DNA from: a virus | Reading direction: 5' to 3' (one strand) | DNA: 64,000 nt | Virus record (IMG/VR): IMGVR_UViG_3300035698_027665 | Span: 35,354 to 99,353 of that record | Part shown: positions 1-64,000 of the stretch, piece after piece | Layout of the letters: each line of letters begins with the position of its first letter | Position numbering within the stretch: the stretch's first letter is position 1 | Notes under the pieces: generated by a model | The model's database searches: none | Seen by the model: only the letters and a program-made list of their open reading frames with translations | Told to the model about the DNA's origin: nothing | Program-made: the position numbers and the translations under genes

Positions 1-135
1 CGGCCTTCCAGTTGCAGGATCAACATCCATGACTGGTTTAAATGCATTTTTCATTTCGTAATAGTCATCTTTTTCTGTCAAAAAACACACTACCTGATCG
101 CCATTGGTCAATTGTAAAACTTTAATATTATTCAT
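1..135 (-). CDS. Partial small Sm-like phage protein (N-terminal part only)
   Basis: Only the first 45 codons lie in the window; the gene runs off the left edge. The ATG is at 135 and a strong AGGAG-type ribosome site sits just before it at about 141-149. The visible protein begins MNNIKVLQLTNGDQVVCF and continues with a beta-rich segment. A short N-terminal strand followed by a T/S-N/G-D/E-x-V/I pattern is typical of small Sm/LSm-like proteins of T4-type phages. That assignment is by pattern only and the function is unknown. Confidence 0.6.
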   Translation of the reverse strand, partial: MNNIKVLQLTNGDQVVCFLTEKDDYYEMKNAFKPVMDVDPATGRP

Positions 136-204
136 AATATTTTCTCCTTTTCAACATTATAAAAGTTATTTACTAAAAAATCAACTAAGTTTCTTTATTA
201 TTCC

Positions 205-459
205 GTGAAGCAGATAATAGAAAAGGTTCTTGAAGAAAACGATGAAGCAATTTTAGCAGATGGATTTGAATCTTCTGCAATTGGAGTTGGATATCGTTGT
301 GGACAAAAACCTGTCATCGTTTATGATTATAAAAAATGCATTGAAGAAATAATTAAAAGCAAAGGAGTTTCAAGACTTGAAGCTGTTGATTTTTTTCACT
401 ACAATGTTGTAAGATGTTGGATCGATGAAAACTCACCTATATTTTTAGAACTATGCTAA
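205..459 (+). CDS. Conserved small phage protein of unknown function
   Basis: This 84-residue protein would start at a GTG without an obvious Shine-Dalgarno site. It carries the segment EAILADGFESSAIGVGY and a later W-x-D-E-N-x-P-x-F pattern, which I associate with a small conserved protein family of large tailed phages; no function is known to me. The next gene starts inside its last codons (ATGCTAA overlap), so the two are probably cotranscribed. The start is uncertain, but no in-frame ATG exists. Confidence 0.6.
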   Translation: MKQIIEKVLEENDEAILADGFESSAIGVGYRCGQKPVIVYDYKKCIEEIIKSKGVSRLEAVDFFHYNVVRCWIDENSPIFLELC

Positions 460-728
460 TACTACTTATTATTTCAAATTTATTATTGCCTTTTGCAGTG
501 GTTTTGTATTTCGTTTATTATTCAAAAAAAGCAAAACAGAAAGATAAATCTATTTTGCTTTTGCTTGAATCTGTATTAAAAAAAATAGACTCTAACAAGA
601 ATGAGTTATATGAAATTTCTGACACTGTATATGAAATATTAGAATTGTTAGAAGATGATGGAGATGATGGGGATGATGACGGAGAACCTATTATTCTCAT
701 TGAATCATCATTGAAATTAACAGGTTAA
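453..728 (+). CDS. Small single-span membrane protein with acidic tail
   Basis: The 91-residue protein has one hydrophobic segment (about residues 1-24) followed by lysines and a helical segment. It ends with an acidic stretch (EDDGDDGDDDGE, about 67-78). The charge pattern suggests the C-terminus faces the cytoplasm. It overlaps the preceding gene by 7 nt. Its stop codon shares the four bases TTAA with the stop of the convergent gene at 725-1279. I do not recognise the family. Confidence 0.55.
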   Translation: MLILLIISNLLLPFAVVLYFVYYSKKAKQKDKSILLLLESVLKKIDSNKNELYEISDTVYEILELLEDDGDDGDDDGEPIILIESSLKLTG

Positions 729-1279
729 ATCTCGAACCAATGTGGCAATTGAGGTTTTATCAATTCTAAAAATTCTTTAGAAGAATCAATTCCTAATTTC
801 AATCTGAATCTTCCTCTTTCTTTAATTATCTCTGAATCAAAATAAGCATAATTAAAATATTTTTTAATATTTTCAGTACCTTCTTCTCCCCAAATATTTG
901 TATTTAAAATAATATTTTTGTTTTTTAATTTTCCACAGTCTCCGTACCAAACAGCAAACCCCACGTCTTTTAAAGAGCTAATATATTCTATATCAATTAC
1001 TCTTTTTCCATTGGAATAAAAGTTTTTTCTATATTCATTAAATATAGGATAGCATAAAGAGTGCCATCTGTTTGTTTTTTCGATAGTAAAAGGCTTGTCA
1101 GAAGATAAGTTGCTTAATTCAAAAGACTTGTGTTCAAGCCACTTGCCTTTTATACATCTCATAGATAAATAAGCTGTTTTGCTTTTTTCAGACTTTATTA
1201 AAGATGAACCTCCTAATATAGTCCCTAAAATATATTGTTTTTGAAGATCAGATATTTCTGGATTTTTATTGTGTGCCAT
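725..1279 (-). CDS. Free-standing LAGLIDADG-type homing endonuclease
   Basis: The 184-residue product shows two halves, as in monomeric LAGLIDADG endonucleases. A first helix motif lies near residues 13-26 (KQYILGTILGGSSLI) and a second near 107-118 (VGFAVWYGDCGKL). The protein ends in PQLPHWFEI, like the C-terminal helices of LAGLIDADG_2 members. Such enzymes cut a long, roughly palindromic site and spread their own gene. No flanking intron halves are seen, so it is free-standing. A 47-nt perfect palindrome lies 3 nt upstream of its ATG (1282-1328). The motif match is good but not exact. Confidence 0.75.
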   Translation of the reverse strand: MAHNKNPEISDLQKQYILGTILGGSSLIKSEKSKTAYLSMRCIKGKWLEHKSFELSNLSSDKPFTIEKTNRWHSLCYPIFNEYRKNFYSNGKRVIDIEYISSLKDVGFAVWYGDCGKLKNKNIILNTNIWGEEGTENIKKYFNYAYFDSEIIKERGRFRLKLGIDSSKEFLELIKPQLPHWFEI

Positions 1280-1281
1280 TC

Positions 1282-1328
1282 AATTATTTATGCAATTGGA
1301 TAAATTTTATCCAATTGCATAAATAATT
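1282..1328. repeat. 47-nt perfect palindrome
   Basis: The arms 1282-1304 and 1306-1328 are exact reverse complements around one central base. The site lies between the start of the homing endonuclease gene and the gene at 1387. There is no T-tract on either side, so it is not a standard terminator. It could be an operator, a cruciform, or a site linked to the endonuclease. A -10-like TATAAT lies just downstream at 1347-1352. Confidence 0.9.
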
Positions 1329-1386
1329 TGTTTCTAAATGTTTAGATATAATTGAGATCAAAACAAATTATTTAAGGAGGCATTTT

Positions 1387-1716
1387 ATGTCAGCAACAAG
1401 CGTAACAGGAAAAGGGGCAGGAGCAGCGGGGAATCTTAAAGGTCCGGGAAACGGTCGTAATCATTTCGTACCATCAGTAACTCCACATGTTGTAGCAGCC
1501 GATGAAATTGCTTTAGTAGCCGGTGCAGCTACTGTAGAAGTGCCGGGTTTATCTGGCGTGAACTATACGGTTCAAGCTCAAGATATTACTACTCCATCTA
1601 ACACAGTAGCAGTTACTAAAACTAACGTATCAAGTACACTTTCTAGATTGACTTTTGCAGGAACCGGCACTGACGTTGTTTCATACATCGTTGTGAAAAT
1701 GGGCCAAGCTGGTTAA
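1387..1716 (+). CDS. Probable small virion protein (hypothetical)
   Basis: The 109-residue product is rich in Gly, Ala, Val and Thr and is predicted to be mostly beta strand after a Gly-rich basic N-terminus (GKGAGAAGNLKGPGNGRN). The coding sequence is clearly richer in G and C than its neighbours, as is the tail sheath gene, which suggests high expression. A strong AAGGAGG ribosome site lies 6-12 nt before the ATG. It has its own terminator at 1745-1781. The composition, expression signals and isolation fit a decoration-like or other abundant structural protein, but no family was recognised. Confidence 0.65.
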   Translation: MSATSVTGKGAGAAGNLKGPGNGRNHFVPSVTPHVVAADEIALVAGAATVEVPGLSGVNYTVQAQDITTPSNTVAVTKTNVSSTLSRLTFAGTGTDVVSYIVVKMGQAG

Positions 1717-1744
1717 TATTGTTAGACGATTCATCTTTCTAAAC

Positions 1745-1781
1745 AACGTTCTTTGGTTGAAAAATCAAAGAACGTTTTTTA
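1745..1781 (+). terminator. Rho-independent terminator
   Basis: An 11-bp stem (1745-1755 with 1766-1776) is followed by a T-tract running to 1781. It ends the transcript of the 1387 gene and abuts the stop codon of the convergent gene at 1782. Confidence 0.85.
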
Positions 1782-2396
1782 TTATCCATTATAAGCTGGT
1801 TGTCCCATAAAGGTTTTGTTTTTGTTTCCACCGGGAGAATAAGCTGGTTGTCCCATAAAGGTGTGATTCTGATTACCTTGTTGATTCTGTTGATTCTGAT
1901 TACCTTGTTGATTCTGTTGATTTTGATTACCTTGTTGATTCTGTTGATTTTGATTACCTTGTTGATTCTGGCTTACTTGCTTGCCATATTCAATAACACT
2001 TTTCAATATGTCATCAAACACGTTTTTTAATTCTGGATCAATACTTTGAGACAATTGGCTCAATCTAGATAGAAGCTTTCCCATTTCTTCTATTTTTGCT
2101 TCTTTAGAAGGAGCGGGATTTACATTGCCATGATAATTTTTCGCAACATCGCCAGCAAAGTTTCGAACCCCTGCTGCTGCCTGTCCTATAGAATTCGCCA
2201 GATTTTCATTTAGCGAATTGTTGAAATTTAATATTTTAATTTTATCTTCGTTTTTTTCTGCATAAGCGATAAGATGATCAATATAATGCTCTGCCACTAC
2301 TTGCGTAGAAATGTCGTTTCCCACATAGTAGGATGCGGCTTTTGTTGTTGTATTAACTTCTTTTTCTTTATTGTAAAAATCTTTAAATGTTTTCAT
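1782..2396 (-). CDS. Tagged hypothetical protein with Gln/Asn-rich tandem repeats
   Basis: The 204-residue product starts MKTFKDFYNKEKE, one of the N-terminal FK-type tags described in the findings. A helical middle part (about 15-140) follows, then four copies of a nine-residue NQQ/GNQ unit encoded by 27-bp DNA repeats. Two copies of a (H/K)TFMGQPAY motif close the protein. Low-complexity Gln/Asn segments are often flexible linkers. A virion or internal-protein role is possible but not shown. It is followed on the same strand by the secreted protease gene's 3' end at 2400. Confidence 0.6.
   Translation of the reverse strand: MKTFKDFYNKEKEVNTTTKAASYYVGNDISTQVVAEHYIDHLIAYAEKNEDKIKILNFNNSLNENLANSIGQAAAGVRNFAGDVAKNYHGNVNPAPSKEAKIEEMGKLLSRLSQLSQSIDPELKNVFDDILKSVIEYGKQVSQNQQGNQNQQNQQGNQNQQNQQGNQNQQNQQGNQNHTFMGQPAYSPGGNKNKTFMGQPAYNG
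1865..1972. repeat. Four tandem 27-bp coding repeats
   Basis: Units at 1865-1891, 1892-1918, 1919-1945 and 1946-1972 differ by only a few bases. They lie in frame within the 1782-2396 gene and encode the nine-residue Gln/Asn-rich unit. There are no spacers, so this is a coding tandem repeat and not a CRISPR array. Confidence 0.9.
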
Positions 2397-2399
2397 AGT

Positions 2400-3200
2400 T
2401 CACTCCCAATAGCTTTCTTTTAGATGTAATTCGTGTTCGTATATGGAATAATCTAATTTTAAAAATTTAGTCCATAACTCTAAAACAATACCTTCATTTT
2501 TATATATGAAATCAAGTTTAATATCTTTTTTATTTAATAATCCTGACATTGGCGTAAAATAAGATATCCCATTAAAAGACGCCATAGAATTGTAGTCAAA
2601 CAAAATAGAACTAATTACGCCTACTAATTCGTAATCAGTATTGTAAACTCCCCCTCCTGAATCTCCCTTGACCACGTACATAGAAGTTCTGTATCTTTTA
2701 TTATTTATGGATGTATCTGTTATTTTTCCGGGTATAAACCTTGGCGTGTCTTTATAGCCCACTCCATAAACATCATTCCCAATGTAAAGTTTGGGTGAAA
2801 AATTAATTTTAGCTGTGGGTAAAGGGAATGGTGTAAGAAAGACAATTACAGCCAAATCTAAACTTGGATATCTAGCATATGTTATGTATGGGAAAGAGTG
2901 ATTTGAGCGTTTTGCAAAAACGAACTTTTCATAATATGCTATTTCCAAAAAAGACTTAGTGTTGAGGGCAACAACATGGTCGCAAGTTATCGCTGTGTTT
3001 AGATAAACATTGCGACTTGTCCTTATACTTTTTACGACAACCCCACTCCCACTTCCAGTTATCCGTTTATCAGTTCCAACTAATATATGCACTGATGGAG
3101 ACAAGGATTGTTGATAAAGAACAATGTCTGCTTTTTGAGCATGCAATTTATTATTTGCGGCAAATAAAAACAGAAACAATACTATAATAATCTTGTACAT
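2400..3200 (-). CDS. Secreted trypsin-like serine protease
   Basis: The 266-residue protein has an N-terminal signal peptide (hydrophobic residues 4-15, likely cleavage after LHA at 21). The chymotrypsin-fold triad is visible: His75 in TCDHVV, Asp115 in SLDLAV and Ser181 in GDSGGGV. The C-terminal 50 residues are helical and of unknown role. A phage-encoded exported protease could act on periplasmic or envelope proteins, or be carried on the particle. The gene ends 3 nt from the start of the next minus-strand gene. The AT-rich stretch before its ATG lacks a clear ribosome site. Confidence 0.85.
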   Translation of the reverse strand: MYKIIIVLFLFLFAANNKLHAQKADIVLYQQSLSPSVHILVGTDKRITGSGSGVVVKSIRTSRNVYLNTAITCDHVVALNTKSFLEIAYYEKFVFAKRSNHSFPYITYARYPSLDLAVIVFLTPFPLPTAKINFSPKLYIGNDVYGVGYKDTPRFIPGKITDTSINNKRYRTSMYVVKGDSGGGVYNTDYELVGVISSILFDYNSMASFNGISYFTPMSGLLNKKDIKLDFIYKNEGIVLELWTKFLKLDYSIYEHELHLKESYWE

Positions 3201-3229
3201 AATTTTATATATTATTTAGGAGTAATAAC

Positions 3230-3478
3230 ATGAGTGGAGAAAATTGTTGCAAAAAAAACCCTGATCTTAAAAACGAATTGAATTCTTGCGAAAACGATTG
3301 CAAAAGCACAGGTTTTTTATGGGATTTGTTTGGCGAAAAAGAAAAGACATTTACCTTAAAAGAAGTAAATGTTTTAGTTGAAAAAATAAAGAAGTTTAAC
3401 GCAGGGGCCATTGATGAATACTTGGACAACCACGTAAACGAAGCTATTAAAGAATGGGTTGACACTTACAGTGAGTGA
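3230..3478 (+). CDS. Small Cys-containing hypothetical protein
   Basis: The 82-residue protein has four cysteines near the N-terminus (CCKK, SCEND, CKS) followed by an amphipathic helical half. A TTAGGAG ribosome site lies 8 nt before the ATG. The next gene starts within its last codons. No family was recognised; the cysteines could bind a metal. Confidence 0.6.
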   Translation: MSGENCCKKNPDLKNELNSCENDCKSTGFLWDLFGEKEKTFTLKEVNVLVEKIKKFNAGAIDEYLDNHVNEAIKEWVDTYSE

Positions 3479-3650
3479 AGATAGTTATTGGGATTTAGAT
3501 GAAGTGACAAAAGCCATATGTGTCACTTGCCATGAAAAAACACCAAAAGGGTATTTATGGAAAGGCACAGAGTATGGATATGGCGAACACAAAATAGAAT
3601 GTTCTATTTGCGGGAAAGTTATTAATGAAGAAACTAAGACCAGTAGTTAA
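3471..3650 (+). CDS. Small zinc-ribbon protein
   Basis: The product is about 59 residues from a GTG start at 3471 that overlaps the previous stop; a TTG at 3459 would add four residues. Two CxxC knuckles (CVTCHEK and CSICGK), about 30 residues apart, make a plausible zinc ribbon. It overlaps the start of the downstream DNA methylase gene by 26 nt, so translation is probably coupled. No specific function can be given. Confidence 0.6.
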   Translation: MSEDSYWDLDEVTKAICVTCHEKTPKGYLWKGTEYGYGEHKIECSICGKVINEETKTSS

Positions 3651-4431
3651 AATACACGGTGGAAAATATTATTTATCAAAATGGATTATTGATGCTTTCC
3701 CTCAAGAATATGAAAAACTAAGTTATATAGAACCATATTGCGGCGGTGCAAGTGTTTTTATGAACAAAGTCCCGTCTAATAATATAGAAATAATTAACGA
3801 TATATCTGCATCATTGATGCAAATATATCGTGCATTAAGAGACGAACCAGAATTATTCATACAAAAAGTTAAAAGAACCACATATTCAGAACGTGTATTT
3901 ATTCGTGAGAAAAACAAACAAGGGAACGTGTTTGATGATTATCTCAAAGAAGCTTTAAATGAGTATGTCGTAAGAAGAATGAGCAGAGGTGGATTGAAAG
4001 AAGCTTTTGCTTGGTCTGATAGAGAAAGAGGCGGCAAGCCCGGAGATTTAAATGCGTGGATTACGATGGCTGACCATCTATCTCTTTTAGGGGATAGAAT
4101 TAAAAAATGCTATTTGCTAAACAAACCAGCTTTAGAAATTATAGAAGTTTTTGATTCGAAAAATAGTTTGATTTACGTTGACCCTCCATATGATCCAGAA
4201 GCTAGAGTTTCTAAAAACGTATATGAAAATGAAATGACTACAGAAGATCATCTAAAGTTAATAGAACTCATAAAAACATGTAAGTCTAAAGTAGTTATTA
4301 GTGGATATCCATCAGCTATTTATAGAAGCCACTTGAAAGAATGGAACTGTATTCAGAAAAAGATAGCTAATCATTCATCTCAGAAAAAAACAAAACCAAT
4401 TAAAACTGAATGTCTTTGGGTTAATTATTAA
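3625..4431 (+). CDS. dam: D12-class DNA adenine N6-methyltransferase (Dam type)
   Basis: The 268-residue protein has the order of motifs of Dam/D12 methylases: a KxHGGK motif X near residues 9-14, the SAM-binding motif I YIEPYCGGAS at 34-43, and the catalytic DPPY at 186-189. The family transfers a methyl group from SAM to adenine N6 in a short DNA sequence such as GATC; the actual site here is unknown. In phages such enzymes protect the genome from restriction or adjust packaging and expression. The length is typical. A terminator directly follows, so this closes the 3230-4431 operon. Confidence 0.92.
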   Translation: MKKLRPVVKIHGGKYYLSKWIIDAFPQEYEKLSYIEPYCGGASVFMNKVPSNNIEIINDISASLMQIYRALRDEPELFIQKVKRTTYSERVFIREKNKQGNVFDDYLKEALNEYVVRRMSRGGLKEAFAWSDRERGGKPGDLNAWITMADHLSLLGDRIKKCYLLNKPALEIIEVFDSKNSLIYVDPPYDPEARVSKNVYENEMTTEDHLKLIELIKTCKSKVVISGYPSAIYRSHLKEWNCIQKKIANHSSQKKTKPIKTECLWVNY

Positions 4432-4450
4432 CTCAAAGACATTTTTATTT
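4412..4450 (+). terminator. Rho-independent terminator
   Basis: A stem of about 12 bp, containing one G-T pair, joins 4412-4423 with 4429-4440 and is followed by a T-rich tract. It overlaps the last codons of the methylase gene. Confidence 0.75.
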
Positions 4451-4482
4451 TAAAACAATATAATTACTTCATAGATAAATGC

Positions 4483-4674
4483 GTGAGGCTGTTATTTAAA
4501 CAATGGTTGGAAAACGCAGGTGTTGTTTACTCTAATGTAAACAACAGAAACTATACCAGCAGGTGTGTTGGCAGCAATATAGTCGCAGTTGACAAAGAAA
4601 ACTGCGACTCTCTTGTAAATGTTGAGAAAATATTTGGTAAAAGAAAAAAAAGACACAAAAAGGAGAAGCCATGA
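4483..4674 (+). CDS. Small tagged basic protein
   Basis: The 63-residue protein starts at a GTG and begins MRLLFKQWLENAG, a clear FKxWLE tag. It ends with a strongly basic tail (KRKKRHKKEKP) that may bind DNA. There is no good ribosome site, but the tag supports the start. The stop overlaps the next ATG (ATGA). The same design, a tag plus a basic tail, recurs at 47594-47770. Confidence 0.55.
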   Translation: MRLLFKQWLENAGVVYSNVNNRNYTSRCVGSNIVAVDKENCDSLVNVEKIFGKRKKRHKKEKP

Positions 4675-4967
4675 ACCCTAGTCCAGCAATTACTTTCGAA
4701 GTCGATTTGACACTTGTAAAGAGTGAAAATATAGGACCAGTAACATCCCAAAAGTCAATAGGAATTAAAAGTGCAAATCAAGCGGATAACGCAACAGCAC
4801 CAAATAGAGTTTCTACGTGGCTTCCATCTTCATTAGGTTCATCTAACGTTAATCTTAAACACGGTGAAACATTCACACTTTATGGATTAGAAGCTATTAA
4901 GTTTAGAAATTTGTACGCCGAAGGCTATGCACCAGAAGAAAGAACTTGGGTGACAGTTTCATCATGA
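4671..4967 (+). CDS. Hypothetical protein, possibly structural
   Basis: This 98-residue, Ser/Asn-rich, beta-strand-rich protein is sandwiched by ATGA overlaps between two tagged small proteins. An AAGGAG ribosome site lies in the tail of the preceding gene. The composition resembles small virion proteins, but no family was recognised. Confidence 0.6.
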   Translation: MNPSPAITFEVDLTLVKSENIGPVTSQKSIGIKSANQADNATAPNRVSTWLPSSLGSSNVNLKHGETFTLYGLEAIKFRNLYAEGYAPEERTWVTVSS

Positions 4968-5392
4968 TTTCTTTTCACAAACTATTAGAAAAAATGATGG
5001 AATCGGATCAATATGATGACGATTCTCAAGATTCCAACGCATTGCTTAAAAGTGGCGTTGAATCTAAAGCTATGGACATGATACGTTCAGGTAAAGATTT
5101 AGAAGGTTCTTTTTGGCAAAATTTTATTAATATGTGTTCTAATTCTGAATCCATGTCTGATTTGCTAGACGTTCCTAAACACAAAATTGCGGAATGGCCT
5201 TCTAAAATACAAGAGTTATTAGACGAAGTTGAAAATTTGGATTCAGAAGATGTAAAAGAAAAGAAAAAAGTGGTTTCTACTGGTGATAACACTTCGTTAG
5301 CTGATCCAAGCGGACCAGACGGTAGCCAACTAGACCAATCAGCCCCGAATAATGTAACAGGAGAAAAAAATGAGTTTAAGTTCAATACATGA
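4964..5392 (+). CDS. Tagged acidic hypothetical protein
   Basis: The ATG at 4964 overlaps the previous stop and gives an N-terminus MISFHKLLEKMMESD, resembling the tag family. A longer frame from a TTG at 4946 is less likely. The 142-residue product is acidic and helical up to about residue 100, with a Pro/Ser-rich flexible end. It overlaps the next gene by 23 nt. It may belong to a set of internal or scaffold-like proteins. Confidence 0.6.
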   Translation: MISFHKLLEKMMESDQYDDDSQDSNALLKSGVESKAMDMIRSGKDLEGSFWQNFINMCSNSESMSDLLDVPKHKIAEWPSKIQELLDEVENLDSEDVKEKKKVVSTGDNTSLADPSGPDGSQLDQSAPNNVTGEKNEFKFNT

Positions 5393-5696
5393 TTTCAAAA
5401 AATCAAAACATGTTCTAAATGAAGAAGATGGAATAGACATGAGTCGTTTAGCAGGTGCAAACAGTCTTTTAGGCACTGGAAGCGAACAAGTCGACACAAG
5501 TTTGTATAATAGATTAAATAGCGCAATAGGAAATTATTTGGAACAAAAATATCCTAATAAACAAGACGCTATAAAAGCTGTAATTGTTGCCACATTGAAA
5601 ATTTTAAATACAGATTTGAATTCGATGATGTCTTCAACAGATTTGCAAAGAAGTTTGCCACAGCAAACAGACGACACACCTGACTCGGAAGTATAA
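5370..5696 (+). CDS. Hypothetical protein of the small-protein operon
   Basis: The 108-residue protein has a strong ACAGGAG ribosome site inside the preceding gene. Its N-terminus (SSIHDFKKSKHVLNEED) is a looser version of the FK tag. A helical middle segment (about 45-90) is followed by a short acidic tail. It is one of five consecutive small genes at 4483-5980 with the same polarity and no gaps. Confidence 0.6.
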   Translation: MSLSSIHDFKKSKHVLNEEDGIDMSRLAGANSLLGTGSEQVDTSLYNRLNSAIGNYLEQKYPNKQDAIKAVIVATLKILNTDLNSMMSSTDLQRSLPQQTDDTPDSEV

Positions 5697-5698
5697 TT

Positions 5699-5980
5699 AT
5701 GAATTTTAATGATTGGGTGAAATTACACGAAAACGAGCCTTCTACTCCCGTAACTGACGGGAACGAACAGGCTGCACGTCCTACTGGTGTCCCTTTAGAT
5801 GAAATGCAGATTAAAAACATTCTAAAAATGAGACTAGAAGCTTTATTTAAAGAACTAGAGAACCAAAATTTTTCTCGTGACAAGTCTTTAGAATTGCTAA
5901 CTATAATATTGAAAGAATTTAGTCAAGAATTTAATTTAACTTCGGTCCAACAAAAGCAGGCAGTTGACAATATTCAATGA
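5699..5980 (+). CDS. Tagged small helical protein
   Basis: The 93-residue product begins MNFNDWVKLHENEP, matching the F-x-x-W-hydrophobic pattern of the tag family. A Pro/Thr-rich linker leads to two predicted helices (about 35-90). It starts 2 nt after the previous stop and overlaps the glycosyltransferase gene by 4 nt, so it links the small-protein operon to the glycan locus. Its function is unknown. Confidence 0.6.
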   Translation: MNFNDWVKLHENEPSTPVTDGNEQAARPTGVPLDEMQIKNILKMRLEALFKELENQNFSRDKSLELLTIILKEFSQEFNLTSVQQKQAVDNIQ

Positions 5981-7947
5981 AAAGCAATATCACAAGAAAT
6001 CAAAGGCCATCCTTAGATGATAAAATAAAAAAAGCTTTGGCTAAAAAACCAACTGCTGATTATATCAATTCTAATGGGCTTACATCACTTCAGGTAAATA
6101 AAATGTTTGGCAACACAAAGGTTCCAAAGGCCACATTGATGAAAATCAATGGAAAAAAAGGAGGGTTGAAAAGACGCCTCACTGTAGAAAGAACCCCTAA
6201 AGTTTTAAGAAAAAGCAATAAGGGGCATTTGCCTGACCATAGTTCTAAAAAGTTAAAATTACCATTGTGGTTTGAATCTCAAGATAATATTGATGTTTCT
6301 ATTATTGTGCCTTGTTTTCGCAGTAAAAAAGTCATAGAAAAACAAATACAATCTTGGGATGTAATTAACGATAATTATAACGTGGAAATAATTTACGTTA
6401 ATGATGCGTGTCCAAACGATTCTTATCAAGAAGTAATTGCTTCTTGGCGAAAAAGAAAAGATGAAATTAAAAATAATGTTGGACAAATAATATTGAATGA
6501 TGCAAATTATGGATATTCCATATCTTGCAACATAGGGGCTTCTCAAGCAAAAGGCAAATATCTTATATTTTTAAATGCTGATTGTGAAGTTAAACCCAAT
6601 TGGATACGTCCTATGATAGAGTTATTGGACTCTGATGATGAAATAGGAATTGTGGGGAATTTACAAACAAAGAACGGAGAAATAGATTCTGCAGGATCGG
6701 AATGGTCTTGGAGGTCTAGTTCATTCGAACATATAGGTCGTAATGTTTATAATGGCGTTCCTATTGGACAAAGAATGAAAACAACCTCTTTGCCAGCGGA
6801 TTTAAAAAATCCAATAGAAAGACAAATGGTGACAGGCTGCTGTTTTGCAATCAAAAGAGATTTATTCGTAGAACTAGAAGGCTTTGACACAAATTTCAGA
6901 ATAGGATATTGGGAAGACTCTGATTTAAATATGAGAATAAGAGCAAAAGGGTTGAAGGTATATTTTCAACCCAAATCAGAAATAATACACATCGGTGGAC
7001 ATTCAGGAGGGGGCGGACATCCCTACATGGCAGACAACAAAAAACTGTTTCTGTCAAGATGGATAGATAATGGCAATTTTAATCCAAGAGCTAATACTGT
7101 TGTTGCTCCAACTATAAAATCAAATATTTTTGGCAAAGTCGTTGGTTGTGTAATAGCCTGTAATGAAGAAGAATTTTTACAGGTTTCTGTTGAAAGCGTA
7201 ACAAAAATAGTTGATGAATGGGTATTTGTAATTGGTGGCAATCAGCATGCCTACAAAAGTGGAATGTGTGACGAAAAAGGATATCCCAACGATGAAACAT
7301 TAGAGATAGCAAAAGAGTTGGCTGCAAAATATAACGGTACAGTTATTGAACCTCCTGATAGATTGTGGAAAGACAAGGTGGAAATGAGAAACGCCTATGT
7401 CCCATATTTAGACGATGGAGATTGGCTGTTTGTTCTAGATGGCGATGAAGTATACAAAGATGAACAATTGTGGCGAATATCAGAACTCATGCATACACAT
7501 GAAGCATTTATAATGCAATTTTGGCTATTTTGGAACAATATGTCTACTCTAGGAACAGGCGCTTGGGATTCTTATCCTCAAGAAAGAATAATTCGCTGGC
7601 GGAAAGGGTATGGATATACAGGGAAGAATCATCTTTTTGTGTCTGATTCTTCCGGCGCTGTCGCACACAATAAAGTTCCATGCTACAGAGGGCAAGACAA
7701 ATTATTTTATCATTATTCTTGGATTAGACCGATAGAAAAAATAAGACAAAAAAGAGAATATTATAAACATCAGTCTGGTAATCATAATGATACTTATGTT
7801 GATGAAGTGTTTCTCAAATGGCGTGAGAAACCAAAAGAAGTGGATGGCAAAACGCATCCTATGGGCGGTGGGAGTTATATAGATTTTATAGGAATGCACC
7901 CTAGAGGGGTCCAGAAACTTATAGAAGAAGGTAAGTTTGACTTCTAA
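5977..7947 (+). CDS. Two-domain family 2 glycosyltransferase
   Basis: The 656-residue protein has a basic N-terminal extension of about 100 residues. A GT2 domain follows (about 106-360) with DVSIIVPCF, YVNDACPND, the metal-binding LNADCEV near 199-205, and WEDSDLNMR near 312-320, where the acid is the likely catalytic base. A second GT-A-like domain (about 387-620) has VIACNEEE and VLDGDEVY near 486-493. It probably adds two sugars, or acts twice on one acceptor, using nucleotide sugars. It heads the glycan locus and overlaps the sulfotransferase gene by 11 nt. The substrates are unknown. Confidence 0.88.
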   Translation: MKSNITRNQRPSLDDKIKKALAKKPTADYINSNGLTSLQVNKMFGNTKVPKATLMKINGKKGGLKRRLTVERTPKVLRKSNKGHLPDHSSKKLKLPLWFESQDNIDVSIIVPCFRSKKVIEKQIQSWDVINDNYNVEIIYVNDACPNDSYQEVIASWRKRKDEIKNNVGQIILNDANYGYSISCNIGASQAKGKYLIFLNADCEVKPNWIRPMIELLDSDDEIGIVGNLQTKNGEIDSAGSEWSWRSSSFEHIGRNVYNGVPIGQRMKTTSLPADLKNPIERQMVTGCCFAIKRDLFVELEGFDTNFRIGYWEDSDLNMRIRAKGLKVYFQPKSEIIHIGGHSGGGGHPYMADNKKLFLSRWIDNGNFNPRANTVVAPTIKSNIFGKVVGCVIACNEEEFLQVSVESVTKIVDEWVFVIGGNQHAYKSGMCDEKGYPNDETLEIAKELAAKYNGTVIEPPDRLWKDKVEMRNAYVPYLDDGDWLFVLDGDEVYKDEQLWRISELMHTHEAFIMQFWLFWNNMSTLGTGAWDSYPQERIIRWRKGYGYTGKNHLFVSDSSGAVAHNKVPCYRGQDKLFYHYSWIRPIEKIRQKREYYKHQSGNHNDTYVDEVFLKWREKPKEVDGKTHPMGGGSYIDFIGMHPRGVQKLIEEGKFDF

Positions 7948-8518
7948 ATACAATAAAAGCTTTTTAATAACTGGAAGTGGGAGATCAGGCACGAAATTCT
8001 TGTCTAGTTTGATGAACAAGTCAGAAAAATGGACTGTTCTACATGAACCCAAACCAAAAAAAACAGATTACGAAAAAGCTTTTGTTGAAACAATTCAAAA
8101 CAGATTTAATAAAGACTATTACGGTGAAGTAAACTCCTATTGTAGAAAATATCTTTTTGACTTAAAAATAAAGAATAAAGCTGTTATTGTTAGAAATCCA
8201 TATGATATATGGGTTTCTATTGTTAATAGACGAAATAAAAATAAATTTTGGGAAAAAAGTTTGGAAGAATCTTTAAAAATAATCGACAAAGCGATAGATG
8301 ATAAAAATATTTTTCCTATTAGTTTTAAAAAAATGACAACTAACGTCTATTATTGTCAAAACATTTTGTATGAATTTGACATACACGATGTTACAATTAA
8401 AGAAAAAGATTTGAAGCAAAAAATAGGCGAAACTAAAGAATTTAATTTCAAACGTTCCAATTGTCAAGAGAATAGATATTTTGAATATTTTTGCAACAAA
8501 TATAAAAGTTTAATTTAG
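7937..8518 (+). CDS. Sulfotransferase-like P-loop protein
   Basis: The 193-residue product from a TTG start shows the PAPS-binding P-loop GSGRSGTKFL (about residues 12-21) and the second PAPS motif VRNPYDIWVS (about 84-93), the hallmarks of sulfotransferases. It is short for the family. It would move sulfate from PAPS to a hydroxyl or amine on a sugar. The position between glycosyltransferase and methyltransferase genes supports glycan modification. The start is supported by the 11-nt overlap with the previous gene. Confidence 0.75.
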   Translation: MTSKYNKSFLITGSGRSGTKFLSSLMNKSEKWTVLHEPKPKKTDYEKAFVETIQNRFNKDYYGEVNSYCRKYLFDLKIKNKAVIVRNPYDIWVSIVNRRNKNKFWEKSLEESLKIIDKAIDDKNIFPISFKKMTTNVYYCQNILYEFDIHDVTIKEKDLKQKIGETKEFNFKRSNCQENRYFEYFCNKYKSLI

Positions 8519-8562
8519 TTGAAAAAATCATACTAGTTTATTTTAAAATTGGAGTTTTGACA

Positions 8563-9192
8563 ATGGATAAAAAAATACAAAGAGAAGAAGTAGTTAAAGA
8601 AATCAATAGCTGGACAAAAGCTATGAACTATCAATCAATCCCTTTTAGAAACTATGAAGGAATAAGACCTCATCGGGAAGACCACAAACATGTTTTTAAT
8701 TCTTGTGTTAATGCTATTAAAAAAGAAAATTATGACATTAAAGGTAAAAGCGTTTTAGACGTGGGTTCAAATATAGGTTATTTCGCCTTTTCCTTTAGAA
8801 AAGAAGGTGCTGGAGATTTGTTTTTATTGGAAAAAATAGGCAAAATCGCTGAAACAGCGAGAAAGATTGCCGAAATAGAAGAATTGGAAAATGTTGAAGT
8901 ATCAAAATCCACAATAAACAATTTAGAACAAGCAGAAAAAATAAAAAAATGCGATATCGTTGTTTATAAAAGCGTTCACCATTGGGTTAGAAAATTTTCT
9001 GACAATGAAATGGCAAAAAAAATATTTGGAGAACTAACAAAACAAGCTTCTATAGTTTTGTACGAGCCGGGCAATTTTGGCAACGCCAAAGTAAGTGAAG
9101 AAGATGATAACTTGCCTGAGATTTTTGGCTTCAAAACAGTTACTATATCAAAAAAGTTTAGAGGAAGAAAAGTTAAAGTCTGTTTTAAATGA
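8563..9192 (+). CDS. Class I SAM-dependent methyltransferase
   Basis: From the ATG at 8563, with a GGAG site 8 nt upstream, the protein has 209 residues. The SAM-binding motif I is SVLDVGSNIGYFAF, followed by an acidic LLEK end of strand 2 and a CDIVVYKSVHHW motif IV-like segment. The substrate is probably a sugar or other small group made by the surrounding genes. It overlaps the kinase-like gene by 4 nt, suggesting paired action. Confidence 0.8.
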   Translation: MDKKIQREEVVKEINSWTKAMNYQSIPFRNYEGIRPHREDHKHVFNSCVNAIKKENYDIKGKSVLDVGSNIGYFAFSFRKEGAGDLFLLEKIGKIAETARKIAEIEELENVEVSKSTINNLEQAEKIKKCDIVVYKSVHHWVRKFSDNEMAKKIFGELTKQASIVLYEPGNFGNAKVSEEDDNLPEIFGFKTVTISKKFRGRKVKVCFK

Positions 9193-9809
9193 TTTTAGAA
9201 GCTAATAAAAAATATAATATGTTTGATAAAGAATTAACTTTTGAATCCTTTTTTCATAGAGTGGGTTGCAAAAAGGATTCTATAGGCAAAATGGTTTCAG
9301 TTAGGTTTTTAGACTTAGACAAAAAACACCCTCCAAGAAAAGATTTGCATCAGCATTTGTATGCTGCGGCTTTAGATGAAAATAGAAGCAAATGGTTTGT
9401 CAAATTCTTAACAGAAGGGCATTATAGAAAATCAAAAAATGTTTATGATAGCTTAAAATCTTTCGACAAAGACAATGTTGTTTTAGAAACATTCTACGAC
9501 AGCGTGAATAACGCTCTTTGTCAACCAAAATTGCCTAAGACATTGCATGAAGGTATAAAGAATATAACCCTTCAACAAGCTTCTGAAAATGCTGATATAA
9601 TTGTTTCTTTTATAGAAAGAATTTATAAAAGCGAAGACGAAGATGCTAAAAAAAATATTTCTCATTTTGACATGTCATATGGGAATTTCATGTTCGATTC
9701 TAAAAAGAGAATTGCTATTATAGATTTTGGGTTGTGGCCTAGAGACACAACTATACAACACTGGTATGAACTAGCAGAAAAAATTAGAGGTATGGCAAAT
9801 GATTTATAG
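9189..9809 (+). CDS. Small kinase-like (APH/choline-kinase fold) protein
   Basis: The 206-residue protein carries the C-lobe signature HFDMSYGNFMFD followed by IAIIDFG. These match the catalytic H-x-D-x5-N loop and the metal-binding D-F-G of aminoglycoside-phosphotransferase-like kinases. The N-lobe is short and I see no clear ATP-binding glycine loop. It may phosphorylate a sugar or amino alcohol on the glycan. It sits between a methyltransferase (4-nt overlap) and a GT17 gene (11-nt overlap). Confidence 0.6.
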   Translation: MILEANKKYNMFDKELTFESFFHRVGCKKDSIGKMVSVRFLDLDKKHPPRKDLHQHLYAAALDENRSKWFVKFLTEGHYRKSKNVYDSLKSFDKDNVVLETFYDSVNNALCQPKLPKTLHEGIKNITLQQASENADIIVSFIERIYKSEDEDAKKNISHFDMSYGNFMFDSKKRIAIIDFGLWPRDTTIQHWYELAEKIRGMANDL

Positions 9810-10560
9810 TTGTTCTATGTTTTTTAACGAATTTGATCTTCTGGACCTTAAAATAGCAGAAGAAATAAATATAGTAGATAAAATAATTTTAGTAGAATCT
9901 ACTAAAACACATTCAAATCAAAATAAAAATTTGTTACTAAAAAACAATCCAAAATATGTTCACCCCAAAATAGAAATTGTAGTCGTAGGAGAAGACTTTT
10001 CTAATTCTAAATTTGATAACGAAGCATCTCAAAGAAACGCCTCAATAAAAGCCATGCAACAGTTGAAAGATGACGATGTTATTATTTCTTGCGATTTAGA
10101 TGAAATATTATGTGAAGAAGATATTTCTAAAGTTGTAGAAAAAACTAAAGAAAAAAAATATATAAAAATCGGAATGAAATCTCATTTTTATAAAATAAAT
10201 CTTTTGTTTGGAACGTGGAAAAGCCCCATTGCAGTAACTGGAAAAGTTTTAAAAGAAAATAAAATGGATTTAACAAAATTGAGACATGATAGAGCAGGCG
10301 TATTAGTAAATACAAACGGTCATCATTTTAGTTATCTAGGCACACCCGAAAATATTAAACTCAAACTTGACAGTTTTAAACATAGCGATGTTTCTTCTAA
10401 AGTTAAAAAAATAGATTGGATAAAAGAAAGAATAGCCAACAAAGAAGACATATTAAAAAGAAAAGGTAGAGTAGGAACAATTGTCCCTATTGATCACACT
10501 TACCCAAAAACTATTTTAAACAATCTAGAACAATGGGAAAAACACATAGAAAAAGAATGA
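9799..10560 (+). CDS. Family 17 glycosyltransferase
   Basis: The 253-residue product begins MIYSCSMFFNEFDLLDLKI and continues with VDKIILVES(T)KTHS, the characteristic start of GT17 enzymes (beta-1,4-GlcNAc transferase family). CDLDEIL near residues 98-104 gives the DxD metal site, and HHFSYLG near 171-177 matches the family. It probably adds an N-acetylhexosamine-like sugar; the acceptor is unknown. It converges on a minus-strand GT8-like gene with a 3-nt gap. Confidence 0.88.
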   Translation: MIYSCSMFFNEFDLLDLKIAEEINIVDKIILVESTKTHSNQNKNLLLKNNPKYVHPKIEIVVVGEDFSNSKFDNEASQRNASIKAMQQLKDDDVIISCDLDEILCEEDISKVVEKTKEKKYIKIGMKSHFYKINLLFGTWKSPIAVTGKVLKENKMDLTKLRHDRAGVLVNTNGHHFSYLGTPENIKLKLDSFKHSDVSSKVKKIDWIKERIANKEDILKRKGRVGTIVPIDHTYPKTILNNLEQWEKHIEKE

Positions 10561-10563
10561 AAT

Positions 10564-11322
10564 CTATTTAAAATAGTTTGTATAATCTTCGCTTAATTTA
10601 GAAAAATATTGCTTTTGCCAAAGTCTACCATGCAAAATTTGAATTTCTGGCATGCGTTTCCACCATTCTAAATAAACCTTATCGGAATATTTTTTATCCC
10701 CTTTTGCGGGTTTTACTCTATGCGATTTAGGAGTTGGCATTGAAGGATGTTTCCAATTGTAAGCAAGAGGCAAACTCCCTATGTTCAATTTAGAAGCCCA
10801 TGCAGCCTTTCTAAACGAGTTTTGATCATGGCCTGTCATTTGCGGCGTGTAAACGCTTTGCCAGTCGGAGAACAGGGTACACGCTGTTTTTTTATATAAC
10901 ATTACCCCACAATTGAATTCAGGGAAACAAGCAGGAATAACATGGTCCCTTTTTGACTGTCCACCACTATGTGATAGTGCTATATCATATTTATCTAGTA
11001 GCTGGAACATGTCTTTTATTACAGGTTGAATCACTAATGTGTCATTGTCCAAATATAATGTATTTTCATAAGGAGTTTTTTGCAACGTCTTTATTCTATT
11101 AAGTTTGTATCCACGAGGTTGTGGATCAGGAATTATTTTTTGAACATCAACACCAGAAGGAACAGGCATTCCATTGGCATTTGTGAAAATTGTGATTGGT
11201 ACATCAGGATGAAAGAATTTTATTGATTTTGCTGATATTAAAGCTTCTTTTATATGCTTCCCTTGACCAGATGACACTTCTGCTATAAAAATTACGCCAT
11301 TCATAGGATTATATATTAACAT
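10564..11322 (-). CDS. GT8-like glycosyltransferase (GT-A fold)
   Basis: The 252-residue protein shows LYLDNDTLV (about 88-96, DxD-type metal site), FNCGVMLY (about 136-143), GHDQNSF and a late ILHGRLW. This order is typical of family 8 and related nucleotide-sugar transferases. Its ATG shares bases with the ATG of the divergent gene at 11321 (CATG), so there is no room for a leader on either side; an internal ATG six codons later is an alternative start. It probably acts in the same glycan pathway. Confidence 0.8.
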   Translation of the reverse strand: MLIYNPMNGVIFIAEVSSGQGKHIKEALISAKSIKFFHPDVPITIFTNANGMPVPSGVDVQKIIPDPQPRGYKLNRIKTLQKTPYENTLYLDNDTLVIQPVIKDMFQLLDKYDIALSHSGGQSKRDHVIPACFPEFNCGVMLYKKTACTLFSDWQSVYTPQMTGHDQNSFRKAAWASKLNIGSLPLAYNWKHPSMPTPKSHRVKPAKGDKKYSDKVYLEWWKRMPEIQILHGRLWQKQYFSKLSEDYTNYFK

Positions 11323-12079
11323 GGAAATAGATTACAATACAAACTGTTTTGAGGGATCATGGAAGGTAATGTTACAAACTAACTACCTTGAAGAAACAAT
11401 AAAAAACAATAAAATAAATTTTGATAAGAAAAATTTGTGGATTAACAATGTAGAAGATTGGGATGAGGTTGCCCATTACGCACAGAAAGCTGTAGATAAA
11501 GGAGTATTGACAAACTTTTATAATTGTGAAGATTATATTGAAGAAGCAATGGCTCATTTCGATGTTAATCGATCCGATAAATCTTTAGGTAGAGGGTACC
11601 CATATTCAGTTGGGAGTTTATGTGCGATTTACAATTGTAAAAAAGAATGGATGTTGTACTTTACTGATGATGCATATGTCCCGTTTGAAGTAGATTGGAT
11701 ACCAGAAACTGTAAAATTCATAGAAGAAACTCCAAAGGTTAGATTTGGTAATTTGATGTGGGGTAGAGGAATAGAAAAGATAAGTTGGCCTACTGTCAAA
11801 AGAGAGGCATACTATGAAACATCTGATTATTTTGTAGGTTATGGATTTTCCGATCAATGTTATTTGGCGAAAACAGATTTGCTTAAAAATTTAGATTATA
11901 ATATGAGTCATAAACTATCAGATAGAAGATTTTCCAAACAAAGAAAACCGGGTACCTCTTTTGAAAAAAGGATAGAAGCTTGGAAGTTAAACAATGATGC
12001 TCATAGAGCGACGTTTAAAAATGGATTTTATGTACATGCTTCTGTTATGAACTCTAGAAAAAAAAGGATGGCAAAATGA
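11321..12079 (+). CDS. Predicted glycosyltransferase-like protein
   Basis: The 252-residue protein has a short strand plus helix pattern at the N-terminus (LWINNVEDWDEV) and YFTDDAYVPF near residues 107-116, where DD could be the metal site of a GT-A fold. GFSDQCYL near 180-187 resembles the acceptor-side region of such enzymes. Its start codon overlaps the divergent GT8-like start. It overlaps the downstream sulfotransferase gene by 4 nt (ATGA). The glycosyltransferase call rests on context and weak motifs. Confidence 0.55.
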   Translation: MEIDYNTNCFEGSWKVMLQTNYLEETIKNNKINFDKKNLWINNVEDWDEVAHYAQKAVDKGVLTNFYNCEDYIEEAMAHFDVNRSDKSLGRGYPYSVGSLCAIYNCKKEWMLYFTDDAYVPFEVDWIPETVKFIEETPKVRFGNLMWGRGIEKISWPTVKREAYYETSDYFVGYGFSDQCYLAKTDLLKNLDYNMSHKLSDRRFSKQRKPGTSFEKRIEAWKLNNDAHRATFKNGFYVHASVMNSRKKRMAK

Positions 12080-12633
12080 TTTTTGTACACGTACACAAAA
12101 CAGGTGGGCAAAGCATTCAGTCTGCCCTAAAAGGCAGAATAGAAAAAACAGGGCATACTATAGCTTCTGAAATAATTAAAGACATAGGAATTAATGGATG
12201 GAATTCAAATTTCACATTCTGTTTTGTTAGAAATCCTTGGGATAGAGTGGTATCTGTGTATCATTTTTACAAAAAGAAAAGAATTACAAAAGGGAAGCCA
12301 TATGAGGAAGACTTTGAAACATGGCTGAAAGACTGGATAAAAGTTTCAAAACCTTTGCATAAAAAACACCGTTTTATTAGAAATGCACCACAATGTCATT
12401 GGATGTTCGAAGGAGATAAACAATTAGTTAATTTCATAGGAAGATTTGAAAATCTTAACAAAGATTTTCAAAAAATATGCGAAATAAACAACTTTAAGTC
12501 TATGCCTAAACTTGAACATAAAAACAAAACCGAACACAAACATTATAGTGAATACTATAACGATAACACCAGAAAATTGATATATGAATACCATAAAGAA
12601 GATGTAGAAAGATTAAATTACAGTTTTGTATAA
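12076..12633 (+). CDS. Carbohydrate sulfotransferase (Sulfotransfer_2 type)
   Basis: The 185-residue product begins MIFVHVHKTGGQSI, the typical 5'-phosphosulfate-binding loop of this family. FVRNPWDRVVSVYHF near residues 50-64 is the 3'-phosphate-binding motif. FIGRFENL near 120 is also family-typical. It would sulfate a sugar using PAPS. A second sulfotransferase-like gene lies at 7937. It ends the plus-strand part of the glycan operon. Confidence 0.88.
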   Translation: MIFVHVHKTGGQSIQSALKGRIEKTGHTIASEIIKDIGINGWNSNFTFCFVRNPWDRVVSVYHFYKKKRITKGKPYEEDFETWLKDWIKVSKPLHKKHRFIRNAPQCHWMFEGDKQLVNFIGRFENLNKDFQKICEINNFKSMPKLEHKNKTEHKHYSEYYNDNTRKLIYEYHKEDVERLNYSFV

Positions 12634-12637
12634 AGTT

Positions 12638-12718
12638 TCATCTGATGCTTTTTAAATAAAAACCTTTCAATCTAGATTTTTCTATAAGCCAATGTTTAAA
12701 ACTTCTTGTTTTATGCAT
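12638..12718 (-). CDS. Possible tiny tagged peptide gene
   Basis: A 26-codon minus-strand frame encodes MHKTRSFKHWLIEKS followed by a basic end. It is reported only because it matches the FKxWL-E tag found in about a dozen other genes. No ribosome site is visible, and the frame is short enough to arise by chance. Confidence 0.25.
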   Translation of the reverse strand: MHKTRSFKHWLIEKSRLKGFYLKSIR

Positions 12719-12733
12719 TTATGGAAGTATAAT
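12706..12733 (+). promoter_or_regulatory. Sigma70-like promoter for the DUF262-HNH gene
   Basis: TTGTTT at 12706-12711 and TATAAT at 12728-12733 are separated by 16 bp, the spacing seen in the other early-type promoters of this window. The ATG follows at 12766. Confidence 0.5.
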
Positions 12734-12765
12734 GAAAAACATCGGCTGATATATCAGGATAATAA

Positions 12766-14118
12766 ATGAAAACTTTAAATCAAAAAATATTAAAAAAACA
12801 TGAAGTTAAAACCCGTTCTCTAGAAGAAGTTATTAAAAGATTCCCTTCATGGTATGATCCAAATGCGCCATATCAAAGAAACAAAGTTTGGTCAAAAAGA
12901 CTAAAAAAATCTTTAATAGAATCTATTTTAGCCGGGTTACCTATTGGTCCAGTACATCTAGTCCCTAAAGAAGAAAAGGGAGCTACTTCTTGGATCATAG
13001 ACGGAAAACAAAGATTGTCTTCTATTGATTCTTTTACAAAAAACGAATTCGATATCATGTGGGACGAAAAAAAATTAAATTGGAATATATTACAAAAGAA
13101 TGAAAATCAATATCTTTTAGAAAGATTTCAAACATATCAAATGAGTTTGATAATTTGGCCTTCAATGTCTCTTTTGACGCAAAAAGAAATTTTTGAAATG
13201 ATCAATACTTATGAAAAACTAAGCACTGCTGAAAAAATATATTGCCCTAATTTTCTTTCTCAATCTTTGTTTGAATATATTTATAAAAACTGTTTTTCGG
13301 GACTTGCAAAGCATGCAAGAGGCGAAATGAGATTAAACAAGAGGTTTTCTGGAATATATTGGACTCATAAAATTTCTGTAATTGCATGGGGAGCAATATT
13401 GAATGACAAATGGGCGACTAGAAAAATAGATTTTACAAACATTAAAAGATCAGCAGTTGAGATAAATGAATCTCTTTGTAAATACTTCACAGAAAAAGGC
13501 AATCTTGAAGAATTCAAAAGCGATTTGATAACAAAAAATGTAATAGAAGATTTAGGCTACAAAAGTCAAATCAACTTCATGAAAAAAATAAACGACGCTA
13601 TAGTTTATTGTATTGACTATAGAGGCGATTTGCCGAAACAAATTCCTTCTGTAGATTTAACTGATATAGCTGTTGGTTTTTACAAAAAAGCTCAAGATAT
13701 GGTAATAACCGCTTCTTTCATTAAAGAAAACGCAGAATTGTTTCATGATTTTATTATACGCTTCATATCTGAAAAGAAACAAGAAATAGAACTGTCACGC
13801 CATACTACAGATAAAAACAGTATTGAAATTAGAAACGGATTATTTAATAAACTTTTTGATCAATTGGAAATAGATAAAACAAAAAAAAATAAGCCTATTC
13901 CTCCTGTGAATAGGGCATTAGCTTTACTAAAAGCAGATACACAATGCCCTATTACTGGCGAGGAATTAACTCCCAAAAACACTCAAATAGATCATGTGCT
14001 TCCGAAATCAAAATATGGACATACAGATTACAAAGCTGTTTCATCAACTGGCAATAGGAATAAGTCTAATCATACAGAGAACTCTATTGAAAAAATAAGT
14101 TCTTACATGAAGTCTTAA
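12766..14118 (+). CDS. DUF262 plus HNH nuclease (GmrSD/type IV restriction-like)
   Basis: The 450-residue protein has an N-terminal DUF262 (ParB/Srx-like) signature with IIDGKQRLSSID near residues 77-88. Its C-terminal HNH-type domain begins CPITGEEL at about 394 and continues with QIDHVLPKS and a GNRNKSNHT end. This arrangement is that of GmrS/GmrD-like restriction proteins, in which DUF262 uses a nucleotide and HNH cuts modified DNA. In a phage it could exclude competing phages or act as a selfish nuclease. It has its own promoter and sits inside the glycan locus, which suggests separate acquisition. Confidence 0.82.
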   Translation: MKTLNQKILKKHEVKTRSLEEVIKRFPSWYDPNAPYQRNKVWSKRLKKSLIESILAGLPIGPVHLVPKEEKGATSWIIDGKQRLSSIDSFTKNEFDIMWDEKKLNWNILQKNENQYLLERFQTYQMSLIIWPSMSLLTQKEIFEMINTYEKLSTAEKIYCPNFLSQSLFEYIYKNCFSGLAKHARGEMRLNKRFSGIYWTHKISVIAWGAILNDKWATRKIDFTNIKRSAVEINESLCKYFTEKGNLEEFKSDLITKNVIEDLGYKSQINFMKKINDAIVYCIDYRGDLPKQIPSVDLTDIAVGFYKKAQDMVITASFIKENAELFHDFIIRFISEKKQEIELSRHTTDKNSIEIRNGLFNKLFDQLEIDKTKKNKPIPPVNRALALLKADTQCPITGEELTPKNTQIDHVLPKSKYGHTDYKAVSSTGNRNKSNHTENSIEKISSYMKS

Positions 14119-14696
14119 ATTATTTTTATTTGATTGGAGAAATCCACTAAACCAGAACCAGACCAATGTCCTACATCTGTTAGATCGTATTTGGTTTCTT
14201 CTATAGACTCCCAAAATTTTTTCATGTTGCCAAGTCTCTTTAAATAGATATCGTCTAGTAATAGTACACCAGTCCATTTGAGATCGCACAGAGCTTTGTA
14301 GAACTTCATTTCGTCTTTGCCATTATGGGTAATGTCTAATAATATAAATTTAGATTTGCTTACTAATTCTTGAAATTTTTCATTTTCATCTAGACTGGTA
14401 GCGTCGTAAGCAATGGGGATTACAGGGTAGGGATGAAATTTTTTCGCTTTAAACTTTTGTTTGTAATCAATTGTATAAACCGTGTTTTTTTTATTCAAAG
14501 CTAGTGATAATGCACTTGCTCCCAAAAAAGTTCCTATGTCTAGTAGAGTTTCCCCTTCAAACCAATTAGATATATAATGTAACAATTTATAGTGTTCTCT
14601 ATCTTTATGTAAATATTTATTCGCCTTTACAGGGAGAAGGTTGAAAACTGGTGACAAATCTATTTTTTTTATATCTTTTTTATATAAGCTATACAT
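14115..14696 (-). CDS. Class I SAM methyltransferase (glycan type)
   Basis: The 193-residue protein has LLDIGTFLGASALSLA (about 51-66, SAM-binding motif I), then FILLDITHNGKDEMKFYKAL and a LLLDDI strand. These resemble Methyltransf_24/cephalosporin-hydroxylase-like enzymes often found with sugar genes. Its stop shares TTAA with the convergent DUF262-HNH gene. The substrate is unknown. Confidence 0.75.
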   Translation of the reverse strand: MYSLYKKDIKKIDLSPVFNLLPVKANKYLHKDREHYKLLHYISNWFEGETLLDIGTFLGASALSLALNKKNTVYTIDYKQKFKAKKFHPYPVIPIAYDATSLDENEKFQELVSKSKFILLDITHNGKDEMKFYKALCDLKWTGVLLLDDIYLKRLGNMKKFWESIEETKYDLTDVGHWSGSGLVDFSNQIKII

Positions 14697-14740
14697 GAAA
14701 ATATATAGTGTTTTATGTTTTCAACTATATAAATAAAATA

Positions 14741-15883
14741 ATGAATAATTTAGATTTGCAAAAAAGTATAGAAGATAGATTGTATAAATATATTGATTTA
14801 TTAGATTTAATGATATGCAAACGGTGTATATATTTCCGTTCAGGAGAAAGTAAAAAATGGACAAACCACCATCAAGGAAAACTTTCAATTGAGTTTTCAC
14901 AAAACAATAAAGTAGAAGAAAAATATATTGACAATTGGATAAAAGATACGGGGCATGGCCTTTTACATTGCTTTCTTACAGGATTTTTTGCCTATGGCGA
15001 ATTGCTCAAAAAAAAGAGTTATGACGACATCGTTAAAGATATATGCAAGGGGGCTTTTGAGGATAATGATTTCGAAAAGCTAACTGCAAGTTGTTTATTG
15101 CACGATTTGGTAAAATGCACAGATGGGCATGACGCCCATGATGTTAAATTAAAAAAATATTATCCAAATTTATTATCAGAGACATACACTCACACTAATC
15201 CATTAAGCGATTCTTTATTGACTATAGGAGACAGGATAGAATTAAGAAGATATTCAGACTGGAAAGAATGGTCTACTATTGACATAGAAAAATACAACTC
15301 TTTTAATGTTGAGGAAATAGAACATTTTTACAAAACAATTCGCCCTGCATTGTGCAATCTTTTTGCTCATCGTTATGATTTATGGATCAGGCACGGAGCA
15401 GAAGGTAAAACTAATTTTGGGAAAAACAATTTTTTCCCACAAGTTTTAGATCATGAAATAAAAAGACAAAATTTAAAACTAGTCAGTATGGAATCGTGTA
15501 AACTTTTTACTTTTACTTCTATAGATTTTCCTAATTCTAATTGTATTTTAGACCATTCTAAAACTTGGTGTCCTAGAGGGCTGCTACCATTGAAAACCGT
15601 CAAAAAATATGAATTTAAATGCATTCCATGTAAGACACATGCAGGTAGAGATAGAGATTTGACTGGTGGAATTGTAAAAGGTCGAGATCATATAGGAATA
15701 GATGATTTAAAAATACCTTTAAATGAATGGGTGTTCTTTTATGATTATAAAAATACACCTAAAACAAAAAATGCAGATTTAGAAGATTTAGTATCTAACA
15801 CAATGGGCCTAGAAGAAAAATTGGCAATAAGGATTTTAAATTGTACCGAAAAAATCATTGAAAGAATAAAGATTTTATTATGA
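14741..15883 (+). CDS. Hypothetical protein with HD-like motif
   Basis: From the ATG at 14741 the product has 380 residues; a GTG at 14708 would add 11. A segment with GHGLLHCF, then about 45 residues later CLLHDLVKCTDGHDAHD, resembles the His and HD residues of HD-domain phosphohydrolases, but the remaining motifs are unclear. A four-cysteine pattern further on (CILDHSKTWC, CIPC) could bind zinc. It overlaps the next methyltransferase gene by 4 nt. A hydrolase role is only a suggestion. Confidence 0.55.
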   Translation: MNNLDLQKSIEDRLYKYIDLLDLMICKRCIYFRSGESKKWTNHHQGKLSIEFSQNNKVEEKYIDNWIKDTGHGLLHCFLTGFFAYGELLKKKSYDDIVKDICKGAFEDNDFEKLTASCLLHDLVKCTDGHDAHDVKLKKYYPNLLSETYTHTNPLSDSLLTIGDRIELRRYSDWKEWSTIDIEKYNSFNVEEIEHFYKTIRPALCNLFAHRYDLWIRHGAEGKTNFGKNNFFPQVLDHEIKRQNLKLVSMESCKLFTFTSIDFPNSNCILDHSKTWCPRGLLPLKTVKKYEFKCIPCKTHAGRDRDLTGGIVKGRDHIGIDDLKIPLNEWVFFYDYKNTPKTKNADLEDLVSNTMGLEEKLAIRILNCTEKIIERIKILL

Positions 15884-16470
15884 ATATATTTAAATACGAA
15901 TCATATAAAGAATATAAAGAAAATCAAGTTAAAGCAAATAAAAGGAAATTAGATAGGATTTGGGCTTTAGAAGAACCAATAATTTTTATTTCAGACTATA
16001 TCAAAAAGAACATTCCAGATGCTGAACAGGGAATATGTCATGGCGTGCGAAATGGGTGGGAAGTGGAAAAATTTAAGAAATATTTGGATTTTAAGATAAC
16101 AGGAACTGAACTGTCTGATACTGCAAATTCTTTTGAAAATGTCATAGAATGGGATTTTCATCAAACAAAAGATGATTGGCTGGATTCTATAGACTTTATT
16201 TATTCAAACTCTTTAGATCACAGCTACAAGCCTGAATTTTGCGTGCAACAATGGCTTAAATGCTTGAAGCCTGAAATTGGCAGGTGTTTTATCGAATGGG
16301 GAAAAAGCCATAATAAAGGATTTGGAAAAGTAGATTGTTTTAGCGCAGACAAGAAGGACTATGAACAAATAATATCTTCTGTAGGAGAAATAGAAGACGT
16401 TATTAATATCACATCTAAATGCAGAACTCAAGGAACAAGAAAAACATGCATCTTCATTGTAAAGCGTTAA
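15880..16470 (+). CDS. SAM methyltransferase-like protein
   Basis: The 196-residue product has GICHGVRNGWEV in the place of the SAM-binding loop, GTELSD after strand 2, EWDFHQ and DFIYSNSLDHSYKP after strand 4, all in the right order for a class I methyltransferase. It ends 17 nt inside the convergent GT9 gene. Similar proteins occur in phage and bacterial surface-sugar clusters. The substrate is unknown. Confidence 0.65.
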   Translation: MNIFKYESYKEYKENQVKANKRKLDRIWALEEPIIFISDYIKKNIPDAEQGICHGVRNGWEVEKFKKYLDFKITGTELSDTANSFENVIEWDFHQTKDDWLDSIDFIYSNSLDHSYKPEFCVQQWLKCLKPEIGRCFIEWGKSHNKGFGKVDCFSADKKDYEQIISSVGEIEDVINITSKCRTQGTRKTCIFIVKR

Positions 16471-17353
16471 TTTGCCTTATTACTTCGTCAACCGTTAACT
16501 CTTTCATGCATTTCATGTCGTATGGACATCCTGATCTGTTACCGTCAAAAACCGTTTTTCCGTCAATTTTTTTGAATTGACATGGTTTGCATGGAAGGCT
16601 AAGACCGATAGCATGTGCGTTTGGAGAAATAGGTTTATTTTTAACAATTGACGATGGGCCGAAAATAATATAAGTAGGAACGCCAGTTGCAGCAGCAACA
16701 TGCGATAATCCTCCGTCATTTCCTATGAACATTTTGCAATTAGATATATAAGACGCCATTTCCATTAAACTTCCGGTACGAAAACGAACGTTTTCTGGCC
16801 AACTCCAAGGTTTCTTAATCCATGTAGGATCACCATGAGATTTTATATCTTCTTCTTTTCCAACTATTGTTACTTTTTCAAATCTTTCTGCTAGCGAATC
16901 GTACTTATCCCATCTTTTCATTGCCCAATTTGGTTTCGAACCGGGATAAAGAACAACCGCATTATTCAGATTGTCTTTTTTTGTTGATACATTTATTTCA
17001 GGGTTAGGCAGTAATGGAGTTGGGTATATCCCCATTTGTAATGCTAAATCATAATATACTTCTGTTTCTGGTATATGTTGAGCGTAGTTTATTTGATAAG
17101 AATAATATTTATCTACATTGTATTTTTTATTAGGAGTGAACGGTCCTCTTAATTGTATGTCGTATTTTGTGTCTGGAGCTTTATTTATAAAAACCTCCCC
17201 TACGCAAGACAAATTCAATATTTCTGCAAGATCAGATGAGCTATTACAAAACAATAATAAATCAACGTGATGGCTCTCTGCAACTAGTTTTATAGTTGGT
17301 GTAGCTTGGATGATGTTCCCGATTCCGCCGCCTAATGTAAATAAAATTTTCAT
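16454..17353 (-). CDS. Family 9 glycosyltransferase (heptosyltransferase-like)
   Basis: The 299-residue protein begins MKILFTLGGGIGNIIQATP, the usual GT9 start. It has VLYPGSKPNWAMKRW near 133-147 and FIGNDGGLSHVAAATGVP near 212-229, the nucleotide-sugar binding signature of LPS heptosyltransferases. A Cys cluster (CKPCQ, CPYDMKCM) near the end is also common in the family. With the HldD-like epimerase at 29059 it points to a heptose or similar sugar. A TATAAATA element abuts the start codon. Confidence 0.9.
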   Translation of the reverse strand: MKILFTLGGGIGNIIQATPTIKLVAESHHVDLLLFCNSSSDLAEILNLSCVGEVFINKAPDTKYDIQLRGPFTPNKKYNVDKYYSYQINYAQHIPETEVYYDLALQMGIYPTPLLPNPEINVSTKKDNLNNAVVLYPGSKPNWAMKRWDKYDSLAERFEKVTIVGKEEDIKSHGDPTWIKKPWSWPENVRFRTGSLMEMASYISNCKMFIGNDGGLSHVAAATGVPTYIIFGPSSIVKNKPISPNAHAIGLSLPCKPCQFKKIDGKTVFDGNRSGCPYDMKCMKELTVDEVIRQINALQ

Positions 17354-17390
17354 TTTATTTATAGTAGTAACGACAGGGATAAATAAAATT

Positions 17391-17582
17391 ATGGATTACG
17401 AAGGATCGGGACAGTTAGGCATTACAGGTGGAGCATCGTATTGTTACGATGATTCTAATTCTTCAACTATCAGTGTTGTAACAACATTCGAATCTATTGA
17501 TCTGCATCACGTTCAAGAAAGTATTGCATATAAACTAATTTTGCTTAAAAACAAAGTTAAAACAGGCAGGTGTGTTGTATGA
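17391..17582 (+). CDS. Small hypothetical protein
   Basis: The ATG at 17391 follows an AGGGA site and gives 63 residues; a longer frame from 17310 would overlap the divergent GT9 gene. The protein is Ser/Gly-rich at the start (GSGQLGITGGASYCYDD) and basic at the end. It overlaps the next gene by ATGA. No family was recognised; the Gly/Ser start resembles small virion proteins. Confidence 0.5.
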   Translation: MDYEGSGQLGITGGASYCYDDSNSSTISVVTTFESIDLHHVQESIAYKLILLKNKVKTGRCVV

Positions 17583-17929
17583 ACTTTTCCTACATATCTT
17601 CTGGTGCTTTTTCTTTAGGAGGATGCAGTTCTCCAATTGTGTTAACTCAAAATTTTTATATAAAATTTGCTGTAGGATCAATGGTGTACATAAAAGCAAA
17701 AGCCGAAATTGGAAAATTGGAAAAAATAATAATAAAAAAAGTTAATAGAAACACGTTAAACAATACGCAATATTCAGGAGTATCCCCAACAATTGTTTAT
17801 ATAGATTCTTTAAATGGAGCTTGGCTAGAGAATGAGTTGTGTTGGGAAGCTATGGCATTAAGTTTGAGCATAGATTATTACGAAGAATTAGCACAATATA
17901 ATACGAATTTAGTAATGCAGTGTAAATAG
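17579..17929 (+). CDS. Hypothetical protein, partner of the preceding gene
   Basis: The 116-residue product starts at the ATG that overlaps the previous stop and begins MNFSYISSGAFSLGG. It is predicted to be mostly beta with a helical end. It precedes the subtilase gene by 14 nt, so the three genes 17391-19335 probably form an operon. No function was recognised. Confidence 0.55.
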   Translation: MNFSYISSGAFSLGGCSSPIVLTQNFYIKFAVGSMVYIKAKAEIGKLEKIIIKKVNRNTLNNTQYSGVSPTIVYIDSLNGAWLENELCWEAMALSLSIDYYEELAQYNTNLVMQCK

Positions 17930-17943
17930 AATATAGAGGTTAT

Positions 17944-19335
17944 ATGAAAAAAGAAATAAATCCAGTTGGCAAAGTAGCCGAAAATGAAAAAATAGAATTA
18001 ATAGTGCAAAACTTAAAAGAAGTTTGGGACAATGATTCTAAAATAAGCACAAAAGAAAAAAAAATAAAGGCGACACACTATATGCTTGCCTCTACTGATG
18101 AGTTGATAAAAGAGGCAGAATCATTAGAAGTAGAAGGACAAGATAAAAAAGCTACTGTTCTAAATGCTTTAGACACAATTTATGATTATGTCGCTAAAGG
18201 GCTTGTGCCTTTTTTGATGAAACCTTTTTCTAAAGTTATTAAAAATTTCTTTTTAAATGTCGTGATTTCTTATGCTATTGATTGGTTTGTCGAGAAATAC
18301 AATGTCAATGAATGGGGAGAACCCAATGTTAAAGAAAGCGAAAACGTTATAACTATAGAGAACCCCGATGTCGAGATACAATCTTCGAATAAACCAAAAG
18401 ACTTTTGCAGTTTGTTCCCATTTGAAGTCAAAGAAGTTGTGACATTACAATCAGCAAAACAACAATCTGGTTGGGGTATTAGTGCCTTCGAACTTCCTAA
18501 AGCTTGGGAGTTTTCCGAAGGCGAAGGGGTGACTATAGCAGTTATAGATACGGGATGTGATTTGGATCATCCTGATTTGAAAAATAATTTGTTACCCGGA
18601 AGAAACTTTATAAATGCTAGAAAACAACCTCAAGATGACAATGGTCATGGTACGCATGTTGCAGGTATAATAGCTGCCATAAATAATACCATTGGAATGG
18701 TAGGAGTTGCACCAAAAGCTAAAATAATTCCTATAAAAGTATTAGATAAAGACGGCAATGGGAGCATGTCAAATGTAGCTAAAGCAATTAATTGGGCGGT
18801 AGACAGGAATGTAGACATTATTTCCATGTCTTTAGGTTCTCCAAGACCGCTAAGAAACGTTAGAATAGCCATTAAAGAAGCTGCAAAAAAAGGAATTCCT
18901 GTTTTTTGCGCTGCTGGAAATGCTGGTCGTACAAAAGAAGTTTATTATCCTGCGGCATATCCAGAGACAATAGCAATTGGCAGTATTGATAAAGATTATA
19001 AACGTTCAGATTTTTCTAATACTGGAAAAAATTTGGATTTCATGGCCCCCGGTGGCGATGTATTTTCAACAGTTCCAGATGATTGGTACGCAATCATGTC
19101 AGGAACATCTATGGCTGCACCTTTTGCTGTTGGTGTATCTGCATTGTTGCTTTCATATTCAAAGAACAACAATAATAAATATTCTTTGAAAAATGTAGAC
19201 GATTACAGAAGAATATTGAGAAAATACTGTACTCCTATTAGTGATCCAAAATTTGCAGGCGATCATTTCTTTGAAGGATATGGAATTATTGATCCAAGAA
19301 AAATTAAACAATGGGCCGAAAAAAACATGTTATAA
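17944..19335 (+). CDS. Subtilisin-like serine protease (S8)
   Basis: The 463-residue protein has a helical N-terminal domain of about 170 residues without a signal peptide, then a full subtilase domain. The catalytic residues are Asp202 in VIDTGCDLDH, His235 in NGHGTHVAG and Ser389 in SGTSMAAP, with the oxyanion Asn326 in AAGNAG. Without a secretion signal it would act in the cytoplasm or in the virion, for example in processing structural or host proteins. It ends in a symmetric terminator shared with the convergent McsA-like gene. Confidence 0.93.
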   Translation: MKKEINPVGKVAENEKIELIVQNLKEVWDNDSKISTKEKKIKATHYMLASTDELIKEAESLEVEGQDKKATVLNALDTIYDYVAKGLVPFLMKPFSKVIKNFFLNVVISYAIDWFVEKYNVNEWGEPNVKESENVITIENPDVEIQSSNKPKDFCSLFPFEVKEVVTLQSAKQQSGWGISAFELPKAWEFSEGEGVTIAVIDTGCDLDHPDLKNNLLPGRNFINARKQPQDDNGHGTHVAGIIAAINNTIGMVGVAPKAKIIPIKVLDKDGNGSMSNVAKAINWAVDRNVDIISMSLGSPRPLRNVRIAIKEAAKKGIPVFCAAGNAGRTKEVYYPAAYPETIAIGSIDKDYKRSDFSNTGKNLDFMAPGGDVFSTVPDDWYAIMSGTSMAAPFAVGVSALLLSYSKNNNNKYSLKNVDDYRRILRKYCTPISDPKFAGDHFFEGYGIIDPRKIKQWAEKNML

Positions 19336-19364
19336 AAAAAGTCCGCCATTGGCGGACTTTTTTT
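19334..19364. terminator. Bidirectional terminator (31-nt palindrome)
   Basis: Arms 19334-19348 and 19350-19364 are perfect complements, with a GC-rich core flanked by A and T runs. It can end transcription of both the subtilase gene and the convergent gene at 19363. Confidence 0.9.
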
Positions 19365-19803
19365 ATAAATTATCCATGAAATCTTCAAACACTTTTTTCA
19401 ACTTTTCTTTTATTTCTAGAGCGTCTTCCACAGAAGAATTGTTTAATTGCAACTCTAATTCTTTTTTGTCTTTGTTTATATTTTCTATTTTGCGTATCTT
19501 GTCGTCTATTTCTTTTGCTTTTTCGTATTTTTCTTCATGTAATATTTTTTCAAGCTTGTTTTTCAAAAAACTCAAATATGAATCTATCCCCTTTTCAGCA
19601 AAAGATTTAGGATATTCGTCTTCTCCATTTAAAAAAGAAAATCCATCAATGCTAACTTCATTCATTTTTTCTGTAAGAAAATAATTTTCCGCACATAATT
19701 TGCAACATTTTACGTTTTTTACTACTTCTCCGTTTATGAAATCGTAAATAGGGATGTTTTTGCTTTCACTACATGGTTTGTTTTTTATTGGACAATCACT
19801 CAT
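19363..19803 (-). CDS. McsA-like zinc and UVR-motif protein
   Basis: The 146-residue protein starts with Cys4 and Cys11, then CCKLC at 33-37, a likely zinc site. A later segment LEKILHEEKYEKAKEIDDKIRKIE-like is a recognisable UVR motif (about residues 85-108). Zinc knuckles followed by a UVR motif is the layout of McsA, the activator of the McsB protein-arginine kinase, but no kinase partner is visible. It overlaps the upstream membrane-protein gene by 4 nt. Confidence 0.6.
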   Translation of the reverse strand: MSDCPIKNKPCSESKNIPIYDFINGEVVKNVKCCKLCAENYFLTEKMNEVSIDGFSFLNGEDEYPKSFAEKGIDSYLSFLKNKLEKILHEEKYEKAKEIDDKIRKIENINKDKKELELQLNNSSVEDALEIKEKLKKVFEDFMDNL

Positions 19804-20342
19804 TGCTCCCCTAACATATCTAAATAAGCTTTTAACTCTACTTCATTTAGAATAGTTCCCTTAGCCAGTAATTCCAAATCGTGTTTGAAGTTTTTAATTT
19901 CTATATCCAAAAGTTTTATGTAAGGCACAGAGTTTGGTTCTTTTTCCCATTCTTTCTTGTACCGTTTTAATTTTCTCAATATTGTGAATCCTATCCACAA
20001 ATAAAAATCGTTATCAATTTCCATTTTAAAGTTATCGGCTTTTTCTAGTTCTAAATAAAATTCTTTATCATCAAAATTGTCTATCCAATTTGTGTAGTGT
20101 GTTAAAACTTTTAAATAGTCGTCTTCTGTAGGAACTTTTTCTTCGTCGAAATAAAAGACAGGTGGTTCTATTTCGACTATGGTTGGCGGTTTTACTTCGA
20201 CTATGGGAGAGGGGTCTATTATAATAGGTTTTTCAATAGACTCTGCTTTTTTGTAACTGTAAATAGAAATTATAGTTGTCGCTATAATTAAAAAAGGCAA
20301 TATTAATTTTATTATATTTTTTTTCATTTTGTTAGCAATCAC
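19800..20342 (-). CDS. Membrane-anchored hypothetical protein
   Basis: The product has 180 residues from a GTG overlapping the previous stop (GTGA), or 175 from the ATG at 20327. One N-terminal transmembrane segment (about 10-30) is followed by a Pro-rich periplasmic-type linker (IIDPSPIVEVKPPTIVEIEPP) and a helical domain. It resembles in layout the i-spanin subunits of some phages, but I see no specific motif. It lies between a virion protein gene and the McsA-like gene. Confidence 0.5.
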   Translation of the reverse strand: MIANKMKKNIIKLILPFLIIATTIISIYSYKKAESIEKPIIIDPSPIVEVKPPTIVEIEPPVFYFDEEKVPTEDDYLKVLTHYTNWIDNFDDKEFYLELEKADNFKMEIDNDFYLWIGFTILRKLKRYKKEWEKEPNSVPYIKLLDIEIKNFKHDLELLAKGTILNEVELKAYLDMLGEQ

Positions 20343-21166
20343 AAGAAAGGCGTTCCCGTTATTCTTAATGAAACGCCATCGTTTTCCAATGCGTTTATCC
20401 CTTCACTTGTAACACGTTTAAACCATATAGCTGCTATATCTCCGGGTTTTAAAGTTCCAAAAAGAAGTGGAGAACTCTCACTGGTATCTATAAAAGTTAC
20501 TTCAAAAGGTTCGATATTGTCAGCAGTTAACAAAGAAGCAGAAAGATTTATCGGACCTCCATTTATTGTTTTTGTAATTTCCACACTAGGGGCAGAATTT
20601 AAATTGTTCTCACTTAACTCCAATAATTGATGGTACCTATTGTTAGAATCTCCTTTAAAGGCAATAGTAAAAGTAGTTTTAGGGCCGACTGTCTCCACGG
20701 CGGTTACCTCCACGTCTGAAAGTTCAGAAAGTGAATTTATTGCATTTTTGAAATTCGAAGCCCATGTTGACAAATTAGAATTGTGGTTTACCGTAAATGA
20801 ATTTGTCGTATTACCGATATAATTAAAAACCATGTTGCCGCCTGTAGCAACGCCATCTACAACCACTTTTTGCGTGTCTGTAGCAAAAGTGGTTCCGATT
20901 TGCACACTGCTTCCGTTTTCCACTTGTGTCAAAATAAATATTTTGGTATTGTACAAATAGTCAGATTCACTAATGTTTGAAACATAAATACAACGATAGT
21001 CTATATTTCCTATTAAAGATTCATCAGGTAATACATCATCAAACAAATTGTTGGTTGAACCAACTACAGGCTCTACAGATGGATCGCCGCCTATAGACGC
21101 ATTGGGGGCAGAATTTGTTGTGCCGCCTGAAAGAAACAAGGCTATATCAGATGCGTTTATTGTCAT
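20339..21166 (-). CDS. Virion structural protein (repeat-type beta protein)
   Basis: The 275-residue protein begins with a segment SDIALFLSGGTTNSAPNAS and then GGDPS and DVLPDES, followed by YRCIYVSN. This pattern is familiar from structural proteins of large myoviruses. The rest is a beta-rich domain with many Asn, Ser and Thr. It probably forms part of the tail or a decoration. It overlaps the upstream HTH gene by 4 nt (ATGA) and the downstream membrane-protein gene by 4 nt. Confidence 0.72.
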   Translation of the reverse strand: MTINASDIALFLSGGTTNSAPNASIGGDPSVEPVVGSTNNLFDDVLPDESLIGNIDYRCIYVSNISESDYLYNTKIFILTQVENGSSVQIGTTFATDTQKVVVDGVATGGNMVFNYIGNTTNSFTVNHNSNLSTWASNFKNAINSLSELSDVEVTAVETVGPKTTFTIAFKGDSNNRYHQLLELSENNLNSAPSVEITKTINGGPINLSASLLTADNIEPFEVTFIDTSESSPLLFGTLKPGDIAAIWFKRVTSEGINALENDGVSLRITGTPFL

Positions 21167-21456
21167 TTTTCCTCTTTTTTAAGAATGTATCTTATATTTC
21201 TCGGCGTATACCCTGTTAATTTAGCTACAGAATTCAAATTTAATCCTGAATCCGATAAAATTCTAACATTTTCATGATTTTTAATTTGTCTATTAGGGTT
21301 GACCCCAAAATTTTCTAATGTTCTATAAATTTCCCCTATAGATTTACCAGTTTGTGTTGATATTTCTTTTACACTTACAGCAGGGGATTTCGAATAAAGG
21401 GATACGATATTGTAATCCAAATTTGCATTTTCAACGAATTCTCTAAATTGTGCCAT
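21163..21456 (-). CDS. Tagged small helix-turn-helix protein
   Basis: The 97-residue protein begins MAQFREFVENANLDYN, a variant of the FK-type tag. Two helix-turn-helix-like segments follow: VSVKEISTQTGKSIGEIYRTL (about 28-48) and LNSVAKLTGYTPRNIRYIL (about 75-93). It may be a DNA-binding protein packaged or produced with the adjoining virion protein, whose gene overlaps by 4 nt. Confidence 0.6.
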   Translation of the reverse strand: MAQFREFVENANLDYNIVSLYSKSPAVSVKEISTQTGKSIGEIYRTLENFGVNPNRQIKNHENVRILSDSGLNLNSVAKLTGYTPRNIRYILKKEEK

Positions 21457-21549
21457 ACTTTATTTATTGAAGAAAACCAATATTCTCTTGAAATCAGAAA
21501 TAAGTTTATTAGACTTAACAAATCAGCACTTCGGTGAACACATTACAGG

Positions 21550-22323
21550 ATGATTTTTGTGATAAGAAAAAAGAACATTAATTGGCGAAAACAAACAGGT
21601 TATTTATCTCAAGCTGTTAATTCGGGAATAGAATTTGCATTCGTTTCTGATGACATGCATCAATGTACTCCATTTGTTTATTGCAGGGATTATTTGCAAG
21701 ACGCCATTCAAGGCGTTCTTACAAATAAGAAGAAAACCATTTATGGTTTTAAATTTAACCCTCAAGATGAACACTTGCCTTCTGTTAAAAAAACTCAATT
21801 GATCGTTTGTAATTCAATTGATAAGTCATTCCATAAAAAGATGGCTAATTGTTTGGATTTTTTAAATCAAATTGAAACAAAGTTAAAAATCAAAAAAACA
21901 AAAATGTGTTTGTGCAATACGCCTCCTTTGAAATATAAAGCTGGTGGAGTTATTTTTATAAGCGGGAGCAAACGATGGATAAATAGTCCGCCTATGATTT
22001 CTTTTTACACTTTGCTAATTCGAATTGGGTTCGGATATAATCCTAAAAAACATGGGGATTACAAAAAATTTATAAATGGGATAGTATCCAATAAAATAAA
22101 TCCTTACATGTCCGTCGACCACTCCAGACTAAAAAATGCGTCTGCTGCCATTGATAGAATTTTCAACAACGGGGATCGTTGTATATTTCATAAAGCAATG
22201 GAAGATAATTATTGTGACAAAATAGCATTGTCAGTCATGCATAATTCTTGTGGGATTGTCGGTTTGTCTTTAGGAAATTGCAGAACACAAATGCCTAGAT
22301 GGTATAAAGGAGAAGATAAATGA
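21550..22323 (+). CDS. Hypothetical protein of the amidoligase cluster
   Basis: The 257-residue protein has several Cys (CRDY, MCLCNT, HNSCG, GNCRTQ) and a mixed alpha/beta pattern. No catalytic motif is recognised. It overlaps the amidoligase gene by 4 nt, so it probably acts with it, for example by supplying the substrate or a partner subunit. A weak AGG site precedes the ATG. Confidence 0.55.
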   Translation: MIFVIRKKNINWRKQTGYLSQAVNSGIEFAFVSDDMHQCTPFVYCRDYLQDAIQGVLTNKKKTIYGFKFNPQDEHLPSVKKTQLIVCNSIDKSFHKKMANCLDFLNQIETKLKIKKTKMCLCNTPPLKYKAGGVIFISGSKRWINSPPMISFYTLLIRIGFGYNPKKHGDYKKFINGIVSNKINPYMSVDHSRLKNASAAIDRIFNNGDRCIFHKAMEDNYCDKIALSVMHNSCGIVGLSLGNCRTQMPRWYKGEDK

Positions 22324-23258
22324 AGTTTTCATTTGGCAGTGATCCAGAATTTGTAATAGTAGATGAACATGATAATATTTGTAGTGCTATAGATGTTTTA
22401 AAAGGCTCAAAGGACGAGCCAGTTTTAAATGGCAAAAACAAGTTTTTTTACGACAATGTACTAGCGGAATGTACCATTACCCCTTCTAAAACTAACAAAG
22501 AAGCTGTAGAAAGTTTTCGAAATTCTTTGCTAATATTGTCAGACATGGCGAAACCATACAAAATCAAACCTTTAGCTTCTGCAAAATACAACAAAAAACA
22601 AATGCTTCATCCGATGGCGCAGAAAATAAATTGCGACAAAGAAATCTGTGCATATGAATTGAAAACAATTGAAGTAGATGAAGAAGTATTCAAAAAAAGC
22701 AATTTGAGAACCGCTGGCGGGCATATTCACATAGGTGGAAATATAGACGGTATTGAAATACTTTCTATAGTTAGAATGTTGGATTTGTTTTTGGGTATCC
22801 CTACTCTTTTTCTAGATAAAGACCCCACTAGCAAACCTAGAAAAGAATTTTATGGACAAGCAGGAAGATTCAGAACTCCAGAACATGGTTTGGAATATCG
22901 ATCTTTAAGCAACTACTGGACTGCATCTCCTGAATTGGTTTCTTTGATATTTGACATATCTAAATTCACATATGAATATGTTAAAAGTAAAAAGCACGAA
23001 AAATTCTGGTTTATAGATTTAGAAAAACTAGAAGACGAAAACGTATGGGCAGAAGAAGATTTTAATATAGCGGACTATCACATTTGTACTGGATATGATG
23101 CAAAATTATTAATAAAAACTATTGGCAATGCCGATAAAAGTGCGGCTGCTATTTTTATGAAAATGGTAGAATCTGAATTGCCAGATTCTATTTTTAGTAA
23201 AATCAAAAAGCTTTCTAATAAAAGAAAACCTTTTGATCTCTACAAATCTTGGTTTTAA
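22320..23258 (+). CDS. Phage COOH-NH2 ligase (amidoligase) type protein
   Basis: The 312-residue protein begins MKFSFGSDPEFVIVD, then has LAECTITPS, GGHIHIGGN near residues 138-146, and EYRSLSNYW near 197-205. These are the hallmarks of the glutamine-synthetase-fold amidoligases of phages (COOH-NH2 ligase family). Such enzymes join a carboxylate and an amine using ATP; known members make peptide tags or unusual metabolites. The neighbours 21550 and 23268 likely take part. The substrate is unknown. Confidence 0.88.
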   Translation: MKFSFGSDPEFVIVDEHDNICSAIDVLKGSKDEPVLNGKNKFFYDNVLAECTITPSKTNKEAVESFRNSLLILSDMAKPYKIKPLASAKYNKKQMLHPMAQKINCDKEICAYELKTIEVDEEVFKKSNLRTAGGHIHIGGNIDGIEILSIVRMLDLFLGIPTLFLDKDPTSKPRKEFYGQAGRFRTPEHGLEYRSLSNYWTASPELVSLIFDISKFTYEYVKSKKHEKFWFIDLEKLEDENVWAEEDFNIADYHICTGYDAKLLIKTIGNADKSAAAIFMKMVESELPDSIFSKIKKLSNKRKPFDLYKSWF

Positions 23259-23267
23259 AGGACGAAA

Positions 23268-24023
23268 ATGAAAAAGATAAATAACGAATGGTCTATTTTT
23301 AGAGATGAAAATTCTGAAAATGTGGATTCTTGCGTTCTGGCTTTGCCGGGACGTTTTCAGTCAGGCAATGATTTTGCTTTAAGGCATTATGAATTAGGAA
23401 ATTTCAAAGATACTGTCGTCATAGGGATAACGCCAGAACATCTTGAGTGGTATCCTATGCCCAATGGTGCTTATGATCAGAGTAACGCCATAGACGGAAT
23501 CCCCTGCGCAGTAGACACAATTGTCAATGTGATGCATAAGATAGAGCAATACTATGGGGTTCCATCTGAAAGGATCATACTTTCGGGATACTCGGCGGGT
23601 GCTGTAATGGCTATTCAAACACTGGCATTACATAAAAAAGTTGCAGGAGTTGTCAGTTATTCGGGGGCTATATTAGACCCCGACAACCTGCCTTTAAGCG
23701 AAACTGATTCTCCGCTTCTTCTGCTTCACAATGAAGATGATGTTGTCTTTTCTTGGGAAGAAAGATTTCTCCCAATGGAAAAATCTTTGTTAAACAAAGG
23801 GTATAATCTTTTTACGAGAACGTTTGATGAAGGCAATCATCAATTGTGTTTCGACGATTACCTTATAGGAAACGCTTTCGCTTCTTATATATTAGGAAAA
23901 TATGATGAAAAAGAATATTTTTCGCCATATTTCAACTTCGATACGAGGTTGCTTAGATTGGTTGTAAAGAATTTAATAACAGAGTTGGAATCTAATTTGG
24001 GATCGCCTTCAATTGTCTATTAA
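23268..24023 (+). CDS. Alpha/beta hydrolase (carboxylesterase-like)
   Basis: The 251-residue product has the nucleophile elbow GYSAGA (Ser near residue 108), an acid in HNEDDVV and a histidine in EGNHQL, a complete catalytic triad in the usual order. LPGRFQSGNDF near 26-36 fits the oxyanion loop of phospholipase/carboxylesterase types. It follows the amidoligase gene by 9 nt and may remove or transfer an ester or amide group. Its 3' end overlaps the convergent primase gene by 32 nt. Confidence 0.8.
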   Translation: MKKINNEWSIFRDENSENVDSCVLALPGRFQSGNDFALRHYELGNFKDTVVIGITPEHLEWYPMPNGAYDQSNAIDGIPCAVDTIVNVMHKIEQYYGVPSERIILSGYSAGAVMAIQTLALHKKVAGVVSYSGAILDPDNLPLSETDSPLLLLHNEDDVVFSWEERFLPMEKSLLNKGYNLFTRTFDEGNHQLCFDDYLIGNAFASYILGKYDEKEYFSPYFNFDTRLLRLVVKNLITELESNLGSPSIVY

Positions 24024-24774
24024 TAGTTTTTCTCAAATGTGATATATCGTATTCTCTGCATTTTCCACAAGCCCATTCCCTTCCTATTGATGAAAATGCT
24101 TTTATTTCTGATATGTGATATCTTTTTTTGTAAAAATGAATATGATTGCAAACCGGGCATATGGTTTTAACATTACCCGGTTTGCAATCATAATTCCATT
24201 TATATCGTTTAGATTCTAGTTGTTCAAAAGCATCAACAGAAGATTTGTGATTAACAGAAAAAATCTTTTTCGAATCTCTATTTTTCTTTTTCTTTGTTTT
24301 TGAATTCAATTTATTAAACAAAGAAATTAAGCTATCAGGAAGCGGAGGGATTACAAAACTATTATTGTTAATCCATTCATATTTAACGTGCTTTTCGTGC
24401 ATGCTTGGCGGCATAACAGAAATGTGTCTATTTGCTCTGAATTCAATATTGTCACAGCTAACCCTTGTCAGGTTTTCAAATGGGTTAAGAAACAAATGAT
24501 GCTTGGATTTAAAGCTTAAATAGACAGGATGTGCATATCCATTTACCGCTTCATCTATTATTGCATTAGCGTTTGCATCATCCCCTTCTACATCAATTAT
24601 AGTTCCTAATAATATAGCAATATTGAATTGTTTATATCTTTTCATTTCACTTATAACAAATTCTTTATTCCAATTTTTCCAAGGAACTAAAGGCGATTTA
24701 GTACCCCAAGCAGTTGGGACAACTTGAAACCCCATTTCTAAATATTTTTTCGCCCAATCATGATTGTTAAACAT
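23992..24774 (-). CDS. PrimPol-type DNA primase/polymerase with zinc finger
   Basis: The 260-residue protein begins DWAKKYLEMGFQVVPT and has SPLVPWKNW, an acidic IIDVEGDD, HHLFLNP and FRANRHISVMPPS, the order of the bifunctional primase-polymerase (PrimPol N-terminal) domain. A C-terminal zinc site follows: CPVC near residue 209 and CGKC near 240. It probably makes primers for phage DNA replication. No helicase domain is fused; the helicase would be elsewhere. It shares one base with the small upstream gene. Confidence 0.82.
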   Translation of the reverse strand: MFNNHDWAKKYLEMGFQVVPTAWGTKSPLVPWKNWNKEFVISEMKRYKQFNIAILLGTIIDVEGDDANANAIIDEAVNGYAHPVYLSFKSKHHLFLNPFENLTRVSCDNIEFRANRHISVMPPSMHEKHVKYEWINNNSFVIPPLPDSLISLFNKLNSKTKKKKNRDSKKIFSVNHKSSVDAFEQLESKRYKWNYDCKPGNVKTICPVCNHIHFYKKRYHISEIKAFSSIGREWACGKCREYDISHLRKTINRQLKAIPN

Positions 24775-24917
24775 TAGTTTTTGCTTTTAATAGCTGCAAG
24801 TACTTCTTCTTCTTTTAAATCTCTAGGATGCTTGTTTTGCTTTTGTGCATATGAAACTATTTTAAGGAGAATTTTTTCTTCTTTTTTAGATGTCCAAAAG
24901 AAATTGTCAGTTGTCAT
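24774..24917 (-). CDS. 47-residue basic protein upstream of the primase gene
   Basis: The frame starts at an ATG with a strong AAAAGGA site and encodes a helical, lysine-rich peptide beginning MTTDNFFWTSKKEEK. Its stop TAA overlaps the primase ATG by one base (TAATG), so it leads the primase operon. No family was recognised. Confidence 0.6.
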   Translation of the reverse strand: MTTDNFFWTSKKEEKILLKIVSYAQKQNKHPRDLKEEEVLAAIKSKN

Positions 24918-24966
24918 AATAAAAATCCTTTTATTGTTGGTGTTAGACAGCTAGAATATAGCGGAG

Positions 24967-26679
24967 TTGTTGAAAAAGTCAAGCAGCATAATTGCAAAAG
25001 GGTTGATGGAGAACGTCCTGTTCCCTTGTTTGTTAATTAAAAGCGATGAAAAAGGTTCAGGAGGTGGTCGTAGTAGCAAATTAAATGCTTTTAGCCTTTT
25101 GGTTGATGATCCTCAGACGCAGCAAGATATTGAATCTGATATTGTTATGCGTTGTCTAAAAGAGGAAGAATACTCTGGTGCAGTTACTCGTGATTCTTTT
25201 GATGGTTTCGTAGAAGAAATATTAGATCAGTATGGTTTTGATAAAATTGATAATTTAGAAGATGTAACAAATGCCCTTTGGGTTTCGTTGTGTAATAGGA
25301 CTAAGAAATTCATCGATGGTCTTGATGTTTCAGAGATTGACATTGATTTAATTCGTAGCGGCGATCCTATTGGTTGGCTTAAATATTATTTTACAAGTGA
25401 TTTGTGTGGTACAAAAACGTTTGCTGATATTCGAGAAGCTATTGGCAATTTGAATAGTGCTGACGAAAATAAACGTGTTCTTCTTCAAATGGCGATGGAT
25501 GGTAACGGTAAACCACATGTGAAAAGTAATTTAGGAATAGCGTTAAATAATTACAAAAGAAGATTAAGCGGTTCTTATGATCCTGTTTTCGATGCGGAAA
25601 TAACAAAAGAAAGACCTGATTGGTTTGAAAACAGTTCTGTTGTTGCTAAGAATAAATTGATCGAAATGGCAGAAAATGGAGAGAATAAACCTCACAGTAA
25701 AACTAAACTAGGAAGTTGTTTTGCAGAGTATATAAATGTAAATAGAAATACTTATGACTCTGTTTTTGTCGATAATATAAAAAAACTTTGCAACTGGTTA
25801 GTAAAATCCACTGACGTTAAAAAATCAGAGTTGTTAAAAATGGCTAAAAATGGTGACAAACGACCAAGTGGTAAAAATACTAAATTGGGAGTGGCTTTGC
25901 TTCATTACACAAGTAGTAATTGCACTGATAAAAAATTTAATGCTGAACTACGTAAGTGCCGTCCTGATTGGTTTGATAACACGGCCAGTGTTAAAAAAGA
26001 AGAATTTCTCAAAATGGCCAAAAATGGGGAATCTAGACCTGCCCAGAATTCAGCTTTATGTTCTTATACAAATAAAAAAAACGGTTCTTACGATCCTGAT
26101 TTTGACGCTAAAATAAGAAAAATAAGTCCTGATTGGTTTAAAAACAGTGCTGATGCAAAAAGAGAAAATATCTTGGAAATAGCTAGGGCTGGCGGATATA
26201 GACCTAACAGTAAAACCAATATAGGTATCGCCTTGAACAATTATACAAATAGTCGTAAGGGCAATAGAGGGTTTAGTAAAAAATTTAATGATAAAATAAG
26301 AAAACTGCGTCCTGATTGGTTTGAAAATAGTGCTAATGTTTCAAAAGAAAAATTGCTTAAAATGGCTAAAAATGGAGAAGCAAAGCCAAGTCAAAAAACA
26401 AAATTAGGACAGAGTTTATGTAATTATGTAAATTCAAATAGGGGTTGTTATGATCCTGCTTTTGATGCTAAGATACGAAAGCTCCGATCTGATTGGTTTG
26501 TGAGGTATTCAAATAGAAAAGAAGAATTGTTTATGGTGGCAAAAACTGGAGAAAAGAAGCCTCATTATAAAACAAAATTAGGATCAGCTTTGAAAAATTA
26601 TTTAACCAAATCATCAAGTTCTTACGATCCTGCTTTCGACGCCAAAATACGCAAACTCCGTCCTGATTGGTTTAAATAA
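24967..26679 (+). CDS. Seven-repeat protein (homing-endonuclease-associated-like repeats)
   Basis: The 570-residue product has an unknown domain (about 15-165), then seven repeats of about 52-56 residues. The consensus per repeat is L-L-x-M-A-K-N-G-E-x-x-P, K-T-K-L-G-x-x-L, a YDPxFDAKIRK helix and RPDWF. It resembles the repeats found with phage HNH homing endonucleases, which probably bind DNA, but no nuclease domain is visible. The start is uncertain: TTG at 24967 or 24970 lies almost on a GGAG, and an ATG at 25006 is possible. It probably came with the mobile-type region up to 29037. Confidence 0.65.
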   Translation: MLKKSSSIIAKGLMENVLFPCLLIKSDEKGSGGGRSSKLNAFSLLVDDPQTQQDIESDIVMRCLKEEEYSGAVTRDSFDGFVEEILDQYGFDKIDNLEDVTNALWVSLCNRTKKFIDGLDVSEIDIDLIRSGDPIGWLKYYFTSDLCGTKTFADIREAIGNLNSADENKRVLLQMAMDGNGKPHVKSNLGIALNNYKRRLSGSYDPVFDAEITKERPDWFENSSVVAKNKLIEMAENGENKPHSKTKLGSCFAEYINVNRNTYDSVFVDNIKKLCNWLVKSTDVKKSELLKMAKNGDKRPSGKNTKLGVALLHYTSSNCTDKKFNAELRKCRPDWFDNTASVKKEEFLKMAKNGESRPAQNSALCSYTNKKNGSYDPDFDAKIRKISPDWFKNSADAKRENILEIARAGGYRPNSKTNIGIALNNYTNSRKGNRGFSKKFNDKIRKLRPDWFENSANVSKEKLLKMAKNGEAKPSQKTKLGQSLCNYVNSNRGCYDPAFDAKIRKLRSDWFVRYSNRKEELFMVAKTGEKKPHYKTKLGSALKNYLTKSSSSYDPAFDAKIRKLRPDWFK

Positions 26680-27344
26680 TGGCTATAGCTTTAAACCAAA
26701 AAAACTGGAACGATCCCAATAAGATTCTAGCAAGGACTGAGACAATCATCAGTCCTTACAAGAGGCTGTTCGGACACAACCTTCCAGAAGATAAACACTA
26801 CTGGTCAATGTGTGAACAATGCTCGACTCCAAATGGCACATTCCAAGAAGGATGCGAATTAGATCAAATCCTAAAAGAAGATATAATCTCTGTAAATCAG
26901 TTTCACGGAGTTGATTGGAATGAAGAAATAACAGAAGCCAATAGAAATGCAAACCCTGATGCCAATTGGTATCATGGCGATTTCCAAAGGACAATGAGTG
27001 AACAAAGAGCAAAAGGAAACTTTGATCCAGCAGTCATTAATGCAGACTTTACAAGTATGCAGGGCAAAGCTATGCCTTACATCGCTTCTATATTGAATCT
27101 TGCCTCATATTACGATGGAGAGTTAATGGTTATTTGCAATATGGTGTTAGGTTATCAGAGATTCCCTGATAGGATGGGCAATATTGATTTGGCAATTGAA
27201 AAATTAAATGAGTTGCCAATGTTTCGTCGTGCTAAAAGAAAGTGTAATTGGGAAGCAATGGATAATTCTTTTTATGAGTATGGTGGCACTGGCGATAAAC
27301 ACTCTACAAAAATGGCATCTATTATATTTTACAAAGAGGCATAA
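26679..27344 (+). CDS. Hypothetical protein, possibly methyltransferase-like
   Basis: The 221-residue protein has FHGVDWNEEITEANRNANP followed by WYHGDF and FDPAVINADF. This recalls strands 2 to 4 of a SAM-binding Rossmann fold, but no glycine-rich loop is seen. An early CEQCSTPNG stretch adds two cysteines. Its ATG shares one base with the preceding stop. The call is weak. Confidence 0.45.
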   Translation: MAIALNQKNWNDPNKILARTETIISPYKRLFGHNLPEDKHYWSMCEQCSTPNGTFQEGCELDQILKEDIISVNQFHGVDWNEEITEANRNANPDANWYHGDFQRTMSEQRAKGNFDPAVINADFTSMQGKAMPYIASILNLASYYDGELMVICNMVLGYQRFPDRMGNIDLAIEKLNELPMFRRAKRKCNWEAMDNSFYEYGGTGDKHSTKMASIIFYKEA

Positions 27345-27346
27345 AC

Positions 27347-27637
27347 ATGGCAACAGGAGAAACAGCGTTAAAATTTTTATTGACGTTAATAAATAGAAGT
27401 TTTGTACCTTTTATTATAACTATTTTTTTAGTTGGTGGATTTGATATTATTCGCTTTTTTTACAATCCTAATTGGTTTGATAAAATAACTACGGCTGATT
27501 TTTGTTTTTTCTTATTCGTTTTTTCTACAATTGCTATTTTTAAAGAATGGATAGATTATAGAAAAAGAAAAAATACTGTGTATGAATTCCGTCTTATTGA
27601 AGGCAAAGACCTTTTGCCTCCATTGGATAAATATTAA
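27347..27637 (+). CDS. Small two-span membrane protein
   Basis: The 96-residue protein has hydrophobic segments near residues 16-34 and 46-66 and a basic stretch after the second (YRKRKNT). It starts 2 nt after the previous gene. Its opening, MATGETALKF, is similar to that of the next small gene (MATREAALKA). Its function is unknown. Confidence 0.5.
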   Translation: MATGETALKFLLTLINRSFVPFIITIFLVGGFDIIRFFYNPNWFDKITTADFCFFLFVFSTIAIFKEWIDYRKRKNTVYEFRLIEGKDLLPPLDKY

Positions 27638-27669
27638 ACAGATTTCTATATTAGAAAAAGGAGCTTAAC

Positions 27670-27810
27670 ATGGCAACTAGAGAAGCAGCATTAAAGGCGT
27701 GGGATACACGCAGAGCCAATCAAAGAAGCGAGTCAGCACATAAAGCATGGAAAACCAGACGACGAAAGGCGGCTGCTAAGAAAGCGTGGGAAACACGCAG
27801 AGGAAATTAA
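27670..27810 (+). CDS. 46-residue basic protein with AWxTRR repeats
   Basis: An AAAGGAG site precedes the ATG. The product carries three copies of a KAWxTRR unit, rich in Lys and Arg, and may bind nucleic acid. Its stop TAA is directly followed by the TnpB start codon, with no gap, so the two are cotranslated. No family was recognised. Confidence 0.6.
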   Translation: MATREAALKAWDTRRANQRSESAHKAWKTRRRKAAAKKAWETRRGN

Positions 27811-29037
27811 ATGAAAGTGATTCGGGGTTACAAAACTGAATTAAAACCAAATAACAAACAACGTTCTGCACTACTGCAACACGCAGGAACAGCCCGTTAT
27901 GTCTGGAATTGGGCATTAAATAGGATTGAGAGCAAAGTCTCTAAACCAAACGCTATCCAACTTCATAAAGAATGGAACGTATGGAAAAGAGATAATGCTG
28001 TCTGGTACAAAGAAGTGTCAAAATGCTCGCCTCAAGAAAGTTTAAGAAACCTAGAAAATGCTTTCAAACACTTTTTTAGAAAGTGTAAAGATAAGAAGAA
28101 AGGAAAGTTTAAAGGAAAAGCAGGTTTCCCAAGATATAAGAATAAACATAAAGGCATTGGTTCAAGTAGATTTACAGGAACAATAAAAGTTGCAGAAAAT
28201 ACTATTCAACTTCCAAGACTAGGAAAGTTAAGATTAAAAGAAAACAGTTATTTGCCAATTAATGCCAAGATACTGTCTTTGACAATAAGCGAAAAAGCAG
28301 GAAAATGGTTTGTGTCGATTCAAGTTGAGGAAAATATTCCAGAGCCAAAGGCTAAGAAAGAAAATGTAGTTGGAATTGATTTAGGAATTAAAACATTAGC
28401 GGTTTGTAGCGATGGAAAAGAATATCAAAACCCCAAAGCATTAAAAACTAGACTCAGAAAATTAAAGATGCTACAATGTTCAGCTAGTAAAAAAGTCAAA
28501 GGTTCTCAAAATAGGAAGAAAGCAAATCGTAAAGTAGCGAGATTGCATTATAAGATAGGAAACATTAGGAAAGATACATTACATAAAATCACTACAGAAT
28601 TGACGAAAACCAAGTCAATTGTTGTGATTGAAGATTTATGTGTATCTGGAATGATGAAAAATCATAAACTAGCTCAAGCGATTTCAGATGTTGGATTGTA
28701 TGAGTTTAGGAGACAATTAGAATATAAAGGAAAATTATATGGCTGCGAAATTCAAGTGGCTGATCGGTTCTTTCCAAGTTCTAAGTTATGTCGTTTTTGT
28801 GGTTGTTTGAATGACGAGTTAACATTAGCAGATCGAGAATGGACTTGTGCTTGTGGTGCTGTCCATGATCGAGATTTGAACGCTGCTAAGAATTTAGAAA
28901 GTCTCGCTGTCAGTTCGACAGAGAGTTTAAACGCTTGTGGAGAAGAAAGCTCTGGTAATAAGAATGTTATTATTGCGAAACTATCTTCTATGAAGCAAGA
29001 AGAAAACGTTAAATCTGCTACTTGTAGATTTTTGTAA
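27811..29037 (+). CDS. tnpB: TnpB-type RNA-guided nuclease (IS200/IS605 family)
   Basis: The 408-residue protein begins like TnpB (KTELKPNNKQ). It has the RuvC residues Asp190 in VGIDLG, Glu274 in VIEDL and Asp353 or Asp355 in HDRDLNAAKN, with zinc cysteines C327/C330 and C346/C348. The end (LNACGEE, KLSSMKQEE) is typical of IS200/IS605 members. TnpB cuts DNA next to a short target motif using an RNA made from the 3' end of its gene. No tnpA transposase is present and only 21 nt separate it from the next gene, so it may be solitary or domesticated. Confidence 0.95.
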   Translation: MKVIRGYKTELKPNNKQRSALLQHAGTARYVWNWALNRIESKVSKPNAIQLHKEWNVWKRDNAVWYKEVSKCSPQESLRNLENAFKHFFRKCKDKKKGKFKGKAGFPRYKNKHKGIGSSRFTGTIKVAENTIQLPRLGKLRLKENSYLPINAKILSLTISEKAGKWFVSIQVEENIPEPKAKKENVVGIDLGIKTLAVCSDGKEYQNPKALKTRLRKLKMLQCSASKKVKGSQNRKKANRKVARLHYKIGNIRKDTLHKITTELTKTKSIVVIEDLCVSGMMKNHKLAQAISDVGLYEFRRQLEYKGKLYGCEIQVADRFFPSSKLCRFCGCLNDELTLADREWTCACGAVHDRDLNAAKNLESLAVSSTESLNACGEESSGNKNVIIAKLSSMKQEENVKSATCRFL

Positions 29038-29058
29038 TTTTTTTGGAACGGTATAGAC

Positions 29059-29982
29059 ATGAATGTTTTAGTTACGGGAGCCACAGGATTTGTTGGAATT
29101 AATTTGATCCGAGAATTGGTGAAAAGGAATGTAGATAACATAGACAAATATAACATTACAGCAATAGGATCAAGTGACTCATCGCAGTTGCCCGGTATAT
29201 CTAAATTTCTAATTAGACATGCAAATGGTGTGGATTACACACAGCTTGACAAAAAATATGATTTAGTGTTTCATCAAGCTGGATATAACGACACTCAATG
29301 TGACAACAAAAAAGAAATGATGCTGGCTAATTACGAAGCACCCAAAGAACTTTTTGAACGTTTGGCTGACGGGGGATGCACTCGTTTTGTTTATGCTTCA
29401 TCCACTTCTATTTATGGCGATATAAATCCCCCTTATAAAGAAACTGACATCCCTTGTCCTTTGACATATTACGCAGAATCGAAACTATCTTTTGAAAACT
29501 TTGCAACTCAATTTTCAAAAGATAGAGAAAACATTACATGTGGATTAAGATATTGTAATGTGTACGGACCAAAAGAAGATCATAAAAGAAATAGAATGAG
29601 CATGATTGGACAAATAATAAACAGGATTATTTTGGATAAAACACCTGTTCTATTTGAAAACGGGGATCAAAAAAGGGATTGGATATATGTTCATGATGTA
29701 GCATTGGCGAACATTGGTGCTTCTACTGCTGCTAAAAGCGGAATTTACAATTGTGCTACTGGTGTCGCCACCACTTTTAACGAAATTGTAAATATAGTCA
29801 ACGAACATTTAAATAAAAATTTGAGTCCATCTTACATTACCAATCCCTACGAAGAAGCATATCAAGAATACACCAAATGCGATATTTCTTTAATTAAAAA
29901 AGATTTAGATTTTACTCCAAAAACTGATTTGAAAACAGGAATTTTTAAATATATTCAATATTTAAAAAACAAAACGTTCTAA
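29059..29982 (+). CDS. hldD: NAD-dependent sugar epimerase (HldD-like)
   Basis: The 307-residue extended SDR protein has the GxxGxxG nucleotide loop at residues 7-13, the catalytic Tyr138 and Lys142 in YYAESK, and KRDWIYVHDVA near 205-215. GLRYCNVYGP and YTKCDIS match ADP-glyceromanno-heptose 6-epimerase, and the length is typical. It would act on a nucleotide-activated heptose or a related sugar, and so feed the GT9 enzymes. It follows tnpB by 21 nt and ends in a symmetric terminator. Confidence 0.8.
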   Translation: MNVLVTGATGFVGINLIRELVKRNVDNIDKYNITAIGSSDSSQLPGISKFLIRHANGVDYTQLDKKYDLVFHQAGYNDTQCDNKKEMMLANYEAPKELFERLADGGCTRFVYASSTSIYGDINPPYKETDIPCPLTYYAESKLSFENFATQFSKDRENITCGLRYCNVYGPKEDHKRNRMSMIGQIINRIILDKTPVLFENGDQKRDWIYVHDVALANIGASTAAKSGIYNCATGVATTFNEIVNIVNEHLNKNLSPSYITNPYEEAYQEYTKCDISLIKKDLDFTPKTDLKTGIFKYIQYLKNKTF

Positions 29983-30001
29983 TTAGAACGTTTTGTTTTT
30001 T
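29964..30001. terminator. Bidirectional terminator (38-nt palindrome)
   Basis: Arms 29964-29982 and 29983-30001 are perfect complements with no unpaired centre, A-rich on the left and T-rich on the right. It lies between the epimerase gene and the convergent gene at 30026. Confidence 0.9.
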
Positions 30002-30025
30002 AAATCTGTTTTTAGTAAATTTTTA

Positions 30026-30742
30026 TTACCAACCAATTCTTGGTATAGGAGCATATCCTAACTGTCCCGGACCAACATTGTCGTCACTGTCTACAAGGTC
30101 TTCATTGCCATCTCGTGGAGCAACGATAAAATCTTCATCAACTAGTTTGTTTACGCTTGCTTCCCAAGCTTTAACAGCAGCATCATTGTCATAAACATCG
30201 ACGCTTTCTTTTTTCATTTTTTTATTCATTTTCTTTTTCATGCTTTTCTTCATGCTCTTTTTCATTTTGTTGCTGCATCTTTTGCACATGAATTCACCAT
30301 CATCTGAATCGTCATCAAATTCTGAATCATCATCGTCACCTTCGACTTCATCTCCTGTTTCATCATCTGAATCATCGTCATCATCTGAATCATCGTCAAC
30401 TTCTGAATCATCGTCAACTTCTGAATCATCGTCAACTTCGACTTCATCTCCTGCTTCAATTTCTTCATCATCTGAATCATCATCTGCATCTATGTCTGCA
30501 TCTTTAGCAGTAGCAGGTTTTACAAGTTCATCCCCTGCATCCATTTTCTTTTTCATTTTCTTTTTAGCTGTTTTTTTGGCTTCTTCTAGTTCTGAAAAAC
30601 CAGTACTATCAGTAAACTCATCTTCTTCTAATTCTTGTGTGAGTGAGCCTACAACACCACGTAACGCATTTTTGCTAGATAATCCAATAGGATATGAAAA
30701 GGATTCGTTTAGCTCTTTAAATTTTTTATATGTAAGTAACAT
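30026..30742 (-). CDS. Tagged protein with alternating acidic and basic low-complexity regions
   Basis: The 238-residue protein begins MLLTYKKFKELNES, a tag-like start. It then has a basic KKTAKKKMKKKM patch (about 56-67), a long Asp/Glu/Ser region with repeated EVDDDS units (about 84-150), a CKRC knuckle, a second MKKS/MKKK patch (about 158-178) and a conserved-looking end (GPGQLGYAPIPRIGW). Such charge blocks suit a scaffold or internal head protein that binds DNA. No specific family was recognised. Confidence 0.6.
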   Translation of the reverse strand: MLLTYKKFKELNESFSYPIGLSSKNALRGVVGSLTQELEEDEFTDSTGFSELEEAKKTAKKKMKKKMDAGDELVKPATAKDADIDADDDSDDEEIEAGDEVEVDDDSEVDDDSEVDDDSDDDDDSDDETGDEVEGDDDDSEFDDDSDDGEFMCKRCSNKMKKSMKKSMKKKMNKKMKKESVDVYDNDAAVKAWEASVNKLVDEDFIVAPRDGNEDLVDSDDNVGPGQLGYAPIPRIGW

Positions 30743-30823
30743 TATATAATATACTCCGGTAATTGGTTTTAAATATACTAGTATATATATGATTCTACAA
30801 TGTATTTTTAATAATAAGAAAAA

Positions 30824-31543
30824 ATGTCAACAAAAATTTTATTAATATTTTTTTTACTTTTGTCTATATTTTACATCAGCAGTGCAAAATACAATTTTGA
30901 AGAAAGCATTGATTACCCCTCGATAACAAATATAAAAACCGATGGTCTTGAAAAATCCAATGAAAATATAGATGAAATCGTATCTGACATTAATAAAAAC
31001 ACAAAATCGTTAAAAAGCATAATATCAAATAATACTGAAATCACAATACACGGAAAAAAAGATATCGTCTTGACTGGAAATTTTGCATATGAAACTCCCG
31101 ATAAATTTAAAATAAAAGCAGATTTTTTTGGAAACACAGTCTCTTTAAGACATTTAGAATACAATTTGTCGATTAAAATAAACGATAAAGAACGTGTTTT
31201 AAACATTCCTCATATAAAACAAAACATGGGTTTGTTATTGATTCCAAAAGAAAGAACCGTTTATATTATTGGGCAAAAGATAATATTGAGCTTTAAAATT
31301 GAAGATTATACTTATATTTTAGTTTTGAGGAAAGATACACGAAGCATAATTTCATGTTATACTTATGATTTAAACCATGAATCTTTACTAGGAATAGACG
31401 TTATAGAGTATTATTCAGAAGCAGGTTTCACCATTCCTAAAAAAATGATTATTTCCATAAACAATGAAAACATTTTACTAACATTAACAATAAATGATCC
31501 TAAAATAAATATGGATGTTCAAGATGATTACTTTGAACATTAA
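30824..31543 (+). CDS. Exported lipoprotein-sorting-like (LolA/DUF4292-like) protein
   Basis: The 239-residue protein has a signal peptide (hydrophobic residues 5-18, likely cleavage near SSA at 21). A half-barrel-like pattern follows: a helix with NKNTKSLKSI, then beta strands in TEITIHGKK, VLTGNFAYETPDKFKIKADFFG and later strands. This order recalls LolA-type or DUF4292 proteins, which carry lipids or lipoproteins in the periplasm. The call is based on pattern only. Its stop shares TTAA with the convergent gene. Confidence 0.45.
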   Translation: MSTKILLIFFLLLSIFYISSAKYNFEESIDYPSITNIKTDGLEKSNENIDEIVSDINKNTKSLKSIISNNTEITIHGKKDIVLTGNFAYETPDKFKIKADFFGNTVSLRHLEYNLSIKINDKERVLNIPHIKQNMGLLLIPKERTVYIIGQKIILSFKIEDYTYILVLRKDTRSIISCYTYDLNHESLLGIDVIEYYSEAGFTIPKKMIISINNENILLTLTINDPKINMDVQDDYFEH

Positions 31544-31764
31544 CGTCCAAGTTTTCTTAAAATAGCTTGTCTTCTTTTTCTTTCTACTTCTCTCCTTTTT
31601 GCCGTAATTCCAGAGGTATTACTTAAAGCAGAAACTTGTATGTATTTGCTTTTCTTGACTGTAGGCTGGTTTTTCATAGCTCTTAAAGCCTCTACAGAAG
31701 GATTGTTTTTAGGAGTAACCACAGGTCTTTTAGCACTTTTTTTTCCGCCACAGCCACATCCCAT
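31540..31764 (-). CDS. Small basic phage protein with Cys-Gly start
   Basis: The ATG at 31764 with a strong GGAGGA site gives 74 residues; the longer frame from 31887 has no support. It begins MGCGCGGKKSAKRP, has a flexible middle and ends with a basic helix (KRREVERKRRQAILRKLGR). Similar short CGC-starting proteins occur in many phages without known function. Nucleic-acid binding is possible. Confidence 0.65.
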   Translation of the reverse strand: MGCGCGGKKSAKRPVVTPKNNPSVEALRAMKNQPTVKKSKYIQVSALSNTSGITAKRREVERKRRQAILRKLGR

Positions 31765-31808
31765 TTTTTTTCCTCCAAAATAAATAAAAGCTACTTTTAT
31801 AAGTATAT

Positions 31809-33293
31809 ATGAATAAACAAAAATTAATATCTGACGCAGTTGATAGAATCGAAACTTTGTTTGCAAACCAAGAATATGAAGCTGCACATATGGTTTCGTC
31901 TCAAATTTTAAATATTGAAAAAGAAAACTTGCCTGCTCAACAATTGGCTGGACTTTCTGCTTATAAATTAGGAAAATTAGAACTTGCCTTAAAAACTATT
32001 AATGAATCTATAAAAAGCTATCCGGGCAATCATGAAAATTATAACAATTTAGCTTTATGTTATTTTGCATTAGACGACTACAAAAACGCTCATGCGAGTA
32101 TAGATAAAGCCATTTCTATAGAAAATAAAGTTTCTTATTTAAGCAACAAAGCTTTGTTTTTTAAAGGAGAGGGAGAATATGAAAAATCTTTAGATATATT
32201 GAAAAAAGTTGTGGATTTATATCCAGAAAAAGCTTCTTATTGGGACGAGCTAGGTCTTTACTATGGGTTGAATAATGATTTGGAAAATTGTATAAAATGT
32301 TTCCAAAAATCAATTGAATTAGACAAAGACAGATATGTCACTCATGTCAATTTAGCTTGTGCTTACTTTTTAAAAGGGCTTTACAAAGAAGGATGGAAAG
32401 AATATGAATATAGATTGTCTACGTATCAGCAAATGAATCATATTAATAAAATATATGAAAAAGAAAAGACTTGGAAAGGTGAAGACCTAAAAGACAAAAC
32501 CATAGTAGTTTATTGTGAACAAGGGGCTGGAGACATTATCAACTTCATCAGATTTGTAACAAAATTAAATGCAAAAAAAATAAAACTACACGTTCCTTCA
32601 TATATGAAGGAACTTCTTTTAGCAAGCGGCTTTAATGATATTATTACCGAAAAAGACGAACCAGAAGAATATAACTATCATTGTTCAATGATGAGTTTGC
32701 CTTATCTATTGAATCTAGACAACAAAGATTTGATTTGCGAACCATACATTAAATCTTCTAAAAATGTTAATATAAAAGAAATAGAAAAATATAAAAATAC
32801 ATTTAACATAGGAATTGTATGGGGAGGTAGTCCTTTTCATCCTAATGACAAATTGAGATCAATTTATTTGAAACAATTTAAAACTATACAAGATATTCCT
32901 AATGTTAAGTTGTTTAGTCTTCAAAAAGACACTAGAAAAAGAGCTTATTTGTCAAACCCAAATAAACAAATAGATTTAACAGAAAACACAAACGATATGT
33001 CAGTAGTCGATCTGCAATCTTATATACAAAATTTTAACGACACCGCTGGATTTATAGAAGCGTTAGATTTGGTAATAAGTGTAGACACTGCTGTTCTACA
33101 TTTAGCTGGTGCTATGGGAGAAGAAGCATGGGGTTTGTTGCCTTTGACACCTGATTGGCGATGGGGATTAAAAGAAAATAATACTTTTTGGTATGATTCA
33201 ATAAAATTATATCGTCAATCCAAGCACGAAGATTGGGAAAGTGTTTTTGTACAATTGAAAAAAGATATCATTCAAAAGATTCAACAAAAGTAA
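31809..33293 (+). CDS. TPR protein with glycosyltransferase C-terminal domain
   Basis: The 494-residue protein has about five TPR units (residues 10-200; for example NYNNLALCYFALDDYKNA). A GT-B-like C-terminal half follows with IVVYCEQGAGDIINF near 225-240, IGIVWGGSPFH near 336-346, and LDLVISVDTAVLHLAGAMG near 417-435. This fused form is common in proteobacterial protein-glycosylation enzymes. It could glycosylate virion or host proteins. It overlaps the convergent zinc protein gene by 26 nt. Confidence 0.8.
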   Translation: MNKQKLISDAVDRIETLFANQEYEAAHMVSSQILNIEKENLPAQQLAGLSAYKLGKLELALKTINESIKSYPGNHENYNNLALCYFALDDYKNAHASIDKAISIENKVSYLSNKALFFKGEGEYEKSLDILKKVVDLYPEKASYWDELGLYYGLNNDLENCIKCFQKSIELDKDRYVTHVNLACAYFLKGLYKEGWKEYEYRLSTYQQMNHINKIYEKEKTWKGEDLKDKTIVVYCEQGAGDIINFIRFVTKLNAKKIKLHVPSYMKELLLASGFNDIITEKDEPEEYNYHCSMMSLPYLLNLDNKDLICEPYIKSSKNVNIKEIEKYKNTFNIGIVWGGSPFHPNDKLRSIYLKQFKTIQDIPNVKLFSLQKDTRKRAYLSNPNKQIDLTENTNDMSVVDLQSYIQNFNDTAGFIEALDLVISVDTAVLHLAGAMGEEAWGLLPLTPDWRWGLKENNTFWYDSIKLYRQSKHEDWESVFVQLKKDIIQKIQQK

Positions 33294-33972
33294 AGTTTTT
33301 TGTTTTTTCCATAGAATAAGCTGGTTTATGGAACTTATTAAAGCGTATTTCTGCGTTTGTATTTGCAAAAGTAGGCATCAAAATGAATTTTTCTTTAGGT
33401 CTGCATCTGGTTTTATAAAATGACATGATGGCATTTGTGTATTTGCTTAATATTTTAACATGGGCAGATTCTGAAACTATTCTTTTTAATTCAAATGCGT
33501 TCAAAATGTCTTCTGATGTTTGTAAAGCGTTTGATACATTGAGTTTGTGCTTTCCACGCCCAATTCTGTTAAAGTCAACAAACCAAACCATCGATTTTTC
33601 ATCATATTTAAATAAAGGATTTTCAATGCCTATTTTGCAATGTGCTTCTTCGAAGTCTTTTAATTGAGACATAAACATTTTATTATTGTTTTTGTAATAT
33701 TCGAAATAGTAATAACCCAATATCCCTCTATAAGACATTAAAAGATAGTTTCTACTGTCTTTTTTATTTAAATTATTGCTTAAACAAAAAGAGCAATAGA
33801 AATTATTCGGGCCAGAAAGTTTGTGATGCAACTTTCTGGTTTTTGGTGAAAGGGTCACTAATTTTTCACAAAAACTACATTGGCAATGAATTTTGTCAGA
33901 CAACTCATCGTCAAAATTGTATTTGGATTTTAATTTTACATTACCAGCTTTGATTTTTTTAATTTCAGTCAT
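33268..33972 (-). CDS. Zinc-finger-containing hypothetical phage protein
   Basis: The 234-residue protein has a basic N-terminus, then CSFCEK near 32-37 and CSFCLS near 60-65, a likely four-Cys zinc site. A helical domain with NYLLMSYRGILGYYYF follows, then two alpha/beta segments (VWFVDFNRIGRG). I associate the layout with conserved large-phage proteins but know no function. It overlaps the TPR-transferase gene tail to tail. Confidence 0.6.
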   Translation of the reverse strand: MTEIKKIKAGNVKLKSKYNFDDELSDKIHCQCSFCEKLVTLSPKTRKLHHKLSGPNNFYCSFCLSNNLNKKDSRNYLLMSYRGILGYYYFEYYKNNNKMFMSQLKDFEEAHCKIGIENPLFKYDEKSMVWFVDFNRIGRGKHKLNVSNALQTSEDILNAFELKRIVSESAHVKILSKYTNAIMSFYKTRCRPKEKFILMPTFANTNAEIRFNKFHKPAYSMEKTKNFTFVESFE

Positions 33973-34004
33973 AAATAACCTATATAATCATAGAAAGAGT
34001 TCTA

Positions 34005-34012
34005 TATAAATA
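34005..34012 (+). promoter_or_regulatory. T4-late-like promoter element TATAAATA
   Basis: The octamer TATAAATA lies 30 nt before the ATG of the tagged gene at 34042. A GAAGGA ribosome site follows, so the predicted transcript would have a leader of about 24 nt. It is the best-placed copy of this motif in the window. Confidence 0.55.
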
Positions 34013-34041
34013 GAAGCTTTATTTAAAAGAAGGATACGAAT

Positions 34042-34290
34042 ATGAAAACTTTTATTCAATGGGCAAAGGTCAATAAAAAAAACTTATCTGTAGTGGAAGA
34101 TGTTGTTTCCAAAGGGGATGTTGCAACTGACAGCGAAGATTCAGAAAAAGCGACTTCTGAAAACAGAGCAAGAACAGGATGGTCAGGAAATTACCCACCT
34201 GCGTATTTCAGCGGCCAATACCCACAAAAATACGTCAATCCTAAAAAATCCACAGCAGATTTAGACGCAGAACATATGAAGAAAAAATAA
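34042..34290 (+). CDS. Small tagged protein
   Basis: The 82-residue product begins MKTFIQWAKVNKKN, one of the FK/W tags. It has an acidic Ser-rich middle, an aromatic PPAYFSGQYPQKY patch and a charged end. A late-type promoter and a strong ribosome site precede it, and a symmetric terminator follows, so it is a single-gene unit. A packaged or virion role is plausible. Confidence 0.65.
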   Translation: MKTFIQWAKVNKKNLSVVEDVVSKGDVATDSEDSEKATSENRARTGWSGNYPPAYFSGQYPQKYVNPKKSTADLDAEHMKKK

Positions 34291-34310
34291 AATAAGTTTT
34301 TTATATTCTT

Positions 34311-34348
34311 TTATCAAAAAGCCCCTTTTAAAAGGGGCTTTTTGATAA
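34311..34348. terminator. Bidirectional terminator (38-nt palindrome)
   Basis: Arms 34311-34329 and 34330-34348 are perfect complements with a GC-rich core between A and T runs. It separates the convergent genes at 34042 and 34351. Confidence 0.92.
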
Positions 34349-34350
34349 AA

Positions 34351-34704
34351 TCAATCGTCATCATCGTCTTCCATGTCCCAACTTTTGGACATTCTATCCT
34401 TTTTATCTTTTTTAGATAAAGAATCTTCGTTTTTTGGCAACATTTTTGGGACTCTTTCCCAATACCCCCAATTGCTCGAATTTTCACTGCTTTGAAAGAC
34501 CATACCTTTTTTGTGATATTTAGATAATATTTCTTCCACTCTTTGTTCAGAAAGAGATGTTTCTTTTGCTAATTGAGAAATGCTACGCCATTTCCATTTT
34601 TTATTACGGGCCAACGCTATAAAGAGTTTTTGTTCTTCATCACCTTTTTTTGTGCCTACTGGATAAACGTCTGTCCACTTTGACGGGGTGTTTTTTTTAC
34701 TCAT
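34351..34704 (-). CDS. Winged-helix DNA-binding-like protein
   Basis: The 117-residue protein has a winged-helix pattern at about 23-85: FIALARNKKWKWRSISQLAKE, then TSLSEQRVEEILSKYHKKG, then a wing with NWGYWERV. The acidic end (MEDDDDD) is unusual. It could regulate transcription; a perfect 18-bp palindrome lies upstream at 34739-34756 and could be its operator. That link is inference. Confidence 0.65.
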   Translation of the reverse strand: MSKKNTPSKWTDVYPVGTKKGDEEQKLFIALARNKKWKWRSISQLAKETSLSEQRVEEILSKYHKKGMVFQSSENSSNWGYWERVPKMLPKNEDSLSKKDKKDRMSKSWDMEDDDDD

Positions 34705-34738
34705 AATTTGATTCCCTTACAAAAATACTAAATAATCA

Positions 34739-34756
34739 TGCTATTATATAATAGCA
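34739..34756. promoter_or_regulatory. 18-bp palindrome overlapping a -10-like element
   Basis: The sequence 34739-34756 is a perfect palindrome with a central TATATA. It contains TATAAT at 34747-34752, which could serve the gene at 34803. The divergent winged-helix gene starts 35 nt to the left. The layout suits an operator. Confidence 0.55.
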
Positions 34757-34802
34757 CTGTAGTTTTATTGTACGTTAAAAAGTTTAGAAAGAAAAGTGAA
34801 AA

Positions 34803-35240
34803 ATGGCAAAATACAAACACATAAAGTTAAATCGTTTTGAAAAATTAGCTGCTAATAAAGAAAAATTAGCAAAAGCTCTTTTTGGAGAAGGGGTGTACTT
34901 ATACAGAAACAACGCTGGTGGTGATCTTAAATTGCCAAAGCCTAATTTGGAAGGCACAACGTTCGTTCCAAAAGGTGGAACGTTTAAAGGCGATAGTTAT
35001 TTTATGAGCATGGTGAAAAATAATGAGCTTAGGCTAGTGGAAGTTTTAGAAAAACCAAAGGAAATAAAAATGGAAGAAAAATTAATTTTAGACCAACCAG
35101 ATATTGTTACCACAGAGGGAACTGTTGAACATGTGTTAACAGATGAAGAAAAGAAAAAGCTAGAGGAAAACGAAGAAGAAGGACGTGAAACCCTCATTAC
35201 AGAAGACCCAATGGATGGCATTCAAATTCTTACCGACTAA
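34803..35240 (+). CDS. Hypothetical phage protein
   Basis: The 145-residue protein has a basic first part and a segment LYRNNAGGDLKLPKP followed by a short beta domain (TFKGDSYFMSMVKNNELRLVEVL). The last 55 residues are acidic and probably flexible. The LYRNN-x-GGDLxLPKP stretch appears conserved among phage proteins of unknown function. It may be structural. Confidence 0.6.
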   Translation: MAKYKHIKLNRFEKLAANKEKLAKALFGEGVYLYRNNAGGDLKLPKPNLEGTTFVPKGGTFKGDSYFMSMVKNNELRLVEVLEKPKEIKMEEKLILDQPDIVTTEGTVEHVLTDEEKKKLEENEEEGRETLITEDPMDGIQILTD

Positions 35241-35245
35241 TTTGC

Positions 35246-35273
35246 TTTAAAAACCGATTCAAAGTGATATAAT
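35246..35273 (+). promoter_or_regulatory. Sigma70-like promoter
   Basis: TTTAAA at 35246-35251 and TATAAT at 35268-35273 are 16 bp apart, with an upstream TG that makes an extended -10. It drives the gene at 35323. Confidence 0.6.
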
Positions 35274-35322
35274 GAAGGCAGCTTTTTAAGACTGGCTTGT
35301 TATATCATTGGAGTTTAATTAA

Positions 35323-36201
35323 ATGTCAAATGATGCTTTTGATGGAAAAGATTTTCTGTATGCGGTTTTCAAAAATGATGTTTTTGTCGGATTAGCCGAA
35401 AATAAAATTTCTGATTTAGTTGCACTTATCGACAATAGAAATGCTGCTTTAAAAGAAGTGACTTTATATAAAGTTGCTTCTTTTAAAGAGTTATCAGACG
35501 TTATGGAGAATAAGAAAAAAAAGAACGCACCTGCTGCACCTGCGTTGGAATCAGAATTAAACCGCATTAGTGATGTCTTTTCTAAACTGCTTGGCAGCAT
35601 GTCGATTGGAAATTTTAGCAATTCTAGAATTAAACAATATGGAAAAAGCGGGTATACAACAAAAAAGGGTAAAAAAATGAATGCTGCATTTGAAAACTAT
35701 TATGATCCTGACGATTTAGTTTGCCCTTATTCCTTTACTGGTTGGAAAGCGGTAAGTAAGACAAAAGGCATAAAAGCCAAACCAATGGGGCAGATAATTA
35801 TTGATAAAAAAATAATGGAAATGTTGAAGCTGCAAACATTAGAAGGGGATCAGGCTTTAAAAGACAATTCTATGGTTTGTTTGGGAGTTGATTCGGAACC
35901 TTGGCAGCAAGACGTTTCTAATTTATTTAAAAAATACAATGTGGTTAATGTAGATCAAGATGGATGGTTGATTTGTGAACCTAAAACCGAAAATAAATCA
36001 GAAGCTTTGAGAATTACAGAAGAAATGTGTGACGACAAGCACAAACTCACCATCTATGCTAATTGGGGAACGAAATTGGAAAATGGTAAATTTTCACAAA
36101 AGGGAAAAGTTGGTGATTATTTTTTACGTAATACAGAAGACAAAAGAGATACTTATATAGTTGAAAAAGAAGTTTACGAAAGAACGTATTCGGACATTTA
36201 A
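35323..36201 (+). CDS. Hypothetical protein
   Basis: The 292-residue protein has an N-terminal alpha/beta segment of about 60 residues, then a Lys/Ala-rich linker and a larger mixed domain with CPYSFTGW and two similar short beta units near 185-220. The end has a GDYFLRNTEDKRDTYIVEKEVYERTY segment, which recalls PGDYIV/DTYVV-type small beta domains. A GGAG site precedes the ATG. Its stop shares TTAA with the convergent zinc-ribbon gene. No function was recognised. Confidence 0.55.
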   Translation: MSNDAFDGKDFLYAVFKNDVFVGLAENKISDLVALIDNRNAALKEVTLYKVASFKELSDVMENKKKKNAPAAPALESELNRISDVFSKLLGSMSIGNFSNSRIKQYGKSGYTTKKGKKMNAAFENYYDPDDLVCPYSFTGWKAVSKTKGIKAKPMGQIIIDKKIMEMLKLQTLEGDQALKDNSMVCLGVDSEPWQQDVSNLFKKYNVVNVDQDGWLICEPKTENKSEALRITEEMCDDKHKLTIYANWGTKLENGKFSQKGKVGDYFLRNTEDKRDTYIVEKEVYERTYSDI

Positions 36202-36428
36202 CAATCCCCATATGGTTCGTCTTTTTCATAGGGTCCAGAAAAACGTTTTATATTTTTTTTATATTTTTTGGCAAGAAGTTTCCAACGCCAATCTGTTAAA
36301 TCTATTCCATAAAAAGAGTTTTTGAAAAATTTTTGTTCTTTCCAATTGTGTCCGCATGAATTGCATGAGCATATATTAGAATAATGCATGCTCGTCAAAC
36401 ACGACAAGCACATTGGGCATAAAATCAT
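36198..36428 (-). CDS. Small zinc-ribbon protein
   Basis: From the ATG at 36428 the product has 76 residues and begins MILCPMCLSC, followed about 15 residues later by CSCNSCGHNW. This gives four well-spaced cysteines for a zinc ribbon. A TATAAATA element overlaps this ATG, so a second ATG at 36413 is possible. Function unknown. Confidence 0.5.
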   Translation of the reverse strand: MILCPMCLSCLTSMHYSNICSCNSCGHNWKEQKFFKNSFYGIDLTDWRWKLLAKKYKKNIKRFSGPYEKDEPYGDC

Positions 36429-36473
36429 ATTTATATTTATGTCCAACAAAAAGAGTTTTAATGTCAACCAAGC

Positions 36474-36501
36474 TTTACAACAATCAAGTTCCTAGTATAA
36501 T
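36474..36501 (+). promoter_or_regulatory. Strong sigma70-like promoter of the NAD block
   Basis: TTTACA at 36474-36479 and TATAAT at 36496-36501 are 16 bp apart. The nicotinamidase-like gene starts 50 nt downstream with a GGGG-type ribosome site. The same TTTACA-16-TATAAT form occurs at 48704 and 61168. Confidence 0.75.
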
Positions 36502-36550
36502 GCTGATGTTGACCAAATGATGTTTTATTTGTAATTTTAAGGGGATCAAA

Positions 36551-37447
36551 ATGTTAGATGTTAGATTGCTTATCATTGATCCACAAGGATCATTCTGCAA
36601 CGACGTGCCACAAGACCAACAGCAATCGCTTCACGACGGCGAGCTTTGCGTTCCCGGTGCTTTAGACGATATGAACAGACTTGCAAAAATGGTTGATCGT
36701 ATTGGACATAAGATCAAAGACATTACTGTAACTATGGATTCACACCCGTTAGGCGGACTGCATATTGCACATGGATGTTTCTTTAAAAACATTAATACAG
36801 GCGATAGACCATCGCCATTTACCATTATGACCTTGGACAAATCTGGTTCCGAGCCAAAAATTATAGGGACTATTGGTAGCGATACTGCTGAATATGTTAC
36901 TGCTCATCCCTCTTTTAGAGTTTGGACTTTAGAATATCTTGATAATTTGGAAACAAGTGGCCGATACCCACACTGCATTTGGCCTGAACACTGCATCATA
37001 GGAACGCCGGGGCATTTAATTGTCCCTGAATTAAGAAGTGCTTTGCACAATTGGGGGCAATTAAATAATGGTTTCGTGAATGTTGTTACCAAAGGTTCTA
37101 ATTTTAGGACTGAACACTTTTCTGCTGTTAGAGCAGAAGTGCCTGTTCCAAACGACCCAACAACACAGTTAAATACTGATGTCATTGAAACATTTTTAGA
37201 TGCTGATCTTATTGGCCTTTCAGGAGAAGCTAGATCACATTGTTTGGCAAATACTGTACGAGACATCGCTAATGAATTTGTAAGCGGCGGTCAATTTGGC
37301 ACCAATGATGAATTCATAAAAAAGTGTGTTCTTTTAACAGATGCTTCTTCAGATGTTCCTACATTTGAAAAATTAGGGAATGACTTTGTAGATGAAATGA
37401 CTTCTCGTGGAATGAAAACGGCTACTACAACCGACTGGCTTTCTTAA
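36551..37447 (+). CDS. pncA: Nicotinamidase-like cysteine hydrolase
   Basis: The 298-residue isochorismatase-fold protein has Asp10 in IIDPQGSF, the metal ligands Asp63 and His65 in TMDSHP with His71 or His74 downstream, CIWPEHCIIGTPGH near 142-155, Lys181 in VTKGSN and the nucleophile Cys231 in EARSHCLANTV. The metal site and WPxHC-GTxG motif point to nicotinamidase, which converts nicotinamide to nicotinate. It is longer than PncA of bacteria (about 210), with two insertions. Its neighbours PncB and NadE support this role. A related amidase is the alternative. Confidence 0.8.
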   Translation: MLDVRLLIIDPQGSFCNDVPQDQQQSLHDGELCVPGALDDMNRLAKMVDRIGHKIKDITVTMDSHPLGGLHIAHGCFFKNINTGDRPSPFTIMTLDKSGSEPKIIGTIGSDTAEYVTAHPSFRVWTLEYLDNLETSGRYPHCIWPEHCIIGTPGHLIVPELRSALHNWGQLNNGFVNVVTKGSNFRTEHFSAVRAEVPVPNDPTTQLNTDVIETFLDADLIGLSGEARSHCLANTVRDIANEFVSGGQFGTNDEFIKKCVLLTDASSDVPTFEKLGNDFVDEMTSRGMKTATTTDWLS

Positions 37448-37460
37448 AAGGAGATTAAAA

Positions 37461-38213
37461 ATGCCTGTTTTTAATGAAAATAATAATTCTAAATCTTTAG
37501 ATAAATACAATAATCAAAAGTTTACATATTCTGCCGAGAAAATAGACTTGTTAGGTGCCTCTGAATATACATTGGTTACAATTGTAGCTGATCGCTCTGG
37601 CAGCACGTCAGGATTTGATAAAGACATGGAAAGAACTGTAAAAGAAATTGTAAGGGCTTGCAGTGACAGTCCTAGAGCAGAAAATCTTTTAATTAGATTT
37701 GTTTCTTTTTCAAATCAAACATATGAGGTTCATGGATTTGAACAATTGGCAGGAATCGACTTGAATAGATATGATGGCACTTTGTCGCCAAAAGGTTCTA
37801 CAGCACTTTATGATGCAACTATTAATGGCGTGGAAAACCTTGCCGATTTTGGCTCTAATTTGATTAAAAATGATTATGAGGCGAATGGAATAGTTTTTGT
37901 GATAACCGATGGTGGTGAAAACGCTTCTACTTATAGTATTAACGATGTGAAAAAAGCATTCGCTAGTGCTATAAAAAGCGAAAGCTTGGAAAGCATTACT
38001 ACAATTTTAATTGGAGTTAATGAAGCATCTAATGACCAATCTATTCAAGCTTTTGCTAAAGATGTAAATTTTACGAAATTTATTGGCATGCCAAATGTAG
38101 ACAAAAAGTCATTAGCTATATTGGCACAATTCGTTAGTCAAAGTATTTCAAGTACGTCACAATCTTTAGGTTCTGGAAGTGCTTCGCAATCTATTCAGCC
38201 TCCTACATTTTAA
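37461..38213 (+). CDS. von Willebrand factor A domain protein (TerY-like)
   Basis: The 250-residue protein has the MIDAS metal site: DRSGSTS at 44-50, Thr114 in GSTALYDA and Asp150 in VITDGGEN. It is a free vWA domain with a Ser/Gln-rich tail (about 228-250). TerY-type vWA proteins act with a PP2C phosphatase and a protein kinase. Both partners are encoded at 41216 and 42042, separated from it by two NAD genes. A terminator follows at 38238. Confidence 0.88.
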   Translation: MPVFNENNNSKSLDKYNNQKFTYSAEKIDLLGASEYTLVTIVADRSGSTSGFDKDMERTVKEIVRACSDSPRAENLLIRFVSFSNQTYEVHGFEQLAGIDLNRYDGTLSPKGSTALYDATINGVENLADFGSNLIKNDYEANGIVFVITDGGENASTYSINDVKKAFASAIKSESLESITTILIGVNEASNDQSIQAFAKDVNFTKFIGMPNVDKKSLAILAQFVSQSISSTSQSLGSGSASQSIQPPTF

Positions 38214-38237
38214 AACTATCCCCTTTTAACAAATTTA

Positions 38238-38275
38238 TTAAAAAACCCATAAGAAATTTCTTATGGGTTTTTTAA
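38238..38275. terminator. 38-nt palindromic terminator just before pncB
   Basis: Arms 38238-38256 and 38257-38275 are perfect complements with a GC core and flanking A and T runs. It ends 10 nt before the pncB ATG, touching the ribosome site, so it could also adjust expression of the downstream genes by readthrough. Confidence 0.85.
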
Positions 38276-38285
38276 AAGGGAAAAA

Positions 38286-39452
38286 ATGAATATTCCATCT
38301 ATTTTAGACAACGATTTATATAAATTCACTCAACAACAAGCGGTTCTTTCTCTTTATCCTTTTGAAAATGTTGAATACAACTTCATCAACAGAAGGATGA
38401 CGGATAAATTTACAGATGAATGTGTAGATGCCATTAAAGCAGATATTGCGTCAATGTCACAATTGAAGCTGACGGAAGAAGAAAAAAAATGGTTGCCAAA
38501 TCACATTTTTACTCCTGCGTATAAAGAATTTCTTTCCGCTTACAGGTACAATCCCAATGAAATAATTGTCGACAATGAAGGCGGCAATCTATCTATAAAA
38601 GTAGTAGGTACTTGGATACGCACCATTCTGTGGGAAGTCCCTTTAATGTTTATAGTTAGTGAAAATTGGTACAAATACATAGACGTGAATTGGGATATGA
38701 TTGGACAAGGCTATAAAATAAGAAATAAAAACAATAGACTAAGCGAAGCTAATTGTTTATATGGAGATTTTGGGACACGTCGTAGACGTAATTTTGAAAC
38801 CCAAGATTTAATTGTGGCAGAATCCAAATCGTATAAAGATTCTGGTTTCGTGGGAACTAGCAATGTTTACTTGGCTAAAAAGCATAACGTTAATTTTTTA
38901 GGAACCCAAGCACATGAGTGGTTTATGGCACATTCTGTTTTATCTGGGATGAGACACGCTAATCGCAATGCGTTAGACGCATGGGCAAAGGTTTACCGTG
39001 GAAATTTAGGCATTGCATTAACAGATACTTTTGGGTCGCAACCGTTTTGGGATGACTTTGATCTTTATCTGGCGAAATTGTTTGATGGAGTCAGGCAAGA
39101 TTCAGGCAATCCTTTTGATTTTGCAGATGATGCTATAAAACATTATAAATCATTAAACATTGATCCTGCCACAAAAACTATTGTTTTTAGTGACTCGCTA
39201 AATGTCGACACTGCGATTAGCCTTAACAATCATTGTGCAAAAAGAGGAATAAAATGTTCTTTTGGAATAGGAACTCATTTAACCAATGATTTTAACAATT
39301 CTAAATCTTTAAATATTGTTGTCAAAATGACAAAAATAAACAATGTTCCTGTTGTAAAATTGAGTGATGATCCTTCGAAAGCAACAGGAGATGTAGAAGC
39401 AATTGCAGTGGCCAATTGGGTGTTTTATAACAAACCTTTATTTGGGAATTAA
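38286..39452 (+). CDS. pncB: Nicotinate phosphoribosyltransferase
   Basis: The 388-residue protein begins LDNDLYKFTQQQAVL and has FGTRRRR near 158-164, GTSNVYLAKKHNV, GTQAHEW, DTFGSQPFWDDF, FDGVRQDSGNPFDF and SFGIGTHLTND. These are the family motifs in order. PncB joins nicotinate to PRPP with ATP to give nicotinate mononucleotide, the second step of the Preiss-Handler route. The length fits. NadE follows by 4 nt, so the enzymes are cotranslated. A mononucleotide adenylyltransferase is not seen in the window. Confidence 0.95.
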   Translation: MNIPSILDNDLYKFTQQQAVLSLYPFENVEYNFINRRMTDKFTDECVDAIKADIASMSQLKLTEEEKKWLPNHIFTPAYKEFLSAYRYNPNEIIVDNEGGNLSIKVVGTWIRTILWEVPLMFIVSENWYKYIDVNWDMIGQGYKIRNKNNRLSEANCLYGDFGTRRRRNFETQDLIVAESKSYKDSGFVGTSNVYLAKKHNVNFLGTQAHEWFMAHSVLSGMRHANRNALDAWAKVYRGNLGIALTDTFGSQPFWDDFDLYLAKLFDGVRQDSGNPFDFADDAIKHYKSLNIDPATKTIVFSDSLNVDTAISLNNHCAKRGIKCSFGIGTHLTNDFNNSKSLNIVVKMTKINNVPVVKLSDDPSKATGDVEAIAVANWVFYNKPLFGN

Positions 39453-39456
39453 TATT

Positions 39457-41223
39457 ATGGAAGAAATGAAAATAGTTTTAGGACAAATTAATACTACGCC
39501 TAGAGATTTTGAAGGCAACATGAAGCAAATTACAGATTGCATCGAAGAATCTCCAGACGATACGGATTTAATTGTCTTTCCAGAGGCTTCTATCCCCGGA
39601 TATCTTTGTCAAGACATGTTGTATGATTTAGATTTCATTAATCAAAATTTAAATTGCTTGTCTCGCTTGGTTGCAAAATCAACTTCTTGTAAAGCCACAA
39701 TTGTTGTGGGATATTATGATAAGAATACCAAGCACACTGGAAAGCCATTTAAAAACATGGCTGCTATAATTAAAGAAGGCAAAATAATTGCTCAATATCA
39801 AAAACAATTATTGCCTTTTTACGATGTGTTTGATGAAGGCAGATATTTCGAAGCTGGTAGTGATCTTTGTGTAGTACCCATAAAAGGTGAAAATTGGGGC
39901 ATAGCAATTTGTGAAGACATTTGGAATGATAAAAATTCTGATGACTATTACTACAAAAACAATCCTATTAAAAGATATGCAGAATTAGGCATAAAAAACA
40001 TTATTAGTATCAACAGTTCGCCTTATGTGAGAGACAAGCCTGAAAAAAGATATAAAACAATTATGAATTCTTGTGAAAAAAATGAATTCGATATATTTGT
40101 TTATGTTAATCAAATTGGTGGTCAAGACGAATTGGTTTTTGATGGTAATAGTTTTGTAATTAGTATGCAAGACGAGTACGTAGACAAAGCAGAACTAAAA
40201 ATAGGTGGATATTTAGTAGAATTAAAAGAAAGGTTGATGCAAACAAATCCCGACAAAAATACAGAAACCTATCATTCATATTTCTATTATGATGAAAACA
40301 TAATGTATAATCTTTTAGTTCTTTCTCTAAAAGATTACATTGTGAAAAACGGATTTAAAAAGGTCGTATTTGGCAGTTCGGGGGGCATAGACAGTGCTGT
40401 TGTCGCAGCAATAGCTTGTGATGCTATAGGTGCTGACAATGTGTATGCAATCATGATGCCTAGCGTAAACAGTAGCGAAGGATCAGTTAAGGATGCTAAA
40501 AAGCTGCATGAAAATCTAGGATGCCATGAATTGTCAATACCAATAAATCATCAACAAATGTTGGAGTCTATAAGTAATACTAATGAAAAACTAGATTTTC
40601 CAGAACAAAATCCTGTTGCAATAGAAAATCTGCAAGCGAGACTTCGAGGGATGATCGTTATGCACTATTCCAATAGCTATAATTTACTCCCGCTCACTAC
40701 AGGTAACAAAAGTGAATTGAGTGTTGGGTACTGTACTTTGTATGGGGATATGTGTGGTGGACGGGCAGTTATATGTGACCTTTACAAGACGGAAGTTTAT
40801 AGTATTGCTAGGTATATCAATACTATGAAAAAATGTATTCCTGCAAATATTATAAATAAAGAACCGAGTGCAGAACTGTCCCCTGATCAAAAAGACAAAG
40901 ATTCTTTACCGCCTTATTCTGTCTTGGACCCATTATTAGAAGGATATATTGAACATTATGCGACAACTTGGACAGAGTATAAAGCATATGTTGAAAAATC
41001 AAAAAAACGCAAAGGATATACAGAAGATGCAGACATGGAAACGGTCACGCCAGAAGTTTTTGCAAACATAGTTAAAAAAATAGACATTTCTGAATTCAAG
41101 CGTAGGCAAGCGACACCGGGTACAAAAGTACATGAAGTTGCTTTTGGAATTGGACGAAGGTTGCCTATTACTAAAGGCACAAGAAATTCTAAAGAATTAT
41201 TTAAGGAAAATGAAAATGCATAG
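39457..41223 (+). CDS. nadE: Glutamine-dependent NAD synthetase
   Basis: From the ATG at 39457 the product has 588 residues. The N-terminal nitrilase-type glutaminase has Glu43 (FPEASIPGY), Lys116 (YQKQLLPFYDVF) and Cys152 (ICEDIW). The C-terminal synthetase has the P-loop SSGGIDS at 307-313, TTGNKSELSVGY and LSPDQKDKDSLPPY. The enzyme amidates nicotinate adenine dinucleotide to NAD using glutamine and ATP. All catalytic residues are present, so it should work. It overlaps the phosphatase gene by 8 nt. Confidence 0.96.
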   Translation: MEEMKIVLGQINTTPRDFEGNMKQITDCIEESPDDTDLIVFPEASIPGYLCQDMLYDLDFINQNLNCLSRLVAKSTSCKATIVVGYYDKNTKHTGKPFKNMAAIIKEGKIIAQYQKQLLPFYDVFDEGRYFEAGSDLCVVPIKGENWGIAICEDIWNDKNSDDYYYKNNPIKRYAELGIKNIISINSSPYVRDKPEKRYKTIMNSCEKNEFDIFVYVNQIGGQDELVFDGNSFVISMQDEYVDKAELKIGGYLVELKERLMQTNPDKNTETYHSYFYYDENIMYNLLVLSLKDYIVKNGFKKVVFGSSGGIDSAVVAAIACDAIGADNVYAIMMPSVNSSEGSVKDAKKLHENLGCHELSIPINHQQMLESISNTNEKLDFPEQNPVAIENLQARLRGMIVMHYSNSYNLLPLTTGNKSELSVGYCTLYGDMCGGRAVICDLYKTEVYSIARYINTMKKCIPANIINKEPSAELSPDQKDKDSLPPYSVLDPLLEGYIEHYATTWTEYKAYVEKSKKRKGYTEDADMETVTPEVFANIVKKIDISEFKRRQATPGTKVHEVAFGIGRRLPITKGTRNSKELFKENENA

Positions 41224-42037
41224 TGATGTTGTTTTTATAACGGGTTCTCAACATAAAATTTGTCAAGATTATGCGAGAGCTAATCGGAACATTGACAACC
41301 CTTATGTCATAATTTCAGATGGATGCTCGTCAGCACCAAATACAGATTTTGGTTCTAGATTGTTAGTTAATTCTGCTGATAGTGTTTTAAGTTTAGATAA
41401 TTCTAACGCAGAATCAGTTTTGGAAACTATTGCAATTAAATCTTTTTTATATACTAAAATTTTGGAACTTCATCCAGATTCTCTTTGTGCCACATTGATT
41501 TATTTAAAAATAGAAGGCAATGCTTATAAATCAGTAATGTGCGGGGATGGCGTAATCGCTGGAAAAAGACATAATGGGAGCTTTTTTTTGAAAGAATATG
41601 CTTTTGATTCAAATGCTCCATATTATTTACGATACTCCGAGACAGAGAGTATGAAAAAAGATTTTTCCGAAAAATGTGGGTTGGATATGACTGTTACCAC
41701 ATGGGACATAGACGACAACAACATGGAAACAACAATAAAGAAAACACAATTTGACTTAGATCATCCTTATCAAATAGATGTTTTTCCAATAGAGGAATAT
41801 GAATTTGCTGCCATTTTCAGCGATGGGTTGTCTAGTTTTCGTAAATGGGATTCCGCAGAAACATATAAACAACAAATTCCAATAGATGTGCCTAATGTGT
41901 TTATGCCGTTATTGTCTTTTAAAAGCTGGTCAGGTGACTTTGTACACAGACGTGTGAATAGAGCGTTAAAAGAGTTGAAAAACGAAGGCAGTATGCATTT
42001 AGATGATTTGTCGATTGGTGTTATCAAAAAGGATTAA
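41216..42037 (+). CDS. PP2C-type protein phosphatase
   Basis: From the ATG at 41216, 9 nt after AAGGA, the protein has 273 residues. The PPM/PP2C metal motifs are IISDGCSS near 32-39, CGDGVIAG near 104-111, FSDGLSSF near 200-207 and HLDDLSIGV near the end. It would remove phosphate from Ser/Thr residues, probably of the neighbouring vWA or kinase proteins. Such a phosphatase is the second member of TerY-P triads. It starts inside the nadE end, tying the NAD and signalling genes in one operon. Confidence 0.85.
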   Translation: MHSDVVFITGSQHKICQDYARANRNIDNPYVIISDGCSSAPNTDFGSRLLVNSADSVLSLDNSNAESVLETIAIKSFLYTKILELHPDSLCATLIYLKIEGNAYKSVMCGDGVIAGKRHNGSFFLKEYAFDSNAPYYLRYSETESMKKDFSEKCGLDMTVTTWDIDDNNMETTIKKTQFDLDHPYQIDVFPIEEYEFAAIFSDGLSSFRKWDSAETYKQQIPIDVPNVFMPLLSFKSWSGDFVHRRVNRALKELKNEGSMHLDDLSIGVIKKD

Positions 42038-42041
42038 TAAT

Positions 42042-43745
42042 ATGAAGGTTAAAGAACAAGGCGTAGGAGTTGTTCAATTAAATCCTCAAAGAGATTTTGT
42101 AACAAAAGGCGGCGAAAAAAGCATTTACCGTTTAGGGAATAAGACTTATGCAATATATCATGATAGAAAAGATGTAATACCAGCAGGAAAAGTAGCCGAA
42201 TTATCTGTTTTAACAGATGAACATGTTATTATTCCTGAACATTCACTTTTAGATTCTAAAGATAGGATAATCGGATACAGCATGCCTTTTGTCGATAACG
42301 CTATCCCATTGTGTAAGCTTTTCACTAAGACATATAGACAAAATAATAATATCTCTCAAAAACAAATTATAAATTTAGTAAAAAAACTGCAACTTCTTGT
42401 TTCTTATGTTCATAGCAAAAAAATATTAATTGTTGATTTGAACGAACTTAATTTTTTAATTAAAGATTTTAAGAACGTTTATGCCATTGACACAAACAGT
42501 TATCAAACTCCAAGTTTTCCTGCAACTGCAATAATGGAACAAATAAAAGATCGCCACAATAAAACTTTTTCACAAGAAACTGATTGGTTTTCTTGGGGGA
42601 TTATTTCTTTTCAAATGATAATAGGAATACATCCATACAAAGGGAATCATCCAGAATTCGAAGGGACGCCTGTTGAAAAACTAAATGCACGGATGTTGAA
42701 AAATGTTTCTATTTTAAATAAAAAAGTAAGTACGCCCGGCTCTGCTTATCCTTTAGACAACATTCCTAAAACTCTTAGAAAATGGTATGAAGCTGTTTTT
42801 GACAAAGGAATGAGATTATCACCACCTATTAATTATGAAAACGACATAATTGTCATAACTCCAATTAAAACAATTATCAATAATGGATCAAGGCTTGTTA
42901 TAGACGAATTGTTTTCTTTTAATGATGAAGTGTTAAATGTTTTGTTTAGTTGCGGCAAGGCCATAGTCAAAACTAATAAAAACGTTTATATTAATGGACT
43001 AAAGTACGATCTACCCAATTCCAAGTTGTGTTTAGGCTCAACTCCGACAAAAGGCATACCTGTAGCTGCTTGGATAGAAAATGGTATGGTTGAACTATAC
43101 GATGTACTAAATGCCACTCATGTGCCATGTAGCATGAGTGGGAGTAGCGTTTTCACAGTTGAAAATAGAATTTATGTGCAAAGCAATAACAGCATTGTAG
43201 AAATGAAATTTTTCGAAATGCCAAATAAAATAGCAGCAGCAACTAAAGTTGTGGGCAATGTATTGGACCTACCAAACGCCACACATGTCTTTGATGGTTG
43301 CGTATTGCAGAATCTCATGGGGAGATGGTCTGCTTCCCTGTTTCCAGAAAGTGAAGCGGGTTATCAGTTGTTCTTAGATGACTTGTCGTCTTATACAAAA
43401 ATATTTAATGCTAAATATGAAAATAAGGTTTTAGTGGTGACTGGCATCGATTCTAAAGGAAAATACGACAGACTTGTCTTTAGAATTGATTCATCATATA
43501 AAAAATATGATTGTCGAAAAATAGAAGATGTTGGCCCAACAGATATCAATTTCACAGTCGGCGAACAAGGGGTTTGTGTTTTGATAAACGAAGATGGGAA
43601 ACTAGAAATATTTCGCAATAAAATAGGCGAAATTGTTAGCGAAGTGCCAGATTCTGTTATTGATAAAGATATGAAGCTTTTTCACAATGGAGCGAATATA
43701 TTGTTTGCTAAAAACGAAAAGATTTTCAATATTAAAATGAAATGA
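42042..43745 (+). CDS. Protein-kinase-like protein with C-terminal beta domain
   Basis: The 567-residue product has a kinase-like domain (about 20-275). The catalytic-loop equivalent is IVDLNELNFLI with Asp132 and Asn137, then Asp150 in AIDTNSYQTPSFP in place of DFG, and a TDWFSWGIISFQ helix. The glycine loop and the Lys are poorly visible. The last 290 residues are beta-rich, perhaps a propeller. The NSYQTPSFPATAI and DWFSxGI patterns suggest the kinase of TerY-P-type triads. It follows the phosphatase gene by 4 nt. Activity is likely but not certain. Confidence 0.75.
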   Translation: MKVKEQGVGVVQLNPQRDFVTKGGEKSIYRLGNKTYAIYHDRKDVIPAGKVAELSVLTDEHVIIPEHSLLDSKDRIIGYSMPFVDNAIPLCKLFTKTYRQNNNISQKQIINLVKKLQLLVSYVHSKKILIVDLNELNFLIKDFKNVYAIDTNSYQTPSFPATAIMEQIKDRHNKTFSQETDWFSWGIISFQMIIGIHPYKGNHPEFEGTPVEKLNARMLKNVSILNKKVSTPGSAYPLDNIPKTLRKWYEAVFDKGMRLSPPINYENDIIVITPIKTIINNGSRLVIDELFSFNDEVLNVLFSCGKAIVKTNKNVYINGLKYDLPNSKLCLGSTPTKGIPVAAWIENGMVELYDVLNATHVPCSMSGSSVFTVENRIYVQSNNSIVEMKFFEMPNKIAAATKVVGNVLDLPNATHVFDGCVLQNLMGRWSASLFPESEAGYQLFLDDLSSYTKIFNAKYENKVLVVTGIDSKGKYDRLVFRIDSSYKKYDCRKIEDVGPTDINFTVGEQGVCVLINEDGKLEIFRNKIGEIVSEVPDSVIDKDMKLFHNGANILFAKNEKIFNIKMK

Positions 43746-43747
43746 GT

Positions 43748-44374
43748 TCACTGTTGACGGGCAAAATGTTGGCCAATTTCTTTTGGATCAGCCGTTGGTT
43801 GCCCTTTGCGAGTAGATTTTTTATTTTTCTTCCCGAATAGTTTTCTAGCTTTTTTTGAAGGCGGGGTTCTTGTATTGAAGACCAAAGTTCTATTATCAGG
43901 GGCAGAAGGTTCAAATGGGGATGCCCAAAAAGTATCTAAATCCGATTCGTTTTTTTTAATATATTTTTTAATTTTGTCGATGTGTTCTTGCAAGCTTTGC
44001 TTTACAAAAGGATGGAAATCCAACTCTTTCCAGTTATCTAAATCCACCCATTTGCTGTTTGTGTGTTCTTTACTTAACTTGGCTTTAAAAGGCTTGTCTA
44101 TAATACAAAGAAAAGAAGTCCATCTTCCACCGTCTTCAATTATTTTATCAAATACTTTTCCATGATTGTATCCACATTCCTCTTTAGTCTCTCTTTTTGC
44201 CCCTTCCAAAGCGGTTTCGCCACTTTTCAAATGTCCTCCCGGTGTAGTCCATTTTCCTGAATGTGAATTAGGCTCATATTGAATTGCTAAAAATTGCTTA
44301 CCATCAGTTAGAAACAATCCTGCACTTTTTTTTATATCTTTTTCAGTTGATTCTAACCAAAGTTTGAAACTCAT
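43748..44374 (-). CDS. Tagged Nudix hydrolase
   Basis: The 208-residue protein begins MSFKLWLESTEKD, a clear FKxWLE tag. It then has a complete Nudix box at 47-69 (GHLKSGE, REtkEE, CGY) that fits GX5EX7REUXEEXGU. The Nudix family cleaves nucleoside diphosphates linked to X, such as NADH, ADP-ribose or oxidised dNTPs. The last 50 residues are basic. A tagged Nudix enzyme could be carried in the virion. It overlaps the upstream tagged gene by ATGA and converges on the kinase gene. Confidence 0.88.
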   Translation of the reverse strand: MSFKLWLESTEKDIKKSAGLFLTDGKQFLAIQYEPNSHSGKWTTPGGHLKSGETALEGAKRETKEECGYNHGKVFDKIIEDGGRWTSFLCIIDKPFKAKLSKEHTNSKWVDLDNWKELDFHPFVKQSLQEHIDKIKKYIKKNESDLDTFWASPFEPSAPDNRTLVFNTRTPPSKKARKLFGKKNKKSTRKGQPTADPKEIGQHFARQQ

Positions 44375-44883
44375 CTTTTCGGTCCTCTTTTCATCAATGC
44401 AGGTTTCAATTTTTCAAGATGTTTATCTGCCGTATGTTTTAACTGATGCATTATATTTCTCACTTCTTTAGTGATGTCAGCAGCAGAAGAACCAGAACAT
44501 CTATTATTCGATTGAATGCTTACAGTTCTTTTGTCTTTATTGTAAAATCCTTTAGAAATCACAAAGCATTCATTTTCTTTATTGAAAGAAACTACGCAAA
44601 CCCATTCCCCATCATCCCAATTTCTAGTAGAAATCAATATTCTAATAGGGAAATCTTCAAATACGTGTTTAATGTGATATTGATCTTGTTTTAAAGCCGC
44701 ACTGACATAACCTAAACTTATTTTAGCAAAAGCCTCTAAAACTTCTTCTTTTCTACTTCTGAAATTGATTTCAACGCTATATCTGCTGGTATTTACAGCT
44801 TCTTCAATAGTAGTATTTTGATCAAAATAATATACTATTTCATTTATTTGGGGAGTGTACAACCATTTTTTAAAACTTGCCAT
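44371..44883 (-). CDS. Tagged hypothetical protein
   Basis: The 170-residue product begins MASFKKWLYTPQINE, a tag of the FKxWL type. A mixed alpha/beta domain follows, with TRNWDDGEWVCVVSF and SGSSAADITKEVRNI, and a basic end (KPALMKRGPKR). No family was recognised. It shares the operon with the tagged Nudix gene. A TATAAATA element at 44954-44961 on the minus strand could be its late promoter. Confidence 0.6.
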   Translation of the reverse strand: MASFKKWLYTPQINEIVYYFDQNTTIEEAVNTSRYSVEINFRSRKEEVLEAFAKISLGYVSAALKQDQYHIKHVFEDFPIRILISTRNWDDGEWVCVVSFNKENECFVISKGFYNKDKRTVSIQSNNRCSGSSAADITKEVRNIMHQLKHTADKHLEKLKPALMKRGPKR

Positions 44884-44953
44884 ATTATTATATACTATTT
44901 GTCACTCCATAACGTTTTTATCATTTATATTTATTTTAAAAAATACTTTTATC

Positions 44954-44961
44954 TATTTATA
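44954..44961 (-). promoter_or_regulatory. Possible late promoter TATAAATA (minus strand)
   Basis: The minus-strand octamer TATAAATA lies about 70 nt upstream of the tagged gene starting at 44883. It overlaps the 3' end of the homing endonuclease gene. The position fits a late promoter, but the region is very AT-rich. Confidence 0.4.
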
Positions 44962-46648
44962 TACTAAATTTCCAACGTTTTTTCCCACAATCCCAAATAC
45001 GTGCCAATCCATTTTGTAAAGCCCATTCTCTTTCAGTTATGTTTTCAGGACATCCAGTTGCTGATTTTTGCTGTGATTGTTTTGAAATTCTTTTTTGCGG
45101 GTTGCCGTATTTGACATACGAATAATCTGGTGGTAAATCTTTTTCTAACTTGAATCCTAACATTTTATATAAATCACCTGTAGACCATCTGTTATCGCTC
45201 CAAGAAATGATGTTATCAACATTTTCTTTTTGCAACCATGCAATACATCGCTTCCACAATTTGGATGCACCGCCGATAATTTGCGTGTTTTGTTTAAAAC
45301 AAAAACGATCTAGTACTAGTTTTTTAGAATCTCTATGGTGCCTTCCAATGGACATAATGCTTACTAATTCTTTTTCGTATTCTAATCCAAAAGATTTAAT
45401 TATTCCCCTCGAAGTGCCTTGTAGATGATTCAGTTCGTAAAAATCTCTAGTTTGTTCTAGTTTTGGCTCTACCAAATTACATTTTCTTGCATATATTTTT
45501 TTTTCAAATTGCCCTAATTTAGATTTTAATACAGAAAACATTTGCTCTTTTTTGTATTTGTATTCATCTTCAAATATTGTTATTAAAAATATGTTTTGTT
45601 CTTTACATTTTTTATATTTTTCAAAATGATAAGAACGCTCTCTAGGTTCAGGGGATTTTTCATTATGCCAGTATAGTCCACAATACTCTATTGCTATTTG
45701 TTTTTCTTTATCGTATAAATCTATTTCTTTACCATTAAGAACAGTGACATTGGATTTAAAGTTAAAACCTAATTTATTTAGGTTTTCCTTCAACGACAAC
45801 TCTGTTTTCCCCAAATTATGATACAAATGTCCATATTTGTCCAATCTGGTTTGCATTGATTTAGTTTTCACTAAATCAGTTTTCATAGGATGCCCGCCAT
45901 ACTTCTCAACACATGTTTTATTATATTTTTTTAAATACTCTGATGTCTTTGCATAGTTATCAACTCCGTATCTCTCAATACAAGTTTGTTTTTGTTTTTC
46001 ATTTATTTTTTCATTTTGCAACGGGTGTTTAACACCATATTTTTGTTCTAAAGAACTTTGTTGTTTTTCAACATATTTCTTGTTTTTCATAACGTTTTTT
46101 TGTTTATATTTGTCTACATTTGTTTTTTCTGTTTTGCTTTTCCAGTCTTTAGTTTGAGAGAAATATTCTTTGCCATATTTTTTGATGTTTGTTTCTTTAA
46201 TTTTTTCTTTGATGTCATCAGATTGCGAAAAATGTTCAACCCCGTACCTTTCCAGTGCAGACTCTTGTCTTTTTAATTTCGCTTCTTCTGTAGATAAAAA
46301 ACTGTTTGCACCATATTTCTTGATGTTTGTTTTTTTAATCTTGTTTTTAATTACATCTAATTTAGCAGGATTGGTTACGCCATATTTTTTAACGTTAGAC
46401 TCTTTAGCTTTATCTAAAAATTCATTTTTAAAACAATTCACACCATGTTTTTCAATAATGGTTTCGCTTCTTTTTTTAACACTGCATTCTTTTGATCCAC
46501 AACTATGCTTTTCTTCTTTTATGCAATGCCTTTTTGCTCTTTCAAATTCTTTTGAGCAATAATCGCATTTAGAAAATATTTTATGGGTTTGCTTAATATC
46601 AGCAAACGTACAATTATATTTTTCTTCATTTTTTTGATATAATATCAT
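44957..46648 (-). CDS. Vsr-like homing endonuclease with N-terminal repeats
   Basis: The 563-residue protein has a Cys-rich start (CDYCSKEF, CGSKEC), then about seven short repeats of a T-x-x-K-Y-G-x-x-x-x type (residues 65-280). A Vsr/EDxHD-like nuclease region follows with EIDLYDKEKQIAIEYCGLYWHNE, and a C-terminal domain with SWSDNRWSTGDLYKMLGF and ARIWDCGKKRW. The layout matches Hef-type free-standing homing endonucleases of T4-like phages. It lies among virion genes and is probably selfish DNA. Confidence 0.82.
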   Translation of the reverse strand: MILYQKNEEKYNCTFADIKQTHKIFSKCDYCSKEFERAKRHCIKEEKHSCGSKECSVKKRSETIIEKHGVNCFKNEFLDKAKESNVKKYGVTNPAKLDVIKNKIKKTNIKKYGANSFLSTEEAKLKRQESALERYGVEHFSQSDDIKEKIKETNIKKYGKEYFSQTKDWKSKTEKTNVDKYKQKNVMKNKKYVEKQQSSLEQKYGVKHPLQNEKINEKQKQTCIERYGVDNYAKTSEYLKKYNKTCVEKYGGHPMKTDLVKTKSMQTRLDKYGHLYHNLGKTELSLKENLNKLGFNFKSNVTVLNGKEIDLYDKEKQIAIEYCGLYWHNEKSPEPRERSYHFEKYKKCKEQNIFLITIFEDEYKYKKEQMFSVLKSKLGQFEKKIYARKCNLVEPKLEQTRDFYELNHLQGTSRGIIKSFGLEYEKELVSIMSIGRHHRDSKKLVLDRFCFKQNTQIIGGASKLWKRCIAWLQKENVDNIISWSDNRWSTGDLYKMLGFKLEKDLPPDYSYVKYGNPQKRISKQSQQKSATGCPENITEREWALQNGLARIWDCGKKRWKFSI

Positions 46649-46694
46649 TAAAACATTATATTTAAAAATTTTTGTTAGTCAAGATTTTTAAAAT

Positions 46695-47576
46695 TTAGTC
46701 AAGCGTAATAGGGGCGATATCACCAAATTTGTTAAGCAAATCTTCAAACCATTTTTGTCGTTCTTCTTTTGCTTCTGCTAGTAGTGCTTGCCCATCTAAT
46801 TGAATACCGCCACCGGGACCGGGAGGATTAGCATATCTGCTTCTAATACGCCCGAGTATTTCTTTTGCATAGGTCAACGCCCCTTCCTGCATGGCTTGTG
46901 TTACTTCTGGCCAATCTTTCATTTCTTGAAGATAATTTACAACTGCAATTTGAGATTTGTAAGGTATCGGATATAGTTTTATGTGTTTATATCCACCAAT
47001 CCATTCCCATCCACCTAAGTTGGAGCTAACTCTACTGTACATTTGTTCATATTGTTTGTACAGAACCCATTCCCCCATACGTCCCCAAATAGGCTGTATA
47101 GGGTCAATCATCCCGCCTTGAATAGAAGAATATGCACCACCGGGATAAAAATATTCTACTGGTATTGAACCATCTAAGTCACTTGATTGAAAAGCAAACG
47201 AACCTTCTTCTTTATAGAATATATTTCTAACCTTGCCTACATCTGGAGGAAGTTCATATACGCTTTGGCCGGGAGTTGTGTGTATGGTGTAATATTGAAA
47301 ATACTCTCTTGGAGCATAATCTTCAAAAATCTTCCACGCTTGATCAATACAAAAATCTATATTCTGCTCATCCAGTTCTATTTTGATTACTGGCGCTCCT
47401 AGCATATGCAAAATATAGTCTCTTAACTGCCCTCTGATTTTTTCTCTATTTGGCCTACTTGTTAATTGTGATTTGTTTAATGGATCGACATGTCCTAATT
47501 CAGAACAACTTGAGCTACACGACATGCTTCTCATTGAATCCTTAGTAGGCCGACTTATTTTTAAAGTATTTCCCAT
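46695..47576 (-). CDS. Virion structural protein (neck or tail type)
   Basis: The 293-residue protein has a Ser/Cys-rich start, then a conserved-looking core: LRDYILHMLGAPVIKIELDEQNID, DQAWKIFEDYAPREYF, YYTIHTTPGQSVYELPPDVGKVRNIFY, and a late HIKLYPIP. These occur in a structural protein of T4-like and related myoviruses that I associate with neck or tail assembly. An exact T4 equivalent cannot be given. It is divergent from the tagged gene at 47594. Confidence 0.75.
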   Translation of the reverse strand: MGNTLKISRPTKDSMRSMSCSSSCSELGHVDPLNKSQLTSRPNREKIRGQLRDYILHMLGAPVIKIELDEQNIDFCIDQAWKIFEDYAPREYFQYYTIHTTPGQSVYELPPDVGKVRNIFYKEEGSFAFQSSDLDGSIPVEYFYPGGAYSSIQGGMIDPIQPIWGRMGEWVLYKQYEQMYSRVSSNLGGWEWIGGYKHIKLYPIPYKSQIAVVNYLQEMKDWPEVTQAMQEGALTYAKEILGRIRSRYANPPGPGGGIQLDGQALLAEAKEERQKWFEDLLNKFGDIAPITLD

Positions 47577-47593
47577 AAAACTATATATTATAA

Positions 47594-47770
47594 ATGAATA
47601 TTAATTTCAAATTATGGTTGGAAATGTGTGGTACAGGGGCGATATACGATCCCAAGGCGAAGGGGGATTTTAATTGGTGGGGGTCGCCCGGATCAACAGG
47701 AACAACTATTAAAGGCAATGATCCCATTAAAAGAAGCAAAAATAAAAGTAAAAAGAAGAAGAAAAAATGA
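47594..47770 (+). CDS. 58-residue tagged basic protein
   Basis: The product begins MNINFKLWLEMCGTG, one of the clearest FKxWLE tags, and ends in a strongly basic tail (KRSKNKSKKKKKK). Its stop overlaps the next ATG (ATGA). The AT-rich TATATTATAA before the start leaves no ribosome site. The same tag-plus-basic-tail design is seen at 4483-4674. Confidence 0.6.
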   Translation: MNINFKLWLEMCGTGAIYDPKAKGDFNWWGSPGSTGTTIKGNDPIKRSKNKSKKKKKK

Positions 47771-48084
47771 GTTCTTTCCAACAAATGTCGAACCCTTATC
47801 GTCACAATGCACATAAAACATTAAAAGAATTAATGGGGGATAAATACAAATTTCATTTTGAAATTGCTGATAGAATAGGCGAACGTCTTGTTACGGAAAA
47901 AGACTATAGAGAATTCATGAAATTTGTTCTCGAATTGTACGAATTGGGATATGTAAAAGCCGTTCACGAACATAAAAACATTCTTGAATCGCAAGGGTAT
48001 AAAGTTAAAATTAAAGGTTCTACGGTTGAAACACAAAGTGTTCCTAAAATATTCCCTAATCAGAAAAATCAGGATGATGGCTAG
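47767..48084 (+). CDS. Hypothetical protein, possibly structural
   Basis: The 105-residue, mainly helical protein starts by ATGA overlap with the tagged gene. It has a helix with HKTLKELMGDKYKFHFEIADRIGERL and an end with beta character. It overlaps the convergent gene at 48056 by 29 nt. It probably belongs to the virion group around 46695. No family was recognised. Confidence 0.6.
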   Translation: MSSFQQMSNPYRHNAHKTLKELMGDKYKFHFEIADRIGERLVTEKDYREFMKFVLELYELGYVKAVHEHKNILESQGYKVKIKGSTVETQSVPKIFPNQKNQDDG

Positions 48085-48691
48085 ACATATTTGTTTTAAT
48101 TAAATATCCATTTTCTATTTCGGAAAATTCTGCTACTTTCCACCATCTATAATCTCCAAAAGAGCTTCCGTCTTTATATTTTATTGGATATACAATTGAC
48201 CCCTTTAACAGCTTTTTATTAGTCCAAAATGTAAATTGTAAATCTTCTCTCTCTACAACAACTGCTTCAAAAATAAATTTCTTCCCATATTGTACAGTCC
48301 CCCAAGAATCACCATATAAATTGTCTTTTTTAATTTTTAGTTCTGCTGGCAAACAGTGCAGCATTAGCATGTTTTTAAATTCTGTTTTTTGCATTTCTTC
48401 GGCATTTGCAACAGGCGTATTTTCCTCTGGTACAACTTCTTCGATGTTTGGAACAGATTCGATTTCTTGTATGATATCATTCGATGCAAAAACAGGTTTT
48501 TCCTCTATTACAGCAACAGAATTGAGAGGGGGAGATTTTTCAATTGCTTTTTCTGAAATCTGTTCATCCCAATTGAAATTATGAAGTATTAGGTTGCCAT
48601 CAAAAAAATCAGCCCACATTTTTTGTTTCTTTACTAATGGATTAGGCTTTTTCAAAGTATAAACTGAACCGTCTTTTTTTCTTATAGACAT
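48056..48691 (-). CDS. Hypothetical phage protein
   Basis: The 211-residue protein begins MSIRKKDGSVYTLKKPNPL, has an acidic disordered middle (about 45-105) and a C-terminal beta-rich domain of about 100 residues with WGTVQYGKKF and YRWWKVAEF. The start is typical of small structural-type proteins in large myoviruses. No function can be given. Confidence 0.6.
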   Translation of the reverse strand: MSIRKKDGSVYTLKKPNPLVKKQKMWADFFDGNLILHNFNWDEQISEKAIEKSPPLNSVAVIEEKPVFASNDIIQEIESVPNIEEVVPEENTPVANAEEMQKTEFKNMLMLHCLPAELKIKKDNLYGDSWGTVQYGKKFIFEAVVVEREDLQFTFWTNKKLLKGSIVYPIKYKDGSSFGDYRWWKVAEFSEIENGYLIKTNMSSHHPDFSD

Positions 48692-48703
48692 GCTGTTATC
48701 TAG

Positions 48704-48731
48704 TTTACATCTTCAAAATTTAGCTTATAAT
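48704..48731 (+). promoter_or_regulatory. Strong sigma70-like promoter
   Basis: TTTACA at 48704-48709 and TATAAT at 48726-48731 are 16 bp apart. It drives the gene with the TTG start at 48773. Confidence 0.75.
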
Positions 48732-48772
48732 GGGCGAGACAACGATCAATTTTTTTGCATAAGGAATTTATT

Positions 48773-49714
48773 TTGAAAAATAAAACAACTATCTGTTTCG
48801 CCTTCGTCGCTTTGTTTATGTTTATTGGAGATGGATTTGTCCAAACAAATTCCATATTTGATAATTGCCTAACGCCAGAACTTCTTGCAAAATCTCGTAG
48901 TAGTGGAGGTTTTAGAAGTAGTAGTCCAAGCAGAAGCAGAAGCAGTAAACCTAGTTCGTCTTCTAAGCCATCATATTCAGCCCCGCCGTCAAAGAAGGCA
49001 ACTCCAACAAAAAACGCTAAGCCTAGTTCCCCCTCTAAACCTTCATATTCAGCACCGCCGTCAAAGAAACCAGTTCCAAGAAAAAATGTTGCCGCTGATG
49101 CACAAAAAAGAGTAACCAGTAAAAAGACTTTTGAAAAGTCAAATATTCCTAAATCCACTTATGTTTCAAAAAGCGGGAAAGAGATAAAAATAAGTTCCAA
49201 AGCGACAAATACTCAAAGAGTTAGAAGTTTATCGCCTACTGAATATAAAAACAGATCAGTAAGAAGTGAAACCCATTATGTTGATACTTTTGGCTCAAAT
49301 AGATACGGATACTACAGATCGCAACCGTCCATATATATAGGTGGTGGATATTCGTCCCCTTTTTGGTATTCGACATTTGATTTACCGCTGACTATTCAAG
49401 CACTTTGGCTCTGGAATAATCAAAGAACAATTCAATCAGAATTATATCAACAAAGAATGCAAAATGCAGCATTGGCAGCAGAAGTGGCCAAATTGCAAAA
49501 TGGCAATGTTCCTATAAATGAAAACTATGTTCCTCCACAGTTTGAAAAGAATCCTGATTTGATGTACAGTCAAGAATTTGTTGATGCAGCTTACAATCCC
49601 AAACCAGAAAGCCGTGCAAAAACTTTTCTTTGTTGGGGTGTTAGTATTTTCATCGTGTGCATTTTAGTCATAGTGTTGATAAGGTTAGTGTTCACAGTTA
49701 ATGTTACAAAATAA
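48773..49714 (+). CDS. Exported Ser/Pro-rich membrane protein
   Basis: The TTG at 48773 has an AAGGA site 7 nt upstream and yields 313 residues; a TTG at 48755 is less likely. It has a signal peptide (hydrophobic residues about 6-19) and a Ser/Lys/Pro-rich region with two SKPSYSAPPSKK units (about 45-85). A Tyr/Gly-rich part with YYRSQPSIYIGGGYSSPFWY comes next, then a C-terminal transmembrane segment near 284-306. It may act in the envelope soon after infection, since it has an early-type promoter. No family was recognised. Confidence 0.6.
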   Translation: MKNKTTICFAFVALFMFIGDGFVQTNSIFDNCLTPELLAKSRSSGGFRSSSPSRSRSSKPSSSSKPSYSAPPSKKATPTKNAKPSSPSKPSYSAPPSKKPVPRKNVAADAQKRVTSKKTFEKSNIPKSTYVSKSGKEIKISSKATNTQRVRSLSPTEYKNRSVRSETHYVDTFGSNRYGYYRSQPSIYIGGGYSSPFWYSTFDLPLTIQALWLWNNQRTIQSELYQQRMQNAALAAEVAKLQNGNVPINENYVPPQFEKNPDLMYSQEFVDAAYNPKPESRAKTFLCWGVSIFIVCILVIVLIRLVFTVNVTK

Positions 49715-49728
49715 ACGTTTCACTATTC

Positions 49729-49836
49729 TCCGATTGAACTGGCATGTGTGTCACCGCATGAGTTGGCCTAGTTAGGGATTGCACAAACATTGGTGACGAT
49801 GAGCAGTCTTCGGTGGTTCGAATCCACCCTTCGGGA
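49729..49836 (+). other. tRNA-like element with an intact T-arm
   Basis: A perfect T-arm (stem 49812-49816 with 49824-49828, loop TTCGAAT) is followed by seven bases and an A at 49836, as at the 3' end of a tRNA. Pairing of 49729-49733 with 49831-49835 would give part of an acceptor stem, but the span of 108 nt is too long and I find no clear D-arm or anticodon arm. It may be a degenerate, intron-bearing or unusual tRNA, or a captured tRNA 3' end. Confidence 0.4.
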
Positions 49837-49854
49837 TTTTTTAAGGATTTTTTA

Positions 49855-50661
49855 ATGGCTACATTAGCACAATTGATGCATAGGACGTTCTCTAAAAAAG
49901 AAAGAGAAAGACTAAACAATGAAAAAAACGCAAAGTCCCAAGCTGAAAAAGAAGCAGCAATTGAGGAATCCAAGCCTTTTGAATTAAAATATTTTAATCC
50001 ATTTGGGGTGAAAATAAATTCAATTGCTAAATTGAATCACCCTTTATGGGAAGGCATCCTCTTTAAACTAAGAGGGATTAGAGAAGTTAATAGGATGGTA
50101 GGAAATCAAAAATTCCCACTAGCAGATTATGACTTCATTGGACACACTCTAGATGAGGAAGATGAATCGTCTTTGAGGATAAGATTGATACCTATAGACA
50201 ATCCAGATGGGGATTTTGATCATAAGGCCATTCTTTTGAGACAGGTAAACGCTTTTGGATACGATGCAGATTTTCATAAAAGATTGTCAGCGGATTCCCT
50301 AAGAGATAATTCTGATGAAAGAGAATTGATTTACTACGAACAAGTCACTGATGATGACGGCAATCCTATTGTTGACGAAAACGGCGATGAAGTTTTTGAT
50401 TCTTTCTATCGGGTTGATGACGTTGAAGAATTTTGGGGTTGTGAAACCAATCTTTTAATTGATAAAGATAATAATGGAAAAGTAGACGAAAACGAAATTA
50501 CACATGGTAACGTAGCCATTTGGGATTTTTGGCGACAAACAGAAGATGATTCTGGTGAATTTATTGAATATTTCATAATAGAAATGGACAATGAAACAGG
50601 ATATTTTGAAATTTGGCGTGGGGAAGAAATCGACGATCCCTCTAGAATAGAAATCAATTAG
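49855..50661 (+). CDS. Hypothetical protein with EF-hand-like loop
   Basis: From the ATG at 49855, with an AAGGA site, the product has 268 residues. It has a charged helical start, a middle alpha/beta domain with LKLRGIREV-type strand-helix units and an acidic second half. A loop DKDNNGKVDENE near 217-228 fits the calcium-binding EF-hand consensus, and a second acidic loop (DDDGNPIVDENGDE) lies near 170-185. It may be a calcium-binding structural protein. It heads the membrane-module operon to 52004. Confidence 0.55.
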   Translation: MATLAQLMHRTFSKKERERLNNEKNAKSQAEKEAAIEESKPFELKYFNPFGVKINSIAKLNHPLWEGILFKLRGIREVNRMVGNQKFPLADYDFIGHTLDEEDESSLRIRLIPIDNPDGDFDHKAILLRQVNAFGYDADFHKRLSADSLRDNSDERELIYYEQVTDDDGNPIVDENGDEVFDSFYRVDDVEEFWGCETNLLIDKDNNGKVDENEITHGNVAIWDFWRQTEDDSGEFIEYFIIEMDNETGYFEIWRGEEIDDPSRIEIN

Positions 50662-50670
50662 GATAAATCC

Positions 50671-51219
50671 ATGTTTAAATTGTTGAAAAAAATCTTTGGA
50701 CATTCTTCAAGTACTGTAGAAGAAAAATCAGAAACTCCTTTGGAAAGATATCAATTACTGATATCTTCTGAAAATGAAAAACTTATCAAGGCCCGCAAGG
50801 CTCTAAGCGACAAAAGTGAATTCATTAGGCAACAAAAAAGAATTTGCAAAAGAATTGAAAATGATGCAAATTTACTTTTGTCTATTTATAAAAAAGACGA
50901 ATTCAACAAAGAAATTAAAGAGAAATATGATTTCAAATTGTTGGATTTAGAGTCTATTAAAACAAAAATAAAAGAATTGTCTAATGAATTCAAAGAAGAC
51001 GAAAAAAACATTGAAGATTATACTTTAAAAATAGAAGAATTTAAAACACAAGCCAAACGTCTAAACATAGACTTGAAAATGGCAGGCGTTGAAAACGACG
51101 TGTCGCAGCTTGACACTTTTAACGGTTCGGGCGAGAAAATGAATGATGCCAAAAACCAAATTACGGATGATATATCAGAATTAAAAGCAAAAGCAAAAGC
51201 AAACAACATGTTTAAATAA
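50671..51219 (+). CDS. PspA-like coiled-coil protein (tentative)
   Basis: The 182-residue protein starts with an amphipathic basic helix (MFKLLKKIFG) that could bind membranes. A long coiled coil follows (about 25-135) and it ends with DDISELKAKAKANN. This layout and end recall PspA/Vipp1 proteins, which keep the membrane sealed under stress. The match is by pattern only; an ordinary coiled-coil protein is possible. The potassium channel gene starts 12 nt downstream. Confidence 0.5.
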   Translation: MFKLLKKIFGHSSSTVEEKSETPLERYQLLISSENEKLIKARKALSDKSEFIRQQKRICKRIENDANLLLSIYKKDEFNKEIKEKYDFKLLDLESIKTKIKELSNEFKEDEKNIEDYTLKIEEFKTQAKRLNIDLKMAGVENDVSQLDTFNGSGEKMNDAKNQITDDISELKAKAKANNMFK

Positions 51220-51230
51220 GGTAAATTAAT

Positions 51231-52004
51231 ATGCAATTATTAAAAAAAATTATGAATTCTTCAATCCAACCGTTGATTTGGATTAGCGTAATTTTATATT
51301 TCGTTGAGCTTTCTACAGGAAGCGAAAATGGTCGATCAGGATGGTTGGGGTTTCTTTGGATAGAACGATTTATAGCATGTTTTTTTACGATAGAATACTT
51401 AGTTAGATTACACAAAGACAAAACCAAATATGCAATTTCAGCTTTAGGAATTATTGATTTAATTGCTATCATTCCTTTTTGGATTGGTTTTTTCATCCCT
51501 GTCTCAATGTTGCCTTTGATTAGAACCCTACGTATTTTACGACTTTTAAAATTGTTTAGATACAATAGATCGCTTCAACTAATAGCTTTGGCTTATTATA
51601 AATCATTTCATCAATTAAGATTTATAGCATTTGCCACGCTCGTTGTAGGGTTGTTTTGTCTAGCTGGAATATATGAAGTAGAACATAAAGCACAACCAGA
51701 TGTTTACGATGGATTTTTTAATACTTTTTGGTATTTTGTTGTTACCATAACGACAGTAGGTTATGGCGACATGTTTCCGATCACTGTAATAGGAAAGTCG
51801 TTGGCAATGATGCTGTTGTTCATCGGCATAATGACCTTTTCTGGAATAGTTGGTATTGTTGGGACTTCTTTAAATGATGTTTTAAATGATGAAATAAACC
51901 CCGACATTGATCCAATAAAAATGTTCAAAGAAGAAAAAGAAAGACAAAAAGAAATTAAGAAAATAGATAGCAATTGGCAGGATGATCAAGAAACCAAAGT
52001 GTAG
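51231..52004 (+). CDS. Voltage-gated-type potassium channel
   Basis: The 257-residue protein has about six membrane segments. S4 carries regularly spaced charges (Arg98, Arg101, Arg104, Lys107, Arg110 in IRTLRILRLLKLFR). The pore loop has the selectivity filter TTVGYGD at 174-180, followed by S6 (about 188-212). The cytoplasmic tail is charged. These are the complete features of a bacterial Kv channel, which works as a tetramer in the inner membrane. It is likely functional. It may alter membrane potential during infection. An AAGG site lies 10-13 nt before the ATG. Confidence 0.93.
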   Translation: MQLLKKIMNSSIQPLIWISVILYFVELSTGSENGRSGWLGFLWIERFIACFFTIEYLVRLHKDKTKYAISALGIIDLIAIIPFWIGFFIPVSMLPLIRTLRILRLLKLFRYNRSLQLIALAYYKSFHQLRFIAFATLVVGLFCLAGIYEVEHKAQPDVYDGFFNTFWYFVVTITTVGYGDMFPITVIGKSLAMMLLFIGIMTFSGIVGIVGTSLNDVLNDEINPDIDPIKMFKEEKERQKEIKKIDSNWQDDQETKV

Positions 52005-52024
52005 TCATCTTTGCGAAAAACTCC

Positions 52025-52052
52025 TTTACACAAGCTTGCTTTGTACTAGAAT
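52025..52052 (+). promoter_or_regulatory. Sigma70-like promoter
   Basis: TTTACA at 52025-52030 and TAGAAT at 52047-52052 are 16 bp apart. The gene at 52099 follows with an AAAGGGA site. Confidence 0.65.
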
Positions 52053-52098
52053 GATAGGTGACGGATGTTGTGAAAGGATTTTTTGAAAGGGATTTAAC

Positions 52099-52458
52099 AT
52101 GGGACCAGAAGATTTTAAAAAAGGCAATGTAGTTCCTCGTGGACGTTATGACCGTTGCCCTGTATCTTTACAGATAGAATCTATTGCAATAGCAGGCGAT
52201 CAAGAAGCTGCTGATCGTATTGCAAATCACATTTCTACATGTGAAGAATGTAAAAAAGAGGCAGTTCGAGTTTACGAAGAAATAAAATCAAATAACAAAA
52301 TATTCACAAAGAAAAATTTCTTTACGGGTATGGGGATTTTTGGAGCAATAGGGTTAGCATTGGCAGCAAATGGAGTTAGCGAAGCTATACAACATAGAAA
52401 TGTTGCAACAGGCGGCGACCTGCCTTTTTGGCGAAAATATTTGAAAAAAGATGACTAA
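52099..52458 (+). CDS. Zinc anti-sigma-like membrane protein
   Basis: The 119-residue product has Cys20 in DRCPVS and then ADRIANHISTCEECKKE near 42-56. The H-x3-C-x2-C pattern is typical of zinc anti-sigma factors (ZAS, zf-HC2). One transmembrane segment follows near 73-90. It may bind a sigma factor or another regulator at the membrane. It has its own early-type promoter, so it may help to switch host transcription early. No sigma factor gene is visible nearby. Confidence 0.65.
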   Translation: MGPEDFKKGNVVPRGRYDRCPVSLQIESIAIAGDQEAADRIANHISTCEECKKEAVRVYEEIKSNNKIFTKKNFFTGMGIFGAIGLALAANGVSEAIQHRNVATGGDLPFWRKYLKKDD

Positions 52459-52461
52459 TTT

Positions 52462-52842
52462 ATGTTTTTTAAAATAATTTTAAATACAAAAACTAATTGT
52501 TTTAAATGGCAATTAGACGATTTTACATTTGAAGTTCCTATAACTGTTTTTACGGAAATGGTCCACTATATTGAAAAAACACAATTAGGAGACAGCCCCA
52601 TCTCTCTCCCGCAAATAGAAATATATAAGAAAAATGAAAAATATAAAATTTGTTTGACAGACGTATTACAAATGGACGATGGGCAGAACAGGACTAACGT
52701 TGTTTTTAGAAACAAAAACAACACAAAAGCATTTGTAATTGACAAAAACGGTTGCTATAATTGGGCTAATTACATACGTGCTGTTAGGTACAATCAGCCC
52801 GAATTGACAAAAGAGAATGAAAGATTAGAAGAAAATGATTAA
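52462..52842 (+). CDS. Hypothetical protein
   Basis: The 126-residue protein has mixed alpha/beta character with a short N-terminal strand and an acidic C-terminus. It starts 3 nt after the previous gene and overlaps the next by 8 nt. No motif or family was recognised. Confidence 0.55.
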   Translation: MFFKIILNTKTNCFKWQLDDFTFEVPITVFTEMVHYIEKTQLGDSPISLPQIEIYKKNEKYKICLTDVLQMDDGQNRTNVVFRNKNNTKAFVIDKNGCYNWANYIRAVRYNQPELTKENERLEEND

Positions 52843-53662
52843 TAAAGTAGTAGTCCATGATGGATCAGCACACGCAGACGATTTTTTGTCGTGTTGTATT
52901 CTTTTAAAAAAATTTAATAATGAAATTCTTATTTTAAGAAGAAGCCCTACAGAAGAAGACTTTCTTGATGAAAACACTTGGGTTGTTGACCAAGGCAGGA
53001 AATTCGATCCAAATCTTAGAAATTTTGATCATCACCAAATGAAGGGGCCACCATGTGCTTGCACTATGATAATGGATTATTTATTTGATCCTATTTATAG
53101 AACGGTGCTGTCTTGGCCTTCATATGTCGAAGAATATGACACTGGTGGTCCTTTAGGCGTTGCTACGCTGTTGAAGACAAGCAGTTTGAATATACCAGAG
53201 TATGCAGCGAATCCTGCTACAACAGCACTTGTAACGGCCTTTTCTAAAGTCGAGTTTTTAGATGATGGCTGGTTAAGAGAAGCGATGTATTGTATTGGCG
53301 AATTTATATTTTCTACTTTAGACGACATAATAAAAGGGATAGAATGTTTAGATAAATTTTCTAAAATAGAAGAATATAGAGGATTGAAAGTTTTAATAAT
53401 AACGGGCATCGAGTTACCAGAATCATCTGAACATGTTTCTATTACTAAATCTTGGTCAAAATTAAGAAACCTCTCTTTTGATGTTATTTTGAATGATGAT
53501 AAAAGAACTCCCGATTCATATCGATTGATACGAACAAAAGAAAAATCAATAAAATTCAAAGACAATGATCTTTGCCTATTCACACATTCTAGTGGCTTTT
53601 TGACATCTTTTAAAAACATAGATGATTGGAAAACCATTATAGATTTTTCTTTAGAAAAATAA
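52835..53662 (+). CDS. MYG1/GAMM1-like metal-dependent hydrolase
   Basis: The 275-residue protein begins INKVVVHDGSAHADDFLSCCIL, then has WVVDQGRKFDP and NFDHHQM near residues 62-68. The N-terminal HDGxxHADD and later FDHHQ motifs are the metal-binding signatures of the MYG1 (UPF0160) branch of the DHH-like superfamily. MYG1 is a 3'-5' RNA exonuclease in eukaryotes. This protein is a little shorter than usual. It could trim RNA or act on nucleotides. Confidence 0.78.
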   Translation: MINKVVVHDGSAHADDFLSCCILLKKFNNEILILRRSPTEEDFLDENTWVVDQGRKFDPNLRNFDHHQMKGPPCACTMIMDYLFDPIYRTVLSWPSYVEEYDTGGPLGVATLLKTSSLNIPEYAANPATTALVTAFSKVEFLDDGWLREAMYCIGEFIFSTLDDIIKGIECLDKFSKIEEYRGLKVLIITGIELPESSEHVSITKSWSKLRNLSFDVILNDDKRTPDSYRLIRTKEKSIKFKDNDLCLFTHSSGFLTSFKNIDDWKTIIDFSLEK

Positions 53663-53760
53663 TCACTAATAAAAGAATTAAATTAACCAAGAATCTATAT
53701 TTTACTATATGGGTTCTTTTCCCATAAATATATTAAATTGATAATTACAAGGCGTAACAA

Positions 53761-53994
53761 ATGGAAACTTTAGAGGCTGCTAGAATAATAAAAAACAAAA
53801 TAAAGGAGAAATCTTTAAGAGATGAAAGAACATTGGATTTTGCTTGGGGAATAATTGAAGGGCTGCATTTGTCAAAACAAATAGATTTGGATCAAAAAAG
53901 AGAATTGATTTCCAATTTTGCAGTGCTGAATTCTAATACAAATGAAAGCTCATATTTGAATCCCTTGAAAAAGCGATATGGCAGAATATTGTAA
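53761..53994 (+). CDS. Small helical hypothetical protein
   Basis: The 77-residue protein is mainly helical and charged, without a recognised family. An ACAAGG site lies about 8 nt before the ATG. A small hairpin (about 53708-53726) lies in the 98-nt gap before it. Confidence 0.5.
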   Translation: METLEAARIIKNKIKEKSLRDERTLDFAWGIIEGLHLSKQIDLDQKRELISNFAVLNSNTNESSYLNPLKKRYGRIL

Positions 53995-54050
53995 ATAATA
54001 AAAATTTTTCTTTCTTAAAGAACTATCATATATAATATATGAATAATCGT

Positions 54051-54077
54051 TTGCTAGATGTTTATTTAATCTAGCAA
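54051..54077 (+). promoter_or_regulatory. 5' leader hairpin upstream of a virion gene
   Basis: A 9-bp stem (54051-54059 with 54069-54077) lies directly before the AAGGAAGGA ribosome site of the gene at 54091. It has no T-tract, so it is more likely a leader structure that stabilises the mRNA than a terminator. AT-rich -10-like sequence lies at about 54029-54036. Confidence 0.5.
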
Positions 54078-54090
54078 GAAGGAAGGAAAT

Positions 54091-54498
54091 ATGGCATTAA
54101 ATACACCAGTCGAAGGCGAAATTTTGCTTTTGCAATACATGTTAGGGGTTACCGCTCAATCTAATGTTAGGTTACATCTTTATAGTAGTCCTACAAGTGC
54201 GCCAGATGATACTTGGAGCATTGGAATGGCGGGATTGACAGAAAGCAGTGCAGCAGGATATGCTTCTGTAACTCTCACGTCTAGTGGGTGGACGGTTTCT
54301 GTTTCAGGAAACGATGTGACTGCTGCGTTTTCACAGATTACATTTGCATTCACCACTTCTGCGACTCTTTATGGTTATTATGTTACTTCTAATGATAATG
54401 GCACTATGCTTTGGGCAGAAAAGTTTTCAGGTGCGCCGTTTACCATTCCTACGACTGGTGGCAACATCGCAGTGACGCCTAAAATTTCTGCTGATTAA
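54091..54498 (+). CDS. Virion structural protein
   Basis: The 135-residue beta-rich protein begins MALNTPVEGEILLLQYML and has VRLHLYSSPTSAPDDTW and LYGYYVTSNDNGTMLWAEKF. It matches a family of small structural proteins found in many phages, in which a strand-rich core ends with LWAExF and a TPxxxxx tail. It is Ser/Thr/Gly-rich with a higher GC content. The leader hairpin and strong ribosome site suggest high expression. Confidence 0.75.
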   Translation: MALNTPVEGEILLLQYMLGVTAQSNVRLHLYSSPTSAPDDTWSIGMAGLTESSAAGYASVTLTSSGWTVSVSGNDVTAAFSQITFAFTTSATLYGYYVTSNDNGTMLWAEKFSGAPFTIPTTGGNIAVTPKISAD

Positions 54499-55028
54499 GT
54501 CATCAAAGGCAATTCTCTTAATACATTTCTTTTGACTTCACTAGCATATTCGGTTGGTGAAGCTGCTGCATGTGCTTTATTAAAAGCATATTCTAATCCA
54601 TTTTTAAGTTTGCCTAAAACTGATGTTTGTGTATTGTGAACTGCATTGTTTATTCTATCTATAAAGAATATAAGATCAGCAGTTTTGGTTGATTTATTTA
54701 ATCTAACCAAATTCTCTAATAAATTTTCCCATACTACATTTCGTCTATTCATATCTGATCTGTAAGTAGACTTCATAGCTGCATGTAATTCTTCCCAATT
54801 CTCTCCCCCATTCAGATGAGAGAAATCTGCATCTATTCTACCCTTATTTATATATTTTTTAATTTGTTGTTCAATTAAATATTTAAATGTGAACAAATAT
54901 TTTTGTTTTATTTCATCTAATTCTTCCAAAATCAAAAATCTTTCTTCAATGTCAAGCGTTCTTCTTGACGTTTGGAAAAAATAAGTTATGTAATAAAAGG
55001 TAAAGATATCTTTTGCTGTTAATTCCAT
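54495..55028 (-). CDS. Hypothetical helical protein
   Basis: The 177-residue protein is mainly helical with many charged residues (for example IEERFLILEELDEIKQKYL, about 27-45). It shares the stop TTAA with the convergent virion gene. A TATAAATA element at 55043-55050 on the minus strand lies 14 nt before its ATG. No family was recognised. Confidence 0.55.
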   Translation of the reverse strand: MELTAKDIFTFYYITYFFQTSRRTLDIEERFLILEELDEIKQKYLFTFKYLIEQQIKKYINKGRIDADFSHLNGGENWEELHAAMKSTYRSDMNRRNVVWENLLENLVRLNKSTKTADLIFFIDRINNAVHNTQTSVLGKLKNGLEYAFNKAHAAASPTEYASEVKRNVLRELPLMT

Positions 55029-55042
55029 TTTTATTCTCTATA

Positions 55043-55050
55043 TATTTATA
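55043..55050 (-). promoter_or_regulatory. Possible late promoter TATAAATA (minus strand)
   Basis: The octamer lies 14 nt upstream of the ATG of the gene at 54495-55028. The spacing allows only a very short leader. Confidence 0.4.
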
Positions 55051-55586
55051 TGATTAGAAACCAAAACGGCACGCCTTATACAACGGCAGGAAGTATTCAG
55101 CAATTTGATCCTGAAAATCCTGAACATTGTTTATTTAATGATTGGGATTCAGAAATCATTCGTCAAGCCGGTTCCCCTATTTATTATTACGAAGTCTTGA
55201 TACAAGATCAAACCATTGATCCAGTTTATTTAGAGGATCGGGGAAAAATGTTTTCTAACTTCCCTATTGAATTATACGCCATTTACGAACCAATACCATC
55301 ACAAAACAGTCAAGGATTATTCGGCATTGACGGGTCTATGGATGAACAAATGTTTGAATTAAATTATAAAGAAGTTTTAGGAATTTTAGGACACCCCCCA
55401 AAAATAGGCTCACGTCTTTATACACCGCACTTAAAAGAAAATTGGGTGATTGTACAAAGAAATACTGGTGAATACAAATTATGGGGAACATTAAGGCTTC
55501 AATTATTCGCCAAAAAATTCCAAGAAAGCACTACTACTGGCGACGGCAAAGTTACTCAACCTAAACAAGATTTTGACATAATATGA
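55050..55586 (+). CDS. Virion structural protein (head-tail region type)
   Basis: The 178-residue protein has IRQAGSPIYYYEVLIQDQTIDPVYLEDRGK near 33-62 and ELYAIYEPIPSQNSQGLFG and PKIGSRLYTPHLKENWVI later. I associate this with a structural protein near the tail genes of large myoviruses. It lies directly upstream of the sheath-stabiliser-like and sheath genes. The function in the particle is not known. Confidence 0.68.
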   Translation: MIRNQNGTPYTTAGSIQQFDPENPEHCLFNDWDSEIIRQAGSPIYYYEVLIQDQTIDPVYLEDRGKMFSNFPIELYAIYEPIPSQNSQGLFGIDGSMDEQMFELNYKEVLGILGHPPKIGSRLYTPHLKENWVIVQRNTGEYKLWGTLRLQLFAKKFQESTTTGDGKVTQPKQDFDII

Positions 55587-55741
55587 AAAAAGACGAAATA
55601 AAAAACAAAATATTAAAAATGCTAAAAGATAAAGAAGAAAAAAAAGAAGCTAATGAAGAATTGAAAAGCTTCATTAGATTTCAGGATTGGCTTGAGCATA
55701 AAGACATTTCTACTAACCAATCGAGTCAATTTTCAGAGTGA
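55583..55741 (+). CDS. 52-residue basic/acidic helical peptide
   Basis: The ATG overlaps the previous stop (ATGA). The product is a charged helix (KKDEIKNKILKMLKDKEEKK) followed by FIRFQDWLEHKD, a copy of the F-x-x-W-L-E tag placed internally and not at the N-terminus. Its last 29 nt overlap the convergent small gene at 55713. Confidence 0.5.
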   Translation: MKKDEIKNKILKMLKDKEEKKEANEELKSFIRFQDWLEHKDISTNQSSQFSE

Positions 55742-55883
55742 TTTTGGATTTATTGTTTTTAAACTTAAAATTTTTATTAACAAAGCGTAATGGAATAGTA
55801 GGTTTTATAAAACTTCCTTGTACTTCCCAAACAAAAACAGGTTTATTTTTCTTTTTAGTTATTTTATAAGGCGATATTTTCAT
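55713..55883 (-). CDS. 56-residue basic beta-like protein
   Basis: The frame starts at the ATG at 55883 and encodes a lysine-rich protein with alternating strand-like segments (KKNKPVFVWEVQGSFIKP, then LRFVNKNFKFKNN). It fills the otherwise empty gap before the gene at 55920 and overlaps the previous gene tail to tail, as is common in this genome. No ribosome site is visible. Function unknown. Confidence 0.4.
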   Translation of the reverse strand: MKISPYKITKKKNKPVFVWEVQGSFIKPTIPLRFVNKNFKFKNNKSKITLKIDSIG

Positions 55884-55919
55884 TTATTAATCATATGTAT
55901 TTTATATAAAAGAGTATTA

Positions 55920-56897
55920 ATGAATAAAATAATAAATCTAACTAATCAAAATGAACGTGGCTTAATGGATTGCCAAGATAAAGGCAAGCAAGCCAGTATT
56001 TTGGAATTGCCTACTGGCCCTCATTGTTCTGATGATGGACATGATGGAGAAAAATCAAGTTGGTTAGAAGACGTTTCAAATAAAAAAATAGGTCTAGGAA
56101 GGTCTGCTTTATGCGACCCTATGCAATCTGGTCAAATTGTTAATGACGTAGAGAACCCACAAAGAAATGTAATTTATAGGTATTCCAAAGCGATTCGTGG
56201 TGCTGACGAAGCTATGTTGGATTTGTTTAGAAATCTTGTGGTTTTAGATGTTGATAGCAAAGCTCATCCAGTTCCTATTATTTGGGGGACTCAAGAAAAA
56301 GCAGTGGCCGCTATCATCCAAGAGAACGTCAGAAAAGACAATACTTTGGTGGTAGACAGTATTAGACTTCCTATGTTAGCCATACATTCTACAGACATTC
56401 AATTCAATCAACAGAGATACATATATCACAAAGCTTTAAATTATAAAAGGGGATTAAGAGAAGATAGAAAACCCGGATTTACAGAAAGTGAAAAATATGA
56501 AAGGGATACCGTATTTGGCTTAGCAAGAGGAATTCCTATCGACATATCTTACACTATGGTAGCGTGGACTTTATACGTCGAAGATATGAATCAAATTATT
56601 GAACAGTTAATATTAAAATTCAGTCCTGTAGCATACATAAGTGTAAAAGGAGTGCCACATGAAATTATAGTTAAATTGGAATCAATAGCCAACAATATTG
56701 ATCACGAACCCGGAGATCAAAATTTAAGGGTAATAAAATACCAATTTAACTTTACAGTAGAAACGTATATACCACAACCAGTGGTTCGAAACAAAGCTGT
56801 ATTGAAAACTAAAATAGATATGTTCAATAGTATTGAACCAGAGAAAATAACAGAAGTAATCTCTAGAATTGAAGAAGCAGTTGAGGAATTAAAATGA
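55920..56897 (+). CDS. Tail sheath stabiliser/completion protein (gp15-like candidate)
   Basis: From the ATG at 55920 the protein has 325 residues. The core has IYRYSKAIRGADEAMLDLFRN near 80-100, HPVPIIWGTQEKAVAAI, IRLPMLAIHSTDIQF and AWTLYVEDMNQIIEQLILKFSPVAYI near 217-242. The order (a short conserved helix, VPI-x-(Y/W)-x-(S/T)-(K/Q)-E, LPRI/LPM, then EDxxQIIEQIL-x-F-x-P) follows T4 gp15. gp15 caps the tail and holds the sheath. Its position two genes before the sheath gene is also fitting. Confidence 0.72.
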   Translation: MNKIINLTNQNERGLMDCQDKGKQASILELPTGPHCSDDGHDGEKSSWLEDVSNKKIGLGRSALCDPMQSGQIVNDVENPQRNVIYRYSKAIRGADEAMLDLFRNLVVLDVDSKAHPVPIIWGTQEKAVAAIIQENVRKDNTLVVDSIRLPMLAIHSTDIQFNQQRYIYHKALNYKRGLREDRKPGFTESEKYERDTVFGLARGIPIDISYTMVAWTLYVEDMNQIIEQLILKFSPVAYISVKGVPHEIIVKLESIANNIDHEPGDQNLRVIKYQFNFTVETYIPQPVVRNKAVLKTKIDMFNSIEPEKITEVISRIEEAVEELK

Positions 56898-57130
56898 TCG
56901 AAATAACGAATAGAAAAAAACACCCCGTACAGTTAGTAGTAAGATCAAGGAAAACTCCCCGCTCTTTTACCACTTTAAACATACCGGGAATAGGCAGTGG
57001 TAATAACGTGTATCTTCTAGAAGAAGAATTAATGACCGATATTGTTGAAAGAGTAGAAAAAATGAAATTTATTTCAACAAAAATAATATCCGACCAAGAA
57101 TTAAAAGAAAAAAACAATAAGGGAGAATAA
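56894..57130 (+). CDS. Small protein next to the sheath gene
   Basis: The 78-residue protein begins MIEITNRKKHPVQLVVRS and contains LNIPGIGSGNNVYLLEEE. It overlaps the gp15-like gene by ATGA and ends 2 nt before the sheath gene. The conserved-looking pattern and location suggest a virion component or an assembly factor. No function is known to me. Confidence 0.65.
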   Translation: MIEITNRKKHPVQLVVRSRKTPRSFTTLNIPGIGSGNNVYLLEEELMTDIVERVEKMKFISTKIISDQELKEKNNKGE

Positions 57131-57132
57131 AT

Positions 57133-59556
57133 ATGGCAATTTCAAATGGCTTTCCAGCCGGTAACACAATAAGTCCAAGTGTCCGTATTCTCGAAAAGGA
57201 TTTGAGCTTTATTGCAGCGGCTCAAACCTTACACAGAGCAGGCTTAGTTGGTTTCGCAAGTAAGGGACCGTTCAACACTCCAACCAGAGTGTCGACAAAC
57301 AGACAGCTTCACGGCACTTTTGGGAATCCTCATCCAGCTAGCGGCGATCCATATTTGATCTATGCTGCTGAACAATATTTGTTAGTAGCAAACGAACTAT
57401 ATGTTGTTCGAGTTGGCGATGAGAACAATGCTAGTCCTGATAAAGCAGAAATAGCAGATGTTAATGTTCCTGTCGCTGGTGAGAAAATCACAATACAATC
57501 TGACACTGCTGGCTCTTACGTCTTTGCAGAAGATGGTTTTTTCCGTTGGGCTTTAAATGGCGTTGAATCAACTAAGACACTAGTCGTAGAAGCTGGTACA
57601 TACACAGCTACTGAACTAGCTGCCGAACTAAATGATCAATTGGATTCGGTAAGCTCAACAGGTGCTGTTGTCCTTGCTGGATTTGATGGTATAAGATTTG
57701 TTGTCAATAGCAGTAAAATTGCTGTTGAAACCACCTTTGCTTATGGTCCTGATTCATCATTAGAATTACTATCTGTGCAAGATGCAATTTACGGTCCTTT
57801 GACCAATATAAGCGTCGGAACTTATCACCCTGTTACTAACACTACTAGAAAAACTGGTATAGGTACTGGAATGACTGGTGCTGCTGTTACAGGTACTAAA
57901 GCAAGCTATGGTTCAGGATATGAAATTCCCGGTACATTTAATTTTACTGGACTTGAAGATTTAAACCTCCAAATCGTTGTTGATGGAACAGATAATGTTT
58001 TAGTCGACAATGTGGTTCAGATTGTTGATCTTGCTGACCTTGAAGATATGAGTAATACAATTGAAGAAGTTATTGACGAAATAAATAGTCAATTAACTGC
58101 TTTGACTATTCCCGGTGGCTTCCACGCTACTAGATCAGGTAATAACCTAAAATTGGAAACTCTCCATCAAGGTTCTGATGCAAGAATAAGAATAAAATCT
58201 ACTAGTACAGCCGCAGCAATATTTGGATTTAGCGATGTTGATGATGCCTCTATTACAGGTGCTGCATCTGGAACAAGTCCATCTGGAACAAGTGGTGATG
58301 CTTCCATTGAAACATATGGTTTAGCTATTGGAGAAAACGCTACTGGTTCTACTTATTCCTTCACAATGACAGCCGAAAGTGCTGGCATTGAAGGAAATGC
58401 AACAAGCATACAAGTCATCAATGATGATCGTGAAAACACTTTCCAATTAAGCATTGTCAACAACGGTGTCCAAGTGGAAAGTTGGGGAAATTTAGTTAAA
58501 GATTCTAATAGCAGATTTTATGTAGAAACCTTCTTGACTTTATTCTCTGAATACGTTCGTGTAGAAGACAATTTGTCAACGTCTGCACCACCCAAAGATG
58601 GAACTTATGTTTTATCTGGTGGCACTGATGGACTACCATCTGATCCAGATGATCAGGACACCCTTTTAATGGGCAGCATAGGTGCATTCACAGGAATGCA
58701 AGCCTTGTCTGAACCTGAACAAATTGATATTGACTTAATAGCTGTTCCGGGCCATTCCTCGACAGCAGTCGTATCCGCATTGTTAAATGTGGCTGCTGCT
58801 AGAGGCGATTGTTTGGCGATTATTGATCCGCCATTTGGCTTGACTGTTAATGAAATAACTTCTTGGCAAAACGGTACTCATCCTCTTAACTCCGTAAGGT
58901 TTGACAGCAACTTTGGTTCGCTTTACTGGCCTTGGGTTAAAATTAGAGACAATTACAATGACATAGATGTTTGGGTACCACCATCTGGTTCTGCCATGTC
59001 TGTTATTGCAAGAAGTGACTCTTTATCTGAGCCTTGGTTTGCACCAGCAGGAACAATTAGAGGTCTTGTGCCAAATATTACAGACGTGTTCTCACGTCCA
59101 AGTCTTGGCGAAAGAGATTTAATGTATGGTAATAGAAATGCTATCAACCCAATAGTTCAATTCTCTGGCGATGAAGGCTTCTTAGTTTGGGGTCAAAAGA
59201 CTCTACAAAGAACTCCTACTGCCCTTGACAGAATCAATGTAAGAAGATTGATGTTCTACATTGAAAAAAGAATTAGAGCAAAATCTCGTGAATTGTTGTT
59301 CAATCCTCACGATGAAGCTTTCCGTTCAAGATTTATCGACATTGCAACTGTGATATTGCAAGAAGTTCAAATTGGTAGAGGCATCTTGGCTTACCAAATT
59401 CAAGCAGATGAAGAACTTAATACACCAGATGTTATTGATCGTAATGAGTTTCGTGCAAGAATCGGAATCCAACCTATTCGTGCTGCTGAATTTATCTATA
59501 TTGAATTCAGTGTACACAGAACAGGAAACTTTGGAGAAACTTCCGAAACGTTCTAA
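57133..59556 (+). CDS. Tail sheath protein
   Basis: The 807-residue protein has the N-terminal pattern of sheath subunits (SPSVRILEKDLSFI, GLVGFASKGPFNTPTRVSTNRQL). A large beta-rich insertion follows (about 110-520), then the conserved C-terminal part: IDVWVPPSGSAMSVIARSD, WFAPAG-x-x-RGLV, LWGQKTL-like LVWGQKTLQRTPTALDRINVRRL and FIYIEFSVHRTG. The subunits form the contractile sheath. It is GC-richer than most genes here, as expected for an abundant protein. A GGAG site precedes the ATG. Confidence 0.95.
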   Translation: MAISNGFPAGNTISPSVRILEKDLSFIAAAQTLHRAGLVGFASKGPFNTPTRVSTNRQLHGTFGNPHPASGDPYLIYAAEQYLLVANELYVVRVGDENNASPDKAEIADVNVPVAGEKITIQSDTAGSYVFAEDGFFRWALNGVESTKTLVVEAGTYTATELAAELNDQLDSVSSTGAVVLAGFDGIRFVVNSSKIAVETTFAYGPDSSLELLSVQDAIYGPLTNISVGTYHPVTNTTRKTGIGTGMTGAAVTGTKASYGSGYEIPGTFNFTGLEDLNLQIVVDGTDNVLVDNVVQIVDLADLEDMSNTIEEVIDEINSQLTALTIPGGFHATRSGNNLKLETLHQGSDARIRIKSTSTAAAIFGFSDVDDASITGAASGTSPSGTSGDASIETYGLAIGENATGSTYSFTMTAESAGIEGNATSIQVINDDRENTFQLSIVNNGVQVESWGNLVKDSNSRFYVETFLTLFSEYVRVEDNLSTSAPPKDGTYVLSGGTDGLPSDPDDQDTLLMGSIGAFTGMQALSEPEQIDIDLIAVPGHSSTAVVSALLNVAAARGDCLAIIDPPFGLTVNEITSWQNGTHPLNSVRFDSNFGSLYWPWVKIRDNYNDIDVWVPPSGSAMSVIARSDSLSEPWFAPAGTIRGLVPNITDVFSRPSLGERDLMYGNRNAINPIVQFSGDEGFLVWGQKTLQRTPTALDRINVRRLMFYIEKRIRAKSRELLFNPHDEAFRSRFIDIATVILQEVQIGRGILAYQIQADEELNTPDVIDRNEFRARIGIQPIRAAEFIYIEFSVHRTGNFGETSETF

Positions 59557-59568
59557 AAACAAAAACAA

Positions 59569-59602
59569 TTTTCACCCCCGCTTAATAGCGGGGTGAAAAC
59601 AT
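59569..59602 (+). terminator. Hairpin after the sheath gene
   Basis: A GC-rich stem of about 13 bp with a single bulged C (59569-59581 with 59588-59599) is followed by an A/T-rich tract. It probably reduces readthrough from the sheath gene to the tube gene or stabilises the sheath mRNA. Confidence 0.65.
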
Positions 59603-59619
59603 TTAATAAAGGAGATGAT

Positions 59620-60186
59620 ATGGCTGAACAAGCAATGGGTATTGGAAAACTAGGTGGAGCTAATTTAGTATATAAAAGAAAATTTCGTTGGACATTTAGG
59701 ATTACTGATCTTTGTAATGGCGGAAGTGTCGACGAACACTTTGTAAAATTAGCAGCCCGCCCAAACCTAACAATAGAAGAAACAGAAATTAACTTTTTGA
59801 ATGCCAAAAAGTGGATTCCGGGCAAAGGTGCTTGGGAAACTATTACTGTAACTTACTATGATGTTGCTACCAATGACAATAAAGACCTATGGAACTGGCT
59901 TGCATCTGTGTATGACTACACGGACAATGTAGGACTTAAAATGGGTTCTCGTCAAGGTGACTATGCTGGCAATGCAGAATTAGTTTTGTATGATGGCTGT
60001 GGAACTAGACTTGAAAAATGGAATCTTTATGATGTGTGGCCACAAGCTATGAACTTTGGGGAATTAGACTATAGTACTTCGGAAGAATCTACTATTGAAC
60101 TCACATTAAGATATTCTTCTGTGAAATATGAAAGTCTATGTCCACAGTTTGTTCCACAAGCATGCTGTACTGGTTGCAATATATAA
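59620..60186 (+). CDS. Tail tube protein
   Basis: From the ATG at 59620, after AAAGGAG, the protein has 188 residues. It has YKRKFRWTFRI, KLAARPNLTIEETEINFLNAKKWIPGKGAWE, NAELVLYDGCGTRLEKW, WPQAMNFGELDYS and TIELTLRY, which match the tube protein of T4-like tails (gp19 family). It forms the inner tube of the contractile tail. Its strong ribosome site and hairpins on both sides point to separate control. Confidence 0.92.
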   Translation: MAEQAMGIGKLGGANLVYKRKFRWTFRITDLCNGGSVDEHFVKLAARPNLTIEETEINFLNAKKWIPGKGAWETITVTYYDVATNDNKDLWNWLASVYDYTDNVGLKMGSRQGDYAGNAELVLYDGCGTRLEKWNLYDVWPQAMNFGELDYSTSEESTIELTLRYSSVKYESLCPQFVPQACCTGCNI

Positions 60187-60204
60187 TTAAAATTATATAT
60201 TTTA

Positions 60205-60298
60205 ATTGTTTCTTGTTCTGGAAACAATATCCGTCTATATCACAATTATATACTATTATGGAAGGCTCTTAAAAGAGTCCTTCTATAATAGTATATAA
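60205..60298 (+). promoter_or_regulatory. Two hairpins between the tube genes
   Basis: A short hairpin (60205-60228) is followed by a long one of about 25 bp (60244-60268 with 60272-60298, with a few mismatches). The second ends in an AT-rich tract before the AAAGGAG site of the gene at 60318. It may act as a terminator or stabilise the 3' and 5' ends of two tail mRNAs. Confidence 0.55.
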
Positions 60299-60317
60299 TT
60301 TTTAAAGGAGTTATAAT

Positions 60318-60851
60318 ATGTCTAGAAGTATGGGTTTAGATTTTGGGTTAGAGAATACAGGTTCGTGCATAAAAAGAAAATTTAGATGGTTGCTTAAAAT
60401 AGATGGCATTTCTGCTTTAAATAGCAACACACAAAGTGTAAACGCTTTACCTCCATCTAAAGCAAGCCGTCCTTCTTTGACATTTAAAGAAATGGAAGTG
60501 CAACATTTGATTGAAACGGTTTACTATCCTTCAAAGCCTGAATGGAAACCTATTACTTTAACATTGTTCGATCTCAAAAAGAACAGAAATCCTGTCTTTG
60601 ATTGGATAAAACAAGTTTATGATACTTGCGGTACAGGAAGTTGGAACGTTTCTGTAGGCAATGGATTTAAAAAGAAAGCCACATTGGAAATGTATGACGG
60701 ATGCGGGAATACCATTGAAAGTTGGGAATTCCAAAATGCATGGCCACAATCTATAGACTTCGGAGATTTAGACATGGGTAGTTCAGAATACTCCACGATA
60801 GAAATAACTTTACGTTATGATAGGGCTGTTCTTTTAGAAAATTGTGTTTAA
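60318..60851 (+). CDS. Second tail-tube-type protein (paralogue)
   Basis: The 177-residue protein repeats the tube-family pattern: IKRKFRWLLKI, ASRPSLTFKEMEVQHL, KATLEMYDGCGNTIESWEF, WPQSIDFGDLDMGSSEYSTIEITLRY. It is clearly related to the product of 59620 but different in most positions. It may form the tail tip or the connector between tube and baseplate, like other duplicated tube proteins. It ends directly at the convergent gene at 60852. Confidence 0.85.
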   Translation: MSRSMGLDFGLENTGSCIKRKFRWLLKIDGISALNSNTQSVNALPPSKASRPSLTFKEMEVQHLIETVYYPSKPEWKPITLTLFDLKKNRNPVFDWIKQVYDTCGTGSWNVSVGNGFKKKATLEMYDGCGNTIESWEFQNAWPQSIDFGDLDMGSSEYSTIEITLRYDRAVLLENCV

Positions 60852-61082
60852 TTAATCAAATTCATTTTGTAAAACCTTTTTGCAATCCTCTAAGGCGTCT
60901 TCAAGTTGTTTTGGTTTCCATCCTAGAACTCTGCATGCCCCACTTTTATTAAGTCTACCTTTTTTAGTGTATACTTTATCTTCGTGTTCCATTAAAATTT
61001 CAATCAATTTTCCATGACCGTTTGTTTTTAATTTGTCTATAAGTTCTTGATGCTCTAATAATTCTAATAAGTTACTTTCCAT
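60852..61082 (-). CDS. Small helix-turn-helix-like protein
   Basis: The 76-residue protein has a helical first half and VYTKKGRLNKSGACRVLGWKPKQLEDALEDC (about 37-67), a helix-turn-helix-like pattern with a KKGRLNKSxACRxLG stretch that looks conserved. It abuts the tube gene tail to tail with no gap. It may bind DNA; the target is unknown. Confidence 0.6.
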   Translation of the reverse strand: MESNLLELLEHQELIDKLKTNGHGKLIEILMEHEDKVYTKKGRLNKSGACRVLGWKPKQLEDALEDCKKVLQNEFD

Positions 61083-61167
61083 AATGTAATTATAATAACA
61101 TTGTTATTTGATTTCAATAAATTATTTTAATTTTTTTTAATTGAAATATCAATGTATCAAATTGGAG

Positions 61168-61195
61168 TTTACAAGCGGAGAATGAGTGCTATAAT
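61168..61195 (+). promoter_or_regulatory. Strong sigma70-like promoter
   Basis: TTTACA at 61168-61173 and TATAAT at 61190-61195 are 16 bp apart. The protease gene starts at 61225. Confidence 0.75.
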
Positions 61196-61224
61196 GGCTT
61201 TCATCGATCAACAGGATACAATCC

Positions 61225-61800
61225 ATGAAAACAATTTGCACTCCTTTTCCGTGGCAATGTATTATTGGGGAAAATAGAATTGGAACTTTCGTCAATGAAG
61301 ACATTGTTTTAACAGCTTCCCATGTATGCCCTAAAGATGTAGATTCTATATCTTGTTTAGAGAATAAAGGCATGGCTACTGTATTTTACAGGTCTAAAAC
61401 TTATGACATGGTTTTGATGAAAACAGATTTTAAAGTTAGTATGTTCATCAAATGCGATCAAATCATATTGAAAAATTTTGATACTGTTGAATGCGTTTCA
61501 ATTAAAACCCTCCAAGAGTCTTTAAACAGAAATGTACAAGTAGAATTTTATAAACAAATTGATTTAGAATCTTATTATGATAGTATAGGATTGAAATCTC
61601 ATTACTTAGGACTAAAGGATAAGCCTTTTATATACAAATTTGATAAAATGGAGGGCGACTTTTCTTGTAGCGGCTCGCCTTATTTGAAAAACGATAAATT
61701 AGTCGCTCTATTGATGGCGTCATTGCCATCTACAAATAAAAACGAAAAAAAGTCTTATGGGTTTCCTATACCAAAAGAAATTTTGGAAAAAATAAAATGA
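61225..61800 (+). CDS. Trypsin-like serine protease, non-secreted
   Basis: The 191-residue product has His33 in LTASHVC, Asp61 in YDMVLMK and Ser149 in FSCSGSP, a chymotrypsin-fold triad. The serine motif departs from GDSGGP. There is no signal peptide, so it probably acts in the cytoplasm. An early-type promoter drives it, which suggests action on host proteins early in infection. It overlaps the RNA ligase gene by 4 nt. Confidence 0.78.
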   Translation: MKTICTPFPWQCIIGENRIGTFVNEDIVLTASHVCPKDVDSISCLENKGMATVFYRSKTYDMVLMKTDFKVSMFIKCDQIILKNFDTVECVSIKTLQESLNRNVQVEFYKQIDLESYYDSIGLKSHYLGLKDKPFIYKFDKMEGDFSCSGSPYLKNDKLVALLMASLPSTNKNEKKSYGFPIPKEILEKIK

Positions 61801-62448
61801 AATCATATAAAACAATTCCCGGTCCTAAAAAATCCCCGAAAGAACATTGTATTGCTTTTGACAAATTAGATGGCTCTAATATAAGAGCAGAATGGTCGAA
61901 AAAACAAGGATGGCATAAGTTTGGCACTAGAAAGCAAATGATTGATAAAAATCATAAAGATTTTGGGCAAGCTATAACTGTCTTCATGAATAGCTTATCC
62001 GAAGGAATTGTCAAATCTGTTTTAGATTGCAAGGATTATAAGCAAGTTACGCAAATTACTGCTTTTAGTGAATATCATGGCGAAAACTCCTTTGCAGGAT
62101 ACCATGATCCAGATGACAAAATGCGAACCACTTTAATAGATGTTAATATTTACAAAAAAGGCTTTGTACTTCCTAGAACCTTCATCAGAATTTTTGAAGG
62201 ATTAGACTACCAGAGGTCGTTTACGAAGGCGTTTATAATGATTCTTTTATAAAAGACGTGTATAATGGATGTTACAACGTAAAAGAAGGAGTTGTAGCAA
62301 AAGGTCTATTGCCCGGAAGAAAGCCCCACATAGTCTTTGGTTGTCGAAATGTAAAACCAAATCTTGGTTGGAAAAATTGAAATTAAAATCTGAACAAGAT
62401 GAAAAATATAAAAACATATTAGAAGACAATGTTAGAGAACAACTGTGA
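61797..62448 (+). pseudogene. RNA ligase-like gene broken by two -1 frame changes
   Basis: Frame 1 from 61797 gives the nucleotidyltransferase motif I AFDKLDGSNIRAEW (Lys in KLDGSN) and SEYHGENSFAGYHD, but ends at 62252 in a frame-shifted tail. At about 62201 a -1 shift restores LPEVVYEGVYND and KEGVVAKGLLPGRKP (motif IV). A second -1 shift at about 62356, after an A run, restores VKTKSWLEKLK (motif V) and an end at 62448. Repaired, the protein has about 217 residues and all ligase motifs. Causes could be mutation, sequencing errors in A runs, or programmed shifting. Confidence 0.75.
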
Positions 62449-62454
62449 AATTTA

Positions 62455-62979
62455 TTATATTTTTAAAAATTTATAAATGTCTTTTGGGGAATTTGATGCT
62501 TTAATGACATTGATAGGGATTCCCACATAATACTTTTGTGGATTTATAGTTTCAATGTTGATGTGCTGATGCTCTCCCCATTGAGGATAAATTTTTCCTA
62601 ATCCAATTGCTATTTCCTTAATGGATTTGGGAGATAGCGAAGCTGTTTCGATTTCGTTTCCAAATACTCTATGCCATTTGAAATTAAAGAATCCTATTTT
62701 ACGTGCAGTTTGAAGGTCTTCGAATGCATCTACTTCTTCTTGAGAAAAGCCATAATCAGATTTTAGAACTTCGTCCCAAACATGATATTTTTTATTAACA
62801 ATATCGCTTATGTCTTTTTGTGTTAAATTATGGTTTTTTATTATTTGATGTATGACAGGTTCTTCATGTTGCCCTGAACCATCAAATTCACGTACAATTT
62901 CTATTGCCCCATTGTCTTTTATCCAATAACCAAATGGTATTGTGGGGGAGTTTTCTTGTAACCATCCTTTAAAGTCCAT
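62455..62979 (-). CDS. Tagged hypothetical protein
   Basis: The 174-residue product begins MDFKGWLQENSP, a clear FKxWL tag. A mixed alpha/beta domain follows with IEIVREFDGSGQHEEPVIHQI, then several helices and a beta end. It is next to the NADAR gene on the same strand with a 3-nt gap, so it may be cotranscribed. No family was recognised. Confidence 0.65.
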   Translation of the reverse strand: MDFKGWLQENSPTIPFGYWIKDNGAIEIVREFDGSGQHEEPVIHQIIKNHNLTQKDISDIVNKKYHVWDEVLKSDYGFSQEEVDAFEDLQTARKIGFFNFKWHRVFGNEIETASLSPKSIKEIAIGLGKIYPQWGEHQHINIETINPQKYYVGIPINVIKASNSPKDIYKFLKI

Positions 62980-62982
62980 ATT

Positions 62983-63483
62983 TTATTTATCAACGTTTAG
63001 ATCGTTTTTAGAAATGTCTAAAGAAATCAATCTTCTAACTTCCATTAGTATTTGACCAAGCCAATTATTGCCTTCATTTGTTTTGTAATGAACGCCCCAA
63101 CATGTGTCTTTCCAATGATTGGTTTCTTCTAAATACCTATCGCCAGTATCAATTAGTTTTTGTTTTAAATCTTCATTTCTAGTAAATTTATCGTATACAA
63201 TAATATCCATAACTCTGTATTTGTGCATGTCCCAATTTGGGATGATGGCGATGGGAGGATTGTTTCTCCAAGCTTTTTTACTGTCTGACTCACTCATTTG
63301 CGTAAAAGGCTCTCGATAGTCTCTTAGAAGCTTCGCAGCTTGATAGGCTGTTTCTGACGACGGATACATTAAGCCATCAAAGTAAACTTTTGCTGGATAA
63401 AAATTAGATAAAAATCTATAGTATCCAAAAAAAACTTTAATGTTTTCATCACTGTGTTCTGTATATTCTTGCCAGTTTGCCAT
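62983..63483 (-). CDS. NADAR (YbiA-like) domain protein
   Basis: The 166-residue protein has FFGYYRFLSNFYPAKVYFDGLMYPSSETAYQAAK near 18-51 and YLEETNHWKDTCWGV followed by NNWLGQILMEVR near 138-151. These are the signatures of the NADAR/YbiA family. Members are N-glycosidases that act on riboflavin intermediates or remove ADP-ribose from guanine in DNA, and they often pair with DarT toxins. In a phage it could undo ADP-ribosylation by a host defence. The catalytic assignment is by similarity only. Confidence 0.85.
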   Translation of the reverse strand: MANWQEYTEHSDENIKVFFGYYRFLSNFYPAKVYFDGLMYPSSETAYQAAKLLRDYREPFTQMSESDSKKAWRNNPPIAIIPNWDMHKYRVMDIIVYDKFTRNEDLKQKLIDTGDRYLEETNHWKDTCWGVHYKTNEGNNWLGQILMEVRRLISLDISKNDLNVDK

Positions 63484-63555
63484 TTTAAAACCTTTTCGTA
63501 AATTTTAATTCATTATACAAAAACAGTTTTGTCTAAGCCATTAAAAATATGGTTT

Positions 63556-64000
63556 TTAGTTTATGTTCGATTTTCTTTTTAAATGGAAATCGTCACGACC
63601 TATTTTAATATCCCAATCATCTGAAAAATATCTATTAACTATTTTTTCGTAGATGTTTTTTCTTCTATTCCTTCTTCTATGCCATCCGTATTCTGTATTT
63701 GATAAATAATAATCATGCAATTTTTTCAATTCTTCATAGAAAACATGGGCTTTATTATAATTTAATGGTTTGAATTCTTGTTGTTCTTCTGATCTTAGCA
63801 AATTTGAAAAATCTAAATTGGTGTTGTTTAAGCTTTCTGGACCTTTTAAAAATTCTGCAACACTAGCACACCATCGCAGCCATTTGTTTTTATCAAAGTC
63901 TTCCGTTGATTCTGGTGGGCTTCCAAGGTTTAAAATATCATACAATGATTTTTCATGACTTGATAAAGGAACTTCTTTTGCATTGTGATTCTTTACAATT
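63556..64000 (-). CDS. Partial hypothetical protein (5' end beyond the window)
   Basis: The frame stays open to the right edge, so only the last 148 codons are seen; a TTG at 63945 is not needed as a start. The visible part ends with a basic stretch (WHRRRNRRKNIYEKIVNRYF) and DDWDIKIGRDDFHLKRK. No family was recognised. The 72-nt gap to the NADAR gene contains a minus-strand TATAAT at 63512-63517. Confidence 0.5.
   Translation of the reverse strand, partial: IVKNHNAKEVPLSSHEKSLYDILNLGSPPESTEDFDKNKWLRWCASVAEFLKGPESLNNTNLDFSNLLRSEEQQEFKPLNYNKAHVFYEELKKLHDYYLSNTEYGWHRRRNRRKNIYEKIVNRYFSDDWDIKIGRDDFHLKRKSNIN

Follow-up and report, generated by a model that had tools for sequence, protein, structure and literature searches.

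Unrelated proteins of a T4-like myovirus share a short N-terminal peptide, which we read, with a probability of about 85%, as a T4-type capsid-targeting sequence on proteins that would be cleaved, packaged in the head and injected. We analyzed a window of 64,000 nucleotides (positions 35,354 to 99,353) from the 99-kb IMG/VR contig IMGVR_UViG_3300035698_027665. The peptide has the consensus M-x(1-3)-[FW]-[KRN]-[EQD]-[WFY]-[LIVF]..E and is followed downstream by a cleavage-like site, hydrophobic-x-Glu/small (the slash marks the putative cut). A sequence-only reading of the window had noticed the peptide and likened it to the T4 signal. The observation was confirmed and its scale is larger than first described; the capsid-targeting interpretation is well supported by the sequence comparisons below.

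Tagged proteins in the window and its relatives

All of the open reading frames and N-terminal peptides named in that reading are present in the DNA where it placed them. We scored N-termini with a profile never trained on T4, and used frequencies at interior positions as the control for N-terminal counts. Ten of the 11 proposed cases stand: nine score at least 11 bits (the window entries below other than 47594), and 47594, which scores 4.2, was accepted because its homologues in L073, L058 and L009 score 14-18. Three further tags lie in the left flank, outside the view of the earlier reading.

1782-2396, - strand: 204-aa protein, MKTFKDFYNKE, 12.9 bits; Q/N-rich C-terminal repeats
4483-4674, + strand: small basic protein of 63 aa with a GTG start, MRLLFKQWLEN, 17.9 bits
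5699-5980, + strand: 93-aa protein, MNFNDWVKLHE/N, 14.4 bits
21163-21456, - strand: 97-aa HTH protein, MAQFREFVEN (HTH_24, 6.9e-5)
30026-30742, - strand: 238-aa protein, MLLTYKKFKELNE/S, 11.0 bits
34042-34290, + strand: 82-aa protein, MKTFIQWAKVN, 11.2 bits
43748-44374, - strand: 208-aa Nudix hydrolase, MSFKLWLE/S (NUDIX, 2.4e-13)
44371-44883, - strand: 170-aa protein with a family of homologues, MASFKKWLY...TIEE/AVNTSRYSVEINFR
47594-47770, + strand: small basic protein of 58 aa with a poly-Lys tail and tagged homologues, MNINFKLWLEMCGTGAIYDPK
62455-62979, - strand: 174-aa orphan, MDFKGWLQE/N, 16.3 bits
Left flank, record position 11186: MKFREFLIKEG
Left flank, record position 20650: MRFKEFILNEN
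Left flank, record position 34876: MKFKLWLENG

The eleventh case, the frame at 4946-5392 (+ strand) read as MISFHKLLEK from 4964, was not accepted as a tag because it scores 1.0 and its homologues, which retain S-F-x-[KR]-L, lack the second aromatic.

The two tagged proteins with an assigned domain that had drawn attention earlier were both borne out. The Nudix profile alignment of 43748 begins at residue 16, past the FKLWLE segment; its G001 orthologue is tagged (MHISFINWLEN) and its orthologue in the 595-kb phage LR756511 begins, untagged, right at the domain, which we count in favour of the capsid-targeting reading. Orthologues of the HTH protein are tagged in G001, G002, L070 and LR756511 (12-16 bits in all). 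Tagged homologues were also found for 34042 (in G001, G008 and LR756511), for 47594 (in G001, in addition to those above) and, by BLAST, for 30026 (in G008). N-termini of the form [FY]KxWKxLNES, like that of 30026, were recognized by eye, with no BLAST result, in G002, G003 and G009, with a related form in G001, and a similar N-terminus occurs in LR756511. The 30026 protein has very acidic stretches and Lys/Met-rich stretches, the C-terminus of the 4483 protein is rich in Lys/Arg, and the 47594 module forms the C-terminus of proteins of about 1100 aa in L018 and L034. Similarity of the 5699 protein to the G002 gene at 159219, MKSFHDFVCLKEE, is weak. The 1782 protein had no confident Pfam match and its tag, as some others, has no clean hydrophobic-x-Glu site. 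No relatives of 62455 were found in searches that included IMG/VR, and a DNA comparison of the window's right 24 kb with named phages gave no close relatives.

The peptide is concentrated at N-termini, as the earlier reading had supposed. Seven called genes of the 99-kb record carry F[KR]x[WF][LIV] in their first eight residues, against 0.06 expected from the interior frequency, and a profile of nine positions, trained with this contig held out, matched 10 of its 126 genes against 0.41 expected. Six related contigs, of 34-56% GC, carry the tag on 7-12% of their genes and LR756511 on about 34 of 834; the share per sequence is about 4-12%. Such counts are lower bounds because the gene caller skips some genes: 4483 and 47594 are tagged yet missing from the call set, and a tagged frame in LR756511 (MSFQQWLEN) was skipped. 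Some matches are probably false, such as those at the primase-like start MAIDFGRFKHW and on the portal in G002. In Syn9 (first 50 kb only) we found one weak candidate, MATFAEFCETK, at 5.2 bits. Across 182 tagged N-termini the motif begins mostly at an offset of 2-3 residues, with an aromatic at motif position 0 in 99% and at position 3 in 98% (partly by construction), a hydrophobic residue at position 4 in 83% and enrichment of Glu at positions 5-8.

Aromatic, Lys-rich N-termini might arise by chance in an AT-rich genome, and the looser cases of the earlier reading are indeed short and degenerate, 4964 among them. However, enrichment is 10-30 fold with held-out training and well beyond chance in sequences of 33-56% GC, the motif is unchanged at 56% GC, and its offset is strict: in a set of 2391 genes from related loci, 25 have the pattern starting at residue 3 and 14 at residue 4, where 0.11 would be expected at either position. 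On these controls we rejected chance and composition, to which we give virtually no weight. Shared descent, in which the tagged proteins would be diverged members of one family with one N-terminal domain, accounts for some of the genes: there are genuine orthologues among them, and also tandem paralogues (five in G004). As a general explanation it is very improbable, because the tag precedes bodies that have no relation to one another (Nudix, HTH, 2H phosphoesterase, poly(A) polymerase/CCA-type, HAD and ArdC-like) and because a single enzyme, the Nudix, exists in tagged and untagged form.

Likeness to the T4 head signal

Mullaney and Black, in 1996, reportedly described the capsid-targeting sequence of T4 internal head proteins, which has since been reviewed. 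Residues 4 and 7 of IPIII, the key aromatics Y4 and F7, control its targeting to the capsid, and residues 8 and 10 its processing (PMC9026906; see also PMC9958956). The two aromatics of our motif and the hydrophobic and Glu positions that follow coincide with these four residues. IPI is of like build (F4, F7, then ITE19) and its solved mature form begins at A20 (PDB 2jub). Although it had never seen T4, the profile ranked IPI 4th, IPIII 7th and IPII 9th of 231 T4 genes; the packaged Alt protein had no match. The uncharacterised gp61.1, which begins MKTFKEFIKE with D11 as the next residue, is also in the top nine, and the available portions of the literature make no mention of it as a T4 virion protein, one paper just listing the gene. 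As in our set, the signals of IPI, IPII and IPIII occupy the N-terminal 10-20 residues or so, with aromatics three apart, a hydrophobic-x-Glu cleavage site and then non-homologous, variable cargo, and T4 shares its type of head genes with relatives of the window phage. The systems differ in that T4 has three known cases, possibly gp61.1 as well, against about 4-12% of genes per sequence here; Trp is common at the second aromatic here, unlike in T4; and the cargo includes enzymes and domains with no report as cargo in the T4 literature compared.

The cleavage-like site follows tags picked on residues 0-4 only: hydrophobic-x-Glu accompanies 76% of tags and 31% of interior matches, and a small P1' residue 60% and 25%. 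Among 64 non-redundant homologues of 44371, 63 have [LIVFM]xE no more than 11 aa ahead of the core, compared with 7.6% of control windows, and the linker varies while the site stays immediately in front of the folded domain; E28 is nearly invariant. The AlphaFold2 model of 44371 has a short helix at residues 4-8, disorder at 9-24 and a confident core from about residue 40. This conserved alpha/beta core had no significant solved relative in a fold comparison (best E 0.011, TM 0.36), and neither 44371 nor the two 2H proteins had a significant match when searched by sequence against the PDB. A gp21-like protease, which the earlier reading had advised looking for outside the window, adjoins gp23 in G002, G003, G004, G008 and LR756511; neither gene was found on the window's contig or in G001. 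Both of these are probably fragments, and the window's contig probably lacks the two genes because it is truncated before the head genes. A T4-late-promoter-like TAAATA lies upstream of 22% of tagged and 4% of untagged genes (about 5-fold, p=3e-15); G008 lacks this enrichment, and in G009 it does not reach significance. In the window, ATAAATA directly precedes 21163, TATAAATA lies within 60 nt upstream of 34042 and GATAAATA is directly upstream of 62455. Tagged genes showed no excess at the starts of transcription units (55% vs 52%).

The same evidence bears on other destinations for the peptide. It could be an assembly tag for the tail tube, baseplate or host membrane instead of the head interior: relatives have several of their tagged genes close to tail genes, at sheath loci, and a short amphipathic helix with aromatic residues could attach to membranes or to components of the tail. 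The agreement with the T4 head signal residue by residue, the blind recovery of the T4 internal proteins and the prohead-protease-like site after the tag make this unlikely. The window's own tail-gene block (55920-60851, + strand) is outside the tag set:

55920, + strand: T4 gp15-like tail-sheath stabiliser (T4-gp15_tss, 9.2e-21)
57133, + strand: sheath (Phage_sheath_1C, 5e-13)
59620 and 60318, + strand: two tail-tube-like proteins, assigned from position and resemblance

Alternatively, the tag could direct import into a phage nucleus or a different compartment during infection: large phages sort proteins inside the cell, and the cargo includes DNA- and RNA-acting enzymes. This is less probable still, for such a signal would need neither a conserved protease-like site nor late-promoter-like elements, and these phages have T4-type gp23 and gp21.

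Predicted cargo delivery

The best reading of the sequences is an expanded capsid-targeting system of the already known T4 kind. Tagged proteins would be made late in infection, each with a short amphipathic N-terminal arm whose two aromatics, three positions apart, would bind it to the scaffold core as the head assembles. A gp21-type prohead protease would cut past hydrophobic-x-Glu, between arm and folded domain, and the mature protein would stay in the head and enter the host with the DNA. Used on about 4-12% of genes, the tag would apparently deliver counter-defence and host-takeover proteins before phage gene expression, and the proteins that bear it probably form a whole kit that travels with the phage DNA. 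The predicted cargo includes Nudix, HTH, Acb1-like 2H phosphoesterase (G002:209286), ArdC-like (G001:171905) and RNA-repair-like proteins, some resembling anti-defence enzymes. The sequences show the tag with its position and conservation, the cleavage-like site, the protease in relatives and the late-promoter-like enrichment; the targeting, cleavage, packaging, injection and counter-defence role of the tagged proteins are what we infer.

Related arrangements are known. In the internal-protein repertoire of T-even phages (Repoila et al. 1994, cited in PMC12373910) at least 10 Ips were reported, Ip1-3 being type IV restriction inhibitors, and ip genes have been located by signal sequence alone. 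As proposed here, that repertoire combines one conserved signal with injected counter-defence proteins that can be exchanged, but its phages infect enterobacteria, whereas our group consists of uncultured, much more diverged phages with a larger set per genome. In phiKZ and SPN3US the prohead protease removes N-terminal propeptides after Glu from internal, ejected proteins (PMC5694885), a cut that we predict here from sequence. Those phages are of a different lineage; their propeptides are mostly longer than 100 residues, and the passages compared describe no short motif shared in the manner of this tag (PMC5694885). Myovirus Nudix and NADAR proteins have also been predicted to be head-packaged (PMC9503650); that proposal drew on gene neighbourhoods and fusions, whereas here the Nudix protein itself bears the CTS-like peptide.

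A broader proposal, which we hold at even odds, is that in large T4-like phages one short head-loading signal builds a modular injected kit of about 10-35 proteins, among them enzymes of the anti-CBASS-like, anti-restriction-like, NAD/ADP-ribose and RNA-repair types that act ahead of phage transcription, and that the signal allows the injected proteome, with members so far unrecognized such as T4 gp61.1, to be read from sequence. Our reading predicts that gp61.1 is an internal head protein that has been missed until now. A transferable loading peptide whose consensus is known would also be of practical use for packing proteins of choice into phage heads. In huge phages the majority of proteins lack an assigned function, and the tag, if it stands for head loading and injection, would place dozens of unknown genes per genome in one functional class. 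It would also name candidates for counter-defence in the first minute of infection and carry a signal known from mapping in T4 over to an uncultured and diverged group of phages.

Source phage and occurrence of the tag

The window comprises bases 35,354-99,353 of a linear 99,353-base IMG/VR virus record. Genes at its right end specify a tail-sheath stabiliser resembling T4 gp15 and a contractile sheath, together with two tube-like proteins, which point to a T4-like myovirus as the source. A DNA-level search with the right 24 kb matched no named phage, and the best of the named sheath matches listed were 31-38% identical over only about half of the protein. More than 180 IMG/VR contigs carry sheath relatives, of which 80 (56-65% identical) were kept. 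For two tagged proteins the closest named sequence (53% and 45% identity) was LR756511.1, an unannotated 595,163-base uncultured phage. The window also encodes an Ion_trans-family channel protein (51231-52004; PF00520, 1.7e-22), unusual for a phage, and, directly after the tail tube genes, a weak trypsin-like match (61225-61800; 0.0026, below the Pfam cut-off).

The sequence-only reading had proposed that otherwise unrelated proteins share a short aromatic N-terminal peptide, the tag, and the reading frames and N-termini it named are present. Across the full record, seven called genes carry F[KR]x[WF][LIV] in their first eight residues, against 0.06 expected from the interior rate; genes were called by a simple script and start sites are approximate. 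Additional tagged genes lie left of the window, in loci L002 and L003 of the record's left flank:

L002:11186-11599, MKFREFLIKEG
L003:650-1204 (record gene 20650), MRFKEFILNEN
L003:14876-15199, MKFKLWLENG

Six related contigs (34-56% GC) share the pattern, with 3-16 genes each where 0.3-0.7 were expected. A count over 2391 genes from related loci placed its first position at residue 3 in 25 genes and at residue 4 in 14, where 0.11 would be expected at either site. A nine-position profile learned by iteration had the consensus [FW]-[KRN]-[EQD]-[WFY]-[LFIV]-[EN]-x-[RNEQ]-E, and 188 N-termini scored at least 7 bits (14 expected). The proposed enrichment persisted when the tested genome was held out of training: 10/126 genes in the window's record (0.41 expected), 21/322 in contig G003 (0.69), 20/294 in G001 (0.83) and 34/834 in LR756511 (3.3). 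At 8 bits and with no hold-out, 7-12% of genes in the seven contigs (the window's and the six related ones) and 4% in LR756511 were tagged. A few matches are probably natural N-terminal helices, such as primase-like and portal starts, and single assignments can be wrong.

Likeness to the T4 capsid-targeting sequence

In the capsid-targeting sequence of the T4 internal head protein IPIII, residues 4 and 7 mainly carry targeting and residues 8 and 10 processing (PMC9026906). These residues of MKTYQEFIAE correspond to the tag's two aromatics, the next hydrophobic residue and the Glu. Applied to 231 called T4 genes, the profile, naive to T4, ranked IPI 4th, IPIII 7th and IPII 9th, in keeping with the likeness proposed in the sequence-only reading. 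Ranked second was gp61.1 (L175:18966-19130; 54 aa; MKTFKEFIKE-DMVAG, hyphen at the predicted cleavage point), which we predict from its sequence to be an overlooked internal head protein; a literature search found no description of it as a virion protein. Dmd and the clamp loader gp62, ranked 1 and 3, are read as false positives that outrank the internal proteins, which leaves the profile informative without being clean. The best reading is that the tag would be a T4-type capsid-targeting sequence serving a much larger protein set. To our knowledge, no protein of this phage group has so far been seen in a virion.

For a cleavage-like site, tags were chosen on motif positions 0-4 only, with internal matches to those five residues as controls. 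Hydrophobic-x-Glu lay within positions 3-11 in 76% of tags versus 31% of controls, and the residue after it was S, N, G, A or T in 60% versus 25%. The best single case for such a site is the family of window gene 44371 (consensus MxxFxxW...LxE...RYSVEVNYRT, with Glu28 nearly invariant). Across 64 non-redundant homologues the RYSVEVN core lies at a variable distance from the start, roughly 14 to 65 residues except in an outlier at 135 whose start is probably wrong, yet [LIVFM]xE occurred in the 11 residues preceding the core in 63, against 7.6% of control windows. In the AlphaFold2 model, residues 4-8 form a short helix, residues 9-24 are disordered and the core is confidently predicted from about residue 40 onward. 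T4 IPI has the same build: F4 and F7, then ITE19, with the solved mature form starting at A20.

Head protease, gp23 and late-promoter-like sites

A gp21-like prohead protease had been expected outside the window. One adjoins the major capsid gene gp23 in contigs G002, G003, G004 and G008 and in LR756511; both genes are absent from the window's own contig, which appears to end short of them. The gp23 of these relatives begins MNANxxFLNE-A or similar, hydrophobic-x-Glu again, and the 65-residue propeptide of T4 gp23, inspected here, closes with FGSFLTE-A (length from PMC9958956). LR756511.1 has a second, diverged gp21-like match (242621-242989; 3.5e-9) far from the head genes.

The T4 late promoter (TATAAATA) has TAAATA as its core. 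Among tagged genes, 22% have this hexamer within the 30 upstream bases, versus 4% of untagged genes (p=3e-15); for a looser form the figures are 41% versus 12%. In G008 the enrichment is absent, and in G009 any excess is not significant.

Modularity and putative cargo

Tagged protein bodies are mostly unrelated to one another. The tag is on 5/5 HTH family members found and on most members of the family of record gene 20650. Both the window's Nudix protein and that of G001 carry the tag; the LR756511 orthologue begins at the domain itself, and directly before it stands another, tagged reading frame (MSFQQWLENKG). In two related loci (L018:2109-5438 and L034:2255-5491), proteins of ~1100 aa encoded upstream of the sheath have a C-terminal module (YDPK..GFNWWG..G) to which the small tagged poly-Lys protein at window 47594-47770 corresponds, suggesting fusion or fission. 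G004 169016-177625 (L153) encodes five tandem paralogues of ~565 aa, at least four tagged; the one tested had no Pfam match. The PAP2 and ArdC-like protein G001:171905-173884 (L140:11905-13884) carries a second tag-like peptide (YSFTEWMLKLED) between its domains, which would fit a fusion of two tagged proteins.

Most tagged proteins have no domain match.

Tagged proteins with a domain match
Window and G001: Nudix
HTH protein
G002:209286: 2H phosphoesterase with both HxT motifs (MSFKQFLVNE-G; Acb1 match 1.5e-8), though only weakly similar to T4 gp57B
G001:171905: PAP2 and ArdC N-terminal domains
LR756511: poly(A) polymerase/CCA-type enzyme
LR756511: HAD_SAK_1 RNA-repair-type domain
LR756511: tRNA-ligase-CPD-type 2H protein
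LR756511: phosphoribosyltransferase-like protein

Directly beside the tagged Nudix gene, window 38286-43745 encodes nicotinate phosphoribosyltransferase and NAD synthase, then a PP2C phosphatase and a protein-kinase-like gene. A NADAR-domain protein with a borderline tag (62983-63483; MANWQEYTEHS, 3.1 bits) adjoins tagged gene 62455, and a NADAR-like gene was seen by eye near gp23 in LR756511.

Inhibition of type IV restriction enzymes has by now been reported for each of T4 IPI, IPII and IPIII, and the signal has long served to identify T-even internal proteins (PMC12373910). Given this precedent and a few domain matches, a counter-defence role for the tagged cargo would be reasonable. Nudix and NADAR proteins of myoviruses have been predicted from gene context to be packaged in virions (PMC9503650), and the tagged Nudix protein provides a direct sequence signal for this idea of a virion-packaged Nudix.

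Follow-up and report, generated by a model that had tools for sequence, protein, structure and literature searches.

The window (the whole stretch of viral DNA that was analysed, 64,000 nucleotides, from a large virus of bacteria) contains an open reading frame predicted to encode a complete Kv-type potassium channel, preceded by an open reading frame for a PspA-like coiled-coil protein. The same combination is found again in phages that are only distantly related, and suggests that phages bring equipment of their own to preserve the electrical integrity of the host membrane. We put it at about an even chance that the genes are an operon with which the phage maintains the membrane, having a PspA-like scaffold as its base and a depolarisation-sensing Kv channel as an addition. 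The features of the region are listed in Table 1.

Table 1. Sequence features of the module region and its downstream neighbour, in window positions.
Feature	Position	Strand	Basis
Promoter-like site TTTACA-16-TATAAT, upstream of module	48704..48731	+	Consensus scan, 11/12 matches
Ser-rich protein, 319 aa	48755..49714	+	Predicted N-terminal hydrophobic segment, conserved coiled region, C-terminal TM
Beta-rich predicted cytoplasmic protein, 268 aa	49855..50661	+	EF-hand-like loop DKDNNGKVDENE at residue 203
PspA-like coiled-coil protein, 182 aa	50671..51219	+	Profile of six phage PspA-like proteins; predicted helix pattern
Kv-type potassium channel (predicted), six TM, 257 aa	51231..52004	+	PF00520, PHROG 7872
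S4 gating charges of channel, codons R98 to R110	51522..51560	+	Invariant in 4/4 aligned channels
Selectivity filter TTVGYGD of channel, codons T174 to D180	51750..51770	+	Invariant in 4/4 aligned channels
Zinc anti-sigma-like membrane protein, 119 aa; neighbour outside conserved module	52099..52458	+	HxxxCxxC, one TM

The predicted channel displays matches to the Ion_trans family (PF00520, E = 1.7e-22, 80.3 bits, curated cut-off 25), to PF07885 (4e-11) and to PHROG 7872 (6.9e-38, with residues 3–247 aligned to profile positions 10–249 of 254). These matches bear out the earlier note on this DNA, which had read the open reading frame as a Kv-type channel with S4 charges and a selectivity filter. 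Relatives in the PDB include Kv4.2, Kv1.2 and KvAP-type chains. The S4 segment is regular (R98, R101, R104, K107, R110) and counter-charges are present in S2/S3, with E55 and D76 as acidic partners.

The window channel has 41%–43% aa sequence identity to channels in three other phage records (L095, L108 and L109). Despite an identity of about 40%, the voltage sensor and the filter are unchanged among the four: E55, R59, D76, R98, R101, R104, K107, R110 and T174–D180 are invariant. The S6 segment of the window channel reads FSGIVGIVG. A proline gate motif (PVP, or ALPA here) is absent from S6 in all four channels of the clade, and ALPA is carried by five of the six other aligned channels; gating in the clade may therefore differ. 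A proline gate in S6 is common in Kv channels and is not a defining feature of archaeal KvAP. Three of the four clade channels also have a C-terminal tail of the form DPI[EK]xF. The clade is a distinct voltage-sensor subfamily in which S6 has been altered and the gating charges and filter have been kept in four phages.

The PspA-like protein shows no direct match to PF04012 (PspA/IM30), and a profile made from bacterial plus phage PspA sequences gives it 1.4 bits, which is below shuffled sequences. Against a profile built from six PspA-like proteins of phages it scores 27.2 bits, a value reached by none of 1000 plain and none of 1000 heptad-register shuffles (maxima 17.9 and 16.5). Pairwise tests against one homologue each were unconvincing: the pairwise score was reached by 3/1000 plain and 2/1000 heptad shuffles with L095, by 45 and 85 shuffles respectively with L080, and by 81 and 122 with L109. 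The PspA gene of L108 matches PF04012 at 2.3e-13 (50.7 bits, above the cut-off of 33.9), and matches below the cut-off were found for L102 (6.7e-8), L095 (6.4e-6) and L103 (0.0074); the equivalent genes of L080 and L109 gave no match to this family. By profile comparison, the predicted window protein is homologous to phage proteins that match PspA. The resemblance to PspA claimed in the earlier note is therefore upheld, with a qualification, through the phage profile but not by PF04012 directly.

An AlphaFold model of this protein has PspA-like helices at positions 23–75, 80–149 and 155–181 (pLDDT 76.9, pTM 0.53). The best Foldseek matches of the model are to Vipp1, with a probability of 1.00 but E-values of 0.06–0.2. 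Comparison with PspA (4whe) gives Z = 11.6 and an rmsd of 2.4 over 116 residues, values that generic coiled coils tie.

Two genes overlooked by the earlier note, encoding the Ser-rich and the beta-rich proteins, also belong to the conserved unit as predicted from profiles. Both are found ahead of the PspA-like gene in six phage records, three of which have no nearby channel. The Ser-rich protein has homologues in L095, L080, L102 and L103, and under a leave-one-out HMM the window copy scores 222.9 bits, against 8.1 bits for the highest of 200 shuffles. The L109 homologue was found when the copies of L102 and L103 served as tblastn queries. The start codon of the Ser-rich open reading frame (TTG) is uncertain. 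For the beta-rich protein the leave-one-out HMM gives 158.8 bits (shuffles ≤5.9), and 170.6 bits once L109 is added; the EF-hand-like loop is kept in six of seven homologues. In L108, the two genes 5′ of PspA are not homologues of those in the window by profile.

The AlphaFold model of the 268-aa protein is beta-rich (pTM 0.73), and fold searches with it yielded nothing convincing in the PDB or a viral library (best VIA, Z = 3.2). It is possible, judging from its sequence, that this protein is a distant relative of DUF2491 (YjfK). Assignment to DUF2491 itself was rejected: PF10679 has no match in the record at E ≤ 10, and hhalign gives a probability of 14.6 (P = 0.0018). DUF4178 (PF13785) was rejected as well, with none of eight records matching at E ≤ 10. 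An N-terminal pattern, NPxxxxIGxxxxxDTL, is suggestive of DUF2491 or DUF4178 and is not significant. Between the two upstream genes there is a T-arm-like hairpin (49812–49828) in which no tRNA or known RNA was found, ARAGORN at standard settings included; three tRNA shapes of low quality given by mitochondrial settings in this region were set aside.

The arrangement of the genes was compared in the phages with the closest channels (window, L095, L109 and L108), which represent three lineages. In all four the PspA-like gene is directly 5′ of the channel or one small open reading frame away; one small open reading frame lies between them in L095 and L109, and the two overlap in L108. Overlapping reading frames are found within the modules of both L108 and L109. 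The tail sheath of the window phage is absent from L108 and L109 and terminase genes are present in both, which indicates that these belong to other phage lineages. In L109 a band-7 gene (2.2e-19) heads the same tightly packed operon, and in L103 there is a DUF350-like gene with a weak match (0.009). The earlier note had said that a lack of co-occurrence of the three genes in related phages would refute its proposal; for the channel and the PspA-like gene no such lack is seen, as four phages from three lineages have both at one locus.

Of the 50 kin records searched, 49 have no channel, which is thus an optional part of the module; many of the records compared are fragments. At 14 further channel loci, which come from 13 distinct contigs (L002 being the same as L112), the PspA profile detected no PspA; this is weak evidence because the profile also misses the window gene. 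A tblastn search with the clearest PspA copy gave none in a collection of 50,697 phage records. A bacterial origin of the module was considered and set aside, as scans of bacterial genome contigs gave no relatives; these negatives are weak, since the scans require short near-exact blocks. Among plasmids, tblastn with five module proteins gave no match, or just channels of less than 60% identity.

The gene downstream of the channel had been placed in the same group by the earlier note, as a zinc anti-sigma-like membrane protein with its own promoter. Its translation contains HISTCEEC (HxxxCxxC) and one predicted transmembrane segment at positions 75–93, as in zinc anti-sigma (zf-HC2) proteins. 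The motif and the segment are thus present, but the protein matches no Pfam family at E ≤ 0.1 (zf-HC2 included) and no NCBIfam family at E ≤ 1. No sigma-factor partner was matched next to it among the part of the window open reading frames that was scanned. By tblastn a homologue is found in none of 92 loci (four loci that are stretches of the same record were excluded from the listing), and no counterpart follows the channel in L095, L108 or L109. Co-occurrence with the channel and PspA-like genes therefore fails for this gene, and it was ruled out as a member of the module. A promoter-like sequence does precede it (TTTACA-16-TAGAAT, 52025–52052), but this is one of 21 such sites in the region, for which the chance expectation is 15.8 ± 4.5. 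The best of the 21 is the site upstream of the Ser-rich gene, which is suggestive only as a promoter of the module.

The closest published parallel, described by Ravi et al. (2024, PMC11237479), is a bacterial operon of PspA, a potassium channel and DUF2491. Their paper describes bacterial PspA operons with CesT/Tir, polyamine genes, a potassium channel, DUF350, DUF1190 and DUF2491, and yjfIJKLMC of E. coli as a version without the channel; band-7 and DUF350 are given as PspA partners. The phage module is similar in that a PspA-family gene, a potassium channel and a beta-rich/uncharacterised partner occur together, and two of the bacterial partners are found in phage versions, i.e. DUF350 in L103 (weak) and band-7 in L109. 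It differs in that no gene for CesT/Tir (DUF2170), ATP-grasp or DUF1190 is apparent in it, and the resemblance of the 268-aa protein to DUF2491 is not significant. In addition, the phage channel is of the six-TM voltage-sensor type, whereas the channel of the bacterial operon is described there as having intracellular ligand sensing (PMC11237479). No description of a phage operon joining PspA to a potassium channel was found in the open literature searched.

Potassium channels are rare in tailed phages, as the earlier note had stated of Kv-type channels, but they have been described before: PMC6163359 reports them in Lactobacillus phage PLE and, mostly with two TM segments, in Vibrio, Mycobacterium, Acinetobacter, Pseudomonas and Streptomyces phages. 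These have the K+ selectivity filter in common with the window channel. The PLE2 channel is also of the Ion_trans type and of similar length (roughly 260 aa), but it is 25% identical to that of the window, its neighbours differ, and the S6 of the window clade is distinct. Six-TM Ion_trans channels are likewise present in the genomes of Halorubrum virus Humcor1 and Dulem virus 33; they display 25%–26% identity to the window channel, and no PspA-like gene was found nearby. The Kcv proteins of chloroviruses, which infect algae, are also viral potassium channels, very small and, unlike the window channel, without a voltage sensor. We know of no PspA partner for Kcv.

The earlier note had proposed that these genes manage membrane potential or envelope stress. 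This is supported for the channel and PspA-like genes, which are kept together in four phages, but not for the anti-sigma-like gene. What the sequences show directly is which genes are present and in what order, that they recur in phages unrelated to one another, and that the voltage sensor and filter are intact. From these, a membrane-integrity and membrane-potential module active during infection appears to be the most likely role. By analogy with its family, the PspA-like protein would coat damaged or leaky inner membrane and limit proton loss. The Ser-rich secreted/TM protein and the beta-rich protein with the EF-hand-like loop may serve it, respectively, as anchor or sensor at the membrane and as partner in the cytoplasm. 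The channel, if it behaves as others of its type, would open on depolarisation, so that K+ exits and the potential is pulled back. The operon could in this way keep the infected cell energised until a large phage has finished, even when injection, superinfection or defences that attack the membrane cause leaks. Should the module act in this manner, the old question of why bacteria induce PspA upon phage infection and membrane leaks would be tied to a version of that machinery owned by the phage, and compact genetic units would be available for joint tests of PspA and a voltage sensor.

A bolder form of this proposal, which we regard as doubtful, is that unrelated large phages carry a dedicated life-support operon that counters defences which kill by puncturing or depolarising the inner membrane. 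In it a PspA/ESCRT-III-like coat would be connected to a K+ valve gated by depolarisation, to a Ca2+-sensing partner (the EF-hand-loop protein) and to a secreted one. This would represent a new class of counter-defence, one that repairs the cell and does not inhibit a defence protein.

Superinfection block and lysis timing, which the earlier note had suggested, are still guesses, and neither is favoured by the findings over a protective, potential-holding role. For superinfection exclusion, which is unlikely, the channel would depolarise the inner membrane or set its potential and so block the DNA of a second phage, with the PspA-like protein limiting damage to the host. The K+ channels of chloroviruses are considered to depolarise their host cells, and the more distant phage channels of PLE2 and Dulem virus 33 adjoin repressor-like and integrase genes, a typical site of host-altering genes. 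These two channels, however, share only 19%–26% identity with the window clade, the HMM used detects no PspA gene beside them, and a PspA partner indicates that the potential is protected, not collapsed.

An auxiliary function in potassium or osmotic balance seems improbable. The channel would tune cytoplasmic K+ for replication or packaging of a large genome, PspA being carried along as a general stress gene, and the carriers do include large phages or fragments (records of 99 to 254 kb). A plain need for K+ is better served by transporters, however, the pairing with PspA recurs, and the intact gating charges imply voltage control.

Two further explanations are very improbable. The genes might be expressed late or packaged, with a function in the virion or late assembly: the module is 5–8 kb before the tail sheath gene, and it is 5′ of the sheath in the window, L095, L080 and L073/L074. 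This placement does not hold in G044 (module at ~17–21 kb, sheath at ~151–153 kb) or G027 (module at ~114–117 kb, sheath beyond 175 kb), and L108 and L109 have no such sheath. Alternatively, the neighbours might be unrelated cargo, adjacent by accident, as large phages bear many cargo genes and most relatives are without the channel; against this, order and adjacency are preserved across lineages with differing surroundings, and frames overlap in L108 and L109. Least probable is lysis timing, in which the channel or the PspA-like protein would set the membrane potential that triggers holins: holins do trigger upon loss of membrane potential, but no holin or endolysin was seen beside the module when the open reading frames of the window, L095, L108 and L109 were read, family models having been applied to part of them.

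A channel sequence labelled “Acinetobacter phage MD-2021a” was removed from the phage channels compared, as it lies on a bacterial contig (with tamB and acnB).

The channel gene of the window encodes a 257-aa protein that matches PF00520 (1.7e-22) and PF07885 (4e-11) in Pfam, and its PDB relatives are Kv4.2, Kv1.2, Shaker and KvAP-type chains. It also matches PHROG 7872 at residues 3-247 (6.9e-38). This profile is annotated "unknown function"; it covers channels in general and is not restricted to phages, since 11 of 14 cellular control genomes also give hits to it. The phage collection has 13 records with a channel relative (each <60% identical), e.g. Halorubrum virus Humcor1, Lactobacillus phage PLE2 and Dulem virus 33; in the last two the channel is found between repressor-like regulators and an integrase. 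Several phage potassium channels, including the PLE 259-aa protein, are listed in PMC6163359. Thus potassium channels in phages are rare but known; the earlier note correctly described a rare Kv-type channel in a tailed phage, but potassium channels of tailed phages were already on record. CAKLQH020000004.1 ("Acinetobacter phage MD-2021a") was rejected as a phage channel, as tamB and acnB lie beside the channel and the record looks like a bacterial contig. CAKLQF020000002.1 bears the same label.

A search using the channels of the window and of a related phage locus, L095 (42% identity), yielded two further members in phage loci L108 (43%) and L109 (44%); a repeat search with all four as queries yielded no other. 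Identity among the four is 39-45%, and to six other channels 19-30%. Residues E55, R59, D76, R98, R101, R104, K107, R110 and T174-D180 are invariant in all four. The S6 ALPA motif, present in five of the six other channels, is absent from the four; three of these have a DPI[EK]xF tail, and a CxxCG-type tail ends four of the six others. On these sequence grounds, the four are a distinct subfamily in which voltage sensor and filter are kept and the remainder has diverged.

The PspA-like gene ends 11 bases upstream of the channel gene in the window, and the two overlap in L108. They are separated by an 81-aa open reading frame with predicted transmembrane segments in L095, and by a 95-aa Gly/Ser-rich one in L109. 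Against PF04012 (cut-off 33.9 bits), the L108 protein reaches 50.7 bits; L102 (32.8), L095 (26.4) and L103 (16.4) are below the cut-off, and L080 and L109 show no PF04012 match. With a mixed PspA profile L080 scores 21.4 bits (shuffled sequences ≤5.9) and L109 15.5 (≤11.9). The earlier note's likening of the window protein to PspA/Vipp1 is not borne out by a direct match, as the mixed profile gives 1.4 bits, not above shuffles, but it is upheld by a profile of six phage PspA-like proteins (27.2 bits; none of 2000 shuffles above 17.9). The protein is thus called PspA-like because of its phage homologues, among which that of L108 passes the Pfam cut-off for PspA; it is not assigned to PF04012. 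Its predicted structure shows helices in the expected pattern. Vipp1 entries head the Foldseek hits, with weak E-values, and a structural aligner does not separate PspA from other coiled coils for this model.

Positions of features in the window and in two other phage loci
Record	Positions	Strand	Feature	Evidence
Window	27811-29037		408-aa product, presumably IS605-type TnpB	by reading
Window	38286-39452		Product which we take to resemble nicotinate phosphoribosyltransferase; possible NAD-metabolism genes next	by reading
Window	48755-49714	+	Ser-rich protein	
Window	49812-49828		T-arm-like hairpin	
Window	49855-50661	+	268-aa protein	
Window	50671-51219	+	PspA-like protein	
Window	51231-52004	+	Kv-type channel	
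Window	52099-52458		Anti-sigma-like protein	
Window	52835-53662		MYG1/UPF0160-like protein, 275 aa	first 70 residues match PF03690, 1.6e-12
L103	2275-2583	-	DUF350-like membrane protein, 103 aa, inserted in module	PF03994, E=0.009
L103	2633-3367	-	Ser-rich-type protein	coiled region weakly matches PspB (TIGR02976, 0.0016)
L109	4691-5563		Band-7/SPFH protein, directly upstream of Ser-rich/268-aa-type/PspA-like/channel genes	PF01145, 2.2e-19

The Ser-rich and 268-aa genes lay beyond the earlier finding or at its border. Both have strong homologues in L095, L080, L102 and L103 (leave-one-out 90-236 bits; shuffles <9) and homologues in L109, where the module genes overlap or nearly touch. The order Ser-rich, 268-aa-type, PspA-like is found in six records (the window, L095, L080, L102, L103 and L109). 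In L108, two genes upstream of the PspA-like gene are alike in kind by eye, but profiles do not support homology. The near-duplicate records L073/L074 have a frameshifted Ser-rich gene and a 268-aa-type gene, followed by no PspA-like open reading frame and by a fragment which, by reading alone, we take to be TnpB-like; presumably such remnants follow this gene in L096 too. The 268-aa protein is predicted to be beta-rich (model pTM 0.73), and structure searches gave no convincing match; its EF-hand-like loop is present in six of seven homologues. The coiled region of the L103 Ser-rich-type protein is perhaps a functional analogue of PspB.

The zinc anti-sigma-like gene, which the earlier note had placed in the module, is left out of it because its product has no match in Pfam or NCBIfam and no homologue in the kin loci; an HxxxCxxC motif and one predicted transmembrane segment are present.

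The source IMG/VR record has 99,353 bases, of which the window is bases 35354-99353. The 807-aa tail sheath matches the sheaths of myoviruses, SP-15 and Aeh1 among them, at 31-38% across no more than half of its length. In IMG/VR, 182 stretches encode sheath relatives; most of the best 80 show 56-65% identity across almost the entire sheath, on contigs of up to 254 kb. These sheath matches and long contigs place the phage in a large-myovirus group to which no named member of the phage collection is closely related. Among 50 kin records (49 of the best 80 sheath loci plus L095), the 268-aa-type gene is found in six and the channel in one, L095. Phages of this group carry the module as optional cargo, and within it the channel is optional too. 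L108 and L109 lack this phage's sheath; their records encode phage terminases (phrog_15, 1.2e-42; phrog_2, 3.9e-36, and PF03237, 6.9e-6, respectively).

Kv channels open upon depolarization and K+ efflux repolarizes the membrane; the channel of the module would act likewise. The module's gene content, order, recurrence and conserved functional residues are seen directly; expression during infection, assembly, conductance and benefit are inferred. The operon would most likely keep the infected cell's inner membrane energised. Less well supported explanations are superinfection exclusion, lysis timing, K+ adjustment and a virion role. A reference title cited in PMC11237479 credits PspA with phospholipid binding and the repair of proton leakage in E. 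coli. In the accessible part of that paper, a PspA-CesT/Tir dyad in bacterial operons is accompanied by band-7 proteins; by DUF350, DUF4178 and a spermidine synthase-like protein; or by an ATP-grasp ligase, a potassium channel, DUF350, DUF1190 and DUF2491. That part makes no mention of phage-encoded PspA, though a viral column appears in one of the figures. The theme seems to recur in the phage operon, in an independent or captured version. With regard to capture, the similarity of the 268-aa protein to DUF2491 is suggestive only, and scans of genome contigs needing short near-exact blocks found no bacterial relative of the module. DUF350-like genes are a kind of partner in bacterial PspA operons, and the L103 phage copy sits inside the module.

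The hairpin between the Ser-rich and 268-aa genes gave no standard tRNA or Rfam match; it is perfect (GGTGG TTCGAAT CCACC) and resembles the 3′ half of a tRNA.
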